A stretch of 64,000 nucleotides of DNA from Babesia bovis T2Bo (lineage: Eukaryota > Apicomplexa > Aconoidasida > Piroplasmida > Babesiidae), in NCBI RefSeq assembly GCF_000165395.2, contig NC_010574.1, positions 434,001 through 498,000 on the forward strand, given 5' to 3'. Below the pieces are notes generated by a model that saw only the letters and a program-made list of their open reading frames with translations, was not told the origin of the DNA and did not search any database. Positions 1 through 64,000 of the stretch are shown here, in pieces (positions within the stretch are counted from its first letter, which is position 1; every line of letters starts with the position of its first letter). The position numbers and the translations under genes are program-made.

Positions 1-88
1 TTGAGGTCTTTGACCGTGCACATCTTGTGGTAATTGTTTTAATCGCGAATCTATTCAGGTACTAAATGCACACGATATATGCTTCACG

Positions 89-700
89 ATGAAGGGCTTT
101 TTTGTGGTTTGCATTTCCCTTCTTTGCGCTGTGAAGGGCGCCCTTTCTAAGGGAGTCTATACCCCTTTGAGACGTATTTCCGCCGCTGATGCCAGGGCTT
201 TGATGACTCCTACTTTTAAGCAGGCTACTGCTGAAGACCCAAGCGGCCACTTAATGAACCGTACCCTTGTTGAATGGAAATATGATTACTACAAGCACAT
301 CAGGCCCATTATTCAGTTCAATCTTTTCGGCGAGTTTTGTGAATTCTCCAAGAAGAGGATGACTGACGTCTCTTTGGTCTTTACCACTGTTGAGACTTGC
401 TCTGTCAAGGGTTACTACGGTTGCGGTGACCCTACTATCGTTGTCAGCTTGGAGAAGTTCAGCGTTGACAGGGGACAGAGGATGTATAACAAGGTTGTTG
501 TTGACTCAGTAAAGACTCCTGATATCAACATGATTGGTCACCGTTTCAGGATTAGATTCCCTAATGTCATTAAGGAGGAAAAGATTGACCCTAAGCAGTT
601 TAACGTCAGGATTGAGGGACAATACTACTGCTCCTACAAGTTTATTGTTGAGCTTGAGGAACCTAACAGCTACTTTGACGCTGTGCCTGCCGCTACATAA
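89..700 (+). CDS. Small secreted protein, unknown
   Basis: Single-exon ORF of 203 aa starting at the first ATG. The first 20 or so residues form a hydrophobic signal peptide (MKGFFVVCISLLCAVKGALS), so the product should enter the secretory pathway. No transmembrane segment, GPI-type tail or known motif follows. The mature part has six cysteines between about residues 80 and 190 and alternating hydrophobic and polar residues, which suggests a disulfide-bonded beta fold; that is inference. Codon use is like the neighbouring housekeeping genes. The next gene (zuotin) is in the same direction about 420 bp on. I do not recognise the family; it may be a lineage-specific secreted or surface-associated protein. 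Confidence 0.7.
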   Translation: MKGFFVVCISLLCAVKGALSKGVYTPLRRISAADARALMTPTFKQATAEDPSGHLMNRTLVEWKYDYYKHIRPIIQFNLFGEFCEFSKKRMTDVSLVFTTVETCSVKGYYGCGDPTIVVSLEKFSVDRGQRMYNKVVVDSVKTPDINMIGHRFRIRFPNVIKEEKIDPKQFNVRIEGQYYCSYKFIVELEEPNSYFDAVPAAT

Positions 701-1123
701 CTTTCTCACCTTTACGTAGTCCACTAGGATAAATGCTATGAAAATTCCAACAGCATCTCTGGACTTAAAAATAGTCACTAATAAATATAATATTTGATTC
801 TTTTACAATAATAGTTTGATTTATGTTGCGTCGCAGGATTCGGACACTGTTTCCTTTGGGATCACTTTGTGTCCAACGTGATTTTCATATAAAAAATTTA
901 TAAATAAATAACTAATAAAATTTATAGCCGCTGCTGTGTATGATTTGGTTACCTGGGTACCTACACAACGTCGGGTGGCCTGGCGGTAATAATGTGTTAT
1001 GTATTATCTGAAAATAACATCTTAATCGCAATATTTTGATAGCATCATTTGCTTACGTGCTCACACCTTTTTTGACACTATTTCGTGCTAGATTCATGCA
1101 AAATACAGCCATATATCGCTAAC
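701..1123. other. Intergenic region before zuotin gene
   Basis: About 420 bp without a supported gene. It holds the 3' flank of the secreted-protein gene, an AT-rich stretch and presumably the promoter and 5' UTR of the zuotin gene. I see no RNA gene or repeat in it. Confidence 0.5.
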
Positions 1124-3135
1124 ATGTTAGAACGTGGTTTGCTTGCGCTTTGTAATGCGCCTTTTAACGATGATCAGCCGTTGGTCTTTAAATCTGAGAA
1201 GGCAGTTCGAAAAATCGAGCCGGCTGGCTTTGCCTTCTTTTTGACTAAGGAGTGGGAGTTAGATGTTTCTTACCATGGTATGTCATTTATGTTACACCTA
1301 ATGTACGTCAGATATTTTCCATCCAGTTCAAGTTACCAATGTCTCCAGGATGACTATGGACATTGTTAAATCATATGTTTCGTGCACAAATAAGTCTGTG
1401 GATAATGTGAAGCACTTATTTTCCTTGAAGACACAATGGGCTCAGTTGTTGACTGACGCCAAGTGTGCTGAGCATTTGGTTGACGAGGTAGACAAGGAGT
1501 CTGTGGACTCTCCCAAGTTGACTAAAGCTAATTCTAAAGTGTGCTTGGGGTTGGTTCGTGATTTTGTGTCTAAGAACCAAAACGCTTATGAGCTATTGGA
1601 TGTTTGTGATTCTGATGACCTTAGTAAGATAAAGGCCAACTACAAACGGATTGTATTATTGTTACATCCAGATAAGGCTGGCAATACGCGTGTTCCTGAA
1701 GACATGGAGCACTACGTCAACAAGTACCGGATTCGTCACCTTGGTGACGAGCAGCTTAAGCAGCAGTTTATTTTACTCCAGGACGCCTTTACTATAATGA
1801 GTGATCCTCAGTTACGTCATGAATACGACTGCAGTTTACCATTTGATGAGACAATTCCTACTAAGGAGGAAGCCAAGTTAGCAGATGACTTTTATGGCTT
1901 ATTTGCACCGGTGTTTGAGTTAAATGCTAGGTTGGTTGTTTATATCTGTTTATATTGTTATTAGGTGGTCGCGCACGAAGCCCGTACCATCTTTGGGTGC
2001 GGCTAACAGCAGTGATGACGACATTGATTTCTTTTATGATTTTTGGCGCAACTTTGAGACAACTCGTACCTTTAGTCACGCGGCGCCTCACTTGCTTGAC
2101 GACGCTGAATCTCGTGAAGAGAAGCGTTGGATGGAGCGTGAGAACCTGAAGGTTCAACGCAAGTTGATTAAGAAAGAGCTCGTTCGCATTCAGAAACTGG
2201 TTGACTTGGCTCAGGCGTTCGACCCTCGTTTGAAGGCTCGTGCTGAGCGTCGTCTTCAGGAGAAGGTTGAGCGCAAGCGTTTACAGGAGGAGCAGCGTTT
2301 ACGTGAGCAGCGCGAGTTAGAGGAGGCTCTAGCTCGGCAGCGCACTGAGTTGGAATTATCGCAGAACCGTGAAAAGTTCGAAAAGCAGATTGTCAAGAAG
2401 CTGCGCCAGCACGTCCGCGCTATTGGTAACAAGGTTCCGAACGGTGCCACCTTATCGCAACATTTTGACCGTCTTTCTGAATTGGATTATGCATTTATGA
2501 AGGAGACCTGTGAGTCCATCTATGCTCTACTGGGTCATCCCACCTGCCTCGAGGGCACCGACGAATCACTTCAATTTGTCAAGAAGATGGATTCCGCTGT
2601 TAAAGCGGCTACTATTGACGACAAAGTGGATGTCTTCGAGAGCATTTTATTATCTGTGAGTTCAAAGATCGTACCACCCGCTGCGGGTGCGCCTCAAGAT
2701 ACGCATACTGTCAAGCGTGCTGAGGAGACTGAGGAACAACCCGTCCAATGGACTACCGAAGAGCTTTCTCGTTTATCCAAGGGCGTGGAGATGCACGTGG
2801 CCGGTGTTACTGACCGCTGGAGCCTGATAGCTAAGCACGTCAAGACCAAGACTGCTGCCCAATGCATACAGATGGCACGTGAGATAGCTTCCGGTAAGCG
2901 TCTGGATGAAAACACACCCGCTGTTAATATAGCCAACGGGGTACATAGCGACTCTTGGAGCGTTGAGCAGCAGAGTGAGTTCGAGGCCGCTCTTGTCAAG
3001 TACCCTTCGTCGCTTGACCCCGCCAGCCGGTGGCGCTTGATCGCATCAGAGGTCAGGGGCAAGACGCCCAAGGAATGCCTCAGCAGGTTCAAGATGATAA
3101 AGGCAACCATTGCGGCCTCATCGGGTAAAAATTAA
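1124..3135 (+). CDS. Zuotin/MPP11 (DNAJC2) family ribosome-associated J protein
   Basis: Three exons join to a 642-aa protein: 1124-1277, 1327-1930 and 1965-3135, with introns of 49 and 34 nt and GT..AG borders. Around residues 137-225 lies a J domain with the HPD tripeptide (about 165-167, in LLLHPDKAG). A long charged, coiled region rich in Lys, Glu and Arg (about 300-405) follows. Two SANT/Myb-like domains (about 515-559 and 584-634) end the protein. This order is that of zuotin/MPP11, the J partner that recruits Hsp70 to the ribosome exit tunnel in the cytosol; the SANT pair is found in the DNAJC2 branch. The ATG at 1124 is the first in frame. The stop lies only 4 bp from the stop of the convergent gene at 3140. 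Confidence 0.92.
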
Positions 3136-3139
3136 GACA

Positions 3140-3712
3140 TTAACGTTGTCGTGGCACACGCAAAGTTCTGTTGCCTTTGTTACGGCGTCTCCGTTCTTTT
3201 ACAACGCGTCTGACTTTGTATGGCAGTTGGTATGGCACCTTTCGATCGATTGGTGGCCGCCATGGTATTGCTGTCATCCTTGACAACCTCTTCTTGCGCT
3301 TCTTCTTCTTGTGTTTCTTCATCTTGAACACTCGCCGCTTGAGAGTGCTAATATTTCTTTTGGCAAAAATGCCATGCGCTGTGCGATATAGCGTAGCCAC
3401 AGTTGGGCTTTGAAGAGTGTTGAACCCTGGTAATGTCCTGCGATATTCCACATTAAATGCATTTTTGGTTGTATCTATGCGTGATACATCAGGTTTTGGG
3501 CCACTTAGATCCTGGGTTACTTTTAACACGCTAGTAGCATATGCCCTGCCACTGCAGGCTCTAGTGGCACTAAGCACTCCATTTATATGACCAGATATAG
3601 TAGATATACAAAGCCCTGTATAGCTCCAATGAGGTAACACCCTTGTAGGCACTAAAGACACATTTCTATATACAGATACCGCATAAATTGACCTGGGAGA
3701 CAACCTGGACAT
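3140..3712 (-). CDS. DUF1713 / mS38 (AURKAIP1, Cox24)-like mitochondrial ribosomal protein
   Basis: Single-exon ORF of 190 aa. The C-terminal half contains the basic patch KRRVFKMKKHKKKKRKKRL (about residues 125-145), matching the DUF1713 signature found at the C-terminus of mitochondrial small-subunit protein mS38 (AURKAIP1, yeast Cox24/Qri5). The N-terminal part is rich in Arg, Ser, Thr and Tyr with few acidic residues, as expected of a mitochondrial presequence. Unlike the usual family layout, about 45 residues rich in Arg and Pro follow the basic patch. The gene is convergent with zuotin, with a 4-bp gap between stop codons. The short low-complexity match leaves another basic mitoribosomal protein possible. 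Confidence 0.6.
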   Translation of the reverse strand: MSRLSPRSIYAVSVYRNVSLVPTRVLPHWSYTGLCISTISGHINGVLSATRACSGRAYATSVLKVTQDLSGPKPDVSRIDTTKNAFNVEYRRTLPGFNTLQSPTVATLYRTAHGIFAKRNISTLKRRVFKMKKHKKKKRKKRLSRMTAIPWRPPIDRKVPYQLPYKVRRVVKERRRRNKGNRTLRVPRQR

Positions 3713-4091
3713 TTTAATGTAGGATTCCAGGTTTATTCAGAGTGAATATGCCTAACAGACACAGTCTGTAACCGGAGGTGTATCCTAGGAATCCAGTATT
3801 GCTACAGTATATCCCGTATATAGATACCATGTGTAATGAAATGTGTATACCCCAGGGTCTGTATTATGTTGACTATATGTTACTAAAACAACCCACTAGG
3901 ATTAAATCGCACGTAGGATACATTATCCTTGGAATATAATTGCATTTTATGGAAGACTGCCATTACACGATGTTATGGGTGTGACCAATGTGACATTTCC
4001 ACTGACGCACTATTCTAGCTTGTCTATCTTATGTTAGTGGTTTTTATCTAGGCATTAGCATTATTTCATTGTAAACATTGAGCGGTACCAC
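3713..4091. other. Intergenic region, divergent promoter
   Basis: About 380 bp between the start codons of the mS38-like gene (minus) and the MRD1 gene (plus). It should hold both promoters. No ORF, RNA or repeat is visible. Confidence 0.5.
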
Positions 4092-6200
4092 ATGAAGGTT
4101 GGCAGCAATACTCGATTGCTGATCAAGAACTTGCCGCTGTCTCTAGATGAAGCACAGACTCAGCGTCTAATATCGCAGAAATGTAAAGACATCGGTTTGG
4201 AATTCACTGACTGCAAGTTGTTAACTAAGTCTGGAAAGGGAAAGACAAAGTCTATCCTTGGTGATGAGACGGTGTCACGCGGCCTATGTTTCGTTGGATT
4301 CGCGGATGAAGCTGATGCCACAAAGTTTAAAGACTTTTACAATGGCACATACTTCCGTGCTGCTAAGGTTACTATTGAGTACTCTAGGCCGTTTTCTAGG
4401 TTGCCATATGCTACAGAAGCACCTACGGAGTCTTCGGAGCGTATAATAAAGCGTTCCAAGGAGTCACTAGACGATGGTGAGGTGGCAACAACACTAGTAA
4501 AGCATGTGAGCAAGTACACCAAGGCTGGTGTGGCTGGAGAGCGGAAGCATACTGTATTCGACGATGCTGGGAGCCAGGACGATGAGTTGTTACCTGAGGA
4601 TGAGGGCGACTCTGTTGCTATGCTACCCAATGAGGACGTTGACCCCGAATCCCTAGATCGAGTGGTAATATTCAACCTCCCGTACAACGTCACTGAATCT
4701 GCTATCCGTGAGCTCTGCAGGCCCTTTGGTCCTATAACTGAGGTACATTTACCGTTGAACAAGTCCCTGGATACCGATAGTACCCAGGACAAGCTAACGA
4801 AGGGTTACTGTTACGTAACATGGGTATTTCCATCTGATGCCATTAAGTTCCGTGATGCCAAAAACAGATCAATTTTTTGTGGCCGTATAATTCACGTAGA
4901 CCTGGCCAAACCACGCAAGTCTAGTGCCAGTGACGGCTCCACTTACGACATTTTAAATCGCCGTATCCGTGAGCGGCATGCAGAGAAGTCATCCTACAAG
5001 CGCCAATTGCAGAAAAAGCGCCAATCCACCTCGGGTGAGAGTAGTATATGGAACACTCTGCATATAGACATCAACGCAACTGTTGCTGCAGTATCCCGGG
5101 AACTAGAGTTACAGAAAAAGGAAGTCATGGATGAAAACAGTGCTGCTGTGAATGTTGCCTTAACTGAGACACTGGTGCTCAACGAGTTGACTCGTTGGCT
5201 TGACGAGCAGGGTATTGACTATAAGCGATTCCAGGTACAGAAGGACACTGATGATGCGGGATCTGAGGCTGTCACGGAAGTTCAGCGCTCTGATGACACT
5301 ATAATCATCAAGAACCTATCTAAAGAGAGCTGTGAGCACGAGTTGGTTGAGCTGTTTTCTCAATATGGCACCTTGATGCGGCTATCAATTTCACCGTATC
5401 AAGTAATGGGCATAGTTCAATATATCGATCCCAAGTGCGCATCAACTGCATTTAAAAAGATGGCATACAGGCCATACAAGGGCTTACCCATATATGTGGA
5501 ATGGGCCCCTGTCAAGTTATTCCATGAGGATGCGCCAAGGCCAGTTTTAGCAACTACACCTACAACGTTAGACCCCAAGCCTACTGAGGAAGTTGACTAC
5601 TTCACGGATACTGTTGGCGACCCTGACATGGAACACGCCAGCCTTGGGAGCAACACTAGCGTATATATCAAGAACCTGCATTTCAAAACCCGAAACGACG
5701 CTCTGCAGCATCATTTCGGGTCTTGCAAGGGATATATAACCAGTAAGGTATTACTGAAGGATAATGACACCTTGTCTAGGGGATTCGGTTTCGTTGAGTT
5801 CGACAGCCTGGTAAACGCCAAAGCTGCAATTCGCGCTAAGACAGGGTTGATCATCGATGGCAAGGTGATTGAGATGTCAATTGCTAAACGGGTTGATAAA
5901 CCCGTAGCCGAGGTACCTGAGCACAAGTTGTTAAAGGCTACTTCTAAGATTATAGTAAAAAACCTGGCGTTCCAGGCTACTAAGCAGGATTTGTACAAGC
6001 TGTTCAGCTTTTACGGTAATGTTAAGTCCGTCAGGATACCAAAGAGTCTAAAGAGCAACAATCGCGGTTTTGCTTTTGTGGAGTACAGTAGCAAGCAAGA
6101 GAGCGCCAGGGCGGTGGAATCCTTGCAACACAGTCATCTCTACGGCCGCCACTTGGTTCTGGAGTTTGCCGAGGAGGATGAAAACTCGGAACAGGAGTAG
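4092..6200 (+). CDS. MRD1: MRD1/RBM19 multiple RNA-recognition-motif protein (pre-rRNA processing)
   Basis: Intronless 702-aa protein with five RRM domains at about residues 7-100, 189-275, 402-475, 521-600 and 616-693. RNP2/RNP1-type motifs are visible, such as IIVKNLAF with RGFAFVEY in the last domain and VYIKNLHF with RGFGFVEF in the fourth. The last RRM ends SHLYGRHLVLEFAEE, very close to the MRD1/RBM19 pattern (HLYGRRLVLEWA). The family works in the nucleolus on 18S rRNA maturation in the small-subunit processome. Length is somewhat below yeast MRD1 and human RBM19, which have one more or longer linkers. An acidic linker separates RRM1 from RRM2. Other multi-RRM proteins such as nucleolin are less likely given the C-terminal RRM pair. 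Confidence 0.9.
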   Translation: MKVGSNTRLLIKNLPLSLDEAQTQRLISQKCKDIGLEFTDCKLLTKSGKGKTKSILGDETVSRGLCFVGFADEADATKFKDFYNGTYFRAAKVTIEYSRPFSRLPYATEAPTESSERIIKRSKESLDDGEVATTLVKHVSKYTKAGVAGERKHTVFDDAGSQDDELLPEDEGDSVAMLPNEDVDPESLDRVVIFNLPYNVTESAIRELCRPFGPITEVHLPLNKSLDTDSTQDKLTKGYCYVTWVFPSDAIKFRDAKNRSIFCGRIIHVDLAKPRKSSASDGSTYDILNRRIRERHAEKSSYKRQLQKKRQSTSGESSIWNTLHIDINATVAAVSRELELQKKEVMDENSAAVNVALTETLVLNELTRWLDEQGIDYKRFQVQKDTDDAGSEAVTEVQRSDDTIIIKNLSKESCEHELVELFSQYGTLMRLSISPYQVMGIVQYIDPKCASTAFKKMAYRPYKGLPIYVEWAPVKLFHEDAPRPVLATTPTTLDPKPTEEVDYFTDTVGDPDMEHASLGSNTSVYIKNLHFKTRNDALQHHFGSCKGYITSKVLLKDNDTLSRGFGFVEFDSLVNAKAAIRAKTGLIIDGKVIEMSIAKRVDKPVAEVPEHKLLKATSKIIVKNLAFQATKQDLYKLFSFYGNVKSVRIPKSLKSNNRGFAFVEYSSKQESARAVESLQHSHLYGRHLVLEFAEEDENSEQE

Positions 6201-6480
6201 ATAAAGCCTGGAATCTTGTTTAAATATGTTGATCACATGGTCGCAACCGGGTGCACCTGTTCAGGTATGTCGCGCGAGTCACCCACCTCGTCTTAACGTT
6301 GGCTTATACCATTTTTATATGTTGATATTGACAATTTGTAATAGTCACCTTTAAAACGGGTGATATAGGTACGTCTACACGGGTGTCTGACTATAGATCT
6401 ACACCCGGGTTACCTGCGAAACGTGCAGGTACAGTCTTCTAGCGTTTGCAACGCGTGGATCTATACGTCAATGTTTCATC

Positions 6481-7380
6481 ATGCAGTTTGGGAAGGTATT
6501 ATCCGCTGCAGTGTTGCTGCTTGCGCGGCAAGCTGCTGGCATCTCTTTGAGTGCCTTTCAAACTAATTCCACTGCTAACCTTCCAGGTACGGTTTCAGTA
6601 GTCGTTCCCGCAGGTACATCTGTTGTTCCTGGTGCAACTCCGCCCGCTGATGGCTCAAACAACAAGACTTTTATGGCCTCTGTCATGGACTGGTTGATGG
6701 GAACCCCTAAATTCACCGTGCGTAAGGTGAATGACACGATAACCGCTTCCGCTGTTAACTACGTTAACGTCCACAACAAGGCTCCTGTTGTAGGTCCTTG
6801 CATTGAGTTCCAGAGGTCGGTTCCACTGTACCACGACGACCAGGAGTACTCCACTGTGCACTTCCAGCTTCCAGCCACTAACCCTGCTGAGTCCATGCCG
6901 ATAAAGGGCGCCAAGATCCACGTCAGGCTGGTATCCAACGGAAGTGACGTTGGTTCCGAATGCCCAAGTAAAAAGATCAAGGTCCAGCGCATCAACACTC
7001 CTGATCCTGAAGGTAAAACTACCCCCGTGAAGATTGGATCACCTGTTGAGTTCGAGGCTAGAGACAAGCAAGTAACCGCTGAAATTGGCGCCATGTTTGC
7101 TGACGTTACGAATGTCAATGATTTGAAGGACTTTTGGGTAGTGTTTGAGGCTGACACCATGTGCTACTTCTCCATCGACGCTGCCAACAATGGCTGCTTC
7201 ATAACTTTTGATGTGGAGAAAAGTGTCAAGGAAGAGGTTGTATCTATGAAGCGCTCTACAATCGGTCCCATTGCCATTTTGTCACTGATTGTTATTGGTG
7301 GAGCTGCTTTGTACTACCGCAACACCCGCACTGACTACACATACTTCCAGGATCAAGGTGACATGATTGTCAACACCTAA
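6481..7380 (+). CDS. Secreted type I membrane protein, unknown
   Basis: Single-exon 299-aa ORF. It starts with a hydrophobic signal peptide (MQFGKVLSAAVLLLARQAAG). A Thr/Val/Pro/Gly-rich spacer (about 30-60) follows, then an extracellular region with four cysteines (about 100-240). A transmembrane segment (IGPIAILSLIVIGGAALYY, about residues 260-279) and a short cytoplasmic tail of about 20 residues, with two tyrosines, close the protein. This is the layout of a type I plasma-membrane or organelle receptor-like protein; TRAP-type or cargo-receptor functions cannot be decided from sequence. Potential N-glycosylation sites (NNKT, NDT, NGS) are present. I do not recognise the family. Confidence 0.72.
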   Translation: MQFGKVLSAAVLLLARQAAGISLSAFQTNSTANLPGTVSVVVPAGTSVVPGATPPADGSNNKTFMASVMDWLMGTPKFTVRKVNDTITASAVNYVNVHNKAPVVGPCIEFQRSVPLYHDDQEYSTVHFQLPATNPAESMPIKGAKIHVRLVSNGSDVGSECPSKKIKVQRINTPDPEGKTTPVKIGSPVEFEARDKQVTAEIGAMFADVTNVNDLKDFWVVFEADTMCYFSIDAANNGCFITFDVEKSVKEEVVSMKRSTIGPIAILSLIVIGGAALYYRNTRTDYTYFQDQGDMIVNT

Positions 7381-7565
7381 ATGAACAGAAACAACCTTTA
7401 ATGCAGTTATCTTTGTGTTTATATTAATTTATAGTACAAGTGGCTATTTCAAATTCCATCAGTGTTAATGCCAGGTCTAGCGCATGTAGCAAGGGTACAC
7501 TGCCGTATTTAAATACGCAGTAATGCTCTGTTCCGCACATCATGTGTATTACTGGCGTTGCAAAC

Positions 7566-8181
7566 TTATTGCTTCCCAGTGGGAACTTGTAGTATGTTTG
7601 TAGCTTCAGGTGTTACTTGCTGTAGGCAATAGTTAATATGAACTAAGGCCTACCTGTATAAAGGAGAGTAGGATTTTACCCTGCGGACTTTGCTCAATTC
7701 GCTCTACCATGTGGACATATTCGTCGTCAATACCTTTGCCAGTTAAAAATTCGGCCGCTGCATTTGTAAAATGGTTACAGTTCCACCGAAGTAGATTGTA
7801 GGACTCCGGTGAAAAGGTTTCTTTAAGGCTGTCAATGTAGCTGCTAGGTAATGTGCACAGGAACGTAGACGTACCTATGGAATACTTCAGGTGTCACATA
7901 GGTGTCGCCCAAGTATATACGTCGTGAAACCGGTAACGCAGTGATGGATTCACACTGCTTCTCGGGGTAATATGAGATACCGCTACCTGATGGGTGTCAG
8001 TAAAAAGTAATAGATACATACCGAAAAGATACTCATTGCCATATATAACGATGCTGGTGTGCCAAAGTCCCTCTAATTGAAATCCAAGCAGAGTTGGCGA
8101 TATTTGCGCTGCAATGCCCCGAGAGAGATCATATGCCTTCATATACACTTGGTAAGGCTTCTCTTGGGTTGCAGCCGTCAT
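7566..8181 (-). CDS. DeSI/PPPDE-domain isopeptidase (deSUMOylase-like)
   Basis: Four exons give 171 aa: 8181-8022, 7986-7875, 7843-7654 and 7619-7566, with introns of 35, 31 and 34 nt. The N-terminal half carries the PPPDE/DeSI pattern: [21 protein letters not shown] and YLFG, the WHT histidine being the expected catalytic His. Exon 3 carries WNCNHFTN, containing the catalytic Cys of the NCNxF motif. Known DeSI proteins are papain-fold cysteine peptidases that remove SUMO or ubiquitin in the cytosol or nucleus. The size fits DeSI-1/2. The start at 8181 was chosen over an upstream in-frame codon at 8232 because it directly precedes the domain; the longer form with 17 extra residues is possible. 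Confidence 0.85.
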
Positions 8182-8740
8182 GATGGCAGCTCGACTGAGG
8201 TAGGAGTTTCCTCTTACCTCTACCGTATGCACCCGTTTAGGTTGTGCAGTATGTAGATTTTTGGGGACCTATGAACAATGGGACCAGATAACACAGACTT
8301 ACTGAAGGAAAGGCAACGATATTCCCAATGAATATGTAATTTATTAAACAAAATCTAACTATAGATTTAAAATTCATTAAAAGGAGTGGTATATGACATT
8401 TTTTAAATAAACAAGTGGATATTGAGTACGTGAACATTATATCAGATACAGCTGTTATGTGCACCGGAATAAAGTCGCTTCGTGTGGCGCAACAGTCCTT
8501 AAAATTCTACATTAGTAATATATCCACTTAAAATAGATACCACGTTATTCAGTATGGAGCCTGCTTGATACACAGGGTGGCACATTGGCCTCATAGACGC
8601 GCGTTTGGCTTCTCGAGAGATTCCATGCATCAATATGCACTTTCACTTTTGAATCCATACATTCGGTGTGTATTGCGTGGCTAAATGGAATTACTAATGC
8701 AGGTCTTATCAGTGGCAACTGTCTTGTAAACTACGCACCG
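8182..8740. other. Intergenic, divergent promoter region
   Basis: About 560 bp between the DeSI start (minus) and the first proposed exon of symplekin (plus). The sequence is AT-rich. Small ORFs in it show no motif, and I see no RNA gene or repeat. Confidence 0.5.
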
Positions 8741-11700
8741 ATGGGACAGGTATGGTACTTGTGTCAATGCTATAACGTTACAGGACGTAGAGATTCTTAA
8801 CCTGCTGTATACGGGGCAGCGTGATGCCTTTGAAGCACGGTTACAGCAGTTTCGTCGTGTACAGGTGTGTCACATTAACGTTGAAATATGTCTACACAGC
8901 TGACGCAATCCAAGTCAGGCAAGATAAATCTTTGCCGTTTGATAAGTGGTATAGTTCGTGTTGATGGCCAGTGTAGGTTATATAGATAGTTAGTTATCAA
9001 CTACAGACTCCTGCGTGCTCATAGAGGATCTTTGCAACCTATTGAACGATGGTGACGCAGCGGTTCGTAACGAAGCGCTGCATTGCTTTGCGGCAACAGC
9101 TCATATATTCATGTTCCACATAATGCTATCTCGTGGGTTATACCCATGTAGTGACGCCACTCGTGATTCCTTATCTGACTTATCTTGCGCACTGAGTTTG
9201 GTGAACCACTTAGCAATTGGCGTCGACGCCAGTGACTGCCGTGGGAAGCATGGCGTCGGCAGCATTTCAGAGCTTGTTCATCACGCTTCAAAGTCACCTG
9301 TTGCCAATGCTATCCGCGTAGTCATGATATCGCTTGCAATGGGAGGTCAGCTTAGGTCAGTGCCTGGAGACGTGAATTCACCTGAGGAAAACCGTGAGCA
9401 CTCCGGTGCTACAGAAGAGCGCTCATTTGTAAATCGCAGATATGACCATGATGACTGGCGTTCCGTAATCCGTGGCAATGCCGATATCCTGGGCCAGGTA
9501 TCGCAATGGTGTTTAAATGGAACCCGGGCACTGCGCGTGTGCATTAACGGAGCTACTAAATCCAATACTCCATCGACTTTATATCGTAGTCTTTTGGCAG
9601 CTGAGGCTGCTACCACGCTGATATCGCATTACCCAAAGCGGTACTTTAAGGTCCTGGCACCTGCTATAGTAAGTGCGCATACTCACTTGTACCGCACAGT
9701 GACCGCCTATGAGACCATGTTATTCCGGTTATTCACCAGTGCTCGAGTCCTGGAGTTCCACCATACCATGGTGCGCATGTTGAATGACGCCGGGTACGAG
9801 TGCGACCTCGTTGGCATGTACAAGAGGTCGCACGTAGCCGCTAGCGGCAACCGTTGTTACATTGCCGGTGGCGAACCCGGAGTGCGTGAAGACGATGCCG
9901 TGGATATCATGTCGATAATAGAGCGAAGCTGTACCCCGGAGGAGCGTCTGCAGCTGGCAATGACTCGGGTTGAGCCTGTAATGTCACCCGAGGAGTTGAA
10001 GTCATACAAAGCGGCGCAGTCATTCGAGATGGACACTGCCGCACTACGCTTTCTACATTCCCCTGATACTACCTTCGATTGCTCGTCTCACGGCTTAAGG
10101 CTTTCCGCTGTGAACCCCGAGAAAGCCCCGATAGATGACGTTGATTGCGTTGCTAATGTCAAGTTCACCATCCCGGCGAAATCATATGATGTTGTCCCAA
10201 CACGCTGTGATACTATACAGGAGTACCATAAATTATACAGCTCACTTGTGGCAACCCAAATGATGGATACCGCGGTAGCATACCGCTGTCATTTGAAGAC
10301 CCGTGTAATACTAGGTAACCGTCGCGATAGGTTCGATGCATTCAGTCGTACGCTATTTAACAAGGTACTACTCTCATGTGCCCTGCCGATTGATACCCAG
10401 CGAATCCTATTCCGCTCGTTGATTGACCACATATCTCAGATGGTGATGCTGGAGTTTGCATCGTCCAATGGCTTGAAGCATTCACGTGGACGCGTGGTAG
10501 CCCCTGCATTGACCGATGCCCGTGCAGCAGGGGTTGATGAATTACTCAACATAGTAGCCTCGGAACGTAGTTCCGAGCCTTTGGAACGCTTTTTGGATTG
10601 CGTCAACTCTGTGTTGCTGACCAAGTCATGTATAGACCTTGGTAGGGCATACGTAAAGCAGGAATACACATCACGGATGTCTTACGACGAGATGGTTGAT
10701 ATGGTTATCCAAAGGATTTACAGCAGTGATATACTGAAACAAGTTGATATCCGTGATGCCTACGTGCTTCAGGTATGTAGGTTTCTACTCAACCTACCAC
10801 TGGTACCATTATCATTGGTTGACCAGATAAAGTCATGGGTAGTGGAGCCATGTAGTATCAGGCTTGCATTTTCACTAACATCCAACATACTGAAGCGATC
10901 CCTGGATACTAATTTAAAACAACTTGTATTAAGCCTATTCCTTGGTTTTATAACATCGGATGATAACGACATCCGAGGTATATTCCTGAAGCTAGTGTCG
11001 TCCCCCAAGGGACTGTATCACGTACGTACTGAAGGGCATAGATACAGTACTGCATCACGTGAGGTTGTGCATGAAAGAATAGTATCCTGGATACGCAACG
11101 GTGGTGGTTGTTCTGCTTGTGGTCTAGGACCATACCTTGCAACTGAATTGGTCCAACAGTGTGAGACCATGTTCAGCCGTCCTTTATGGCAGTGGCCCAA
11201 GGCCCTCCTAGGCAAGATATCATCTAGTCACATGCCCACAGATGAAGTGTCCACCACTTGCGAGTGGGACTCGCTACTCAAGAGAGCCAACAGCGAGCTT
11301 GATGCCATGGACCCAATTGACTGGTCACTGTTACCGTCAATATGGCTTGAGGAGTTATTCGCTCTATTGGCTATGCCGGGACGCTTTAATGGACACCCAA
11401 TAATCACGAATATTGCTACAAAGTGCCTAGAAAGCGGATCACAGAGTTTATACGAGCCCATAGTTGTAGCCTCTGGGAAGAATGGGTGTCTAGTTCCATT
11501 TGTATGTGATTTGGCACTTGCATTAGGAGAGCATGTGTATGACAAGGCTAAGGAACACTGCTGTACACATGTTGGAGAGATAGCTTACGTCCTGAAGCTG
11601 GATGGGTCGAGTAATCAATTTTTGATATCACTGATCAGTGATGTACGTAAAATGTGGCTTGATCCAAAGTATCAATTCCTGGACAAGTGGTCAGAACCGA

Positions 11701-12431
11701 ATTCATCTGCCAAATCACTAGTAGACACCGCAATGTGCCATTTGGCTACGTGTGAGGATTATGCAATACAACTGTGCCCATTCATAAGTGCCGACCAGTT
11801 GGAGTCACTGGTGACGCACTTGTTTAACAGGGGCACCGAGGACCAGTTGAAGCATGTACTCAGTTTACTAGTAGAGGTGCCACATACATTCAGACGTGAG
11901 CAGAAGGAACTTAACCTAGCATTGCCTCAGCATTTCATGTACCACTGCTACAGCGTTAAACCAGTTAAGGACCAATTAAAACGACAGACGGGACTACTCG
12001 ATCATTGTATCGACTCTTGCGTATCAGGATACATGCCCGTGGAATCAGCACTATCGGCATGTACATTGATAGTCGAGAGCCCAGAGGAGGTTTCGTTCGT
12101 CTTCGGGAGGGTGTTGTGCCAACTGGTACAAAAGGTTACCCAAGCTCGCAGTGTAGTTGTGCAGTCGATTTTACCAGCACTTTTCAAACGCAACGCATGG
12201 GTTAACAAGATGCTCTGGCGCGGTGTTATCATTTGCATGACTACATTATGGCCTGGTCATAAGGAGTACATTTGCAGGTTACTCCTGCTGCTGCCGCCGG
12301 AGTACGGCGAAGCCACTATCAAGGCGCTACAGATACAACACAACGTCATAGCTTACATGGAGTCTACACTGCCTCAACTTGACCACACCGTTCACATACC
12401 GAGCTATATCAAAATGATGCTGTCACTCTAA
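8741..12431 (+). CDS. Symplekin/Pta1 homolog, pre-mRNA 3'-end processing scaffold
   Basis: The main exon is 9007-12431. I propose three short 5' exons (8741-8749, 8784-8864, 8900-8948) joined by introns of 34, 35 and 58 nt; the small first exon and the third donor are uncertain. The protein is about 1,187 aa. The start of the main exon shows a HEAT-like repeat (LLNDGDAAVRNEALHCF). The last 200 residues match the symplekin C-terminal domain: an ILPALFKRNAWVNKMLWRG segment followed by LLLLLPPEYGEATIKAL, corresponding to the family's VWxxKKVWEGF and LLQLPPAQLEDVL. Symplekin scaffolds the cleavage and polyadenylation complex in the nucleus. The middle is poorly conserved, as is usual in protists. 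Confidence 0.82.
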
Positions 12432-12723
12432 TGGAGTTAATCTGTATAGCCTTACATAGTGGATATATGTTCTAGAGTATCTAATGCAATAAGCCGGACC
12501 TAATATGTAACAAGTTGATTGGCATTACCTGGTAGCCTAAGTATAGGTATAACCCAGCTTGACTATATAGTTCTGTATCATTCAATGGCAATCACTACCG
12601 TGAAGTATGTGTATGAAGTACTAGGAAAGAATCAAGTGGCACTTATAACCACATTGGTATAACTCATGGTTAGGTACTAACTGAAACTATACATGTTCAA
12701 CGAAACTTTGAGGCTACAATTGA

Positions 12724-12796
12724 GGGTAGTTGGCGCAGTTGGTTAGCGCGCGGGTCTCATAATCCCGAGGTCGTGAGTTCGAGCCTCACACTACCC
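12724..12796 (+). tRNA. tRNA-Met (elongator), anticodon CAT
   Basis: A 73-nt cloverleaf without intron. The acceptor stem GGGTAGT pairs with ACTACCC over seven base pairs; the D arm is GCGC/GCGC; the anticodon loop CTCATAA carries CAT; the variable loop is AGGTC; the T arm GTGAG-TTCGAGC-CTCAC is perfect. The T31-T39 mismatch and the variable loop match eukaryotic elongator Met tRNA rather than the initiator. A and B boxes lie inside the gene (TGGCGCAGTTGG and GGTTCGAGCC type). No terminal CCA is encoded, as expected in a eukaryote. The 3' flank has a T-run only further downstream. Confidence 0.95.
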
Positions 12797-12962
12797 AAAT
12801 ACCTATTCATGAACACATTGTTATTAAACACAAATGTAGTTGTTTTCAGAGCCTACCTCTTTGCATAAATTGTTTTTTGGCGTTATTTTTTTGATGTCCA
12901 CACTGCCGTGGACCTTCCAGGGGATGAGTAGTTAGACATACCTATCGCTTTCCTATTTGATA

Positions 12963-13385
12963 ATGGAATCTCATGGTAGAATCGCAATGGATAACCCTGA
13001 AGTTGGTCAATTAATTCATCGTGACGAGCTTATGTGGCCGCAAGGACTCGGTGATAGTCATGTTACACATGATTCCGATAACCAGCACATCAACGATCAC
13101 TGGCCAATGCCTCCATCATCAAATATTGACCACAATATGCGCAACGTGCCTTGTGTTAATGGATACAGTGATTTCGAGCATGAATTAAACGGTTTGGATA
13201 ATGGGAGGTCAAATCCAGTACAATTGATGCCCGCAAGCGACGAGTTCTTAGGATCAGAAGGATGGCTCTATGGGCTTGAGGGACTCCTTGACTCAATAGA
13301 GAGTCAAGCCATTGCACATGCTCCCATCGTAACCGCTGAAGGTATAGTCAGGGAGCAGGTTAGCCATCGCTTACTCGGGAGGTAA
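12963..13385 (+). CDS. Small hypothetical protein
   Basis: An ORF of 140 aa from the ATG at 12963. It is acidic and rich in His, Asn, Asp and Gly, with no signal peptide, membrane segment or recognisable domain. The C-terminal part (about 90-140) is more hydrophobic and includes a possible helix around EGLLDSIESQAIAHA. It stands alone between the tRNA gene and eIF3m, in the same direction as both. Codon use is like the neighbours, which supports a real gene, but I cannot assign a role and an upstream exon is possible. Confidence 0.5.
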   Translation: MESHGRIAMDNPEVGQLIHRDELMWPQGLGDSHVTHDSDNQHINDHWPMPPSSNIDHNMRNVPCVNGYSDFEHELNGLDNGRSNPVQLMPASDEFLGSEGWLYGLEGLLDSIESQAIAHAPIVTAEGIVREQVSHRLLGR

Positions 13386-13868
13386 CCACATTTTATTACC
13401 GAGACACCTACTGGATGCCAGACGATATTACTACTGTGGACATTACGTTTTATATTGCATCGTTTATGTACCCTGCCGTACCTGTGTACGCGTGGTGACA
13501 GGACCGCTAAAAGAGCTGCATATTTACGTCACTATCGAGTTTAGGACCATATATCAATTAGGTGTAAGGCTGTAGGGTTACCAGAATTCCAGTATTACAC
13601 ACATGGTTACCTTTGTTTGGATACACTAGCGCAGTCCATGTGTGACTATTTCTGTAGAGAAGTCCAACACATCCCGAGCTATATGTCGTGTCTAGACCTA
13701 TATTACATTGAACAAAATAATATAATAGCATTCCACATGTTTTGTGCAGTTAACTAGTATTAGTGCCGATATCTTAGCTCGCGTTGCTTGTGCGCCTTGA
13801 CCTTTCCCCATCCGGCGGGTGTATATATGTACAGATGACACAGGAATCTTGTACATTTCATTAACACC
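13386..13868. other. Intergenic region before eIF3m
   Basis: About 480 bp with no supported gene. The reverse-strand ORF ending near 13760 overlaps the eIF3m first exon and is treated as a shadow. No repeat or RNA structure was noticed. Confidence 0.5.
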
Positions 13869-15195
13869 ATGACGACATTTGTTCCCTTATCGCAGGACAC
13901 TGAAGGCGCAGTGAGCTCCGCTGCCCTGGGTGATTGGATCTTGTCCATCATTAAGGTCAGGGAACCCAGCAAGACCAACGAATACTACAGCAAGTTGTTA
14001 AACCTATTTCAAGAAGTGGATGGCGAACAGGTTATAAAAGACCCATTTCAGCTATTCGAGCTATTATTGAGCGGTCACGATCTAGTGTTTGCGTTTCTAC
14101 AGGATGCCAAGGATAATGGCGAATCTAGTTTGATGAGCATAGATTCAGTTACCAGGGCGGAAGTAGAGGTATGATTTGTGATATCAGTTATACAGTGTGC
14201 AGGTCCCAGTTAAGTATGGCGACGCCGTTAAGCAGGTTGAGGAATATTTCACAGTGCTGATGTACATGCTCCAGCTACGATTCACCAGCAACGCCCAAAT
14301 CGATAAGGCTGGTACCCTGTTGTTGAAGGCTATATCCGGTGGTGATACCTTTGTTGAGTTGCGCTTAAAGTTGATGCAGATGCTCTATAACAGTGTTGAC
14401 GTGACGCTGCCACTTCGTGTGGTTGTGTACGTGGAAATATTGGAGTTCGCTTCGAGGCACGATTTGTTCCATACCCTGCTGCCGGTAATACAGAAACTGG
14501 ACGAATGGATGAAGGATTGGGTCATCGACAAGAAGACGCGAATCAATATCTACCGTATCATATCAGAGCAACTGGATAAAATGGGAAATTCCGAGCTGTC
14601 GTTCCATTACTGGGCCAAGTGCATCGAGTGCTGCGACCAAGATGCGTTGTATACATCGGATAACCTTAAGGTGATTGCCGATTTCTGTGTACGTAGCATT
14701 AACGCGGACGGCGTGTTGTATTTCGACCGTCTTCGCCACAAGCCCGCGATTGACCACTTGTCAAAGACTGAATTTGCCCTAGTGGTCGATATATTAGACC
14801 TGTTGATACAGGGTAGCGAAGATGATTTCGATGTCTTCCTGTCCAAGCACGGTGACAGCGCTCTTGCAGCCATTGGCATTTCCCCTGAAACTGTCAGGGC
14901 TAAGCTCAAGCTCCTGACAATAGCCTCCATCTGTCAAAACGAGCCTGAAGTACCAATCGCACGTATCCAGGAATGCTTGAAATTATCAAAGGATGAATCG
15001 GAAGAGCTTGTGGTCACCGCGATAACAAAGGGGGTATTAGACGGACTCATCGACCAACGCAGTGAAAAGGTTATCATAAGATCAGTAATGCAGCGCCAGT
15101 TCCGCAAGGAACAGCTACAGCAGCTACACTCCAACCTACTACAGTGGAAGAGCTGCGTCAGCAATTTGATATCAGTACTGGGCAATCAACCATAA
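13869..15195 (+). CDS. Translation initiation factor eIF3 subunit M (PCI domain)
   Basis: Two exons (13869-14168 and 14203-15195) with a 34-nt intron give 430 aa. The C-terminal PCI/winged-helix region (about 270-420) follows the eIF3m pattern: [16 protein letters not shown], then a helix, [16 protein letters not shown], then [15 protein letters not shown]. The helical repeats before it fit the family. eIF3m is a subunit of the 12-subunit eIF3 complex that prepares the 40S ribosome in the cytosol. CSN7 and proteasome PCI subunits were considered, but the end LLQWKxxVSNLIS is the eIF3m form (LLAWKENLTSVLS). Stop codons of this gene and the convergent RPN7 gene are about 35 bp apart. Confidence 0.92.
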
Positions 15196-15229
15196 GTTAA
15201 TGTAATACGCGATAGATTAAGTACCAAGT

Positions 15230-16633
15230 TTACATGTCCACAATACGTGATAGCTTCTGAATGCGGTTGAGCAGCATGTCGCCCTCCTTAACAATCTCAA
15301 TGTAATTCGTGTTCCGCTCGTCCATAATGTTGTTCTCAATAATGCCGTTAACAAGGTCAATCTTGCAATCCAGACGCATGCCACTTATGTAAGATACCAA
15401 CTCGTCCTCTATGAAGTCTGGTGGTAACTGAAATGCATGGGACATGTTCTCTATAGTCACGGATTTATACGGTCGCAAAAATTGACGATATGCCGGTAAC
15501 CTTGCCTGACGCAATATGTACTTGCAGTGCCTTGACATGTACTTGTCACGAAGTATAAGGTCATAAGTACGAGCTGGATATTATATAAAATGGACATAAG
15601 AACATACCAAGGTTGAACATGTAGTTTTTGTAGTTGCAGTGGTAAAAATCATATAACAGCTGGTGTAACAACGAGCCCTCAGTAGCCACCTGCGATACCT
15701 CCGGCGACTCCAAGACCTTAGTACGCAGTGTAGGCCTGTCCATAGTCACCAGTGATAGCACTACCGTGTACATCACAACGTCCTCTAAAGTTATAAGCTC
15801 CGTTGCGGTAAAAGTAGATAGTGAATTCATTAATATCTCAGCAGCAGGTTTAAACTTCCTACATATGATCAGTTCCAAAGCCTCATATACGTGAAGACGA
15901 TTGCGCATCTCCCAATCACCACGGTTATCAATGTCACTGCAACATTATATCAATGATATCCACAACATACGTCTTAGCCTTCTCCATGTACTTCATGAGT
16001 AAAGGGATATCATGAAAGAAAAATGCTATCCTTAGCAAGCATAACACTATCTCAAGCTTGCTGTTAACACCAACCGTCTGCTTAAGAGCAACCTCATACT
16101 GGAATACTGCATTGTCCTATGCGCATATAGCAACAAGAGGTACAACGAACCATGTCACCTATTTTAAGGTAATAATTAGCCTTCTCCAATATGGCGTCCT
16201 TGACCTCCGATGTGCCGTAGTTCTTCTCAGCAAAGTCTATTTTCTCATCCAGCTCAGAGATAACACGCTCATTGTTCTCCTTCAAATTGTCCATGGAGAC
16301 TACATCCCTGAATATGGGAAGCTGCTCACGCATACGCTCAAGGTATGGATACATGTCTGCAAACTATGCCATGTGTAATGTAAACCAACCATTTTGAACA
16401 ATATGGTCCAGCAGCTGCTGTTTCACCGATGCAGTGTCAATGCCAACATCTTCAGGTAACGTCAACAAATGCCTAGGATTCTGTATATACCACAAAAAAC
16501 ACTAACCTTAAACGATCAATTTCAAAATTTGGCAACGTCTTCAGCGTAGCTGTGGCCGCATTCTCTTTTCTATGGGAATTTATAAAATATTTTTACCACC
16601 AAAAAACACATACCTGTTGAATCGGTCAGCCAT
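15230..16633 (-). CDS. RPN7: 26S proteasome regulatory subunit RPN7 (PSMD6)
   Basis: Seven exons give 396 aa: 16633-16614, 16569-16507, 16472-16390, 16356-16151, 16116-15971, 15936-15608 and 15573-15230. The introns are 44, 34, 33, 34, 34 and 34 nt, all in phase. The protein contains LDEKIDFAEKNYGTSEVKDA, then GDWEMRNRLHVYEALELI, then the PCI domain, and ends LHC-like CKIDLVNGIIE and LLNRIQKLSRIVDM, all hallmarks of RPN7/PSMD6 (human protein 389 aa). The subunit belongs to the lid of the 19S particle that binds and deubiquitinates substrates. It is convergent with eIF3m, another PCI protein; this is probably chance. Confidence 0.95.
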
Positions 16634-17202
16634 ATTTATATATACTAACGAGATGTATCATACAGCATCACGGTATAGTACCTAGGGTTCTACAGTACCT
16701 ATGAAATTGATAGTGCCGTGTATTAGTTAATACACTAGATTATACCAAAATGTGCAAAAATGATTATTATGTGTAAACGGCATTAGTAATGTAGACGTGT
16801 TAACACAGACACAACCAGCACATCGATCTCGGGTATACCTACTAGATGCTATTACCCCTAACCGCATATATTATGTGTGCCTCAGGGACCGTAGATAAGG
16901 TTTAATACACTTTAATGGAATATCAAAAGCTGGGTAATAAATGGGATGTATATCAATAGTTCTATACCCGCGATATCACTTTAGTAGTGGATATTGCATT
17001 ATCAGTAGCCATTGTATACATTGGCGATGCATATAGATTATAAAGTTGCGATTACATAGCTATTCAGTATGGCCAAGAAGACCTGGGCGCGCCTCCCCAT
17101 TGCTGATCATGGGGGCTGGAGCCAAAATGGCTTCTAAATCATTGCGCGTAGTCTATATTCAGCGTGATACATAATATCGTATTGTTCATCTTGGTGGATA
17201 AG
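16634..17202. promoter_or_regulatory. RPN7-eL22 divergent intergenic region with an upstream ORF
   Basis: About 570 bp between divergent starts. It includes a GC-rich 22-codon ORF at 17069-17137 (MAKKTWARLPIADHGGWSQN plus two codons, then stop) placed 66 bp before the eL22 start. It could be a uORF in the eL22 leader or part of an alternative first exon. The rest is AT-rich with no gene. Confidence 0.35.
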
Positions 17203-17764
17203 ATGAAGGGTGTTAAAAAGGCCTCGAATGCCAAAACCATCCAACCTGGACAAAAGTCCAAGTTCCTTTTGGATTGCACAGCACCAGCAAATGACAATAT
17301 CATCAACCCTTCTGGTTTGGTATGTTTAAATTTCTATATAACCAACTAGTATCTCGTGATTTGTGTGGTGTAACCGCTATTGTATTAGCTGTATACTGAT
17401 AGTCGCAATAAAGGTCTTATTTATGACCTGGGTTCGTTCAGTTTCTAATCGATGCTGGCTCCTTTCACACTTTTCCAGGAGAAATTCTTGCAAGATCGCA
17501 TCAAGGTTGATGGAAAAACTGGTAACTTGGGAACCAACATCACGGTAACCAGGGAAAAGAACAAGATTTACGTTGTTGCCGACATTCCATTCTCCAAGCG
17601 TTACATAAAGGTATGGTCCCATTGATCAGATACATTCCCTACAGTACTTGACCAAGAAGTATCTTAAGAAACAACAACTTCGTGATTTCCTCAGGGTTGT
17701 CGCTAACAAGGAGCATTCATACGAATTGCGTTACTTCCAAATCAACGACGAGGCCGAGTCTTGA
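17203..17764 (+). CDS. RPL22: 60S ribosomal protein eL22
   Basis: Three exons give 122 aa: 17203-17319, 17479-17610 and 17645-17764, with introns of 159 and 34 nt. The family core is clear: [14 protein letters not shown] near the start, then [19 protein letters not shown], then [16 protein letters not shown] and [22 protein letters not shown] at the end. eL22 is a small protein of the large ribosomal subunit. The start at 17203 places a normal basic N-terminus before the conserved region. The first intron is the longest simple intron in this half of the window, which is common in ribosomal protein genes because regulatory elements may lie there. Confidence 0.93.
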
Positions 17765-18001
17765 TTGTTGTCAATTCAACGAACACATACTGACTCGTTG
17801 GGGTCATTAATGATGTATTACCACCGTCATTTTCTAATTACATAGTTATCTGTAGCACGTTTTTCATTAAGCAGTTCTAGGTGTTCACAACTTTTGTTGC
17901 AGATTTCCCGCTTTTCTGGTGGGTAGCCGGTTTACAAAAAGCAACGGTACTGCTGCGTCTTGTCAGGCATCTTCGCGCCACTTCGTATAATATTTTAAAA
18001 T

Positions 18002-18763
18002 ATGGAGAAGGAGAAAACGCAAGGTTATTCGGTACTTATCCGAAACCTTAAATATTCCACGAGAGCAAGTGAAGTCAGAGAAGCATTTGAGTGCTTCGGG
18101 AAGATCAGAGATGTGTACCTTCCACAAGACTACAGCAGTGGCATGCCTCGCGGCTTTGGATTCGTCGAATTCGTTGAGGAAGCCGCAGCATTGGATGCCA
18201 TTAGGAAGATGGACAATACAACTTTTAACGGAAAAGTCATAACTTGTTGCGAAGCACAGGATAGACGCAAGTCACCAAATTCAATGAGAAGAGCATATCC
18301 ATCAAGTAATCACCGATACCAAGCAAATCACTCCCAGGAACATCGTAATTCAAAACGTGGACAACCTTATGGACGTCCAAGGTCACGTAGCAGAAGCTTA
18401 GGGATGCGTTACCGCAAGTCACCCAGCTATGAACGTAGATACCCACAGCATCGGGACGATGATGTTTATCACTACAGAAGAGACAATGAACACTCACCGG
18501 AGCAGCAGAGAGTATATCGTAGATATGGACGTGAACGAGCTCGATCCCCGATGCACAGAGATGATCGTGATTACCGCGAACCTCGTGGCCGTGGAACTAG
18601 ACATCATGCTGATAAGCCATACCCTGAAGCACCATACTCCAGTGAATACTCTAGACGTGGATATGACCGAAGGTCACCGCCACCAAGGCGACGTCCCTCG
18701 CCATCACCCGATATGATCCCTGCAGAGGCTGGAGATGGCAGATCTGGAAGGCCAATGCATTAA
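18002..18763 (+). CDS. SR-type splicing factor (single RRM plus RS-like tail)
   Basis: Intronless 253-aa protein. An RRM spans about residues 8-86, with RNP2 VLIRNLKY and RNP1 RGFGFVEF. The rest is rich in Arg, Ser, Tyr, Pro and His with SRSR, RRSPP and RSPMHR type elements, i.e. a degenerate RS domain. This layout fits SRSF2/SC35-like or SRSF10-like factors that act in splice-site choice in the nucleus; which one cannot be decided. Its neighbour RBM25 is also a splicing factor. Confidence 0.82.
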   Translation: MEKEKTQGYSVLIRNLKYSTRASEVREAFECFGKIRDVYLPQDYSSGMPRGFGFVEFVEEAAALDAIRKMDNTTFNGKVITCCEAQDRRKSPNSMRRAYPSSNHRYQANHSQEHRNSKRGQPYGRPRSRSRSLGMRYRKSPSYERRYPQHRDDDVYHYRRDNEHSPEQQRVYRRYGRERARSPMHRDDRDYREPRGRGTRHHADKPYPEAPYSSEYSRRGYDRRSPPPRRRPSPSPDMIPAEAGDGRSGRPMH

Positions 18764-19046
18764 AATTTTAAGGTCGGAGTAGTAGTTCTACTACATATCG
18801 ACGTAATATTTAAAGGTTTGTGGTTTACTGGTTTTTACGGGAGCATAGCCCCGTTAATAAACCTATTAGTTCGGAAGAACATCGCAGCGGTACGCATGGA
18901 CAGATCGCCACAGGCCTCATAGACCATAATATATTAACAGTTGCAAGCACAATTTATTACGATCAGTTCACTCTATCAGAAGTCAACACGGCATTGAAAC
19001 TGCAAAGTGCCGACATAACAGATGTTAACTTTAGTGAACCTTGCAA

Positions 19047-20786
19047 TCAGTCCTTTTGTCTAATTTGGTGGAATATTAAATGGCGCCATAACTCTATAAC
19101 AAATCCACGACTGTCTTCATCCAGAAACTGCTCAACGTCAGAGAGTAAATCAGCAGGTTCAGGACGTTCTAACAAACGACCTGCAATAAAATCAAGTACC
19201 TCACCAACTACTGATTCATCGCCACCCATATATTCCATTATGCACTTACGCATCCACGGCTCTATTAGAGCCATCAGGCTCTTGTCACCAAGAACTATAT
19301 CCCAGTCTATAGCATAACCAAAGACGGCGTCAGCCTCCTTAGGTACACGAGACCATATCTCAGAATCCGGAATGCCCAGCTTAATTTTAGGCCTATAAGT
19401 ACGGTTAAACATAGGCTCGTCCTCTTCAGCAGTAGCACTGAAAACAGTAGGCACCGTCTTAGGGACCTCAACCACCGGCTGAGCCACAGTGGCTGGAGCA
19501 ATGGGTATCGTGCAACGCGGCTCAGCAGCATATAATTCCATAGACTCAGCCTTAGCATCCTCAAGGTCCATCTGACGCTCTAATTCACGCTCTTTGGCAT
19601 CAGTAGAGCGCGCGTAACCCTCAATGTCAGCACGTATCAAACGCTCACGCGTACTGCGCTTAACAGTGCCTATGCGATGCAGTTTGCGAAGTAGGTCCTC
19701 CTCTTCACGCAACCAGGCGTGCTCCTCCTTACGAAACAGCTCATCGTCAGAGCGCTGACGTGACTTCAGCTTGTTACGACGCTGCGTCTCCTTAGAATGG
19801 ACAACATACTCCTTAGATGTTACACTCTCAGATTCTGTACCAGCACTGGCGTCACTACGAATTGAAGAAACCTTACGAAGAACACGGCTAGTGTCCGGTT
19901 TCGAAACACCCGGCTGTGAACCAACAGATGATGACGATTCCTGCATAGCCATCACCTCATACTTTATCAAATTCTCAAGCTCTTCACGCAAATCTGATTC
20001 AGGAGCACGAAATAACTGTTCCAACTCTGCATCATTCAAGTCACCATGCTGCTCACGTAAAGAAGCCATCTGCTCTTTAACCCAGGCGTCAACAAGACGA
20101 CGAACCTTGTCGTTACAACTGACCTGTGTATAGATATAGATTATAAACAATAAACAACCTTTATTTCACCATCTCCAAACTTCAAGTTAGCCAAACACTC
20201 AAGAGCGTAATAAGCACCACGAGGAGTTTCAAACTCACAAAGAGCGAAATTTGCCAACAAACCACTTGATGGGTCAGTATGCCTCTTGAAATTAACCAAC
20301 TTGCCACATTTCTGTAGAATATAGAGTAAATATAAAAAAACTAACCTGCATTATATTAATCACAAAGTCGCTGGAAGTCCCGGAATATAAACCACCAACG
20401 TAGACTACATGAACCATAGGTGGAGGATCAGGGTCATGAGTTGGTAATGACACAGCAGCTGGCATCATCAATGTGTCCATCAAACCAGGAACCAATGCAG
20501 AAGAATATCCAACAGGTGCTATAGGAGCACTGGGAGCCTTCGTAATAACCACAGGAGGAGCTGAATACGGCGGCTCAGGAACATCCATAGCAACATGTGG
20601 AATCACTGGCGGACATGGAGGGACTATAACACCTAAACGTGATCTATAAATGATAGTAGAGAACACTTACCTGGTACAGGAGTCTGTACAGGGTACATAC
20701 CAGTGCCATAAGGCGGCTGCGGAGGAACTACATAGCATATATTACAGTAATAATAAACACCTACCATTAGGTAAATGAGATACCAT
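19047..20786 (-). CDS. RBM25 homolog (RRM and PWI domain splicing regulator)
   Basis: Five exons give 531 aa: 20786-20765, 20727-20671, 20632-20346, 20311-20159 and 20123-19047, with introns of 37, 38, 34 and 35 nt. A Pro-rich N-terminus leads into an RRM-like domain spread over exons 3-4 (VYVGGLYS, then ANFALCEFETPRGAYYALE). A charged Arg/Glu-rich central region follows. The last 90 or so residues are a PWI domain (WDIVLGDKSLMALIEPWMRK, then LLSDVEQFLDEDSRGFVIELWRHLIF). This RRM, charged region, PWI order is that of RBM25, a U1-associated regulator of 5' splice site use. Stop codon at 19047-19049. Confidence 0.88.
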
Positions 20787-21115
20787 CTCTAGCATTCAAT
20801 GATATATTCTAATAAATAACGGAATATCAAAAAATTATATTGCCAAGCGATATCGCGGAACATACACACAGTAGATTCTAAAACGCGATCGGTTATAAAC
20901 TATATCTTAAAGAAATATATACATCATCACATTTTAGTAACAATGACATATGTCCCACCAGGTTGTAGTGGAAGACGGCATATAAGGAGTATGAATTGAC
21001 CATAGCCAATGAAAGTATAGATTGAATAGCAATATTAAATTAAAGTATTTGATGGCTTCAAGTGAAGCCTTAAACGATATTAGAGTACGCTTACATTTCA
21101 TATGGAATAGGAGCT
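20787..21115. other. Intergenic region between RBM25 start and H3 stop
   Basis: About 330 bp of AT-rich sequence holding the RBM25 promoter and the H3 3' flank. No replication-type histone stem-loop was recognised after H3, in keeping with polyadenylated histone mRNAs in apicomplexans. Confidence 0.45.
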
Positions 21116-22344
<1,229 letters not shown>

Positions 22345-22770
22345 ATGACGGCCGATGAGAAGACTGCTGTTGGTGGTGGACGCAAAAAGACCGTCAAGTC
22401 GGTAACCAAGTCAGCCAAGGCTGGACTTCAGTTCCCTGTCGGTCGTATTGGCAGGTACCTCAAGAACGGTAGGTACGCCAAGCGTGTTGGTGCTGGTGCA
22501 CCTGTCTACTTGGCTGCCGTTTTGGAGTACTTGTGTGCCGAAATCTTGGAACTTGCTGGCAACGCTGCCCGTGACAACAAGAAGTCTCGTATCATTCCCC
22601 GCCACATCCAGTTGGCCATCAGGAACGACGAGGAGCTTTCCAAGTTCTTGGCCGGAATCACCATCGCATCCGGTGGTGTTATGCCAAATGTCCAGGCTGT
22701 CCTTCTCCCCAAGAAGAAGGATGGTGACGCTTCTCACTCCGCCATGGATGAGGACCACCACGATGACTAA
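22345..22770 (+). CDS. Histone H2A
   Basis: Intronless 141-aa protein. The core [20 protein letters not shown], then [20 protein letters not shown] and [20 protein letters not shown], is canonical H2A. The C-terminal tail ends in an acidic run (MDEDHHDD) and lacks the SQE/SQ motif of H2A.X. The N-terminus is short and lacks the long acetylatable tail of apicomplexan H2A.Z. A canonical H2A is most likely. Confidence 0.96.
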
Positions 22771-22941
22771 GCGTCTTCTTCAAGCATTAGCATAACATAT
22801 TGAGATGAACAGAGAGATTTTCTAAATACTTCCCCACCACACACCTTGGTGGAAAAACGATATTAGAGTAAAACTTACGATTTCAGGCTTCACTTGAAGT
22901 CATCAACTCACACATTTAATTTTATAGTTGTACATAATCAA

Positions 22942-25872
22942 ATGGATGAATATGTTAGAAAGGAGCGGTCTCCGTTGGAGCTGCTCGATGATGAGCCTGT
23001 GTAAGTTGTTCGTTGAACGCTTCTATCTTTCCTTAGCGGTGAATGTAGCGATGCAGAAGTCGACGAAGAAGAGTTAAACAACTTCCTTATGGGAGATGTG
23101 CTAGTTGGAGGTGATGGAAGACACAAGCCAAAGCTGTCCTTCGCAGAGAAGTATGTACGAAAGCTTATGCGTAGGGGTCGCAGAGGAACAACAAAAATCG
23201 CATCAACTACCCGAAAGAAAAGAAAACGGAAGACAGCAGCGCACGCATCAAAACTGACGCCTCAGCTGGAAAAATTAATGCAACAAGCAACAACCCACTA
23301 CCTTTGCGGTAACTTCAAGGATGCAATTAAAACACTTAAAGAAGTAGTAAGGAGAGCACCGGGATTACATGACCCATTCCATATGCTCGGGCTAATATAT
23401 CAGGAAGAATATAATGATCCAGTAACAGCTACTGGCTACTATTTGCTAGCAGCGCACCTGGTACAAACCGATCTGGAACTATGGAAACGTATCGCAGAAA
23501 TGTCACAAGACCTGGGAAATGTAGACCAGGCTATATATTGCTTTAAAAAATGTTTAAGAAACAATGAAGGTGAACCTAATGAAGAAGCAATATTTTCACT
23601 GGCCATGTGCTACCTGGAAAAACAGGATCATCCCAATGCAATTAAAAAACTACATTTCCTTTTTGATTTACACCCAGATGATGGACTCTTGCTTCATGAA
23701 CTTTGCAAGTCACTAACCATAGTTGGAGATAAGGAGACTTTACTCGCTGTGCTGCAGACATACTACGATAGTACAGGTGACCTGGATGCAGCACAAAGAG
23801 CCTGTCAATTGCAACTTACACTAGCGCAATATACAGAATGTAGCGACTTTGTGCAATTCGTGGCAAATAAACTGCAGACGCAGATCGTCAAACTACCTTT
23901 GCCAATGATAGTGGCATACGTCGTGTCAATGTTGCATACCGACGTAGAACCAGTTACAGAGTTATCTACCATATGGAACATGAATGATGTGACACCAATT
24001 ATGGTATATTCAATAGCCTTGGCAATGGCACAAAGATGCCCGGAAAAGGCCTTACAATGGTTTTATAAAGCATATCGAAAGGATGATCCAACGACTGTAA
24101 GAGCAATGACAGCTCAACAGGGCATACAGATGGCAAAATGCCTAATAATTGTAGAAAAGAATTCGGATACCGCAGAACAATTGCTTGCAAAACTACTGGA
24201 GAGAGAACCTAATAATTCAGAGCTTATCATACTCATGGCAGATATACTAGAGCTAGGAGGAAAACACGCAAAATCAGATGAACTACTGGGAAGATTAACT
24301 ACGACGGACCTTGATAGACTGAAAATGATACAAAAGTATGTTTTGATAGACAGCTGTACCAATCTAATATAGACCGATCGAGCCAGGAGAAAGACATGCT
24401 GAGCTCATGTACCTAATCGATGCAGTATATACGCTACTCAACGCATGCTTCTCAGAAATAAAATATAGACCTGCACCATGCCTACTTGCCCAGAACGATA
24501 ATAAACGGAATACAGAAGACTTTTGTGCTATACTCAAAAGTACTAACCAATGGATCGATAGGTTCCTGAGGATAGTAAATGACTGCGAATTAGATACTGA
24601 AAGGACTTACCAAAAACTATCTACGTCCAAAGCAAATAGAAATCAAAATGATGATGTATCACAGGAATATAATGAATTAAGAAAAGATGTTGGAAAGAAC
24701 TACTCATTCCTACGCACGAAGAAGGATCTAGGGCTCCAGTCAGTTGAGGATATTATAGGTAAGTTGTTATATGTAGTTTACATGCGAAATAGGGTGGAAA
24801 CATTATGAAAGCCTCCTGGAGTCTGCCACAGCACTCATGGCCATGGCAGGAAGGTCAAAGGAAGGTGTACAACTACTGGAAATCATCGCAAATAATAAAA
24901 AGAGATACAAGTCCAACACAGATATAGTTGAACGCAAACATATGCTGACAACAGTAGAAAACCTGATATTCAGTAAGCGTGTATCTACATTCATACATTG
25001 GCAACAGAACTAAGTTGCTTTGGGGGAATATATAAAGTGGCACTAGGGCACGCTAGAAGTGACTTTGTCAATACGGGAAACCTAAAGAGGTACGCTGCAC
25101 TACTAGGGTCAGGCACCCTCGCAAAAGCTGCGCTATCAGCACTCTCATCGTCATCCGAAAAGGATGCACTATTGGAAAACAGGTCATGGGTAACCAGACA
25201 ACTGCTACTGAAACCATATAATTTTGATCTGTTGATGGTAGCAGGGCACTTTTGCACAATGTCAGGGAATTGGCCATTCGCGCTAGAGGAGTATAGACGA
25301 GCACTAATGCAAAGACCAAAGGATCATGTAGCTGCACTGTGTTTAGCAGTCAATTATTTCAACTCACTCAGCAGCAAGGTTGTAGAAGTAAGACACTATC
25401 GATTGCAATTAATGAACTGCAGGATAATAAAAAAAACGTAGTAATGGCAATGGCATTCTTGCAATATAGCTTGGAACTCAGAAAGGATAGCACGCAAACG
25501 CATCCGTATAGCGGTGTATATCATGCTGAATGCTTATATAATCTAGGAAGGTACGCTATCATATCATAGTGTATAATCCCCAACAGAGCAATGCATTTCA
25601 TCAACATGCTGCATATAGCAGTGCCACTCTACGAAAAGTGTATTGAAACGATCAGACAATTGGAAAATACATACAAGGAAGTAAAGAATCAAGATGCATT
25701 GCAATGTCCATGCATAATATGCGATATTTGTCGTAAAAGCGATGTAAAATTCCCTCATGAAGTACATGGATTGGCGGAGGGACAGTTTGTATGGGAATAT
25801 GAGCGTAAACATATCTTAAGAGTAAGCGCAATATTCAATTCTATAACGCAAAATACAGGGCGCAGCATATAA
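22942..25872 (+). CDS. TFIIIC subunit TFC4/GTF3C3 (TPR protein)
   Basis: Seven exons give about 902 aa: 22942-23000, 23037-24335, 24373-24758, 24793-24972, 25008-25378, 25423-25550 and 25587-25872. Introns are 36, 37, 34, 35, 44 and 36 nt and all phases close. An acidic N-terminus is followed by a basic segment and then TPR repeats (LEKLMQQATTHYLCGNFKDA, PFHMLGLIYQE, IYCFKKCLRNNEGEPN). The end carries YNLGRAMHFINMLHIAVPLY, which matches the GTF3C3 C-terminus. The protein belongs to the tau-A part of TFIIIC that binds the A box of tRNA genes and recruits TFIIIB for RNA polymerase III. Other TPR proteins such as APC/C subunits are less likely because of the acidic-basic N-terminus before the repeats. 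Confidence 0.85.
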
Positions 25873-25967
25873 TCTATACCTTATATACACCAATAACAAA
25901 AGTACTTCACAAGCAGCACTAGTGGCTGCAAAGCATCTTCAGTGGGAATAGTTACACATTACTCATA

Positions 25968-26881
25968 ATGTTAACCATAAAACCTTTCGAGGCATTATCG
26001 CATAATATATTGGTAATTTCCATGACATTGCCCAAGCAATGATGTACAGAAACAATGTAGATTCATACGAACGCGCGCTTTTGTGGCAGAGTCGCTAGAC
26101 GCACATTACGTCGTACAAAATCCTAAAACAGCGTCACAATGGCCACCTGTAAATGATCATGGAGATCCCATAACACTTGAAAAATGCAAGAAGATTATGT
26201 ACGATCTCAATACCTTAGAAATTGACAGGATGATTAAAGCACGCAAATTTAGCGTAGGTAAACTCAATGTATAAACCATCTAGAAATAGATGCCATCCAT
26301 TAATCTTGGGGATTTAATAGAAGTTAAATATGAACTGTCAAGAACACAGCAGACTTTTGCAGTATTCCAAGGTAAAAATGAATCCAACATAATATATAGC
26401 AACCAGGGTATTGCGTGGATATAAGAAATAAAGGTCTAAACTCATCATTCACACTGAAGAATGCATTCGACGGTGTAGGAGTTACCCAAATGGTACCATT
26501 GTACTCACCAAGGATCATGAATGTGAAGGTAACGTATATAATATCTATATATGATTAATAAGGTGATGAAAACGGTGTCAAACGCAGCTAAAAAATTACA
26601 AAGGATTCATCAAAATGCAAAACCAATCACAAGAGATTATAGATATAGATTCCACTTAAATGTAAGACACAGATTTGCCAGACGTAGTGGTGTACACAAA
26701 CCGGGTAGGATCGTTTATATCTAACCAACATCAACTAGGCATCCGGAGCTTCGAAATAAGATTAAAAAATAGAATCGCAAGACTCAAAAATGCATACTAT
26801 CAAATGAGACTTGAAGCAGGACTTCCTGCATATGTTTGGGGCGGTGCATATAATATTAATACCAGAAGAAGGACGAGGTAG
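25968..26881 (+). CDS. Mitochondrial ribosomal protein bL19m
   Basis: Six exons give 245 aa: 25968-26012, 26050-26253, 26290-26371, 26407-26528, 26563-26704 and 26739-26881, with introns of 37, 36, 35, 34 and 34 nt. After an N-terminal extension of about 80 residues (basic start, mitochondrial-type), the bL19 SH3-like core is clear: [20 protein letters not shown], then [20 protein letters not shown] and [12 protein letters not shown]. bL19 lies at the subunit interface of bacterial-type ribosomes. The presequence lacks a hydrophobic signal peptide, so mitochondrion is favoured over apicoplast. The start exon is supported by phase but not by homology. Confidence 0.82.
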
Positions 26882-27154
26882 GATTAAATAATAACATCAT
26901 CAATGTTACCAGACTCGTCAGAGCAGAAACTAATAGGCGCATACATATATATAGCATGGTAATAGAATCGTAAGGTAACACATAACAAATTAGGATGAAC
27001 AAAGGAGTAGAAGGGAAAAACTACACAAAAGAAGAGAACGGGCAAGATGGGGAGTATATAAGGTAAATCACATATCAATGTACATCATCGCGTTATAGCT
27101 ACCGGGAACAAGATACCTTGAACTATTAGACAAAAACAAAGCTAAAGAATTAGA

Positions 27155-28419
27155 TCAAGTATCTCCCGCAGTACAACGTGAAGTATTGGAAGTCGATAGG
27201 CAACATTTGTAACCCCAAAGACCAGTAGAACGATCATAATAAGATCCCCAAACTGAGGTGTGACCAAGTAACATCACATCGGTTTCCTTCTCAGTCGTAT
27301 GAGAAACCCTAAAAATAATATATATAATACAAACACACTAACACAGGTAAATTGGTATCAATGAGATCCTCGTCACCATCCTTACGAATATAGGCCGAAC
27401 CACCAAAACGATCTAATAGAGATTGACGCTTAGAGGCCTTAGCTTCCTGTGAAGTTTATATTATAATTAGATGATTAAGTTACCTCACGTTTCAGTGAAC
27501 TGTCCTTAAACATGAATTCCAACTCAGTAGGCTGAGCCATGAAACTGACATTGGAGCCCTTTTGCTGAGCTTCCCATGCAAATTGCTGATATATATTAGT
27601 ACACAATATAAATAAAATTACCTCAATCTCACCAGGACGAGATGCCTCACCAGATGTAAATAAAGCATTGTCACCTCGAAATGTATGATGATCTGAATTA
27701 GACATCCCTAACAATGGATCATCACGTAAACAACGAGATTTCGGATCGTAAAATGCAGAATCAATATTTAAATTAATCAAATACTTCGCAGTGTCTTCAC
27801 GAATTCTAAGGTTAGGCATTGTGTTACGAGAACGGTCGTCAGAAGCAACATTGCCAATAGAACACGATTTATCGTTAGTATCATGCAAAGTACTCGCCAA
27901 ATCCTCCATACGACGACGATAAAGCTCATCCTCAACTACCTGATGAGCATTCAGCACCAACTGGTGAGTAGACGCGTCAAAACCTGACCAACGATCACGG
28001 ACCGCCTCATAACCAGTTGCTTTGTTCTCAACAATGTATTCATCAGGACATATGTTAGCATTGGTGTATTTAGCACCCTTCTTACGTGGACGCTCAACAC
28101 AACTCTTCACATCGTGAGTTGAAGCACCGCAATTCTCGCAAGCATTTTTACGATACCGAACAGCAACTCTAGATGTCACTCCACGTAAAACAGGCTCATC
28201 TAAAGCTGATTTTTGATGCTGTTGAACACGCTGATGACTTAGACCTGATGTAGCATTCAAATACCAAGGCGCCTTAGCAATGAAACGTGGAATATAAGGA
28301 TTTGTCTCATCCTTAGTTACCACTTTTTCAACGGTAGAAGCACCCTCAACAGAAGGACCATTTGTATGTTGTACACAATTAGAATCCGGAACGGCAGAAG
28401 AATTGTTAGTATCCATCAT
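27155..28419 (-). CDS. SLU7: Pre-mRNA splicing factor SLU7
   Basis: Four exons give 385 aa: 28419-27622, 27585-27484, 27446-27343 and 27308-27155, with introns of 36, 37 and 34 nt. Diagnostic features are NPYIPRFIAKAPWYL (about 40-54), the CCHC zinc knuckle C94-x2-C97-x4-H102-x4-C107, then ERPRKKGAKYTNANICPDEY and RDRWSGFD, and the C-terminal HTSVWGSYYDRSTGLWGYKC. SLU7 acts in the second step of splicing, in choosing the 3' splice site. Two ATG codons at the start are adjacent; the first was taken. The protein is shorter than in yeast or human because the C-terminal charged region is small. Confidence 0.94.
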
Positions 28420-29340
28420 AATAAACATAAGATATTCATAATAATGATTGCAATTTAATTCGAAAAAATACGTAAAGAAACACACATTGAACAAAACATA
28501 TTTCGATCGCAACGCATCAAACCATAAATACTATACTGATATAAAATAGATCAATGACAATGTGTGATATTTGTGCATTATTGCTGGTATGCAAACATTG
28601 AGCAGTGATTACGTAACACATCAACCGCTATAACACCCTGACCGTCCACAAAAAAACATATAATAGCAATTTTAGGTAACCAATAAGTATAATTGATAAT
28701 TTAAATATACGTACTGCAGACAAATGTATTAATGAGATTCAAACCCTTCTAAGCCAACATCAACAATAACTCAAATAAGACATCGCGAAATAAATGTAAT
28801 ATTAACGCATTCCTATAAAATTATATATGTGTGTAAAAACCTGATAAGGCAAAACATACATATTAATACGTTAAACAGGTTAATCACCTCATGGCACAAT
28901 ATCCCGGTCACCGGAGTAGCTACCGAAAAGTAAACACATTACGGATTAAATAGTTATATTTTATTGAAATATATCATATGCTTTACAGTTTATTGGTTAT
29001 ATAAAGAATATATTGACGATCATATATACACAATCTATTCATCAACTGGGGGACCAGTCGGGAAGTAATATAACATAAACATATTTTGTTTAATGCCTGC
29101 ACATTTACCAGATAAGATTTTTTAGTGGCGACCATTATTGTTAGTAGGGTATATATACAATGTGCAATGCACCGGTACTCAAAGCTGAAGTTATATTTAC
29201 ACATCCACAGATGATGTCAAATTAAAATAAAGGCGACAATCACACAGCCTAAAGATTTCTGAATACTGCGTGCACATCTTATGTAGACTGTGTGCATATA
29301 CGTTTCAAGACAGGACGTAGGGAAATTAATATCGCAAGAC
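28420..29340. other. Intergenic region, SLU7 to DHHC gene
   Basis: About 920 bp of AT-rich DNA between the divergent SLU7 and palmitoyltransferase start codons. Small ORFs show no motif. It should hold both promoters; nothing else is evident. Confidence 0.5.
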
Positions 29341-30339
29341 ATGTACACAGCTCCCACAATGTTTGAGCAACCATTAGTATCAAACACTTCCACTCATGTC
29401 CCCAAAAAAACGAACACGAAATGTTTCAGGAACATAGCTTTCTTCCTAATAGGTAATATTATTATAAATTATCCCTAATATAGGATGCAGTGTTCATGTA
29501 CTCGGGTATGATGGTCATCGTACTAAAGCCATACATGAATCCCTTAACGTTGTACGGCATTTTTATGACAGGAATATTCAACATTCTATATGGCTTGTTC
29601 TTTATTAGTTTTATTAGGGTAAGTTAATTTAGTGCATTAAAATATTGACCCTAGTCCTCAAACACTGACCCTGGGTCAGTGCCTGCTAACTGGGGATTCT
29701 ATATGGGCGATGATACCAAAAGAAGGAGGTATTGTAAGGTTTGCAATGTATGGAAGCCAGATAGAACTCATCACTGCTCTGCTTGTAATCGTTGCGTCCT
29801 AAATATGGATCACCATTGCCCATGGATCAGCAATTGTGTTGGATTCTACAACCGAAAATATTTCATGCAATTGCTAGTCTACGCGGTAGCGGGACTTTGC
29901 TTCATCGTGGCTCATTCGTACGTTATATATCCACCACGTTCTTATGACTTTCAGAGTATATTACCTTGTCAATGAGTCTATATTCATAGACGGTAGTCAA
30001 CAAGAAATTAATGACGAAAATTCTGGATTAACCGCTATTGCAAATATTTACGTTTGTGTTATGGTTTTTGTAGGACTTGCCCTTATATTCGCGCTTATAC
30101 CTTTCGTACAATTTCACTTCAGACTCGTACTCAAAAACTCCACTACCATAGAAAACTTAGATGAAGCAACTAAGGATAACGGAATATACGACATGGGCGT
30201 TGGAGCCAACCTACAGCAAGTATTTGGAGTTAACCCTCTGTGTTGGTTTGCTCCGTGCAACTTGCCTCTTAACCGCCCTGTAGGAGATGGTGTTAGATGG
30301 ACACAATATTACTATGACAACATACCGGAGGGGCCTTAA
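29341..30339 (+). CDS. DHHC-type protein S-acyltransferase (palmitoyltransferase)
   Basis: Four exons give 295 aa: 29341-29452, 29491-29618, 29655-29917 and 29955-30339, with introns of 38, 36 and 37 nt. Two hydrophobic segments lie in exons 1-2 (about residues 35-80). The cysteine-rich DHHC domain in exon 3 reads CKVCNVWKPDRTHHCSACNR then MDHHCPWISNCVGFYNRKYF, with the catalytic DHHC at about 132-135. The DPG motif (NTDPGS, about 83-88) lies just before it as usual. Two more membrane segments follow (LLVYAVAGLCFIVAHS; VMVFVGLALIFALIPFV). The enzyme transfers palmitate to cysteines of membrane proteins. It is the last normal gene before the duplicated island. Confidence 0.93.
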
Positions 30340-30423
30340 CTTTTTTAATATTTTGTTACCCAAACAAGTTGTGAATACGTTCTGTATAACCGTATATCAC
30401 ACACCATCGTAGGCAAAGATTTT

Positions 30424-30906
30424 TTACCAACCATTCCGACAGTGATATCTCAGTTGCCTGGATAACTCAAAGTCAATTGTCTGGCTACAAATTAGTTCAT
30501 TCCAATGATTAAATATGTTTAAGTGTAACACAATGTCGAAACAAGTGATGAAAACCACTACAAAACAATGAATAAATGAGACAACGTAAAAATGTTGAAT
30601 AAAATGAGAATCTGCATCATTACCTGCGCTCATACGACCCATGCGGGAGTGTAGAGTCGACAGTACTCGTAACCACTTTGTAACCTGGAGTGGCTACATT
30701 ACCGTGCAATATCCCGAACATACCTTGGAATCACACAACACCACCTCACTGCCAGAACTGAATATATGACATGAACCAAGAATACGACGGACTTCAGATT
30801 CAATGAACGGCCATTGGTGGGAAACTGGAGATACATCGGAATCCACCCTAGTAGACGCCACAAAGGAAGATGCGCGCTTAGACACAACCATCGAACACAG
30901 GACCAT
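30424..30906 (-). pseudogene. Truncated PLD gene start in copy A, fused to unrelated tail
   Basis: Counterpart of the first exon and part of the second exon of the PLD gene at 48,629-50,303. Exon 1 is 30906-30724, the 39-nt intron is retained (30723-30685), and exon 2 starts at 30684. Homology stops at 30619, 22 codons into exon 2, after MGRMSAGN. The reading frame then stays open for about 65 codons of unrelated sequence to the stop at 30424. No PLD catalytic residue is present, so it cannot be an active phospholipase. Like copy B, it lacks two codons (6 bp) found in copy C. If transcribed from its intact promoter it would give a chimeric peptide of about 147 aa. Confidence 0.75.
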
Positions 30907-31826
30907 GTAATAAAAGCGGCAGGCGACACACAAGACACAGTCCAAAAACAACAACAATAGCACACATCAAACTACTGCGGTTACACCTTTTTCATGCCAC
31001 AAATTACACAACACTAACTCCACACATTAGACCAGGTAAAGGATTACTCAAGAGTTATGCCAGACACCATGCTCAGGTGGCTCGTGAACCAGAAAAGGAC
31101 ACTACAAATAACACCTATTAGAGTCTTAATCTAGCAGCATACTGCAGAATGTGTGTTTGTATACCCCGAAAATGGCAGATGGCGTTGATGCACGGCGACA
31201 ACCGCAAACCCTTCTTCCACGGTCTAGATCTAGGCGTTAAAATTCTTGTACCATATTGTTACGTTATATTGCGCCCTATGATCAATGATTGAACTCGATA
31301 TATGTGTTGTATGCGTCACAATTTGTATATATCTTTCGATGCAGCACGTACAAATCCTGTACTTACCGCCGTATCTAAAAAATGTACTCCAGAGTATGCC
31401 ACATGTCCTCACATAACTACGTTCATTAACACGCCTCTTATATGTTTCACATCAGTCTCGTGCAATTAAATGTCCAGACGCTGATTGAAATTTTGAGAAG
31501 TTGAAAAGGTTTCTTACTTCTGGCAGCTACTGTCGATACAGGGAATCTGTACATAGGTCTAGCCGCATGGATCTGATTAGTCATATAACTGCAGTAAATA
31601 TAATATAAAAATGGTGATGTTAGCTGTGTTTGCTAGTGTCATTTGGGCACTAGTTCGCTCAACCGTGGCGTCTAGTACTATTTCTAAATCCTGTATGGAA
31701 GGATCCATAGACGTTTGTAAAAACTTGTTCACACCAACGATAATGTACGACATTACCGATGTTGCGAAAATTGGAAATAAAGTCAACGTCACATTCAAAT
31801 TCGTTCTGCCAACGCCGTTAAAGACA
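30619..31826 (+). repeat. Copy A of the PLD/large-gene promoter unit (1,208 bp)
   Basis: This stretch equals 50,010-51,223 (copy C, direct orientation) and the reverse complement of 36,062-37,269 (copy B). Borders were read base by base: the left border is ATTACCTGCGC, the right border is GTTAAAGACA. It holds both gene starts and the shared promoter between them. A and B share substitutions and a 6-bp deletion against C, so they are sister copies. I saw one difference between A and B in the parts compared (A versus T before the large-gene start). Confidence 0.93.
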
Positions 31827-31853
31827 TTGACCATGCTTTACTCTTGTCATTAA
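31611..31853 (+). pseudogene. Truncated start of the large secreted gene, copy A
   Basis: The ORF encodes the first 72 residues of the large secreted protein, identical to copies B and C, including the signal peptide (MVMLAVFASVIWALVRSTVA). At 31826, codon 72, homology ends and a short unrelated tail of 8 residues leads to a stop. The result is an 80-aa secreted fragment. It keeps the same upstream sequence as the full genes, so it may still be transcribed. Confidence 0.85.
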
Positions 31854-32006
31854 TATGTATATCAAGTAGTTTGTGTCATTATTCTTTGATTTACTAACTG
31901 TTAATCATAGGATTTTTGGTAAAATAACTTATAAATTGATTCTCATATATCTCATAGCAATAACTCTACATGGTATTAAATAATGAAATTATTTTATCAC
32001 CGCTAT

Positions 32007-35000
32007 ATATTTACACCTCATCTATGCATAGTTACTCAATGATGTCGTAACAGTTTCAATATTGTATCGTTAATGTTGGACATTGCAGGATCTATCTTAG
32101 GTGTACGTAGGGCTATAAACTGATTGTGCACAGTGACACAACACTGATTTGCAATATGGAATAACCCATGTATACATGAATGCAACATAATTTATTGGCA
32201 TTCAGGGATACCACTATTAAAATAGGGTATCCCACGAATTCTATAAACCCAATACCAATGTCTTATTCCTAAAAATTAAAATATACAGCTATTTTGGGTT
32301 TTTTATATTGCAAATCACAGTATTGCACATTTAAGTTAAATTGCGCCATCATAATTTATTTTGGATACATTCAAAATGTATTCATTGATCCCTGTACCTT
32401 ATTTGCCGAACATCTCCTCCAGTCCTAGTTGACCATAGCCTGAAGATACTGATGGTGCTGTTTTGGCTGGGACGGATTTCACATCAGATACTAACATTTT
32501 CTTTGCATCACTGAGTGATTTGACTTCGGTTTGATCCGTTTGGAAAATATAATCTTTGTAATCAATGCTCTTGTCATGATAGAGAGTTTTTGGCAGGTAT
32601 TTTTGCAACGAAGCAAAATTGCACGTTTCGTTTACCGAGGGCTCAATTGAACCGGGCATTGCCGTTTTATCTTCGCCTTCTAGTACTTCCTTTCCTTTAT
32701 ACGAAAGTCCATATGTTTTCCCTGAAGCTTTATGCTCATCCCCATCATCAAATGACATACAGGCAGCTACAATTATTGGCTGTCTTGCAATCGTTTCATA
32801 TATGTCAAGCATAAATTGGTGAACGAGAAGTTGGAAGATGTTGCCTTTGGTTGTGCAATGAGGCGCTGTTTGTTTGTAAAATTGGATGAATATGTCAACG
32901 GCATCACTCTTTTCAACACGTTTCTTCTTAATAATCTCTGCATTCATAGTGGAAGATACCCTTTTGTCTGCATCGCCTTTTCGAGCACTGATCGTTTCAT
33001 TTAATATGTAATGATCGGGTTCAACGAATCGAGTAACACCTAGCCACAGGTATTCTGGAAAGGTCGACTTTGTAGGTTGTAGCATTGAAGGTTTCACATG
33101 CATACCGAAAGGTTGCAATGTGCACTTTAAAATGTTGTGAATATCAGTATCATTTTTGAACACATATCCCTTAACCATGATGGGTTGTTTATAGGTTGCA
33201 CTCAGTGGAAATTGTTGTTTTTCCTCGTAAGGTTTGTAAGAAATCCATAATTGCTGTAAATCTTTATCATTCATGAACCCTATAACAGAAAAAGATTCGT
33301 TCAATGAATCGGCTTCCATACCACCAAGACCATCAGACAATACGTTCTCAAATGCTGAATTAAATGTATATATCCTTTCAATTTTTTCTTCATCGTTTTT
33401 GATATCACCAGATTCCACATACATTACTTTCCGTTTCTTATGTAAAATTGAAGTTTTCGAGTCATGGTATGAAAATATTATGTCACCAAAAACATTAGGA
33501 ACCCAATCAGATGGCACCTCCTTCATAAACTCTTCTATTGCTTTGAAGCCATCTAAACCACTCTTGCCTTGTGTTTTATATATTTCAGATAGCAGTTTAC
33601 ATGCTGCATCTGAAAATAAGATATGCAATGTATGCTGCATAAACCTTTTGGATTGCATTGCAGCCAACTCATCATGGCTAGGGCCATCATCTAAAGATTT
33701 CAGCTGATATACAGTTCTGTATGTGTAGTGAACACCCGTGTTCTTTGGTAAGCCACTCTGAGCAATTTTCAACGATAAATGATCTAGGTTGGAGATTTTG
33801 GGAGGCAACCACGGTTCTGAGCAATCATGGACCCTGGTCATGAAATATACACCTTTCGTGTTATCTTTGAAACTAATAGATTCTACTTTGTGTTGTTTAG
33901 AGAAACATATTTTATCCATCTCCGTAGATTTTGTGAAACCGCGTAAGGTTACTTCATTTCCTAGGGCAAGCTCATCACTATCATGCTTTAGGTCACTAAA
34001 TTTCGCTACGATGTCGACTAATGATTTCAAAATAGGGCCATCATCATTACCTATGGCCTTTATCTTGAGGCTTCCATAATTTTTAACGTTTTTTTCGCTA
34101 TCCATAATATCTAAGACGAACGTCATTTGTTCACGTTTGCCAATATAACTTTCCAGATTGTACACATAGATGGTTAATTGCTTTTTCATGGAATCCCATA
34201 CATGCTTAACCCTCAAAGACGCTTTGGAAATGACAGCTATATCTTTTTGTATAACTGAAATATCCTTCTCAAAAGTAAACACAAAAGACATATAGCGATA
34301 TACAGTGCTTGTAATTGGAATGACCAATTTTGTTGCGCCGACAACACTAATCAAATACATATTATGTATATAGCCTAGAGCATGATCGTTGTCGATCGGG
34401 GATTTGAAATGCGTCTTGGGTGGACTATTATCTACTATTGCGAATTTCAGCTTGGAAACCCCTCTATATGTATCTTTTTGGAAAATATGTATTCCCCAAC
34501 CTTCCATTGATATGATATCTTGAGGTGTCTTCGAAGATTTGAATGGAATGGTCAACATGTATCCTTCGTAAAAATCAACATATTTGTCATTGAGTTCTTT
34601 TTTATTAAGAACAACATGTATTTGATTTGTCTTTTCGTCATATTGATATACATCAGAAATGTCATATGGGCTAGAATCTTTTGCAGACGCATCGTAATAA
34701 ATTCCATCGTATTTTATGCTATCATAAGGCAAGATAACTTTGACGACACCTCCATCATTCAAATCAACTATTTTTTCACCTAGTGGTATTGTGAGCAAAT
34801 ATTGTGAATTTCTATCCCAAGTAAGAAGCGCATCAACAAAGGGTGTGTTAAAAATCAATTTGGTGTAAAATGGTACGGAATACCCAATATAATTCGTGTT
34901 CTTTTCCCTTCGATCTTTTAATTTTCTCTGAAAAGAAAGCAAATCATCCCTACAAACATTGACCACTCCATCCTTAATCTGCATCGTAAGCTGCTTCCAA

Positions 35001-37352
35001 TTGTTTTGAGACCATTTTTCGACATCTCCTGATTGACTTTTAATTCCCTTCTTATCGTCGATTTTATAAAATAAAGATAACTCCGACATTGGTGGCATTT
35101 GCCATTCGTCATATGAGAGATCAACAGTTATTGTGTACTTTGATGTTGAACCTACAATAGAAGGAAATTTTATATTAATAGCGTGCGAATATGGGTCATA
35201 TGTTATCTTTGAGTCCGGTACTATAGGTTCAACAACCTTCACATACTTATCCAGCGCGAAAACACTAAAATACTGACTGTCACTTGAACTTAGTTTAGGA
35301 AGGAATATCTCTAATTCGTAACCATTCTTATTAATACCCTGCTTAATAAAATGTTGAGGAATCGTATATGAGAACTTCAAAAGATAATTGGTAGAACTTT
35401 GGGGTAAAGTTACGTCAAGGTCAATTTGATTTCTCCTATTTGTAAAATGCATCCAGAACTTTTTGTCAATAACCTTGATACCATGGCATGCCAACACTTT
35501 TGCGTTGATCGATTTAGCGTTTTCGAAGAATCTTTTAGCACTTAAGAAATCGGTATTGATGCACAATGGCTTCACATCAATATTCATGGTAGTTTCTTCA
35601 AGATCCTGAAGGAAACCTACAGTCCAATATACACCATCTTCCTCGCATCCTGATGTAGCATACTTATCGTCGTACGTAAATTCTCCGGTCCAGCTATATT
35701 CTCCTGCTTCGAGATTGGTGACATCGTAAAATTTGAGTATAGCAAATTCACGAAGATCCTTATAATCAGCACTACAACCAGCTGTCTCCTTTGTAATACT
35801 TTCCTCGAAGTATACATTTAAATCCTTCTGAAGTGATTTGTCTAATTTAGTTAACATCTCAACAAAATGTGGTTTCTTACATTTACTTAAATTGAAACCT
35901 AAATCTACATCGCTGTATGCATTTAACAGTTTATCTTTCGGCCACCCTAACAAATCTGGACGTTTAATATCACCTTTCCGTTCAAAGCTATATATATGTC
36001 GCTGAAACACAAGGCCATTTGGTGGCAACAACACCAATTTCATTTCTTGAGTCCCTAATCCTGTCTTTAACGGCGTTGGCAGAACGAATTTGAATGTGAC
36101 GTTGACTTTATTTCCAATTTTCGCAACATCGGTAATGTCGTACATTATCGTTGGTGTGAACAAGTTTTTACAAACGTCTATGGATCCTTCCATACAGGAT
36201 TTAGAAATAGTACTAGACGCCACGGTTGAGCGAACTAGTGCCCAAATGACACTAGCAAACACAGCTAACATCACCATTTTTATATTATATTTACTGCAGT
36301 TATATGACTAATCAGAACCATGCGGCTAGACCTATGTACAGATTCCCTGTATCGACAGTAGCTGCCAGAAGTAAGAAACCTTTTCAACTTCTCAAAATTT
36401 CAATCAGCGTCTGGACATTTAATTGCACGAGACTGATGTGAAACATATAAGAGGCGTGTTAATGAACGTAGTTATGTGAGGACATGTGGCATACTCTGGA
36501 GTACATTTTTTAGATACGGCGGTAAGTACAGGATTTGTACGTGCTGCATCGAAAGATATATACAAATTGTGACGCATACAACACATATATCGAGTTCAAT
36601 CATTGATCATAGGGCGCAATATAACGTAACAATATGGTACAAGAATTTTAACGCCTAGATCTAGACCGTGGAAGAAGGGTTTGCGGTTGTCGCCGTGCAT
36701 CAACGCCATCTGCCATTTTCGGGGTATACAAACACACATTCTGCAGTATGCTGCTAGATTAAGACTCTAATAGGTGTTATTTGTAGTGTCCTTTTCTGGT
36801 TCACGAGCCACCTGAGCATGGTGTCTGGCATAACTCTTGAGTAATCCTTTACCTGGTCTAATGTGTGGAGTTAGTGTTGTGTAATTTGTGGCATGAAAAA
36901 GGTGTAACCGCAGTAGTTTGATGTGTGCTATTGTTGTTGTTTTTGGACTGTGTCTTGTGTGTCGCCTGCCGCTTTTATTACATGGTCCTGTGTTCGATGG
37001 TTGTGTCTAAGCGCGCATCTTCCTTTGTGGCGTCTACTAGGGTGGATTCCGATGTATCTCCAGTTTCCCACCAATGGCCGTTCATTGAATCTGAAGTCCG
37101 TCGTATTCTTGGTTCATGTCATATATTCAGTTCTGGCAGTGAGGTGGTGTTGTGTGATTCCAAGGTATGTTCGGGATATTGCACGGTAATGTAGCCACTC
37201 CAGGTTACAAAGTGGTTACGAGTACTGTCGACTCTACACTCCCGCATGGGTCGTATGAGCGCAGGTAATCAGATTATGGTTTGCGGCAGTGGTATGCTAC
37301 CTCATTACATCACTAATCACTCACTAGGCGACATTGCAGCATGTGAAATGAT
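32007..37352 (-). repeat. Copy B of the duplicated unit, inverted (5.35 kb)
   Basis: The reverse complement matches copy C (49,927-55,284). It starts in the 3' flank of the large gene (about 390 bp beyond the stop codon, nearly identical to C) and covers the full large gene, the shared promoter and the first part of PLD. It ends at 37352, 149 bp into PLD exon 2. Intergenic and terminal coding parts are almost identical to C, while several internal coding blocks are strongly diverged (see the large gene entries). Confidence 0.93.
32399..36277 (-). CDS. Large secreted protein, paralog B (1,292 aa), unknown family
   Basis: A single exon encodes 1,292 aa with a signal peptide in the first 20 or so residues and no transmembrane segment or GPI-type tail, so a secreted or organelle-stored protein is likely. 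No known domain was recognised. It is collinear with paralog C (51,008-54,892). Residues 1-91, 132-266, about 576-605, 680-1037 and the last 186 are nearly identical to C. Residues 92-131, 267 to about 575, about 606-646 and about 1038-1106 differ greatly. In the last 186 residues only two differences were seen. Lys and aromatic residues are frequent, and cysteines are few and mostly in conserved blocks. Transcription is toward copy A. Confidence 0.93.
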   Translation of the reverse strand: MVMLAVFASVIWALVRSTVASSTISKSCMEGSIDVCKNLFTPTIMYDITDVAKIGNKVNVTFKFVLPTPLKTGLGTQEMKLVLLPPNGLVFQRHIYSFERKGDIKRPDLLGWPKDKLLNAYSDVDLGFNLSKCKKPHFVEMLTKLDKSLQKDLNVYFEESITKETAGCSADYKDLREFAILKFYDVTNLEAGEYSWTGEFTYDDKYATSGCEEDGVYWTVGFLQDLEETTMNIDVKPLCINTDFLSAKRFFENAKSINAKVLACHGIKVIDKKFWMHFTNRRNQIDLDVTLPQSSTNYLLKFSYTIPQHFIKQGINKNGYELEIFLPKLSSSDSQYFSVFALDKYVKVVEPIVPDSKITYDPYSHAINIKFPSIVGSTSKYTITVDLSYDEWQMPPMSELSLFYKIDDKKGIKSQSGDVEKWSQNNWKQLTMQIKDGVVNVCRDDLLSFQRKLKDRREKNTNYIGYSVPFYTKLIFNTPFVDALLTWDRNSQYLLTIPLGEKIVDLNDGGVVKVILPYDSIKYDGIYYDASAKDSSPYDISDVYQYDEKTNQIHVVLNKKELNDKYVDFYEGYMLTIPFKSSKTPQDIISMEGWGIHIFQKDTYRGVSKLKFAIVDNSPPKTHFKSPIDNDHALGYIHNMYLISVVGATKLVIPITSTVYRYMSFVFTFEKDISVIQKDIAVISKASLRVKHVWDSMKKQLTIYVYNLESYIGKREQMTFVLDIMDSEKNVKNYGSLKIKAIGNDDGPILKSLVDIVAKFSDLKHDSDELALGNEVTLRGFTKSTEMDKICFSKQHKVESISFKDNTKGVYFMTRVHDCSEPWLPPKISNLDHLSLKIAQSGLPKNTGVHYTYRTVYQLKSLDDGPSHDELAAMQSKRFMQHTLHILFSDAACKLLSEIYKTQGKSGLDGFKAIEEFMKEVPSDWVPNVFGDIIFSYHDSKTSILHKKRKVMYVESGDIKNDEEKIERIYTFNSAFENVLSDGLGGMEADSLNESFSVIGFMNDKDLQQLWISYKPYEEKQQFPLSATYKQPIMVKGYVFKNDTDIHNILKCTLQPFGMHVKPSMLQPTKSTFPEYLWLGVTRFVEPDHYILNETISARKGDADKRVSSTMNAEIIKKKRVEKSDAVDIFIQFYKQTAPHCTTKGNIFQLLVHQFMLDIYETIARQPIIVAACMSFDDGDEHKASGKTYGLSYKGKEVLEGEDKTAMPGSIEPSVNETCNFASLQKYLPKTLYHDKSIDYKDYIFQTDQTEVKSLSDAKKMLVSDVKSVPAKTAPSVSSGYGQLGLEEMFGK

Positions 37353-37395
37353 GAAAACGTTTTTGATATTTCTGTATGATTTTTATTTATTTTAA
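36982..37395 (+). pseudogene. Truncated PLD gene start in copy B
   Basis: Exon 1 (36982-37164), the 39-nt intron (37165-37203) and the first 149 bp of exon 2 match the PLD gene at 48,629-50,303. Homology ends at 37352 after IAACEM, and 14 unrelated codons lead to a stop at 37393-37395. Neither HKD catalytic motif is included, so this is a broken copy. It keeps an intact start and splice sites and the shared promoter, so it might be transcribed as a peptide of about 124 aa. Confidence 0.8.
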
Positions 37396-38114
37396 TATTT
37401 GTTTTGTTTAATGATGAACTTGTAATTAAACATTCATGTTTTCCCCGATTAGATTCTAATTTCATTTTTTTAAAATTATATTTATTCTATAATTTTATAT
37501 ATATTATGACACTTTGTTTTAATTAAATTATTTGTGGTAAGCTAACAGCTTTCCCTTATGCTTGATGGAACCTAATCGGCGAATATGTAAATCTCTTCAC
37601 CTTTTCTGTTTTTATAACTTACATAAACTGTTGGTAATATATGTACGATTTCGACATTGTAAAAATATTATAGATTACTCTAAATCCACAGGTGACCCGT
37701 TGTATCACTCAAGTATTGCCCTGAATTCCGTTGTCGTCTCCGTAGAAGCGTTCAATATTTCCACCTCGTTGATTGCGAAATATTTATTACCATGTGGTTT
37801 AAATAATAGATTAACTTTGGTTGGAATATTCAGGTATTATGCCATAGGCCTCTGTATCATAACTTTCTAATAGCGCCTCGTATATTAATGAACGTACTTT
37901 CAACAATGTATGGACAGCTTTAACAGTACAATTACGTATCTATTCATTCTAAATTACTCATTTATGGAATATATATTATATCAAGACACATCTGATTGTG
38001 GTAAATTATTTTTAGAAAGTGATAACAGAAGAATAGCGTCGTACATCACATTGATTGTGAAATTATATTGGTTAATAAAAATGCATATATCGGTTTTCAA
38101 GTTAAAATAACATA
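37396..38114. other. AT-rich intergenic region
   Basis: About 720 bp between the broken PLD copy B and the stop of perforin-like gene 1. It begins with a very AT-rich stretch (37,360-37,560). ORFs of up to about 100 codons occur but show no motif or intron logic, so I call no gene. The junction of copy B with this DNA is at 37352/37353. Confidence 0.5.
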
Positions 38115-40253
38115 CTACACTTTGGTAAACATCCCCCAGGTAAATGATTTACAGGGAGATCTTGATTCTTTCTTAGTTTTACAACCCATGGTATGTTTAT
38201 CGCATGTATCAAATGATTTTGTGACACCCCAACACCCGTTAATACCTTTGAAGATTTAATAATGGCTTTGCTTACTTACCGGTTAATATAGGCATATTTT
38301 CCCCGATCTTTACAATCTGTTCTCCATAATCCGACTGACATAGTGTAGAAGTACGCTGAAAATTGTGAACGTAAAACAAACATATATAATACCCCAAGTC
38401 CCGGAAGACGCTCGTCAATGCAGACTGCCCATATATGAGTTTCCAATGATGAATTGCTTCTGCATAGATCAGCACCAGTGTGGCAGGGAATAAGATTTGC
38501 CAAACTTTTGTCTTTCTCGGGTGAACTTTCTGCTATAAAACCAGTGAGGAGTTTGTAACCCGATAAACATTTCACCTCCTTTTCCGAGTTTGACGCATCA
38601 AAATTATGAGCGTATTGCATAACATTTAGACCCATGGAACTCCCGCACAACATCCAAATAACAATATCGCATTTCTTTTGCCGTTCTTTCGAGCAACTGT
38701 ATGCATCCGTTGGACATTGATATACGCTAAATGTGCGTTGTTCTATCTCCATTTCCAGAATGAAGCCGAAAATAACTTTATCATTGTGAGGGCAATCCAA
38801 TTTGACGATATCATCATCTGTATTAACCAGCACAAGTGCTGTTGACATGTTAATTATACTTTCAACGTTTAACGTAGTGCCATTATGTTGATGTACAACC
38901 CAAGGCAGAGCACCATTGAGCTTTATATAGAAGTTTAAAGCGTTCCTGTACGCCTCTTTGTATGAGGAATGAATAAACATATCCAAGGGTGCATAAATAG
39001 TTCTTATTGGCATAGGGAAAATCGGTACTGTAGATTTCCACTTAAGCAGGGAATCTGGAGTCATATTTTTATTAAAATGAATACCCCCTAAAACACTGAA
39101 TTTTAACGACGAACCATCTTGCAGTTCTTTGATAGCCTTTTGTTGTTCGGAATTGAGCTTTTCATTAACTTCTAGTAGTGCACCAGAAATGACAGCTTTA
39201 ACTGCAACGTCCACATTTAGGCCACTTTTTAAAAATGAATCCATAGCATTGTTTGGGATAGTCAGCAAGCGAATTATCTTTCCTCCTGTTGCATTTTAAA
39301 CTATTTATCACTCCTGATCTTACCCAATTGTATTTCAGTTGTAACGTGGGTACCGAATTGGAGGAAAAAGTCAACCCACTTAGAAATAGATCCGCATTTC
39401 TTAGATTTTTTCTTATACAACTCCACAGTACATTGATCGAATGACTTGACTTCTTTAGGCAGCTCATTCAACGCAATATCAAAATCACTGGTTGTCTCCC
39501 TTCAAAAGGTGTAAAATTTATGTAATCGCATACCAATTGAAGTACGGTGGCATTCCAGCTGCATATGTAAAACAGTAGTACGAATTTGTGTATTGTTTGC
39601 TTGATATGTGTTGCGTTTTACCAGAAATATCTGTATAACCGGCACGAAGGGCTCCACTTCCCAAACCTGATGACATTGCGAACCCTCCAAAATCAAATTG
39701 CGTAGATTCTTCATTTGTGCTCTGTTGTGAACCAACTGTAACCTGCGTTGTATTTGCAGCAATTGTAATGCGTACATACGGTTTCCGATTCTCCACAAGC
39801 AGTTATTGGTCTTACCCAACCTCCCAAAGGCTGAAGCCATTTCAAGCTATTGGTTACCCCAACGTCAGATTTCGCCCAGTAAAAATCTACAATTGGAGAA
39901 CGGTGTCCAAGGTCATCTCCATTATTAATAGAGACCAAACCGCTTGCTTTCACTGCATCGTAGCCACTTCCAAGATACTCTATTTCTTTATATGATCGAT
40001 CAAAATACTAACCTAGGCCACTGACGATCCGATCAGCACTAAATATTACGTTCGATTCGTCTGATATATCATTTTTGATGGTAGAATATTCATCGTTCGT
40101 AGCTATAAAAACATAAGTTTATAATGTAGGTCTAATGCGTTTTTACATTTTTGAATAGAACTCACAAACATTAAGAGTTTCATTAGTTTGTGCTAATACA
40201 ACTAAAAGTGATTTCGCCAGGATTATTGAGAATATGAGTAAAAATATCACCAT
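38115..40253 (-). CDS. Perforin-like protein 1 of this window (MACPF domain)
   Basis: Eight exons give about 616 aa: 40253-40166, 40102-40013, 39979-39780, 39742-39534, 39487-39324, 39285-38393, 38355-38280 and 38245-38115, with introns of 33-63 nt. A signal peptide covers roughly residues 1-22. The MACPF domain begins at about residue 60 (EYLGSGYDAV) and contains the family signature FGTHVTTEIQLGG (about 238-251). A cysteine-containing C-terminal region with repeated SGY/IWAVC type elements resembles the beta-rich domain of apicomplexan PLPs. Known family members are stored in micronemes and permeabilise host membranes in egress or traversal. The last two exons are the least certain. The start lies 95 bp after the stop of the RNA polymerase I gene on the same strand. 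Confidence 0.85.
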
Positions 40254-40347
40254 TTTATTACTACCGATAATATTGTAAACCACAAATGCGTGCAGTAGAC
40301 ACCCGAGTCATAGACTCAGACGGGACACTTCCATTTAAGATAACATA

Positions 40348-43300
40348 TCAACTGTCTATAGGAAGACCCAATTGAGATAGGTGCAACCTAATTCCCACGT
40401 TTATAGATGCTAATTCATGGGCCACGTATCTAAAAGTGTTGAATGTTTATTTTTAAGTGACTTACCTAAGGACGTAAGGAATTGTTACCAACTTACATGC
40501 GACTTTACATATTCTACAATGAGAAACGGATCGCTTGTTCGTAGCACCAACAGATGTGACGGTTGCCGATATTATGGAACCACAATTGGGACACACATAT
40601 GCTGTATGAGCGTCAGAGCAATGGATTAACCGGTCTTGAAGTAGCGCAGAAGCACCGTGGGCAATTAAAGAGTCGCGTTCCATTTCACCAAAACGAATAC
40701 CACCGCGATTTTTCCTTCCCTTTACTGGCTGCTTGGTAATGGCATCCACTGGTCCAGTAGCACGAACCTAAATATGTACATAACTAGGGAATAAGGCACC
40801 AACCTGCGCTTTGTCCGATACCATGTGGCGCAGACGCTGGTAAAATATGCAGCCGATGAATATATGTGTCCTTATTTCGGTGCCTAGCGAACCACAATAC
40901 ATACTCTCCGTACCATAGTAGTCGTAACCGGCCTGCAACAATGTTTTTCCAAAGTAGTCAATGACGTCATCTTCTGTTTTGCTTAACTCCTCTTCTTTTG
41001 ACATATATCTAAAACCACGTTCTTCCCAACCTGATTAATTATTTCTATAGGAACACATACTGACCTTTTAAGCCGCCGTGATCAATCCACTTGTTTCCTG
41101 TTGCCATTTGTTTTGGGTACTTTCTGAAGCATGTGGCATCCTGGAATGCCCCGTGTATAGCAGCTGACTTACCCGCCATACATTCAATTAACTTCCCTAT
41201 TGTCATACGAGACGGTAAACCATGTGGATTGAAAATAATGTCAGGAATTATTCCAGACTCAAGGAAAGGCATATTCTCAGCTGGCCAAGCCATGGAAAGG
41301 ATGCCCTTTTGACCATGTCTACTCGCAAATTTATCACCCACAATGGGATTGCGTACGATTCGGAATTTTATAGTAGCTCTAGTTCCTTTGATGTTTGATG
41401 CATTTGGCATTTCAGCCACGCTAGCGTCATTGCAACCTATTATTGTAACCTGGTCTACAATGGCATCTTCATCGTGATATTTCTCTACACGATCGCTTAT
41501 TTGTTTGCTGCCTCCAACCTTCTCATGAGACTCTATACGACATATTGGGGTTCCTTTCTTAACTCTGGCACCAACATTTGGCAACCCGTCTTTATCTAAG
41601 GACGCAATAATCTTAGAACCCAAATGATTAGTGTTCGCAAAGTAATGCTGATTTCCCCGGGATCTACCATTAGCAGGCATGGCATCAATGACTTTACTTT
41701 TATATATGCAGCCATGGAATGCTCCCCGATCAAGGGAAGATTTATTGATAATCATAGCATCCTCCATGTCGAAACCAGTGTGAGCAATTACGGCTACTAC
41801 TGCATTCATACCTGTAGGATAATCTTCATAATTCATTTGTCTAAACTCCGTAGTTGTGACCAAAGGTTTCTGTGGAAATAACAACCTATATGCTTTTACA
41901 TCTGACCTAAATTGCTCACAATGATATGGTACACCCATACTCTGTTTTAGCATTTGGCACTGATACATGTTTCTAGGACTTTGATTGTGATTGCTAAAAG
42001 GAGTTAAAGCGGCTGTTACTGACAAAATTGCAGATGGGGATACTTCCATATAGTCGTATTTTACTGGAACGTTATCAATCACCTTTTTAACCGGTGAAAC
42101 TGCATGGTCAGATGAGTTATCATGCATCAAAGCTTCATCGATGGAGAGTGTTTTACATTTTCCTTCTGCATTGCTAGCAACCATTTGGTGAGATATTCTA
42201 GCTTCTTCTTCAGACACTGCAATTGTAGACCACAATTGAGTAATTGGGCCAATCCATTCAATTTCCCCTGACGTAAGACATATAACTGGCCTTATAACTC
42301 TTCCTGGATAGGTTAATATCATTATACTGGTGTATTCTCCTTTTACATCAGGTGATGCTACTATTTCGTAGTGTTCTTTTAGCCCAAACTTCCCGTAACG
42401 TTTTGCCAATTTAATTTCATCATAAAGTTTGGGCGCTTCATTGATGGGTAAAGTACACATTGGAACTCCGTCAACAATTACGTGTATTCTTTTTATATGT
42501 TGCGCATCATGGGTTACAAAATCTGTTACAGTTTCGTGTCCAGTGAAATCCACAGAGTATCCATGGGTACGCAATAATGACTTTACAGCCTCTGCAGCAC
42601 CCTCACAATCAGTAGCAGTTACTGGTACAGCATACTGAGCCAAATGAAGTAACAATCCACAAGGGGCGCCATCAGGGGTATGTACAGGGCAGATGAACCC
42701 CCAAGTTTCACCTAACAATTTTCGTACCTCTGTAGAGCGCATTTTAGCAAATAAACTCCCTCTATGAAGTGATCTAAAGTGACTCATGAATCTGTGGTAG
42801 TTGATGCGTTCTGCGACAACTGTGAGTCCAGATGACTGAGTTAACTCAAAATGCATATTGGTAGCATTGCCTGTGGCCAAAAAAGAATGCAGTTTTTTAG
42901 GAATATCGCTGGCTACTTTTTCAACAGCATAACTGAATAATTCTGGTTTTTCCAATAACTTCTCTAAGAGTTCCTTTTGTTCATGCGATTGTAAATCTAC
43001 ATCTATCAATCGCCTCTTGGAATGCCTTGTTGCATCGCCGCTAATATTTTTGCATAACTCTAACAACTCAGCATGATATATAGATCGTATTTTTAATAAT
43101 GCTACATATAAACTCTCCTTTAAAATACATGAATATATTTGCCCTGGTAGCAAGAGTTCTTGAAATGCAAAAGAATCATAGTTTTCTGTCTGTATCTCTC
43201 CACGGGAGACTTTAATAAGCTTCTTGAACATGTACAAGAGAGTTTCAAATTTTTCTGCATTTGTTTTAGCTTGAAGTAAGACATAATGTCTGAGAAAGTA

Positions 43301-44440
43301 TGCACCACACTCTTCATAGGTAGCACCAGGATGCAAGTACTGGTTTACTTGCGACCAGCAAGCACTACCTAACCTATACAGATGGCGGTTTTCTTTAAGG
43401 TCGATATCACAAATGTCAGGCTCACGTTCAACCAAATCAAGAAAAAACCTCTGGTAATATACCGTTAAAGCCTCGTCACCCAGAGTGTCTTGCAAGAGCT
43501 TTTGCTTCAACTCTTCATCACTCATTAGTGGCATGGTTGCCCTCAATAAAACACCAAAAGGAATCAATTGTACTGAACCCTTTACGATGGTGCGAAACAT
43601 ACATCTCTTGTTAACTGTTAAGTATAAAACATTATTAACTGAACAGCCGTCATCGTGGCTGCAAGCAATGAAAGATCTCACATCTACACTTACCACTGAC
43701 TACGCATCATGATACTGTAGTCGGTAAACAACACATGTTTTGTTCTATTGTTTCCTGATTTTATGGCCAATGGATAATTTGAACGCAAAACAATTAGCTG
43801 GCGGACAATTCGCTCATTTCCACGAACTACAAAGTATCCTCCGGGTTCATCAATGTCTTCCCCTTGTTCCACCATTTCCTCTGGTGAGATTCCTAAATAT
43901 TGTAAAGTCATTAACGTTTCTTTATCACCCACCGTCTAAATTGCATCGTTTAGATTTGACCATAATGGGTATATAACCCACTGTTAGCTCTTTAGTAAGT
44001 ACCTTGGATGTACCAGGAATCTTCAAACCAAATTTCACAATTAGCGATGATTCATACGTTGTATGTGCGATTTTTGCGTGTCTTGGAAACATACGATTAT
44101 CTGAGCCAAGGCATTCAGAACCTGGCCTAGTGGGATTGCCTATACGCAAAGAAAGAACGGATACTTGCACATCTAGATTAGTAATGTTGTGATATACAGC
44201 CGTTAACTTACAGTGAGGCTTTTCCTTTGAATTTAAAAGGTGTTTAAGGTGGTCCGAGTCAGCCGAAATATATACCGGGGGTATCCTTCTGACCATACGT
44301 GTGGAATAGTGATCAATAAAAGCATTAAAACTATCAATATGTGCGTGTATGGCACCCAAACGGTTAACATTGAACTCCATTTTCTGTATTTTAAATAAGA
44401 AGGCACGCAGATGGTCTTTAACATGAGGCCCATATGAACA
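40348..44440 (-). CDS. RNA polymerase I second-largest subunit (RPA2/RPA135)
   Basis: Exons: 44440-44423, 44383-43933, 43892-43694, 43658-41061, 41008-40804, 40767-40466 and 40429-40348, with introns of 39, 40, 35, 52, 36 and 36 nt; together they give 1,284 in-frame codons. The first coding exon may lie further upstream (44,441-44,900), so the N-terminus is unresolved; an ATG is available at 44380. Hallmarks are [52 protein letters not shown] and FNPHGLPSRMTIGKLIE. AITKQPVKGRKNRGGIRFGE and a C-terminal zinc-binding C-x2-C pair follow. FQDATC and LRHMVSDKAQVRATGPV fit the Pol I rather than Pol II or III form. It makes the large rRNA precursor in the nucleolus. Confidence 0.92.
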
Positions 44441-44904
44441 CTAAAAATAGATAATTACGCTGCACATTCAATTAAATTGTAATAATAAGCGCATTAATTT
44501 TAACCTTTTTAATTAAAGAAACAACACAATATACTATTGAACTTCCATGGAATTGTAAGGATCATATTTAATTTAACGTTATTCGAAGTTGTAAAATAAG
44601 CGATAATCAACACTAAAGGGTGTGTTATTATCATAAGAGAATGTTTAGATATCAAAATTGTGCTGATTTGTTGGAGTAAAATGTCTTCGTGTTTTTAAGT
44701 TGCCTTTCCTTGGGCTTGTTGAATCGAGTTGATGTGTAACCAATCGTTAAGTCAAACCACAATGTTCATTGCATTCTTAATATTCTAATACGAATGAAAA
44801 CTATATATATTCATGAAAATTTTCATTCTGCGGTCTTGAATTAACTGTAGACCTGCCTGAAATAACAGACGGCTCTCATCCACTTTATATCCATTCATGT
44901 AAAG
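44441..44904. other. Intergenic region, Pol I subunit to delta-COP
   Basis: About 460 bp between divergent genes. It may hide a short first coding exon of the RNA polymerase I subunit, because the exon ending at 44440 is preceded by an acceptor-like TTTTTAG. I could not find a convincing start exon. Confidence 0.45.
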
Positions 44905-46592
44905 ATGGCGATATATGGCACTGGGATTGCTTCGAAGAAGCGTGTTCTCTTATCGCGTCAGCACTGTGAGTTGAAAAGAGCTGACTTGGAAATGGCTTTG
45001 TCATGCTTTAATCGAATGGTTGAGAAAAATGGTAAGTTAATTGGGATCCTAAAAACATTTTTGTTATTTCAACGTAGATAGCGATTTTACTTATGTGGAA
45101 ACTGAGGGCATTCGTTTTGTCTATCAACCTGTCGACGACTACTACGTCTTTGTTATGACGTCCATTGACTCTAACATTGTGCGTGACATAGGAATAGTGC
45201 ATACACTTGCGGAAATTGTACAGGTATACGGTTGTGTTAATGTTTTGATGACACTTTTACAGAGCCTGCTTCAATCTGATATTGATGAAGGTGTCCGTGA
45301 ACAATTTTTTGATATCATTTTTTACATGGATGAACTAATTACGAACAAACAACCGGAGGATTTGACAATTGATCAGATTAAGGAATATATATTAATGGAT
45401 TCCCAAGAGGAGAAGAAACACAATATTATCCGGTCATCTAAAGAGAAAGAAGAAAAGGAGCGGCGTAACCAAATGGCTGCTAAAATTGAAAAACACAAAC
45501 AGTTGGATGCCTCTTTCGTGGAAAAGTTCTCTGATACTGTTGCTTTTGGTTCACCATCGGTTGTTGAACGCAGTATGCCTGTAGTTTTACAAGACCAGCT
45601 AATGGACTCAGGGGTGAAGCTTTCTATCAACCGGGTACGTTTTTTGTTAATACTACCATCTGTTTTACAGTTAAATTACAACACTTCCAATTTGGGATTA
45701 CAATCTGTAAAACATGCCAGTGCTGCTAAGAATGGTCATGATGCGGAAAGTATCGAACTACTGGAAGCTGAGGCCCCGGTGGTAATAAAAGTTGTTGAAA
45801 TGTGTACGGGGAATATTCACATGGAAGGAGGTAGGAAACATAAATCATGTGTTGCAATAATGATGCTACAGATGTTGATTTTCTTAACGTGCAAGGAGAG
45901 TTAATGTTAACAATATATGAAGAAAGTGCCCGTATGGTTGGATTCTCCTTTGTGGCCAACCCAGAATTTAAAATGCGCTTTCATCCAATAATTAACAAGG
46001 AAACGGCGTCTAAGAATATAGTGGAACTGCAAAATTCACATCAGGGTCATAAAATTGGGCATTCCACATCGCTTGTTAAATGGAGGCAAAAGTCAACAGA
46101 TGAGGTATGGCACATAAACCACATTGTAGATAAATAAATATTCAGACATCGTTCCCTTTGAGTGTAAGTTGTTGGCCTAACACAAATTTAGGTCAAACAA
46201 CGGTTACTGTAGAGATTCAAAACAATTCGGATGCCGTGATCAATTCTGTGAATTTTCAGATCTTAGACTCGAGATTTAATCAGATCATCGTGAACTCTCA
46301 TGACCTTGGGAACATTGAACGCAATCATGATGCTTTGAATTGGGTACTAGGCAATTTATGTCCGCAACAGTCTGGTCGTGTAGAATTAACCACGAATGGT
46401 GACCTGGATTCTATACTGCCTTTTACATTGGTTGCAAAGGTTTCTAACTCCGTGGCACAGTTAAACGTAAGTATTATTCAAAGCACTGTAGAATCTCATT
46501 TAGGTGACACGCTGCTACGACATGACCAGCGGGGTTCCTTTAGAATATGTTCTCAAGACGGAAACATCATTCTCGATGACTATTGGAAGTGA
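44905..46592 (+). CDS. Coatomer subunit delta (delta-COP, ARCN1/RET2)
   Basis: Six exons give 494 aa: 44905-45031, 45078-45223, 45263-45634, 45671-45830, 45872-46104 and 46146-46592, with introns of 46, 39, 36, 41 and 41 nt. Two introns (39 and 36 nt) have no in-frame stop, so retention would go unnoticed in an ORF scan. The N-terminal longin-like domain reads KKRVLLSRQHCELKR and FTYVETEGIRFVYQPVDDYY. An EEK/KEKEEK helical linker follows, then a mu-homology domain (VDFLNVQGELMLTIYEE, SLVKWRQKSTDE, FPLSVSCWPN). Delta-COP is part of the COPI coat of Golgi-to-ER vesicles. Confidence 0.94.
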
Positions 46593-46601
46593 AGGCACTT
46601 A

Positions 46602-48422
46602 ATGTCTTTATTATATATTATAGTTATATATGTGTGCTGTATTTACAATGGTTACTCATATAGAATAAGACAATTCGATGTTCGAATAAGCCAACCAACC
46701 CATACAAATTCTACGTTCAAATGGAAGTGCAACAAACGTGTTAAGCGAAGCTGTATGAAATATCGTTATGTGTGTGATGATGGAGAAGTCCTGCTTCCAC
46801 GAACGGCAAAGCATAGATCGCTGATTTGCAATTTGTTACAAGATGCTACAACTGAAAGGAAATATGTCAATCCCACAGATATACTAAATCGATTCAAAAA
46901 CATTGCAAATGGATGTTCTTTTGAATATATAAGGTCTCTATTCCTGGATATTTTCCGGTGGTTCTCCTTCCGCAAAAATGAATTTATTTCTAGTGTTCTA
47001 TTCCATGAAATTCGGAAGGAATTTATTGCTAAACAATCTTTTTTTGGTAGAATATATTCTCGTATATTACGGAGAGAATTCAAGTTTTCGGAGTGTTACA
47101 AACAATCCGATCATTTCTCCACTATCAATTATTACGTAAAATGGAATTGTGGAAATATTGTTTTGGAGGAACAATGCCTAAATGACGTGTTAAATGCACG
47201 ATGGCTGGACTGTTCAACAGTCGTATTAAATAGATTGTCCCATTTAATTAAAGCTCCGGATGTGGTTGATGTTCTTAGTTATATATTTGGAAGGGCGAAG
47301 GTTAAAATCCCCTTGCATAATAATGAAGTTGTACAGCGTAGACCGAAACTGGTAAAATCTACGGGAGCATTGTGGCTGTTGGCAGTTTTAAAAAGCACCA
47401 AAAGTGACCACATAATAAAACAAGTTCATGGCATCTCGCATACCTTATTTCATCGATTTTTACGAGACAGTAAGTTAGATAACTGCAAAAAAAATCTTTT
47501 GAATGGCGCATACCTGTCATATGGGCATGTAGTCGTGAAACTTATACGGCATATTAGCCGACTGGTGCAAAGCATATCCATTGCAGTTACAAACACAGGA
47601 AGTACTATGAATCATTTACACTATGAAGAAAGTAATACAACATCGGACGAATTATTTGTTTTGCAGCTTTTGGCAAAGCAAGAGCTGTTTAGAAGAAATC
47701 ATGACGTAAACACTCTTCTATCAGGGTTATACGATATGGTTCGGTATCTTGAAATTAAAAAATGCGCACCATCCAGTAGCAACGAATTACGTGCTTATCT
47801 TGAAGTGTTGATGCAATCCGTTTGTATCCCATTTTTCCGTGTGGTGGTTAGGGGTTTGTCCTTCGATAGGAACAATTTCAAAAAAATCATACAGATACTA
47901 CAAACCATCACTGAACAGTATAAAGGTGAATCGCATGAATTTTACTTTCCACGCTTCGCCGTTGAAAAATTTACATCTTATGGTATGTCTGAATTCTGTG
48001 TGCTGTTGAACTATGAGAAGCAAAAGGAGAATAACTTATACGATGCGTTTGCTATCCTAAAAGGTGAAAAACACACATATTTATATCGTTTTGGTGATGG
48101 TTCCTTCGTTGCTTCCACAGATACAAGTTTTATGGATCATTGGAACATATACCGCTCTTGTTCTTTAGTGGGTTCTGTTAGATGCCAATTAGTTATAAAA
48201 CCGTATTCATCAATTGCAATGGATAGCATTTCTCAATATGTAGACATTTTAAAACGGAGAATTTCAAGCGAAGTCGTATCTGCTGTAGAATTCGACAATG
48301 TAGTTAACATACATTTTCCTAGGAATACCAGTTCATGTACCTTGTCTAGGTTCAAGCTTAATGTTCAGAAAGATTTGATTCAACATCCCATTCATAAGTA
48401 CATTGCAATTATGATAGAGTAG
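46602..48422 (+). CDS. 606-aa protein with N-terminal signal peptide, unknown
   Basis: Single-exon ORF of 606 aa whose ATG lies only 9 bp after the delta-COP stop codon. It begins with a strongly hydrophobic segment (MSLLYIIVIYVCCIYNGYSY) that looks like a signal peptide. A region rich in Lys, Arg, Thr and Asn follows, which could be an apicoplast transit peptide; that targeting is inference. The rest is basic and helical, with no motif I can name. No further membrane segment is evident. Candidates include an apicoplast RNA-binding or expression factor, but nothing shows this directly. The mRNA 5' UTR must lie within the delta-COP gene or be extremely short. Confidence 0.75.
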   Translation: MSLLYIIVIYVCCIYNGYSYRIRQFDVRISQPTHTNSTFKWKCNKRVKRSCMKYRYVCDDGEVLLPRTAKHRSLICNLLQDATTERKYVNPTDILNRFKNIANGCSFEYIRSLFLDIFRWFSFRKNEFISSVLFHEIRKEFIAKQSFFGRIYSRILRREFKFSECYKQSDHFSTINYYVKWNCGNIVLEEQCLNDVLNARWLDCSTVVLNRLSHLIKAPDVVDVLSYIFGRAKVKIPLHNNEVVQRRPKLVKSTGALWLLAVLKSTKSDHIIKQVHGISHTLFHRFLRDSKLDNCKKNLLNGAYLSYGHVVVKLIRHISRLVQSISIAVTNTGSTMNHLHYEESNTTSDELFVLQLLAKQELFRRNHDVNTLLSGLYDMVRYLEIKKCAPSSSNELRAYLEVLMQSVCIPFFRVVVRGLSFDRNNFKKIIQILQTITEQYKGESHEFYFPRFAVEKFTSYGMSEFCVLLNYEKQKENNLYDAFAILKGEKHTYLYRFGDGSFVASTDTSFMDHWNIYRSCSLVGSVRCQLVIKPYSSIAMDSISQYVDILKRRISSEVVSAVEFDNVVNIHFPRNTSSCTLSRFKLNVQKDLIQHPIHKYIAIMIE

Positions 48423-48628
48423 GTACGGTAAGGTTTATGTATTGAGTACACAAGTGATCAAGATGCTCCTTCTAAATTATCGGATATATAAATTTTCTCA
48501 ACTGCTTCATATCATTTGTATAGAACACCACAGGCCTGATGTGCCCATGCATAATAAGCAACTAGTATTTCGAAAAATAGTGATATAATTCAAGGATTCA
48601 TGTTTTGTCTTTCTTCATCATCCCCAAA
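48423..48628. other. Short convergent intergenic region
   Basis: About 200 bp between the stops of the 606-aa gene (plus) and the PLD gene (minus). Nothing notable was seen. Confidence 0.4.
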
Positions 48629-50303
48629 TTAGACAGATGCCATATTTGATATAGCCACTATCTGGCTAGCATTATCGTCTATGAACGTACGAATAAATGC
48701 TTTCTTGAACTTGGCCTTGAATTCGGCACTTGAAAGGCCATCAAAACAGTTCCGTGAAGAAAACCTGATTAGCTTATGAATAAGTGCATCAAAGCATTTT
48801 AACATTATAGGACGGTTTAAGCAATCTTGTTTTGTGTATTCTATGGATTTTTTTTCCTTTTTTTGTTGTAAACTTTTGAGTTGTAATGCTGTTATAGGGT
48901 CAAACACACTAACGGACACCTCTAGGTTTCGTCTACTAGACCATCTATCCCAATTGAAACTACCGACAGAACTCCATAAATCATCTACTATCATATATTT
49001 CCCATGGCAATGTTCTTGGGTTGTCATAAATACCTTAAATTTATGCAATGTCTGCTCTGATATCCTTTTCTGTGTCACTGTTAATGCATCTATAAAAACA
49101 TACGAAAAACTTCCTAAGAACATGCATAGTAGCGTTAACATCACCAGGTATATCTGAATTGCCTGATAACAGCATGTGAATGCTGAGATTACGCTTTATA
49201 GCGTCCATAAGACATCGGCGAAGAAATCCGGGGGGATAAAAATAACTCGTTGTTAAGTATATGTTGTTTTCAGCCTTTATATAGATGTTTGAACATGCAG
49301 ACAACCAACGTTGGATATTAAAGTCGAAAGATATGATTGAATACCTGTGCGCCTCCTAATTCTAGACACATCAGATTCAAGTACCTGTACTATAACACCC
49401 CCCTCGATTGGAGTTGCAGGGGTACATCTAATATTGCTAATGTCATAATCAGTCATTTCCAGGGTCCTTTTAAATATATCCACGAAGTCGCAGACCACAG
49501 GACCACAAGCTCGAATGTTGACATCATAAAAATTACCATTTCCTCCCATCATAGGAGTCGTAGAGTCCGCAGAAATATTCATAGAACCACAAAAAGCAAT
49601 GCGATTGTCTACTATAAGGACTTTTTTGTGGTTGCGAAAAGGAAATGTCCCGACGGCTAGATTTCTGTCGGTAACAGGATTGAATGTGAGAACTTCAACT
49701 CCGTATTTTGTTAACTCGTTGAGATATAACGAGGGAAACTTGAACGAACCAACCTATATCAATATAAAACGCCTACAATTGACAAACGTAATCAACTACA
49801 AGGGTAACCCTGCATCCTCTTCTCGAAGCATTCACCAGCGCCGTGACAAATCTTGCAGCCAAACGTGAGTCATCAAAAATATAAACTTCCATAAGTACTC
49901 GTTCAACTGCTTCATCGATTGCTTTAATCATTTCACATGCTGCAATGTCGCCTAGTGAGTGATTAGTGATGTAATGAGGTAGCATACCACTGCCGCAAAC
50001 CATAATCTGATTACCTGCGCTCATACGACCCATGCGGGAGTGTAGAGTCGACAGTACTCGTAACCACTTTGTAACCTGGAGTGGCTACATTACCGTGCAA
50101 TATCCCGAACATACCTTGGAATCACACAACACCACCTCACTGCCAGAACTGAATATATGACATGAACCAAGAATACGACGGACTTCGGATTCAATGAACG
50201 GCCATTGGTGGGAAACTGGAGATACATCGCAATCGGAATCCACCCTAGTAGACGCCACAAAGGAAGATGCGCGCTTAGACACAACCATCGAACACAGGAC
50301 CAT
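48629..50303 (-). CDS. Phospholipase D-superfamily protein (cardiolipin-synthase-like), intact copy
   Basis: Five exons give 511 aa: 50303-50115, 50075-49788, 49753-49310, 49274-49145 and 49113-48629, with introns of 39, 34, 35 and 31 nt. Two HxKxxxxD (HKD) motifs are present: NHKKVLIVDN in exon 3, followed by FCGSMNIS, and CHGKYMIVDD in exon 5, followed by SSVGSFNWDRWSSRRNLEVS. AIDEAVERVLMEVYIFDDS in exon 2 and AENNIYLTTSYFYPPGFLRR in exon 4 fit bacterial-type cardiolipin synthases and related PLDs. The two motifs normally build one active site for phosphatidyl transfer or phosphodiester hydrolysis. The first in-frame ATG is at 50303; upstream codons hit a stop. The gene is head to head with the large secreted gene C, 704 bp apart. 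Confidence 0.88.
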
Positions 50304-51007
50304 GTGATAAAAGCGGCAGGCGACACACAAGACACAGTCCAAAAACAACAACAATAGCACACATCAAACTACTGCGGTTACACCTTTTTCATGCCACAAA
50401 TTACACAACACTCACTCCACACATTAGACCTAGTAGAGGACCACTCAAGAGTTATGCCAGACACCATGCTCAGGTGGCTCGTGAATCGGAAAAGGACACT
50501 ACAAATAACACCTATTAGAGTCTTAATCTAGCAGCATACTGCAGAATGTGTGTTTGTATACCCCGAAAATGGCAGATGGCGTTGATGCACGGCGACAACC
50601 GCAAACCCTTCTTCCACGGTCTAGATCTAGGCGTTAAAATTCTTGTACCATATTGTTACGTTATATTGCGCCCTATGATCAATGATTGAACTCGATATAT
50701 GTGTTGTATGCGTCACAATTTGTATATATCTTTCGATGCAGCACGTACAAATCTGATAATGATCGACGTATCTAAAAAATGTACTCCAGAGTATGCCACA
50801 TGTCCTCACATAACTACGTTCATTAACACGCCTCTTATATGTTTCACATCAGTCTCGTGCAATTAAATGTCCAGACGCTGATTGAAATTTTGAGAAGTTG
50901 AAAAGGTTTCTTACTTCTGGCAGCTACTGTCGATACAGGGAATCTGTACATAGGTCTAGCCGCATGGATCTGATTAGTCATATAACTGCAGTAAATATAA
51001 TATAAAA
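50304..51007. promoter_or_regulatory. Head-to-head promoter region of PLD and large gene C
   Basis: 704 bp between the start codons of divergent PLD (minus) and the large secreted gene (plus). It must carry both promoters. The same block is present at 30,907-31,610 (A) and 36,278-36,981 (B). Small ORFs in it are shared by all copies and are not supported as genes. A 10-bp AT-rich run (AATATAATAT) precedes the large-gene start. Confidence 0.6.
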
Positions 51008-54000
51008 ATGGTGATGTTAGCTGTGTTTGCTAGTGTCATTTGGGCACTAGTTCGCTCAACCGTGGCGTCTAGTACTATTTCTAAATCCTGTATGGAAGGA
51101 TCCATAGACGTTTGTAAAAACTTGTTCACACCAACGATAATGTACGACATTACCGATGTTGCGAAAATTGGAAATAAAGTCAACGTCACATTCAAATTCG
51201 TTCTGCCAACGCCGTTAAAGACAGGATTAGGGGCTCAAGAAATGAAATTGGTGTTGTTGCCACCAAATGGCCTTGTCTTTAATAAAAGTATTAGTATGCT
51301 TTCGAAAGGCAATACGTTTGACACAAAACAACTGGAAGCACTGACGAAGGATACGGCGTTGGACTATTACAGTGAAGTGGATCAGAGTTTTGATTCAGGT
51401 AAATGTAAGAAACCACATTTTGTTGAGATGTTAACTAATGTAGACAAATCATTTCAGAAAGATTTAAATATATACTTCGAGGAAAGTATTACAAAGCATA
51501 CAGCTGGTTGTAGTGCTGGTTATAAGGATCTTCGTAAATTTGCTATACTCGATTTTCAAAATGTCACCAATCTAGAAGCCGGAGAATACAACTGGACCGG
51601 AGAATTTACATACGACGATAAGTATGCTAAAGCAGGATGCGAGGAAGATGGTGTATATTGGACTGTAGGTTTCCTTCAGGATCTTGAAGAAACTACCATG
51701 AATATTGATGTGAAGCCATTGTGCATCAATACCGATTTCTTAAGTGCTAAAAGATTCTTCGAAAACGCTAAATCGATGAACGCAAAAGTGTTGGCATGCC
51801 ATGGCAAACGTTTGTATCATAAAAATCTCTTTTCATTTTTAGATGGCCAATCTTTATTGGATGATGTGGAATTTGTTTATGTTCCTCCTCCAAAAGGTCC
51901 AAAGTGGATTTTATCGTATCACTTACCTTGGAGTGTAGAGAAAGAAGATAAATTTAAGAATGGCTACACGTTGGCCATTTATCTTAATGGAATTAAAAGA
52001 GGTGCAATTGGCCTCTATAACCATGATACAGTGAAAAATAACGTCAGTGTAGTGCGACCGAAAGATATTAGGAAGGATTTTAGCTATGATGGCAAAAAGC
52101 ACATCATATATATTTCGTTCCAAAAATATGATAACATTTATACCCATTATGAGATTCAAATTGATTTAAAATATTTGTTAAGTAGAATAGATTTAATGGG
52201 TACAATAGACGTATTTTTTCTTAAAAACGCGGAGAAACAAATCAGCAAGCATGTGGGATATGATACAAGGGCTTGGATTGCATCAAAGAAGCAGTTATTT
52301 CCTAAAAACGTTAAAGAAACCGTCATAAATGAATGCACAACGATGTTGACTGACATTTATAGTATGTATAACTATAAAGAATTGTATGGATATACACTAC
52401 CGGTTTTACACTCTAAGACATTGCAAATGGGTACAACCACTTCACTATCGGAAGATTCTATATTATATAGATATGAAATAAATAAATACTTGTTAATCAT
52501 AGAACTTTTTGACAAGGATATTAAGCCTGAAGAAGGAGGGTTTGTAATTATTAAAGTTCCTGACATCGATTACGTATTAGAGGAAACCTTTACCAATATA
52601 TTTTCATGGAAAAATGAAACGGTATATCTGAACCAGGTATATCAATATAATCAGACAGGGGAAATTAAGGTGGTTTTAAACAGGGTGAACGGTCTCTTTG
52701 ACGCTGCAGATTACAAATATTATCATGTTATCATTCCATTCAAATCTTCGAAGACACCTCAAGATATCATATCAATGGAAGGTTGGGGAATACATATTTT
52801 CCAAAAAGATACATATAAGGGGTATATTCCTCTGAAAATAAGGATAGACGATAAAGCGAAGTTGGATACAGATACAGATACAGATAAAGTGAAACGTGCG
52901 TTGCATGGAAATGTAGGTCAAATAAGTATGATTTCTACTACAATGGCGACAAAATTGGTCATTCCAATTACAAGCATTGTATATCGCTATATGTCTTTTG
53001 TGTTTAAATTTGACGAAAACATTCCTGATATACTATATGATGTCACTGTCATTTCCAAAGCGTCTTTGAGGGTTAAGCATGTATGGGATTCCATGAAAAA
53101 GCAATTAACCATCTATGTGTACAATCTGGAAAGTTATATTGGCAAACGTGAACAAATGACGTTCGTCTTAGATATTATGGATAGCGAAAAAAACGTTAAA
53201 AATTATGGAAGCCTCAAGATAAAGGCCATAGGTAATGATGATGGCCCTATTTTGAAATCATTAGTCGACATCGTAGCGAAATTTAGTGACCTAAAGCATG
53301 ATAGTGATGAGCTTGCCCTAGGAAATGAAGTAACCTTACGCGGTTTCACAAAATCTACGGAGATGGATAAAATATGTTTCTCTAAACAACCAAAAGTAGA
53401 ATCTATTAGTTTCAAAGATAACACGAAAGGTGTATATTTCATGACCAGGGTCCATGATTGCTCAGAACCGTGGTTGCCTCCCAAAATCTCCAACCTAGAT
53501 CATTTATCGTTGAAAATTGCTCAGAGTGGCTTACCGAAGAACACGGGTGTTCACTACACATACAGAACTGTATATCAGCTGAAATCTTTAGATGATGGCC
53601 CTAGCCATGATGAGTTGGCTGCAATGCAATCCAAAAGGTTTATGCAGCATACATTGCATATCTTATTTTCAGATGCAGCATGTAAACTGCTATCTGAAAT
53701 ATATAAAACACAAGGCAAGAGTGGTTTAGATGGCTTCAAAGCAATAGAAGAGTTTATGAAGGAGGTGCCATCTGATTGGGTTCCTAATGTTTTTGGTGAC
53801 ATAATATTTTCATACCATGACTCGAAAACTTCAATTTTACATAAGAAACGGAAAGTAATGTATGTGGAATCTGGTGATATCAAAAACGATGAAGAAAAAA
53901 TTGAAAGGATATATACATTTAGTTCAGCATTTGAGAACGTATTGTCTGATGGTCTTGGTGGTATGGAAGCCGATTCATTGAACGAATCTTTTTCTGTTAT

Positions 54001-54892
54001 AGGGTTCATGAATGATAAAGATTTACAGCATTTATGGATTTCTTACAAACCTTACGAGGAAAAACAACAATTTCCACTGAGTGCAACCTATAAACAACCC
54101 ATCATGGTTAAGGGATATGTGTTCAATGACAAACCATTAATGGATAAAAGCTGGGAATGTTTAATACATCCTTTTGCTTATCCTTTACAGCCCAGTAAAC
54201 AGAGGTTAGGTACAAACTATGTTTCCTGGGTTCTTTTCCACGAGATGGTCAACAACACCTCACCGAAAGATAGTGCTGTAAATATTTTAAATTACGTCAT
54301 AAATGCTACAAAGGTGGTTAAAGACAAAAAGGTATCTTCCACTATGAATGCAGAGATTATTAAGAAGAAACGTGTTGAAAAGAGTGATGCCGTTGACATA
54401 TTCATCCAATTTTACAAACAAACAGCGCCTCATTGCACAACCAAAGGCAACATCTTCCAACTTCTCGTTCACCAATTTATGCTTGACATATATGAAACGA
54501 TTGCAAGACAGCCAATAATTGTAGCTGCCTGTATGTCATTTGATGATGGGGATGAGCATAAAGCTTCAGGGAAAACATATGGACTTTCGTATAAAGGAAA
54601 GGAAGTACTAGAAGGCGAAGATAAAACGGCAATGCCCGGTTCAATTGGGCCCTCGGTACACGAAACGTGCAATTTTGCTTCGTTGCAAAAATACCTGCCA
54701 AAAACTCTCTATCATGACAAGAGCATTGATTACAAAGATTATATTTTCCAAACGGATCAAACCGAAGTCAAATCACTCAGTGATGCAAAGAAAATGTTAG
54801 TATCTGATGTGAAATCTGTCCCAGCCAAAACAGCACCATCAGTATCTTCAGGCTATGGTCAACTAGGACTGGAGGAGATGTTCGGCAAATAA
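51008..54892 (+). CDS. Large secreted protein, paralog C (1,294 aa), unknown family
   Basis: A single exon encodes 1,294 aa with a signal peptide and no other membrane segment. I recognise no domain. Against paralog B, residues 1-91 (one difference), 681-1039 (three differences) and 1109-1294 (two differences) are almost identical; 132-266 is about 88% alike. Residues 92-131, 267-575, 606-646, 667-680 and 1040-1108 are so different that only scattered positions align. The divergent block at 606-646 includes a GATACA hexamer run coding DTDTDT. Cysteines cluster in the shared blocks, suggesting a common fold with variable surfaces. It shares its promoter with PLD and its 3' flank with copy B. 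A secreted antigen or invasion-related role is inference only. Confidence 0.93.
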   Translation: MVMLAVFASVIWALVRSTVASSTISKSCMEGSIDVCKNLFTPTIMYDITDVAKIGNKVNVTFKFVLPTPLKTGLGAQEMKLVLLPPNGLVFNKSISMLSKGNTFDTKQLEALTKDTALDYYSEVDQSFDSGKCKKPHFVEMLTNVDKSFQKDLNIYFEESITKHTAGCSAGYKDLRKFAILDFQNVTNLEAGEYNWTGEFTYDDKYAKAGCEEDGVYWTVGFLQDLEETTMNIDVKPLCINTDFLSAKRFFENAKSMNAKVLACHGKRLYHKNLFSFLDGQSLLDDVEFVYVPPPKGPKWILSYHLPWSVEKEDKFKNGYTLAIYLNGIKRGAIGLYNHDTVKNNVSVVRPKDIRKDFSYDGKKHIIYISFQKYDNIYTHYEIQIDLKYLLSRIDLMGTIDVFFLKNAEKQISKHVGYDTRAWIASKKQLFPKNVKETVINECTTMLTDIYSMYNYKELYGYTLPVLHSKTLQMGTTTSLSEDSILYRYEINKYLLIIELFDKDIKPEEGGFVIIKVPDIDYVLEETFTNIFSWKNETVYLNQVYQYNQTGEIKVVLNRVNGLFDAADYKYYHVIIPFKSSKTPQDIISMEGWGIHIFQKDTYKGYIPLKIRIDDKAKLDTDTDTDKVKRALHGNVGQISMISTTMATKLVIPITSIVYRYMSFVFKFDENIPDILYDVTVISKASLRVKHVWDSMKKQLTIYVYNLESYIGKREQMTFVLDIMDSEKNVKNYGSLKIKAIGNDDGPILKSLVDIVAKFSDLKHDSDELALGNEVTLRGFTKSTEMDKICFSKQPKVESISFKDNTKGVYFMTRVHDCSEPWLPPKISNLDHLSLKIAQSGLPKNTGVHYTYRTVYQLKSLDDGPSHDELAAMQSKRFMQHTLHILFSDAACKLLSEIYKTQGKSGLDGFKAIEEFMKEVPSDWVPNVFGDIIFSYHDSKTSILHKKRKVMYVESGDIKNDEEKIERIYTFSSAFENVLSDGLGGMEADSLNESFSVIGFMNDKDLQHLWISYKPYEEKQQFPLSATYKQPIMVKGYVFNDKPLMDKSWECLIHPFAYPLQPSKQRLGTNYVSWVLFHEMVNNTSPKDSAVNILNYVINATKVVKDKKVSSTMNAEIIKKKRVEKSDAVDIFIQFYKQTAPHCTTKGNIFQLLVHQFMLDIYETIARQPIIVAACMSFDDGDEHKASGKTYGLSYKGKEVLEGEDKTAMPGSIGPSVHETCNFASLQKYLPKTLYHDKSIDYKDYIFQTDQTEVKSLSDAKKMLVSDVKSVPAKTAPSVSSGYGQLGLEEMFGK

Positions 54893-55284
54893 GGTACAGG
54901 GATCAATGAATACATTTTGAATGTATCCAAAATAAATTATGATGGCGCAATTTAACTTAAATGTGCAATACTGTGATTTGCAATATAAAACCCCAAAATA
55001 GCTGTATATTTTAATTTTTTAGGAATAAGACATTGGTATTGGGTTTATAGAATTCGTGGGATACCCTATTTTAATAGTGGTATCCCTGAATGCCAATAAA
55101 TTATGTTGCATTCATGTATACATGGGTTATTCCATATTGCAAATCAGTGTTGTGTCACTGTGCACAATCAGTTTATAGCCCTACGTACACCTAAGATAGA
55201 TCCTGCAATGTCCAACATTAACGATACAATATTGAAACTGTTACGACATCATTGAGTAACTATGCATAGATGAGGTGTAAATAT

Positions 55285-56202
55285 GTATAATTATTTATTA
55301 TGCTATGACCAAAAATATAAATAACGTTTGATTGCAAATATATGTAAACAACAGTAATATCTATGGTATGTTGACTATTTAAAACTCTGTTTCCTTTATA
55401 TTTTAAAACGAGAATAAATGGTATGTTGAACGTGCATATTATAAAGTTTAATTTGATTCTTTTATAATTGTACAACGTTAGTAGCCTAGATAAAAACCTT
55501 ACGCTGTCATACTGAGTTCACGTATTATTTAATTTATAATGTATTTTTGGATGTATAAACAGTTCTTTTGTTACATGGACAATTGAGGAATTATACATAT
55601 CTCTAATTATCATCGGCGTATCATTATCATTCATTAGGTGCTTGTTATATCATACTGTTACTTGGAGCTAGTAAACCTGATAGCTACTTTTTATATGACG
55701 AAGCTGTCGATCGAGTGTTATATATCATAATAAAACATATATTGCATTATCAATTGGCTTATCTTTAATATATGTCGGGTATAGTAACATTATTAAGATT
55801 GTTTATGCAGAAACTCAGTCATTTATATGACATGGATGCGTGCACGGCAGCAAGTGACTTGTAGACAAGAAGGTAGAACCCAAATGTCATATCAATGGAA
55901 CTGCTGAAACATGGGAACATATATTATAGTCTATTGTGCTTTATCCTAACATTGTAGCATTAAAGTGTCATTAAGAGTTCACTAAATTAAACCGGCGTTT
56001 TTCCAAACTCTATTGTAGAAACGTATTTACAAAAATTTTTTGTATTAAATTTGGTTAACGGGATACTAAAATGGTTTGGCCATATTATTATATATTATTC
56101 AACGTTATTTATACTTCGGCAATGCTGCAGAACGCCAAAACCATAGCTGCCAAACAGTCGTCCCTACACTCTGCAACACAATTTTCGATAAATCTATCGC
56201 AG
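55285..56202. other. Intergenic region right of copy C
   Basis: About 920 bp of AT-rich DNA between the end of the duplicated unit and the stop of perforin-like gene 2. No supported gene or repeat was seen. Confidence 0.5.
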
Positions 56203-58528
56203 TTAAAAATACTCATGCTTCTCCTGTTGTCCGGCTTGTTGTTATTAAAGAAGGCTTTTATACCTGCAAATTGTATTTGGCATCGAATTAAGCAACCTCC
56301 AATAAGTGTTTCATTCTTGCCGCAAGAACTATTTACTGTCTTGTCACCAACGCTACCAACTATGGTTATCTACATTATTCTAATATATGAATATTTGGGG
56401 AGCTAACCAAATCTCCTCGAAGTGAATCTGCGGAACAGACCGCCCATATGCCGATGATATTTCCCTCTTCCACCCTTGCTTCGCAAGAGTTTATACCTTT
56501 TCATGACTTATTAACGTAATATTATTAAAACATTACCATTTTTACACGTGCTTGTACCTGTTAGTCGATCCTCCTTTGCATGGAATTTAATTCCCATATG
56601 TATAACTCCACCGTATGGACATGATACTATAGTGTTCTCCTGGATTTCATAAATTTCGAAATGGAATGTTTTTATAGCTACCTATGGAATTTTACATGTG
56701 TGACATACTTCTTTCTCTTTGTTTATGGAAGAAACTTGATATATTGTTGGTTGAAGTCCAATAGTACAGATGGCCCATGATATAGATCGTACATTTTCTT
56801 TCTCAAGTGGTACAGTGCATTTGTATCTATATGATAGCTGATGTTATTGGCAAAAGTAACCCACGATCCAGTTTTACATGGGATTATTCCCAATAGTCTA
56901 CCTTGAGGATCGAAGAGTAATGAAAACCCAATAAGAATTTTTTGACCTTTCGGGCATTCTGAACCATTTGAAAACCAATTAACGGTGACTATAGATTCTC
57001 CGTGTTTAATCTATTGACATGTGAGAATCAGCAAATCAGTCAAATGAGTACAAATCCATGGGGAAAACTCACTTCCTTCATCAATCCAGTCCTACCACCG
57101 TTCTCCAATTTCATTAACGTTTCGTATGTAGCTCCGTTCAATTCCGCATATTTGTGAATCGCCAATGAATATGAATCACGCAAATTTTTATCCATCAAAT
57201 TTTTTAGACTGTCTCCAACTATTCCAATAGGCATTGGATTCTCCGCTACTGAATTCCCCCAAATGGCGTACTCCGCATCTGTTATTGGTGTATTAGGCAT
57301 ATTTCCTCCTATAACTGTAATTGATTTTGCTCCTAATTCATCCAATTTGTACTTGTTAACAACTTTATCAGCTAGTAAACTTGCTGATGAAGATCCCAAT
57401 ACACTAGATACAACTAAATCAACGTCAATTGAGTCATTTTTAAGCGCCTGTAACTTTGAAGCATTTATTTTGAGTGTTTGTATGAGTTTCCCACCTGTAT
57501 ATTAGATTCACCTAACCTATTAATCTACCTACCTAACAGTAATTGATGAACATAATGCGTGCCGAACATTTCAAAAAATTTGATCCATTTTTTAAGAGGA
57601 ATGCATTCGCTCTTTGTCATATCATCGATCATATCATGTGCCGAACACATTTTTTTAACTGTATCTGGAAGAGGTTCCAATGATTTCATAGCCTCCATAA
57701 ATGAGCTCGTGGTATCCCTGAAATTATGATTGCAAACAAAAGAACAAACAAACCAGTTAATATTCAGAGGTATCCCCGCTTGATAACGTACACATATATC
57801 AGTATGAAGATACATACGTTCTGTTTTGTGAGCTAATTTTTCAGATGCGTTTTTATACTTGGCAGACGCCGAAAATGCTACGGCGGGTATGTCACCCTTT
57901 ATTGAAGCATTAGCAGAAAAGACTTTTTTAAGTTCATCAAGATTTTCAATTTCTTGTATCTGTATATATATATATATATATGAAAGACAGTCTTACCTTA
58001 GACGAACGCCCGCAAGAATATACGGGCCTGACCCACCCATATAATGGGTATACTGCATTTAGAGAAGGAGAATAACCTTCGGCAGATTTTCTCCAATTGA
58101 AATTTATAATGGGAGCCCTATATCCTGGATCTAGCAAAGATTCTTCCCCTCCCATAGTGTTCCCTTTGATGGCATCGTAACCAATTCCAAGATAATCTGC
58201 GATTATGTTCAACAATATTTAATGATTGTCATTTTTACGTGTATGAGTATACTCACCCATTCCTGGAGTTCCCTTATCGAATTCATCTCCATGAATTTCA
58301 ACAGACACTAAATCATCAAAATCAATGTCAGAAATATCGGGTATGGCATCTTTTAAACATTGTAAGACGTATTGTTATAACCTCACCACCATTGTTTACG
58401 ACGTTAGTTTGTGATTCTACATCATCTATTGTATTTTGTGCATCTACTACTACGTGATTCAGACACCTATTAGCCTTAAATAGTACTAAAAATATAACGT
58501 AACACAAATTCACGTAATGAGTTAACAT
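56203..58528 (-). CDS. Perforin-like protein 2 of this window (MACPF domain)
   Basis: Twelve exons give about 612 aa: 58528-58387, 58349-58257, 58196-57997, 57959-57754, 57717-57533, 57494-57073, 57010-56793, 56734-56709, 56677-56558, 56496-56408, 56369-56264 and 56234-56203. Introns are 29-62 nt. The signal peptide covers about residues 1-20. The MACPF domain starts at YLGIGYDAIKGN (about 79-90) and has LLDPGYRAPI, then PLYGWVRPVYSCG, then the signature FGTHYVHQLLLGG (about 264-276). The cysteine-bearing C-terminal part repeats elements such as IGIWAVCSADS. Exons 8 to 12 were placed by phase and by alignment with the paralog at 38,115, so the C-terminus is less sure. A (TA)n run lies in intron 3. 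It is a paralog of the gene at 38,115 with matching early intron positions. Confidence 0.83.
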
Positions 58529-58904
58529 TTTTTCTTTCAAGGTGGTAACATTTGTGCGTGATCATAGGACTAGAAATCTTTTGAAGGGAAATGCAAGTAT
58601 CAATATGCCTATATCCTATTCAGTGACTTTCCCATGTGTATGGTTCATTAGTGTACTTTTGATACAACTAGGTAATGTGAATCACAAGGTAGGTGTCAAA
58701 AAGACAAATTACTCATTAGACGCCACCTTTATGATACTTTAAGATGTTAATAACGTTTATGATTTATAGAATCTAGATAGCATATGCATAAATTCAACGT
58801 TTAACTTCGTTCCATATATTGATTCCTAGCATGGATGCCTAAAGCACACTATAAGGTTAATAGATACTCTCATTTACACACACATTGGATAGAAATGTAT
58901 TAAA
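58529..58904. other. Intergenic, divergent promoter region
   Basis: About 375 bp between the starts of perforin-like gene 2 (minus) and uL29m (plus). Nothing notable beyond small ORFs. Confidence 0.45.
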
Positions 58905-59831
58905 ATGCACTTTGCGCGTTGTCTGCTTTCGAGATCGTCAATAACAACGACGCCTAGGCATGGCATCGACCAACTCTGGAAAGGTGTGTTAAACTAGGGA
59001 TTTACATATATACTTTAGGCGGTTATTTGGATCCTTATACACCGTTCTCTACTAAAGAACGACTGTCTAAATCGGGACTAAGTTGGCCAACATTTCTGCT
59101 ACGTCGAAAAAGTTTTGACGATCTCCGTAGTCTATACTTTGCTTGCTTGAAGGAAAAAAATTTGTTACTGGGCGAAAGATGGGCTTCTTACCAACAGGGG
59201 GCACGTGTGCCTCAGTATGGTAGATTGAAGAAGGTATTTCTGTATTAAATCTCATGTTATACCTTAGGTCCGTCTGACAATGAAGCGCATTTTAGGCGTC
59301 ATAACCCGTAGGGAGATTCATCAGCAATGCATTCAGGCTAAAAGTATTCTTGCAGCTCAGGTAATTTAAGGCATTATATGCTGTATATTTACTATTTAGG
59401 AGGAAAAGGAGAAACATGAAACTCGTTTGTTCCAACTAAAAGAGCTACAAAAGGATTTGTTACATAAAGTAAAGAGGTTGGTTTATAGCCCATGCCTAGT
59501 AACCCGTATGTAATGGCAAAGGGGGGTCATCGCTTTAGTTTATATCAAACATGTAGAATGGGTGCAACGGAATCCCTAGCTAAGGTCGGTTGGCAAAACG
59601 ATCTTTGTGGTATCGCATCTGAAATTGAAGATTTAGAACTGAAGATTGCACCTCTGCGAAAAGGTATATTGTGATTCCTTGATTTCAAAAAATGCAGAGA
59701 CATTGCAGCTACGCACGCCTAACTGGCGCTATGAACGCAAGTACTCAGATTTACCTGGACGGATTACTTGGGACAAAGACTACATTCCAGCACTACGTAA
59801 AAACATGAGAAGTAAATCCAAGTTCTATTAG
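58905..59831 (+). CDS. Mitochondrial ribosomal protein uL29m (MRPL47)
   Basis: Six exons give 253 aa: 58905-58983, 59019-59233, 59268-59360, 59400-59476, 59500-59663 and 59698-59831, with introns of 35, 34, 39, 23 and 34 nt. The N-terminus is a basic, Ser/Thr-rich presequence. The uL29m core is LLRRKSFDDLRSLYFACLKE then KNLLLGERW, matching the LRxKSxEDLHKLWYxLLKERN pattern of MRPL47. RLKKVRLTMKRILGVITRRE follows as in the family, and the C-terminus carries RYERKYSDLPGRITWDKDYI. uL29 sits near the peptide exit of the large subunit. The 23-nt intron between exons 4 and 5 is unusually short but needed for frame. Confidence 0.85.
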
Positions 59832-59860
59832 CATACACGAACTATACGTTGCAAAAAATA

Positions 59861-61003
59861 TTAAAATTGCCAGTCCGCATTTGCGTTCACAACATAAAAA
59901 CCCGACACAGATTTCAAATCTATGGGTTTTAGTGTAGATTTAGATTTGTATTTGCTGATATCGATGCTCCTTTTTACCGGGTTATTACTTAAAGATAGAA
60001 CATCCGCGTCCACCGTTAATAATGATTGATTCATCATAGTGGATATTTCCCCTCCTGGGTTTCCAACTTGGACAGCTTCTTTTGATGTGATATTGGATTG
60101 TTCAAGAGTTAGGGTATCGGAGGCAGCGACATCTGCAGGGGTGGGTTGATACGCACGAGACATATCAGTAAAATCGCGCCCTGAAGAGCGATTTTCGGTC
60201 GTTGGTGGGCGTCTAATATCCTTCCCCCTCTTAGATGAACCTTTAGAATGATGCAGCGCTTCCGGTGGATTGTGCACTACGGTTTTCTCAATGGGTTCTA
60301 TCCATACCCATGACTCATTACCAGTATCCATTGCTGACATCCTTGAACGATTACTGCATTGCAAATCTTCATTTTTATTATTCTGCATTTGTTGTTTAAA
60401 TTCATATATGGGCGCGGGAGTGATCTCATTAACCGGATCGATATTAATCAAACTGTTCTTGTTGTTGCTTAACAAATCCACCTCCCATTGTTTTAGTATT
60501 CCAGCGTTATGAACTACGTGAGAATTAGGCTCGGGCGTATAAGGTTTCCCAGCATCTGGTACGGACAGTTTCGAACGCTTCGGAACAGTAGCCGTATCAT
60601 CTGTTGTCAGGGAAATAACTCCCACACGCTTGCCATCAACGCCTACTTCAACATGTGGTTCACTCTTCACTGTGAATCGATGTGGCGATGAACGCAATTT
60701 AAATTGGTTAAATCTTATGGACGTGTTTGAGTCGTCTAATACACCACGCTTTATTCCAACGCATTTCTTTTGACAAGTACCTTCGAGTGCCTTTGCCAAT
60801 AAATCATTGTAAGATTTAGTGCCTATATATTTCCATTCATTTTTTCGACCATTGGAAATCGTATTGCAATGAGCTATCCTACACACCTCATTGTTTGTTT
60901 CCAGGTGTAAAGCCTTAATCAAACGTTCATTTTTGCTTAATACATTTCGAGCGATTGTTGCTCCAATCGGTATATGGGTAGCTTTCTGAACCTTAAGGGT
61001 CAT
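59861..61003 (-). CDS. Hypothetical protein, about 380 aa
   Basis: A single-exon ORF of 380 aa from the ATG at 61003. It is hydrophilic, rich in Ser, Thr, Asn, Lys and Pro, and without signal peptide or membrane segment. The N-terminal 100 residues (about HIPIGATIARNVLSKNERL to WKYIGTKSYNDLLAKA) look the most ordered. The remainder looks disordered, with basic runs such as KGSSKRGKDIRR that could be nuclear localisation signals. It is on the same strand as RPB2 and follows its stop by about 200 bp. No family is recognised; a nuclear regulatory or DNA/RNA-associated protein is only a guess. Confidence 0.68.
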   Translation of the reverse strand: MTLKVQKATHIPIGATIARNVLSKNERLIKALHLETNNEVCRIAHCNTISNGRKNEWKYIGTKSYNDLLAKALEGTCQKKCVGIKRGVLDDSNTSIRFNQFKLRSSPHRFTVKSEPHVEVGVDGKRVGVISLTTDDTATVPKRSKLSVPDAGKPYTPEPNSHVVHNAGILKQWEVDLLSNNKNSLINIDPVNEITPAPIYEFKQQMQNNKNEDLQCSNRSRMSAMDTGNESWVWIEPIEKTVVHNPPEALHHSKGSSKRGKDIRRPPTTENRSSGRDFTDMSRAYQPTPADVAASDTLTLEQSNITSKEAVQVGNPGGEISTMMNQSLLTVDADVLSLSNNPVKRSIDISKYKSKSTLKPIDLKSVSGFYVVNANADWQF

Positions 61004-61199
61004 TGTGGTCACCCCTGTCTACATTCATAATTATCGATGTATCCCAGTTTCGGGTTACGTGCACTTCATACTTGCATCATAGTAGTCTTCATTTAAGAAT
61101 TGAATTACATGGGAAAGGGAAAATATATCATAATTTACATTAGCACTGATTCGCGCGTCTTTGCACATATTGAGTGACAGGGCATTAGGTGTGCGCCAC

Positions 61200-64000
61200 T
61201 TATGCCGGAGTGAGCAGCAGTTTTGGATAAATAGCCATTGCCATAAGTTCTTGGATTAAAAGTTTACAGGCATATGGAATTGTCACCTGCGATATATTTG
61301 TCTTATTGTCGCAAGCCGTGCATTCGAAGTTGTTCCGATTCAGATCAGCTACGCAGCAAAGGCCGCATCTGTCACAAACATGAATCCTGAAGGCATCGCT
61401 TTGGTCAAAGAGCCTTTCTTTAAGCATTTTAGCCGCCCCGTGAGAAATCATACAGTCGCGTTCCATTTCACCAAAACGAAGACCTCCATCTCTTGACCTA
61501 CCTTCGGTGGGTTGTCTGGTGAGCATAGTAACTGGTCCTCTGGCTCTAGCATGTATTTTATCTTCCACCATGTGCTTCAGCCTTTGGTAATAAGTCGGGC
61601 CGATAAATATCTTGCTGACGATCATTTCTCCTGTAAACCCACAGTGCAATGCCTCGTTGCCGTGTTTACCGTATCCACACTCAAACAGGCGTTCCGCCAC
61701 ATGTTGCACAGTCAATTTAGAAAATGGTGTTGCGTCTCCTTCCATTCCGCAGCACGCTCCTACCTTGCCCACAAGGCATTCAACCAAGTGACCTATAGTC
61801 ATACGGCTGGGAACGGCATGTGGATTCATGATAATATCGGGTACTATTCCTTCACATGTAAATGGTAGATCTTCGGTTCTATATGTCATACCTATGGTGC
61901 CTTTCTGCCCGTGCCTACTAGCGAATTTGTCTCCTATTTGAGGTACCCTGATGGATCGCACCTTAACTTTGGCAAACCTGGACCCTTTAGCATTTGAAGA
62001 AATCAAAACAGTATCCACAACTCCATTTTCACTTGTTCTCAGACAACAGGAACAATCTTGCCTCAGGTTTTCATCCTCTTCGTCATTACACGCTGAAGTT
62101 CTTCCAATAATGACATCGTCACCGAGAACACGGCTACCGGGCTGTACCAGACCGTCCGCATCGAGTTTTGTATAATCTCCTCTTTTCAATCCCACGCATG
62201 TTGCCGGATTGGGGCGTTCAAAACGCTCCACAACTGTGCTCCCAACATGTTTTTCTTCACTAACATATGTTCGATTGAAAGCACTCCTAAATAGGCCACG
62301 ATCAATCGACGACTGGTTCATAATAAGACTATCCTCTTGATTATATCCTGTGTAACACATAATGGCCACAATGGCATTGATTCCAGCAGGAAGTTCCCTG
62401 AATCTAAGGAATTCCATGGAACGAGTGCAAACAAGTGGTTTCTGAGGGTAGTATAATAAATGGCTAAGCGGATCCATCCTGAGATTGAAATTTGTGGCAT
62501 AGACACCCATAGCCTGTTTACCCATAGCACTTTGGTATGTGTTCCTGGGTGACTGGTTCTGGTCAGGAAACGGAATTATTGACGCACATACACCTAATAT
62601 CATAGATGGATGGATTTCACAATGTGTGTAGGTGTTGCAATATGTGCTATTGTTTTTCAAATCTTCTGCAAACATGGCAATCATGCACATTTCTTCCTCT
62701 TCGCAATCAACATATTCAACAACCCCTGATTCAATAAGACCATCCCAATTGCACTCATTGTTATCTAATCTTGCGATATCTGTCTTAGTAATAGCAAGAG
62801 TATTGCCATTTTCGACGATTAACAGTGGACGCATGGCCCTACCTGCATCTGTAAATATTTTTACTTCCTGGGAGACGATGTCACAAACAATGCTAGTTTC
62901 AGCGGCAATGTTCCCCCTCCTACGAAGTTCCAGTAGTGTTTTAACAAGGCTTTCGGCCTCATCAAAGCATCCTACCCATGTGCCATTAATAAAAATTTTG
63001 ATCCTATCTTTTATAACTTCTGGTGGAACTTCATCTAATGAGTCCATTCCCCATTCGCAAAGGAATTCATTAATAGTAGATGCTGCAGTCCCTACACTGA
63101 TGAAACACATAAGAGCCAAATTTTTCACCAGTCCAACAGCCTGGCCTTCTGGAGTTTCTGCAGGGCAAATCATACCCCAATGCGTATTATGTAGCTGTCT
63201 CGGTTTTGCTATTTTCCCTTCCCTACCAAGAGGGGTATTGAGCCTACGCAAATGTGACAAATATGAGGCGAACGTTAATCGGTTTAGCACTTGGCTAACT
63301 CCCGTTCTGACAACCTTGCCATCACGATCCCTTCCCCAGTTTCCGGTAAGAAGCTGGTACTGCAGTCCATGTGTAATTTGCGTTGCACTTCTGACAGCTC
63401 CTGCAACATCAAACTCCCTACCTGAATCTATTTGCTGTTGTAGTATCCTCTTTGTGTCTTTAACCATTTTCCTGAATAAGGTACCAAAACTAGATGCCAT
63501 TAAGGAACCAGCAAGATCCAGTCTTTTCTTACCGAAGTGGTCCCTATCATCCTCTGGGATTCGACCCAATCTTGATAGCAATAAACGATGAACCATGTAT
63601 CCTAAAAAGTAACACTTGCGACTTTCGCATCCCGGCTCCGTTCCTACATGAGGGAGGAAGTGCTGTCTAAGGAGATCTTTTGCGTATTGAACTCTTGTTT
63701 CTAATGGTGCACCGACTGTAGGACCACGCTTCCCTATAAAATCTAAACACATTTCCTGTGTCGAATAATCGGCGGTCTCCTCGAGAGATGGTCTCATGAG
63801 AGTTAACATCTGTTTGTCTTCAAAGTCGTAAACTATCCGCTGTAGTATATCCCTATCAGCTACACAACCTAATGCTCGAAAAAGAATTGCTATTGGTATA
63901 TCAGATTTGAGGTATGGTATTGAGCCGACTAGCTGTCCATGGCTTTTAAATCTATTTCCTGCGATTCCCGATGTTGATTTCATCATTATGCTGAAAGGTG
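61200..64000 (-). CDS. RPB2: RNA polymerase II second-largest subunit RPB2 (partial)
   Basis: About 930 residues of the C-terminal three quarters are in the window; the N-terminal part lies beyond 64,000. An acceptor-like TTTCAG occurs just before the last in-window ATG (63986), so an exon border may be there. Family markers in order are [16 protein letters not shown]-type [119 protein letters not shown] and [13 protein letters not shown]. The last two are specific to Pol II. A C-terminal zinc site (CDRCGLC then CTAC) is present. The enzyme makes mRNA. Confidence 0.96.

What the first reader, a model, noticed from the sequence alone, without database searches (positions are those of the whole stretch)
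32399..54892. Two large secreted paralogs are a mosaic of near-identical and highly diverged blocks
In paralog C, residues 681-1039 differ from B at 3 of 359 sites and 1109-1294 at 2 of 186. Blocks 92-131, 267-575, 606-646 and 1040-1108 barely align. The promoter and 3' flank are also near-identical. Sharp switches between these states inside one exon cannot come from uniform drift. They fit gene conversion keeping some segments alike while other cassettes are swapped or under strong diversifying selection, as in parasite antigen families. Total length stays within two residues (1,292 and 1,294).
Basis: partly seen in the sequence, partly recalled or inferred. Interest (0 to 1): 0.9.

Follow-up and report, generated by a model that had tools for sequence, protein, structure and literature searches.

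The report
Two mosaic paralogs in Babesia bovis
A cattle parasite seems to carry two secreted-protein genes that are almost identical in most stretches but very different in a few, and silent DNA changes show the different stretches are far older than the rest, so the genes look stitched together by recombination rather than changed by gradual mutation.

Summary
Observation confirmed. Genes B (32399-36277, -) and C (51008-54892, +) share a roughly 99% identical backbone, interrupted by blocks of 20-25% amino-acid identity. The blocks are far older than the backbone; recent diversifying selection alone cannot do this, recombination can. All 15 cysteines match. The four duplication edges examined are sharp, and PLD-like frames continue past the repeat only at C, so C looks parental. 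A truncated third copy A (30619-31826, +), not mentioned in the finding, differs from B at 1 of 1208 sites. Genome searches with the two main blocks found no donor close enough to detect, and protein searches no outside relative. Best reading: an inverted duplication, probably in Babesia bovis, carrying blocks from anciently diverged lineages, much as in Plasmodium DBLMSP/DBLMSP2.

The parts
32399..36277 (-). gene B, 1292 aa, signal-peptide-like N-terminus, no other membrane-like stretch by a simple hydropathy scale
51008..54892 (+). gene C, 1294 aa, 71% overall identity to B
30619..31826 (+). copy A: about 1 kb of the upstream repeat plus codons 1-72; 1 mismatch in 1208 to B, 17 mismatches and 6 gap columns to C; reading frame then ends at 31853
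49923..51007 (+). C upstream repeat; an open frame of the PLD-like gene (opposite strand) crosses the repeat edge at 49923
36278..37356 (-). B upstream repeat, 19 differences in 1079 aligned sites to C; the PLD-like frame is cut at its edge
54893..55284 (+). C 3' flank shared with B
32007..32398 (-). B 3' flank shared with C (1 difference in 391)
51281..51400 (+). C divergent block residues 92-131 (10 of 40 identical)
51401..51637 (+). C intermediate block residues 132-210 (dS 0.12, dN 0.088)
51806..52732 (+). C divergent block residues 267-575 (70 of 301 identical)
34550..35479 (-). B counterpart of the long divergent block (B residues 267-576)
52733..52822 (+). near-identical island, C residues 576-605: 0 synonymous changes in 27 informative codons
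52823..52945 (+). C divergent block residues 606-646 (8 of 41 identical)
53048..54124 (+). C near-identical block residues 681-1039 (356 of 359)
54125..54331 (+). C divergent block residues 1040-1108 (15 of 66 identical)
32960..33157 (-). B counterpart of the 1040-1108 block
54332..54889 (+). C near-identical block residues 1109-1294 (184 of 186)
48629..50084 (-). PLD-like gene (open frames with PLDc matches; gene model inferred), head to head with C; used to polarise the duplication

Best explanation
B and C are a recombinational mosaic of one secreted-protein gene, most probably of Babesia bovis. A segment running from inside a PLD-like gene, through the gene, to about 390 bp past its stop was duplicated in inverted orientation from the C site (inferred). 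The backbone's common ancestry is recent (about 0.6% divergence outside the 5' flank, 1.8% in it; shown). The divergent blocks carry sequence lineages far older than the backbone (shown). They were most likely brought together by homologous or segmental gene conversion from other alleles in the parasite population or from a paralog since lost (inferred; no donor was found in this genome). Both versions keep fold-level constraints (all 15 cysteines, near-equal length; shown), so both probably encode working proteins whose divergent blocks are the exposed or ligand-facing parts (inferred). Retention of two ancient versions in cis suggests balancing or diversifying selection on those blocks, as for malaria dimorphic antigens (inferred, untested).
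For: Three age classes in one ORF: pS about 0.01-0.07, dS 0.12, and near saturation. A near-identical island between saturated blocks: 0 of 27 informative codons changed, P 2.5e-10 under the long block's rate, the island being picked after seeing the data. Backbone divergence excluding the 5' flank is homogeneous: 16 of 2608, P 0.28. The four duplication edges examined are sharp. The PLD-like frame continues past the repeat only at C. A-B identity at 1207 of 1208 shows a further recent copying event. Eight of the ten segments inside the coding sequence are 39-234 bp long, of the order of the 109 +/- 39 bp mean tract of B. bovis segmental gene conversion (passages of PMC7485966).
Against: Only one genome: no isolate shows B-type and C-type blocks as alleles of one site. 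Sharp edges can also persist in old inverted repeats kept alike by conversion (recalled example: mammalian Y palindromes). The 5' flank is more diverged (19 of 1079) and clustered, and adding it makes the backbone non-homogeneous (35 of 3687, P 0.03). The tiny divergent stretch 667-680, left out of the 57 of 101, has 0 of 4 informative codons changed. The segmental-conversion tract lengths were measured in ves genes, not here, and one divergent segment is 954 bp.
Confidence: 0.55

Rival explanations
1. Ancient inverted paralogs with continuing partial gene conversion: the two genes are old, and backbone and flanks have been repeatedly homogenised while functionally distinct blocks escaped because converted forms were selected against.
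For: The same saturated-versus-identical pattern. Inverted copies 14.7 kb apart could convert each other. A-B at 1207 of 1208 shows recent exchange or copying at the locus. The 5' flank is more diverged than the rest. All 15 cysteines are retained in both.
Against: A truncated PLD fragment, presumably useless, stays 98% identical right up to a sharp edge. Islands of 58 and 86 bp sit between saturated blocks, where pairing should be hard. Backbone divergence outside the 5' flank is homogeneous.
Confidence: 0.32
2. Recent duplication followed by very strong diversifying selection on exposed blocks, without imported sequence.
For: Divergent blocks are discrete and the protein length is kept. In block 606-646 dN exceeds dS (1.34 vs 1.01).
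Against: Synonymous sites in the blocks are saturated (57 of 101 codons) next to blocks with 5 of 700. Selection on amino acids does not do this.
Confidence: 0.02
3. Assembly artefact: blocks of two loci or two strains wrongly joined, or copy A is a spurious duplicate.
For: The near-identical backbone segment of 1081 bp is longer than an ordinary Sanger read (recalled), so which block 1040-1108 goes with which N-terminal part could be misphased. A is almost identical to B. I do not know how this assembly was made.
Against: Both ORFs are open over 1292 and 1294 codons. Misassembly could not create the divergent blocks themselves. The B and C sites have different outer flanks.
Confidence: 0.05
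4. The locus is an active recombination device: the A-B inverted repeat and the B-C inverted genes flip or exchange segments during growth, generating new block combinations outside the ves system.
For: A 1208-bp inverted repeat with 1 mismatch flanks the body of B, and both arms carry the same first 72 codons, so a flip would leave the ORF intact. Backbone identity between B and C on both sides of block 1040-1108 would allow exchange.
Against: A flip alone would not change the protein. No population or time-course data were available. Only two block sets were found in the genome.
Confidence: 0.06

Closest known systems
Plasmodium falciparum DBLMSP / DBLMSP2 (PMC10919680, abstract and passages seen; PMC13088805, abstract seen)
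   Same: Two paralogs in one genome, deeply diverged sequence lineages in defined modules flanked by conserved sequence, and non-allelic gene conversion as the proposed cause.
   Different: No DBL or other Pfam match here. In DBLMSP the shared part is the variable domain between otherwise diverged genes; here the backbone is shared and the blocks differ. No population data here.
Babesia bovis ves1 genes and segmental gene conversion (PMC7485966, PMC4066756, PMC6630957, PMC12064010, PMC9047050; passages seen)
   Same: Same species (inferred), mosaic genes, and segments of similar length.
   Different: ves has over 100 copies, many acting as donors, and membrane-bound products. Here two full genes and one 5' fragment were found, one ORF each, with no membrane-like stretch beyond the N-terminus.
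Plasmodium falciparum MSP1-type allelic dimorphism (mentioned in PMC10919680; block scheme recalled)
   Same: Alternating conserved and deeply diverged blocks in one gene.
   Different: There the two forms are alleles of one locus; here both forms lie in one genome as inverted paralogs.

Membership tests
ves1 / VESA1 | large multigene family with many donor copies | tested here: not met
   Full-length search found 3 places (B, C, fragment A); searches with two block pairs found no further place
ves1 / VESA1 | integral membrane protein | tested here: not met
   Hydropathy shows only the N-terminal signal-like stretch as strongly hydrophobic; a simple scale, not a dedicated predictor
ves1 / VESA1 | match to a curated VESA profile | tested here: not met
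   Pfam scan at E up to 10: 0 families for both proteins; that Pfam holds a VESA model is recalled
smORF | small secreted protein lying within ves clusters | tested here: not met
   1292 and 1294 aa; Pfam-matched neighbours are RNA polymerase, MACPF, PLD-like, DHHC and Slu7 genes, but not every ORF was scanned
6-Cys | s48/45 domain (recalled as defining) | tested here: not met
   No Pfam match of any kind
Gene-conversion mosaic paralog pair (works like DBLMSP/DBLMSP2) | segments of recent and of ancient common ancestry alternate within one coding sequence | tested here: met
   Synonymous test
Gene-conversion mosaic paralog pair (works like DBLMSP/DBLMSP2) | block types shared between the two loci across isolates | not testable with these tools
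   states the genome has no relatives here, and the protein searches returned one copy of each protein
Gene-conversion mosaic paralog pair (works like DBLMSP/DBLMSP2) | surface-exposed antigen under balancing selection | not tested
   No expression, serology or population data

The most novel reading that the evidence does not exclude
Babesia bovis runs a second, ves-independent sequence-diversifying locus: a large secreted protein encoded by two inverted genes plus a spare 5' end, kept recombining through near-perfect inverted repeats, so that anciently diverged blocks are reshuffled by short-tract conversion on a constantly refreshed backbone, with the alternative blocks stored in the population rather than in the genome.
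Probability: 0.15. Interest if true: 0.78.

Novelty: new variant of a known kind. Interest (0 to 1): 0.56.

Why it matters
If right, B. bovis uses short-tract recombination on at least one gene pair outside the ves family, and carries deep sequence dimorphism of the sort seen in malaria surface antigens. The pair is a compact natural experiment, with two genes, a shared backbone and segments of different age. It bears on how such dimorphism arises, and these proteins would be worth following when strain-specific immunity in cattle is studied.

Tried and rejected
Relatives: three protein searches (full length at E up to 0.001, residues 690-1040 at E up to 1, two-sequence profile at E up to 10) returned only the window's own two proteins. 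A scan of viral contigs found none. No solved structure matched at E up to 1 and no Pfam family at E up to 10. One limit: the protein search needs shared 5-residue words, and I did not test whether other Babesia proteomes are held.

Donor cassettes: blocks 267-575 and 1040-1108 of both genes were searched in the whole genome at E up to 10. The long blocks found each other (E about 1e-11); the 1040-1108 blocks did not, so a donor as far off as B is from C there would be missed. Blocks 92-131 and 606-680 were searched only as part of the full-length C query.

Base composition of the blocks against the backbone gave no clear sign of foreign origin: GC 0.32-0.40 against 0.38. Internal repeats inside the proteins, tandem repeats and RNA families (one tRNA, far from the genes) led nowhere. 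The 180 bp between A and the B 3' flank match nothing else in the window beyond chance-level hits.

Considered and rejected: recent positive selection alone, uniform drift, chance alignment of unrelated blocks, membership of ves, smORF or 6-Cys.

Literature: searches on neighbouring gene tags found, among tags beginning BBOV_II0019 and BBOV_II0020, only the two PLP genes (passages). Only open-licence main texts were searched, not supplements, and the tag numbers for B and C are my inference. Passages of PMC7701181, PMC4425553 and PMC3826834 were seen and not used as evidence.
Full report
What the window is. The window is C2:434001-498000 of a genome of 8,234,832 bases in 8 contigs; the contig that holds it is 1,729,419 bases long. 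It holds two stretches with MACPF matches. In the literature B. bovis has BBOV_II001970 (named PLP5) and BBOV_II002020 (named PLP4) a few gene tags apart on chromosome 2 (PMC7522308 table passage; PMC9806345 table passage; that the II in a tag stands for chromosome 2 is recalled). I therefore take the organism to be Babesia bovis. This is an inference; no tool named it. On that reading B would be near BBOV_II001960 and C near BBOV_II002010; those numbers are mine and no paper searched holds them.

B (32399-36277, -) and C (51008-54892, +) are single open frames of 1292 and 1294 codons. In C numbering the blocks read as follows, as aligned identity and pS. Residues 1-91: 90 of 91, 0.016. 92-131: 10 of 40, 0.76. 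132-210: 66 of 79, 0.11. 211-266: 55 of 56, 0.03. 267-575: 70 of 301, 0.74. 576-605: 29 of 30, 0.06. 606-646: 8 of 41, 0.55. 647-666: 19 of 20, 0.07. 667-680: 4 of 14, 0.54. 681-1039: 356 of 359, 0.007. 1040-1108: 15 of 66, 0.89. 1109-1294: 184 of 186, 0.008. The 5' flank differs at 19 of 1079 sites and the 3' flank at 1 of 391.

The divergent blocks look homologous. Block 267-575 aligns at E 5e-15. The shuffles were not realigned, which favours the real alignment. All 15 cysteines sit in matching columns, including C443 and C1051 inside divergent blocks.

The decisive test. Complete saturation under the genes' own codon usage predicts 59.6. In the near-identical blocks the count is 5 of 700, and in the intermediate segment 5 of 64. 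The short stretch 667-680, in neither group, has 0 of 4. Fisher's exact test gives 4e-53 for divergent against near-identical and 6e-4 for intermediate against near-identical. Amino-acid selection cannot saturate silent sites in one block and spare the next, so the blocks must have separate, older ancestry. Two islands inside the divergent zone, picked after seeing the data, make the same point: residues 576-605 show 0 synonymous changes in 27 informative codons, and 647-666 show 1 in 18 (P 2.5e-10 and 9.5e-6 under the rate of the long block).

Anatomy of the duplication. The shared segment starts inside a PLD-like gene transcribed away from C. Three open frames there have weak to clear PLD matches. 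The frame 49773-50084 crosses the repeat edge at 49923, and its PLD match lies almost wholly beyond that edge. At B and A the frame is cut and runs into unrelated sequence. So the B and A flanks look like copies of the C site (inference; the gene model rests on open frames). Homology stops within a few bases at the four edges examined. Copy A holds about 1 kb of upstream repeat and codons 1-72, differs from B at 1 of 1208 sites and from C at 17 with 6 gap columns, and lies inverted to B with 4235 bp between the arms. Genome searches with the promoter repeat found C, B and A only, and with the 3' flank C and B only.

History. Outside the 5' flank the backbone diverges evenly (16 of 2608, P 0.28), as after one recent event. 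With the 5' flank included, evenness fails (35 of 3687, P 0.03), because that flank has clustered differences such as 7 within 13 bp at 50754-50766. A recent inverted duplication whose copies carry blocks from older lineages is the simplest account. The main rival is an old pair kept alike by conversion, for which sharp edges are not impossible. I put them at 0.55 and 0.32. No donor for the two largest block pairs was found elsewhere in the genome. A donor as diverged as B and C are from each other in block 1040-1108 would have been missed, since those two did not find each other. If tracts were imported, the source was probably another allele in the population or a lost paralog.

Mechanism. 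In B. bovis ves genes, segmental gene conversion moves tracts averaging 109 +/- 39 bp with junction homology of a few bases or none in the examples shown (PMC7485966 passages; PMC9047050 passage). The ten segments inside the coding sequence here are 122, 234, 172, 954, 86, 131, 58, 39, 1081 and 195 bp: eight of ten fall at 39-234 bp, two are far longer. Segment lengths are not the same thing as conversion tracts, so this is a resemblance. The passages I saw on segmental conversion in B. bovis describe ves genes (of 49 papers holding the terms, 15 were listed). I saw no claim for another gene, but did not read these papers whole.

Function. Both proteins begin with a signal-like stretch and have no other strongly hydrophobic segment by a simple scale. 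No family, solved structure or relative was found. I infer a secreted protein whose conserved parts do the structural work and whose divergent blocks face a varying partner, host antibody or receptor. This is unproven.

Comparison. It works like DBLMSP/DBLMSP2 of P. falciparum, where gene conversion between diverged paralogs is proposed to create deep lineages (PMC10919680, abstract and passages) and where discrete modules flanked by conserved regions are described (PMC13088805 abstract). It is not a member of ves, smORF or 6-Cys on the tests listed.

Limits. One genome; no isolates; no structure; possible misphasing of block 1040-1108 across a 1081-bp near-identical segment if the assembly used short reads.

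Noticed in passing
30619-31826 and 36062-37269: A 1208-bp inverted repeat with one mismatch surrounds the body of gene B; since both arms carry the same first 72 codons, inversion would leave the ORF intact.
   Followed up: partly
50754-50766: In the otherwise near-identical upstream repeat, 7 differences fall within 13 bp, and a 6-bp indel lies at 50226.
   Followed up: no
31611-31853: Copy A encodes an 80-aa ORF with the same signal-like N-terminus before a stop.
   Followed up: no
41045-43696 and 61200-63986: Two different genes for second-largest RNA polymerase subunits lie about 17 kb apart on the same strand.
   Followed up: no
46602-48422: A 606-aa ORF with, by eye, a signal-like start and no Pfam match lies between B and C.
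   Followed up: no
38276-39268 and 57040-57992: Two MACPF (perforin-like) genes lie one beside each paralog; they show no DNA similarity to each other in the self-comparison.
   Followed up: partly
45053-45904: ORF that by eye resembles a coatomer delta subunit (recalled resemblance; no Pfam match to this piece).
   Followed up: no
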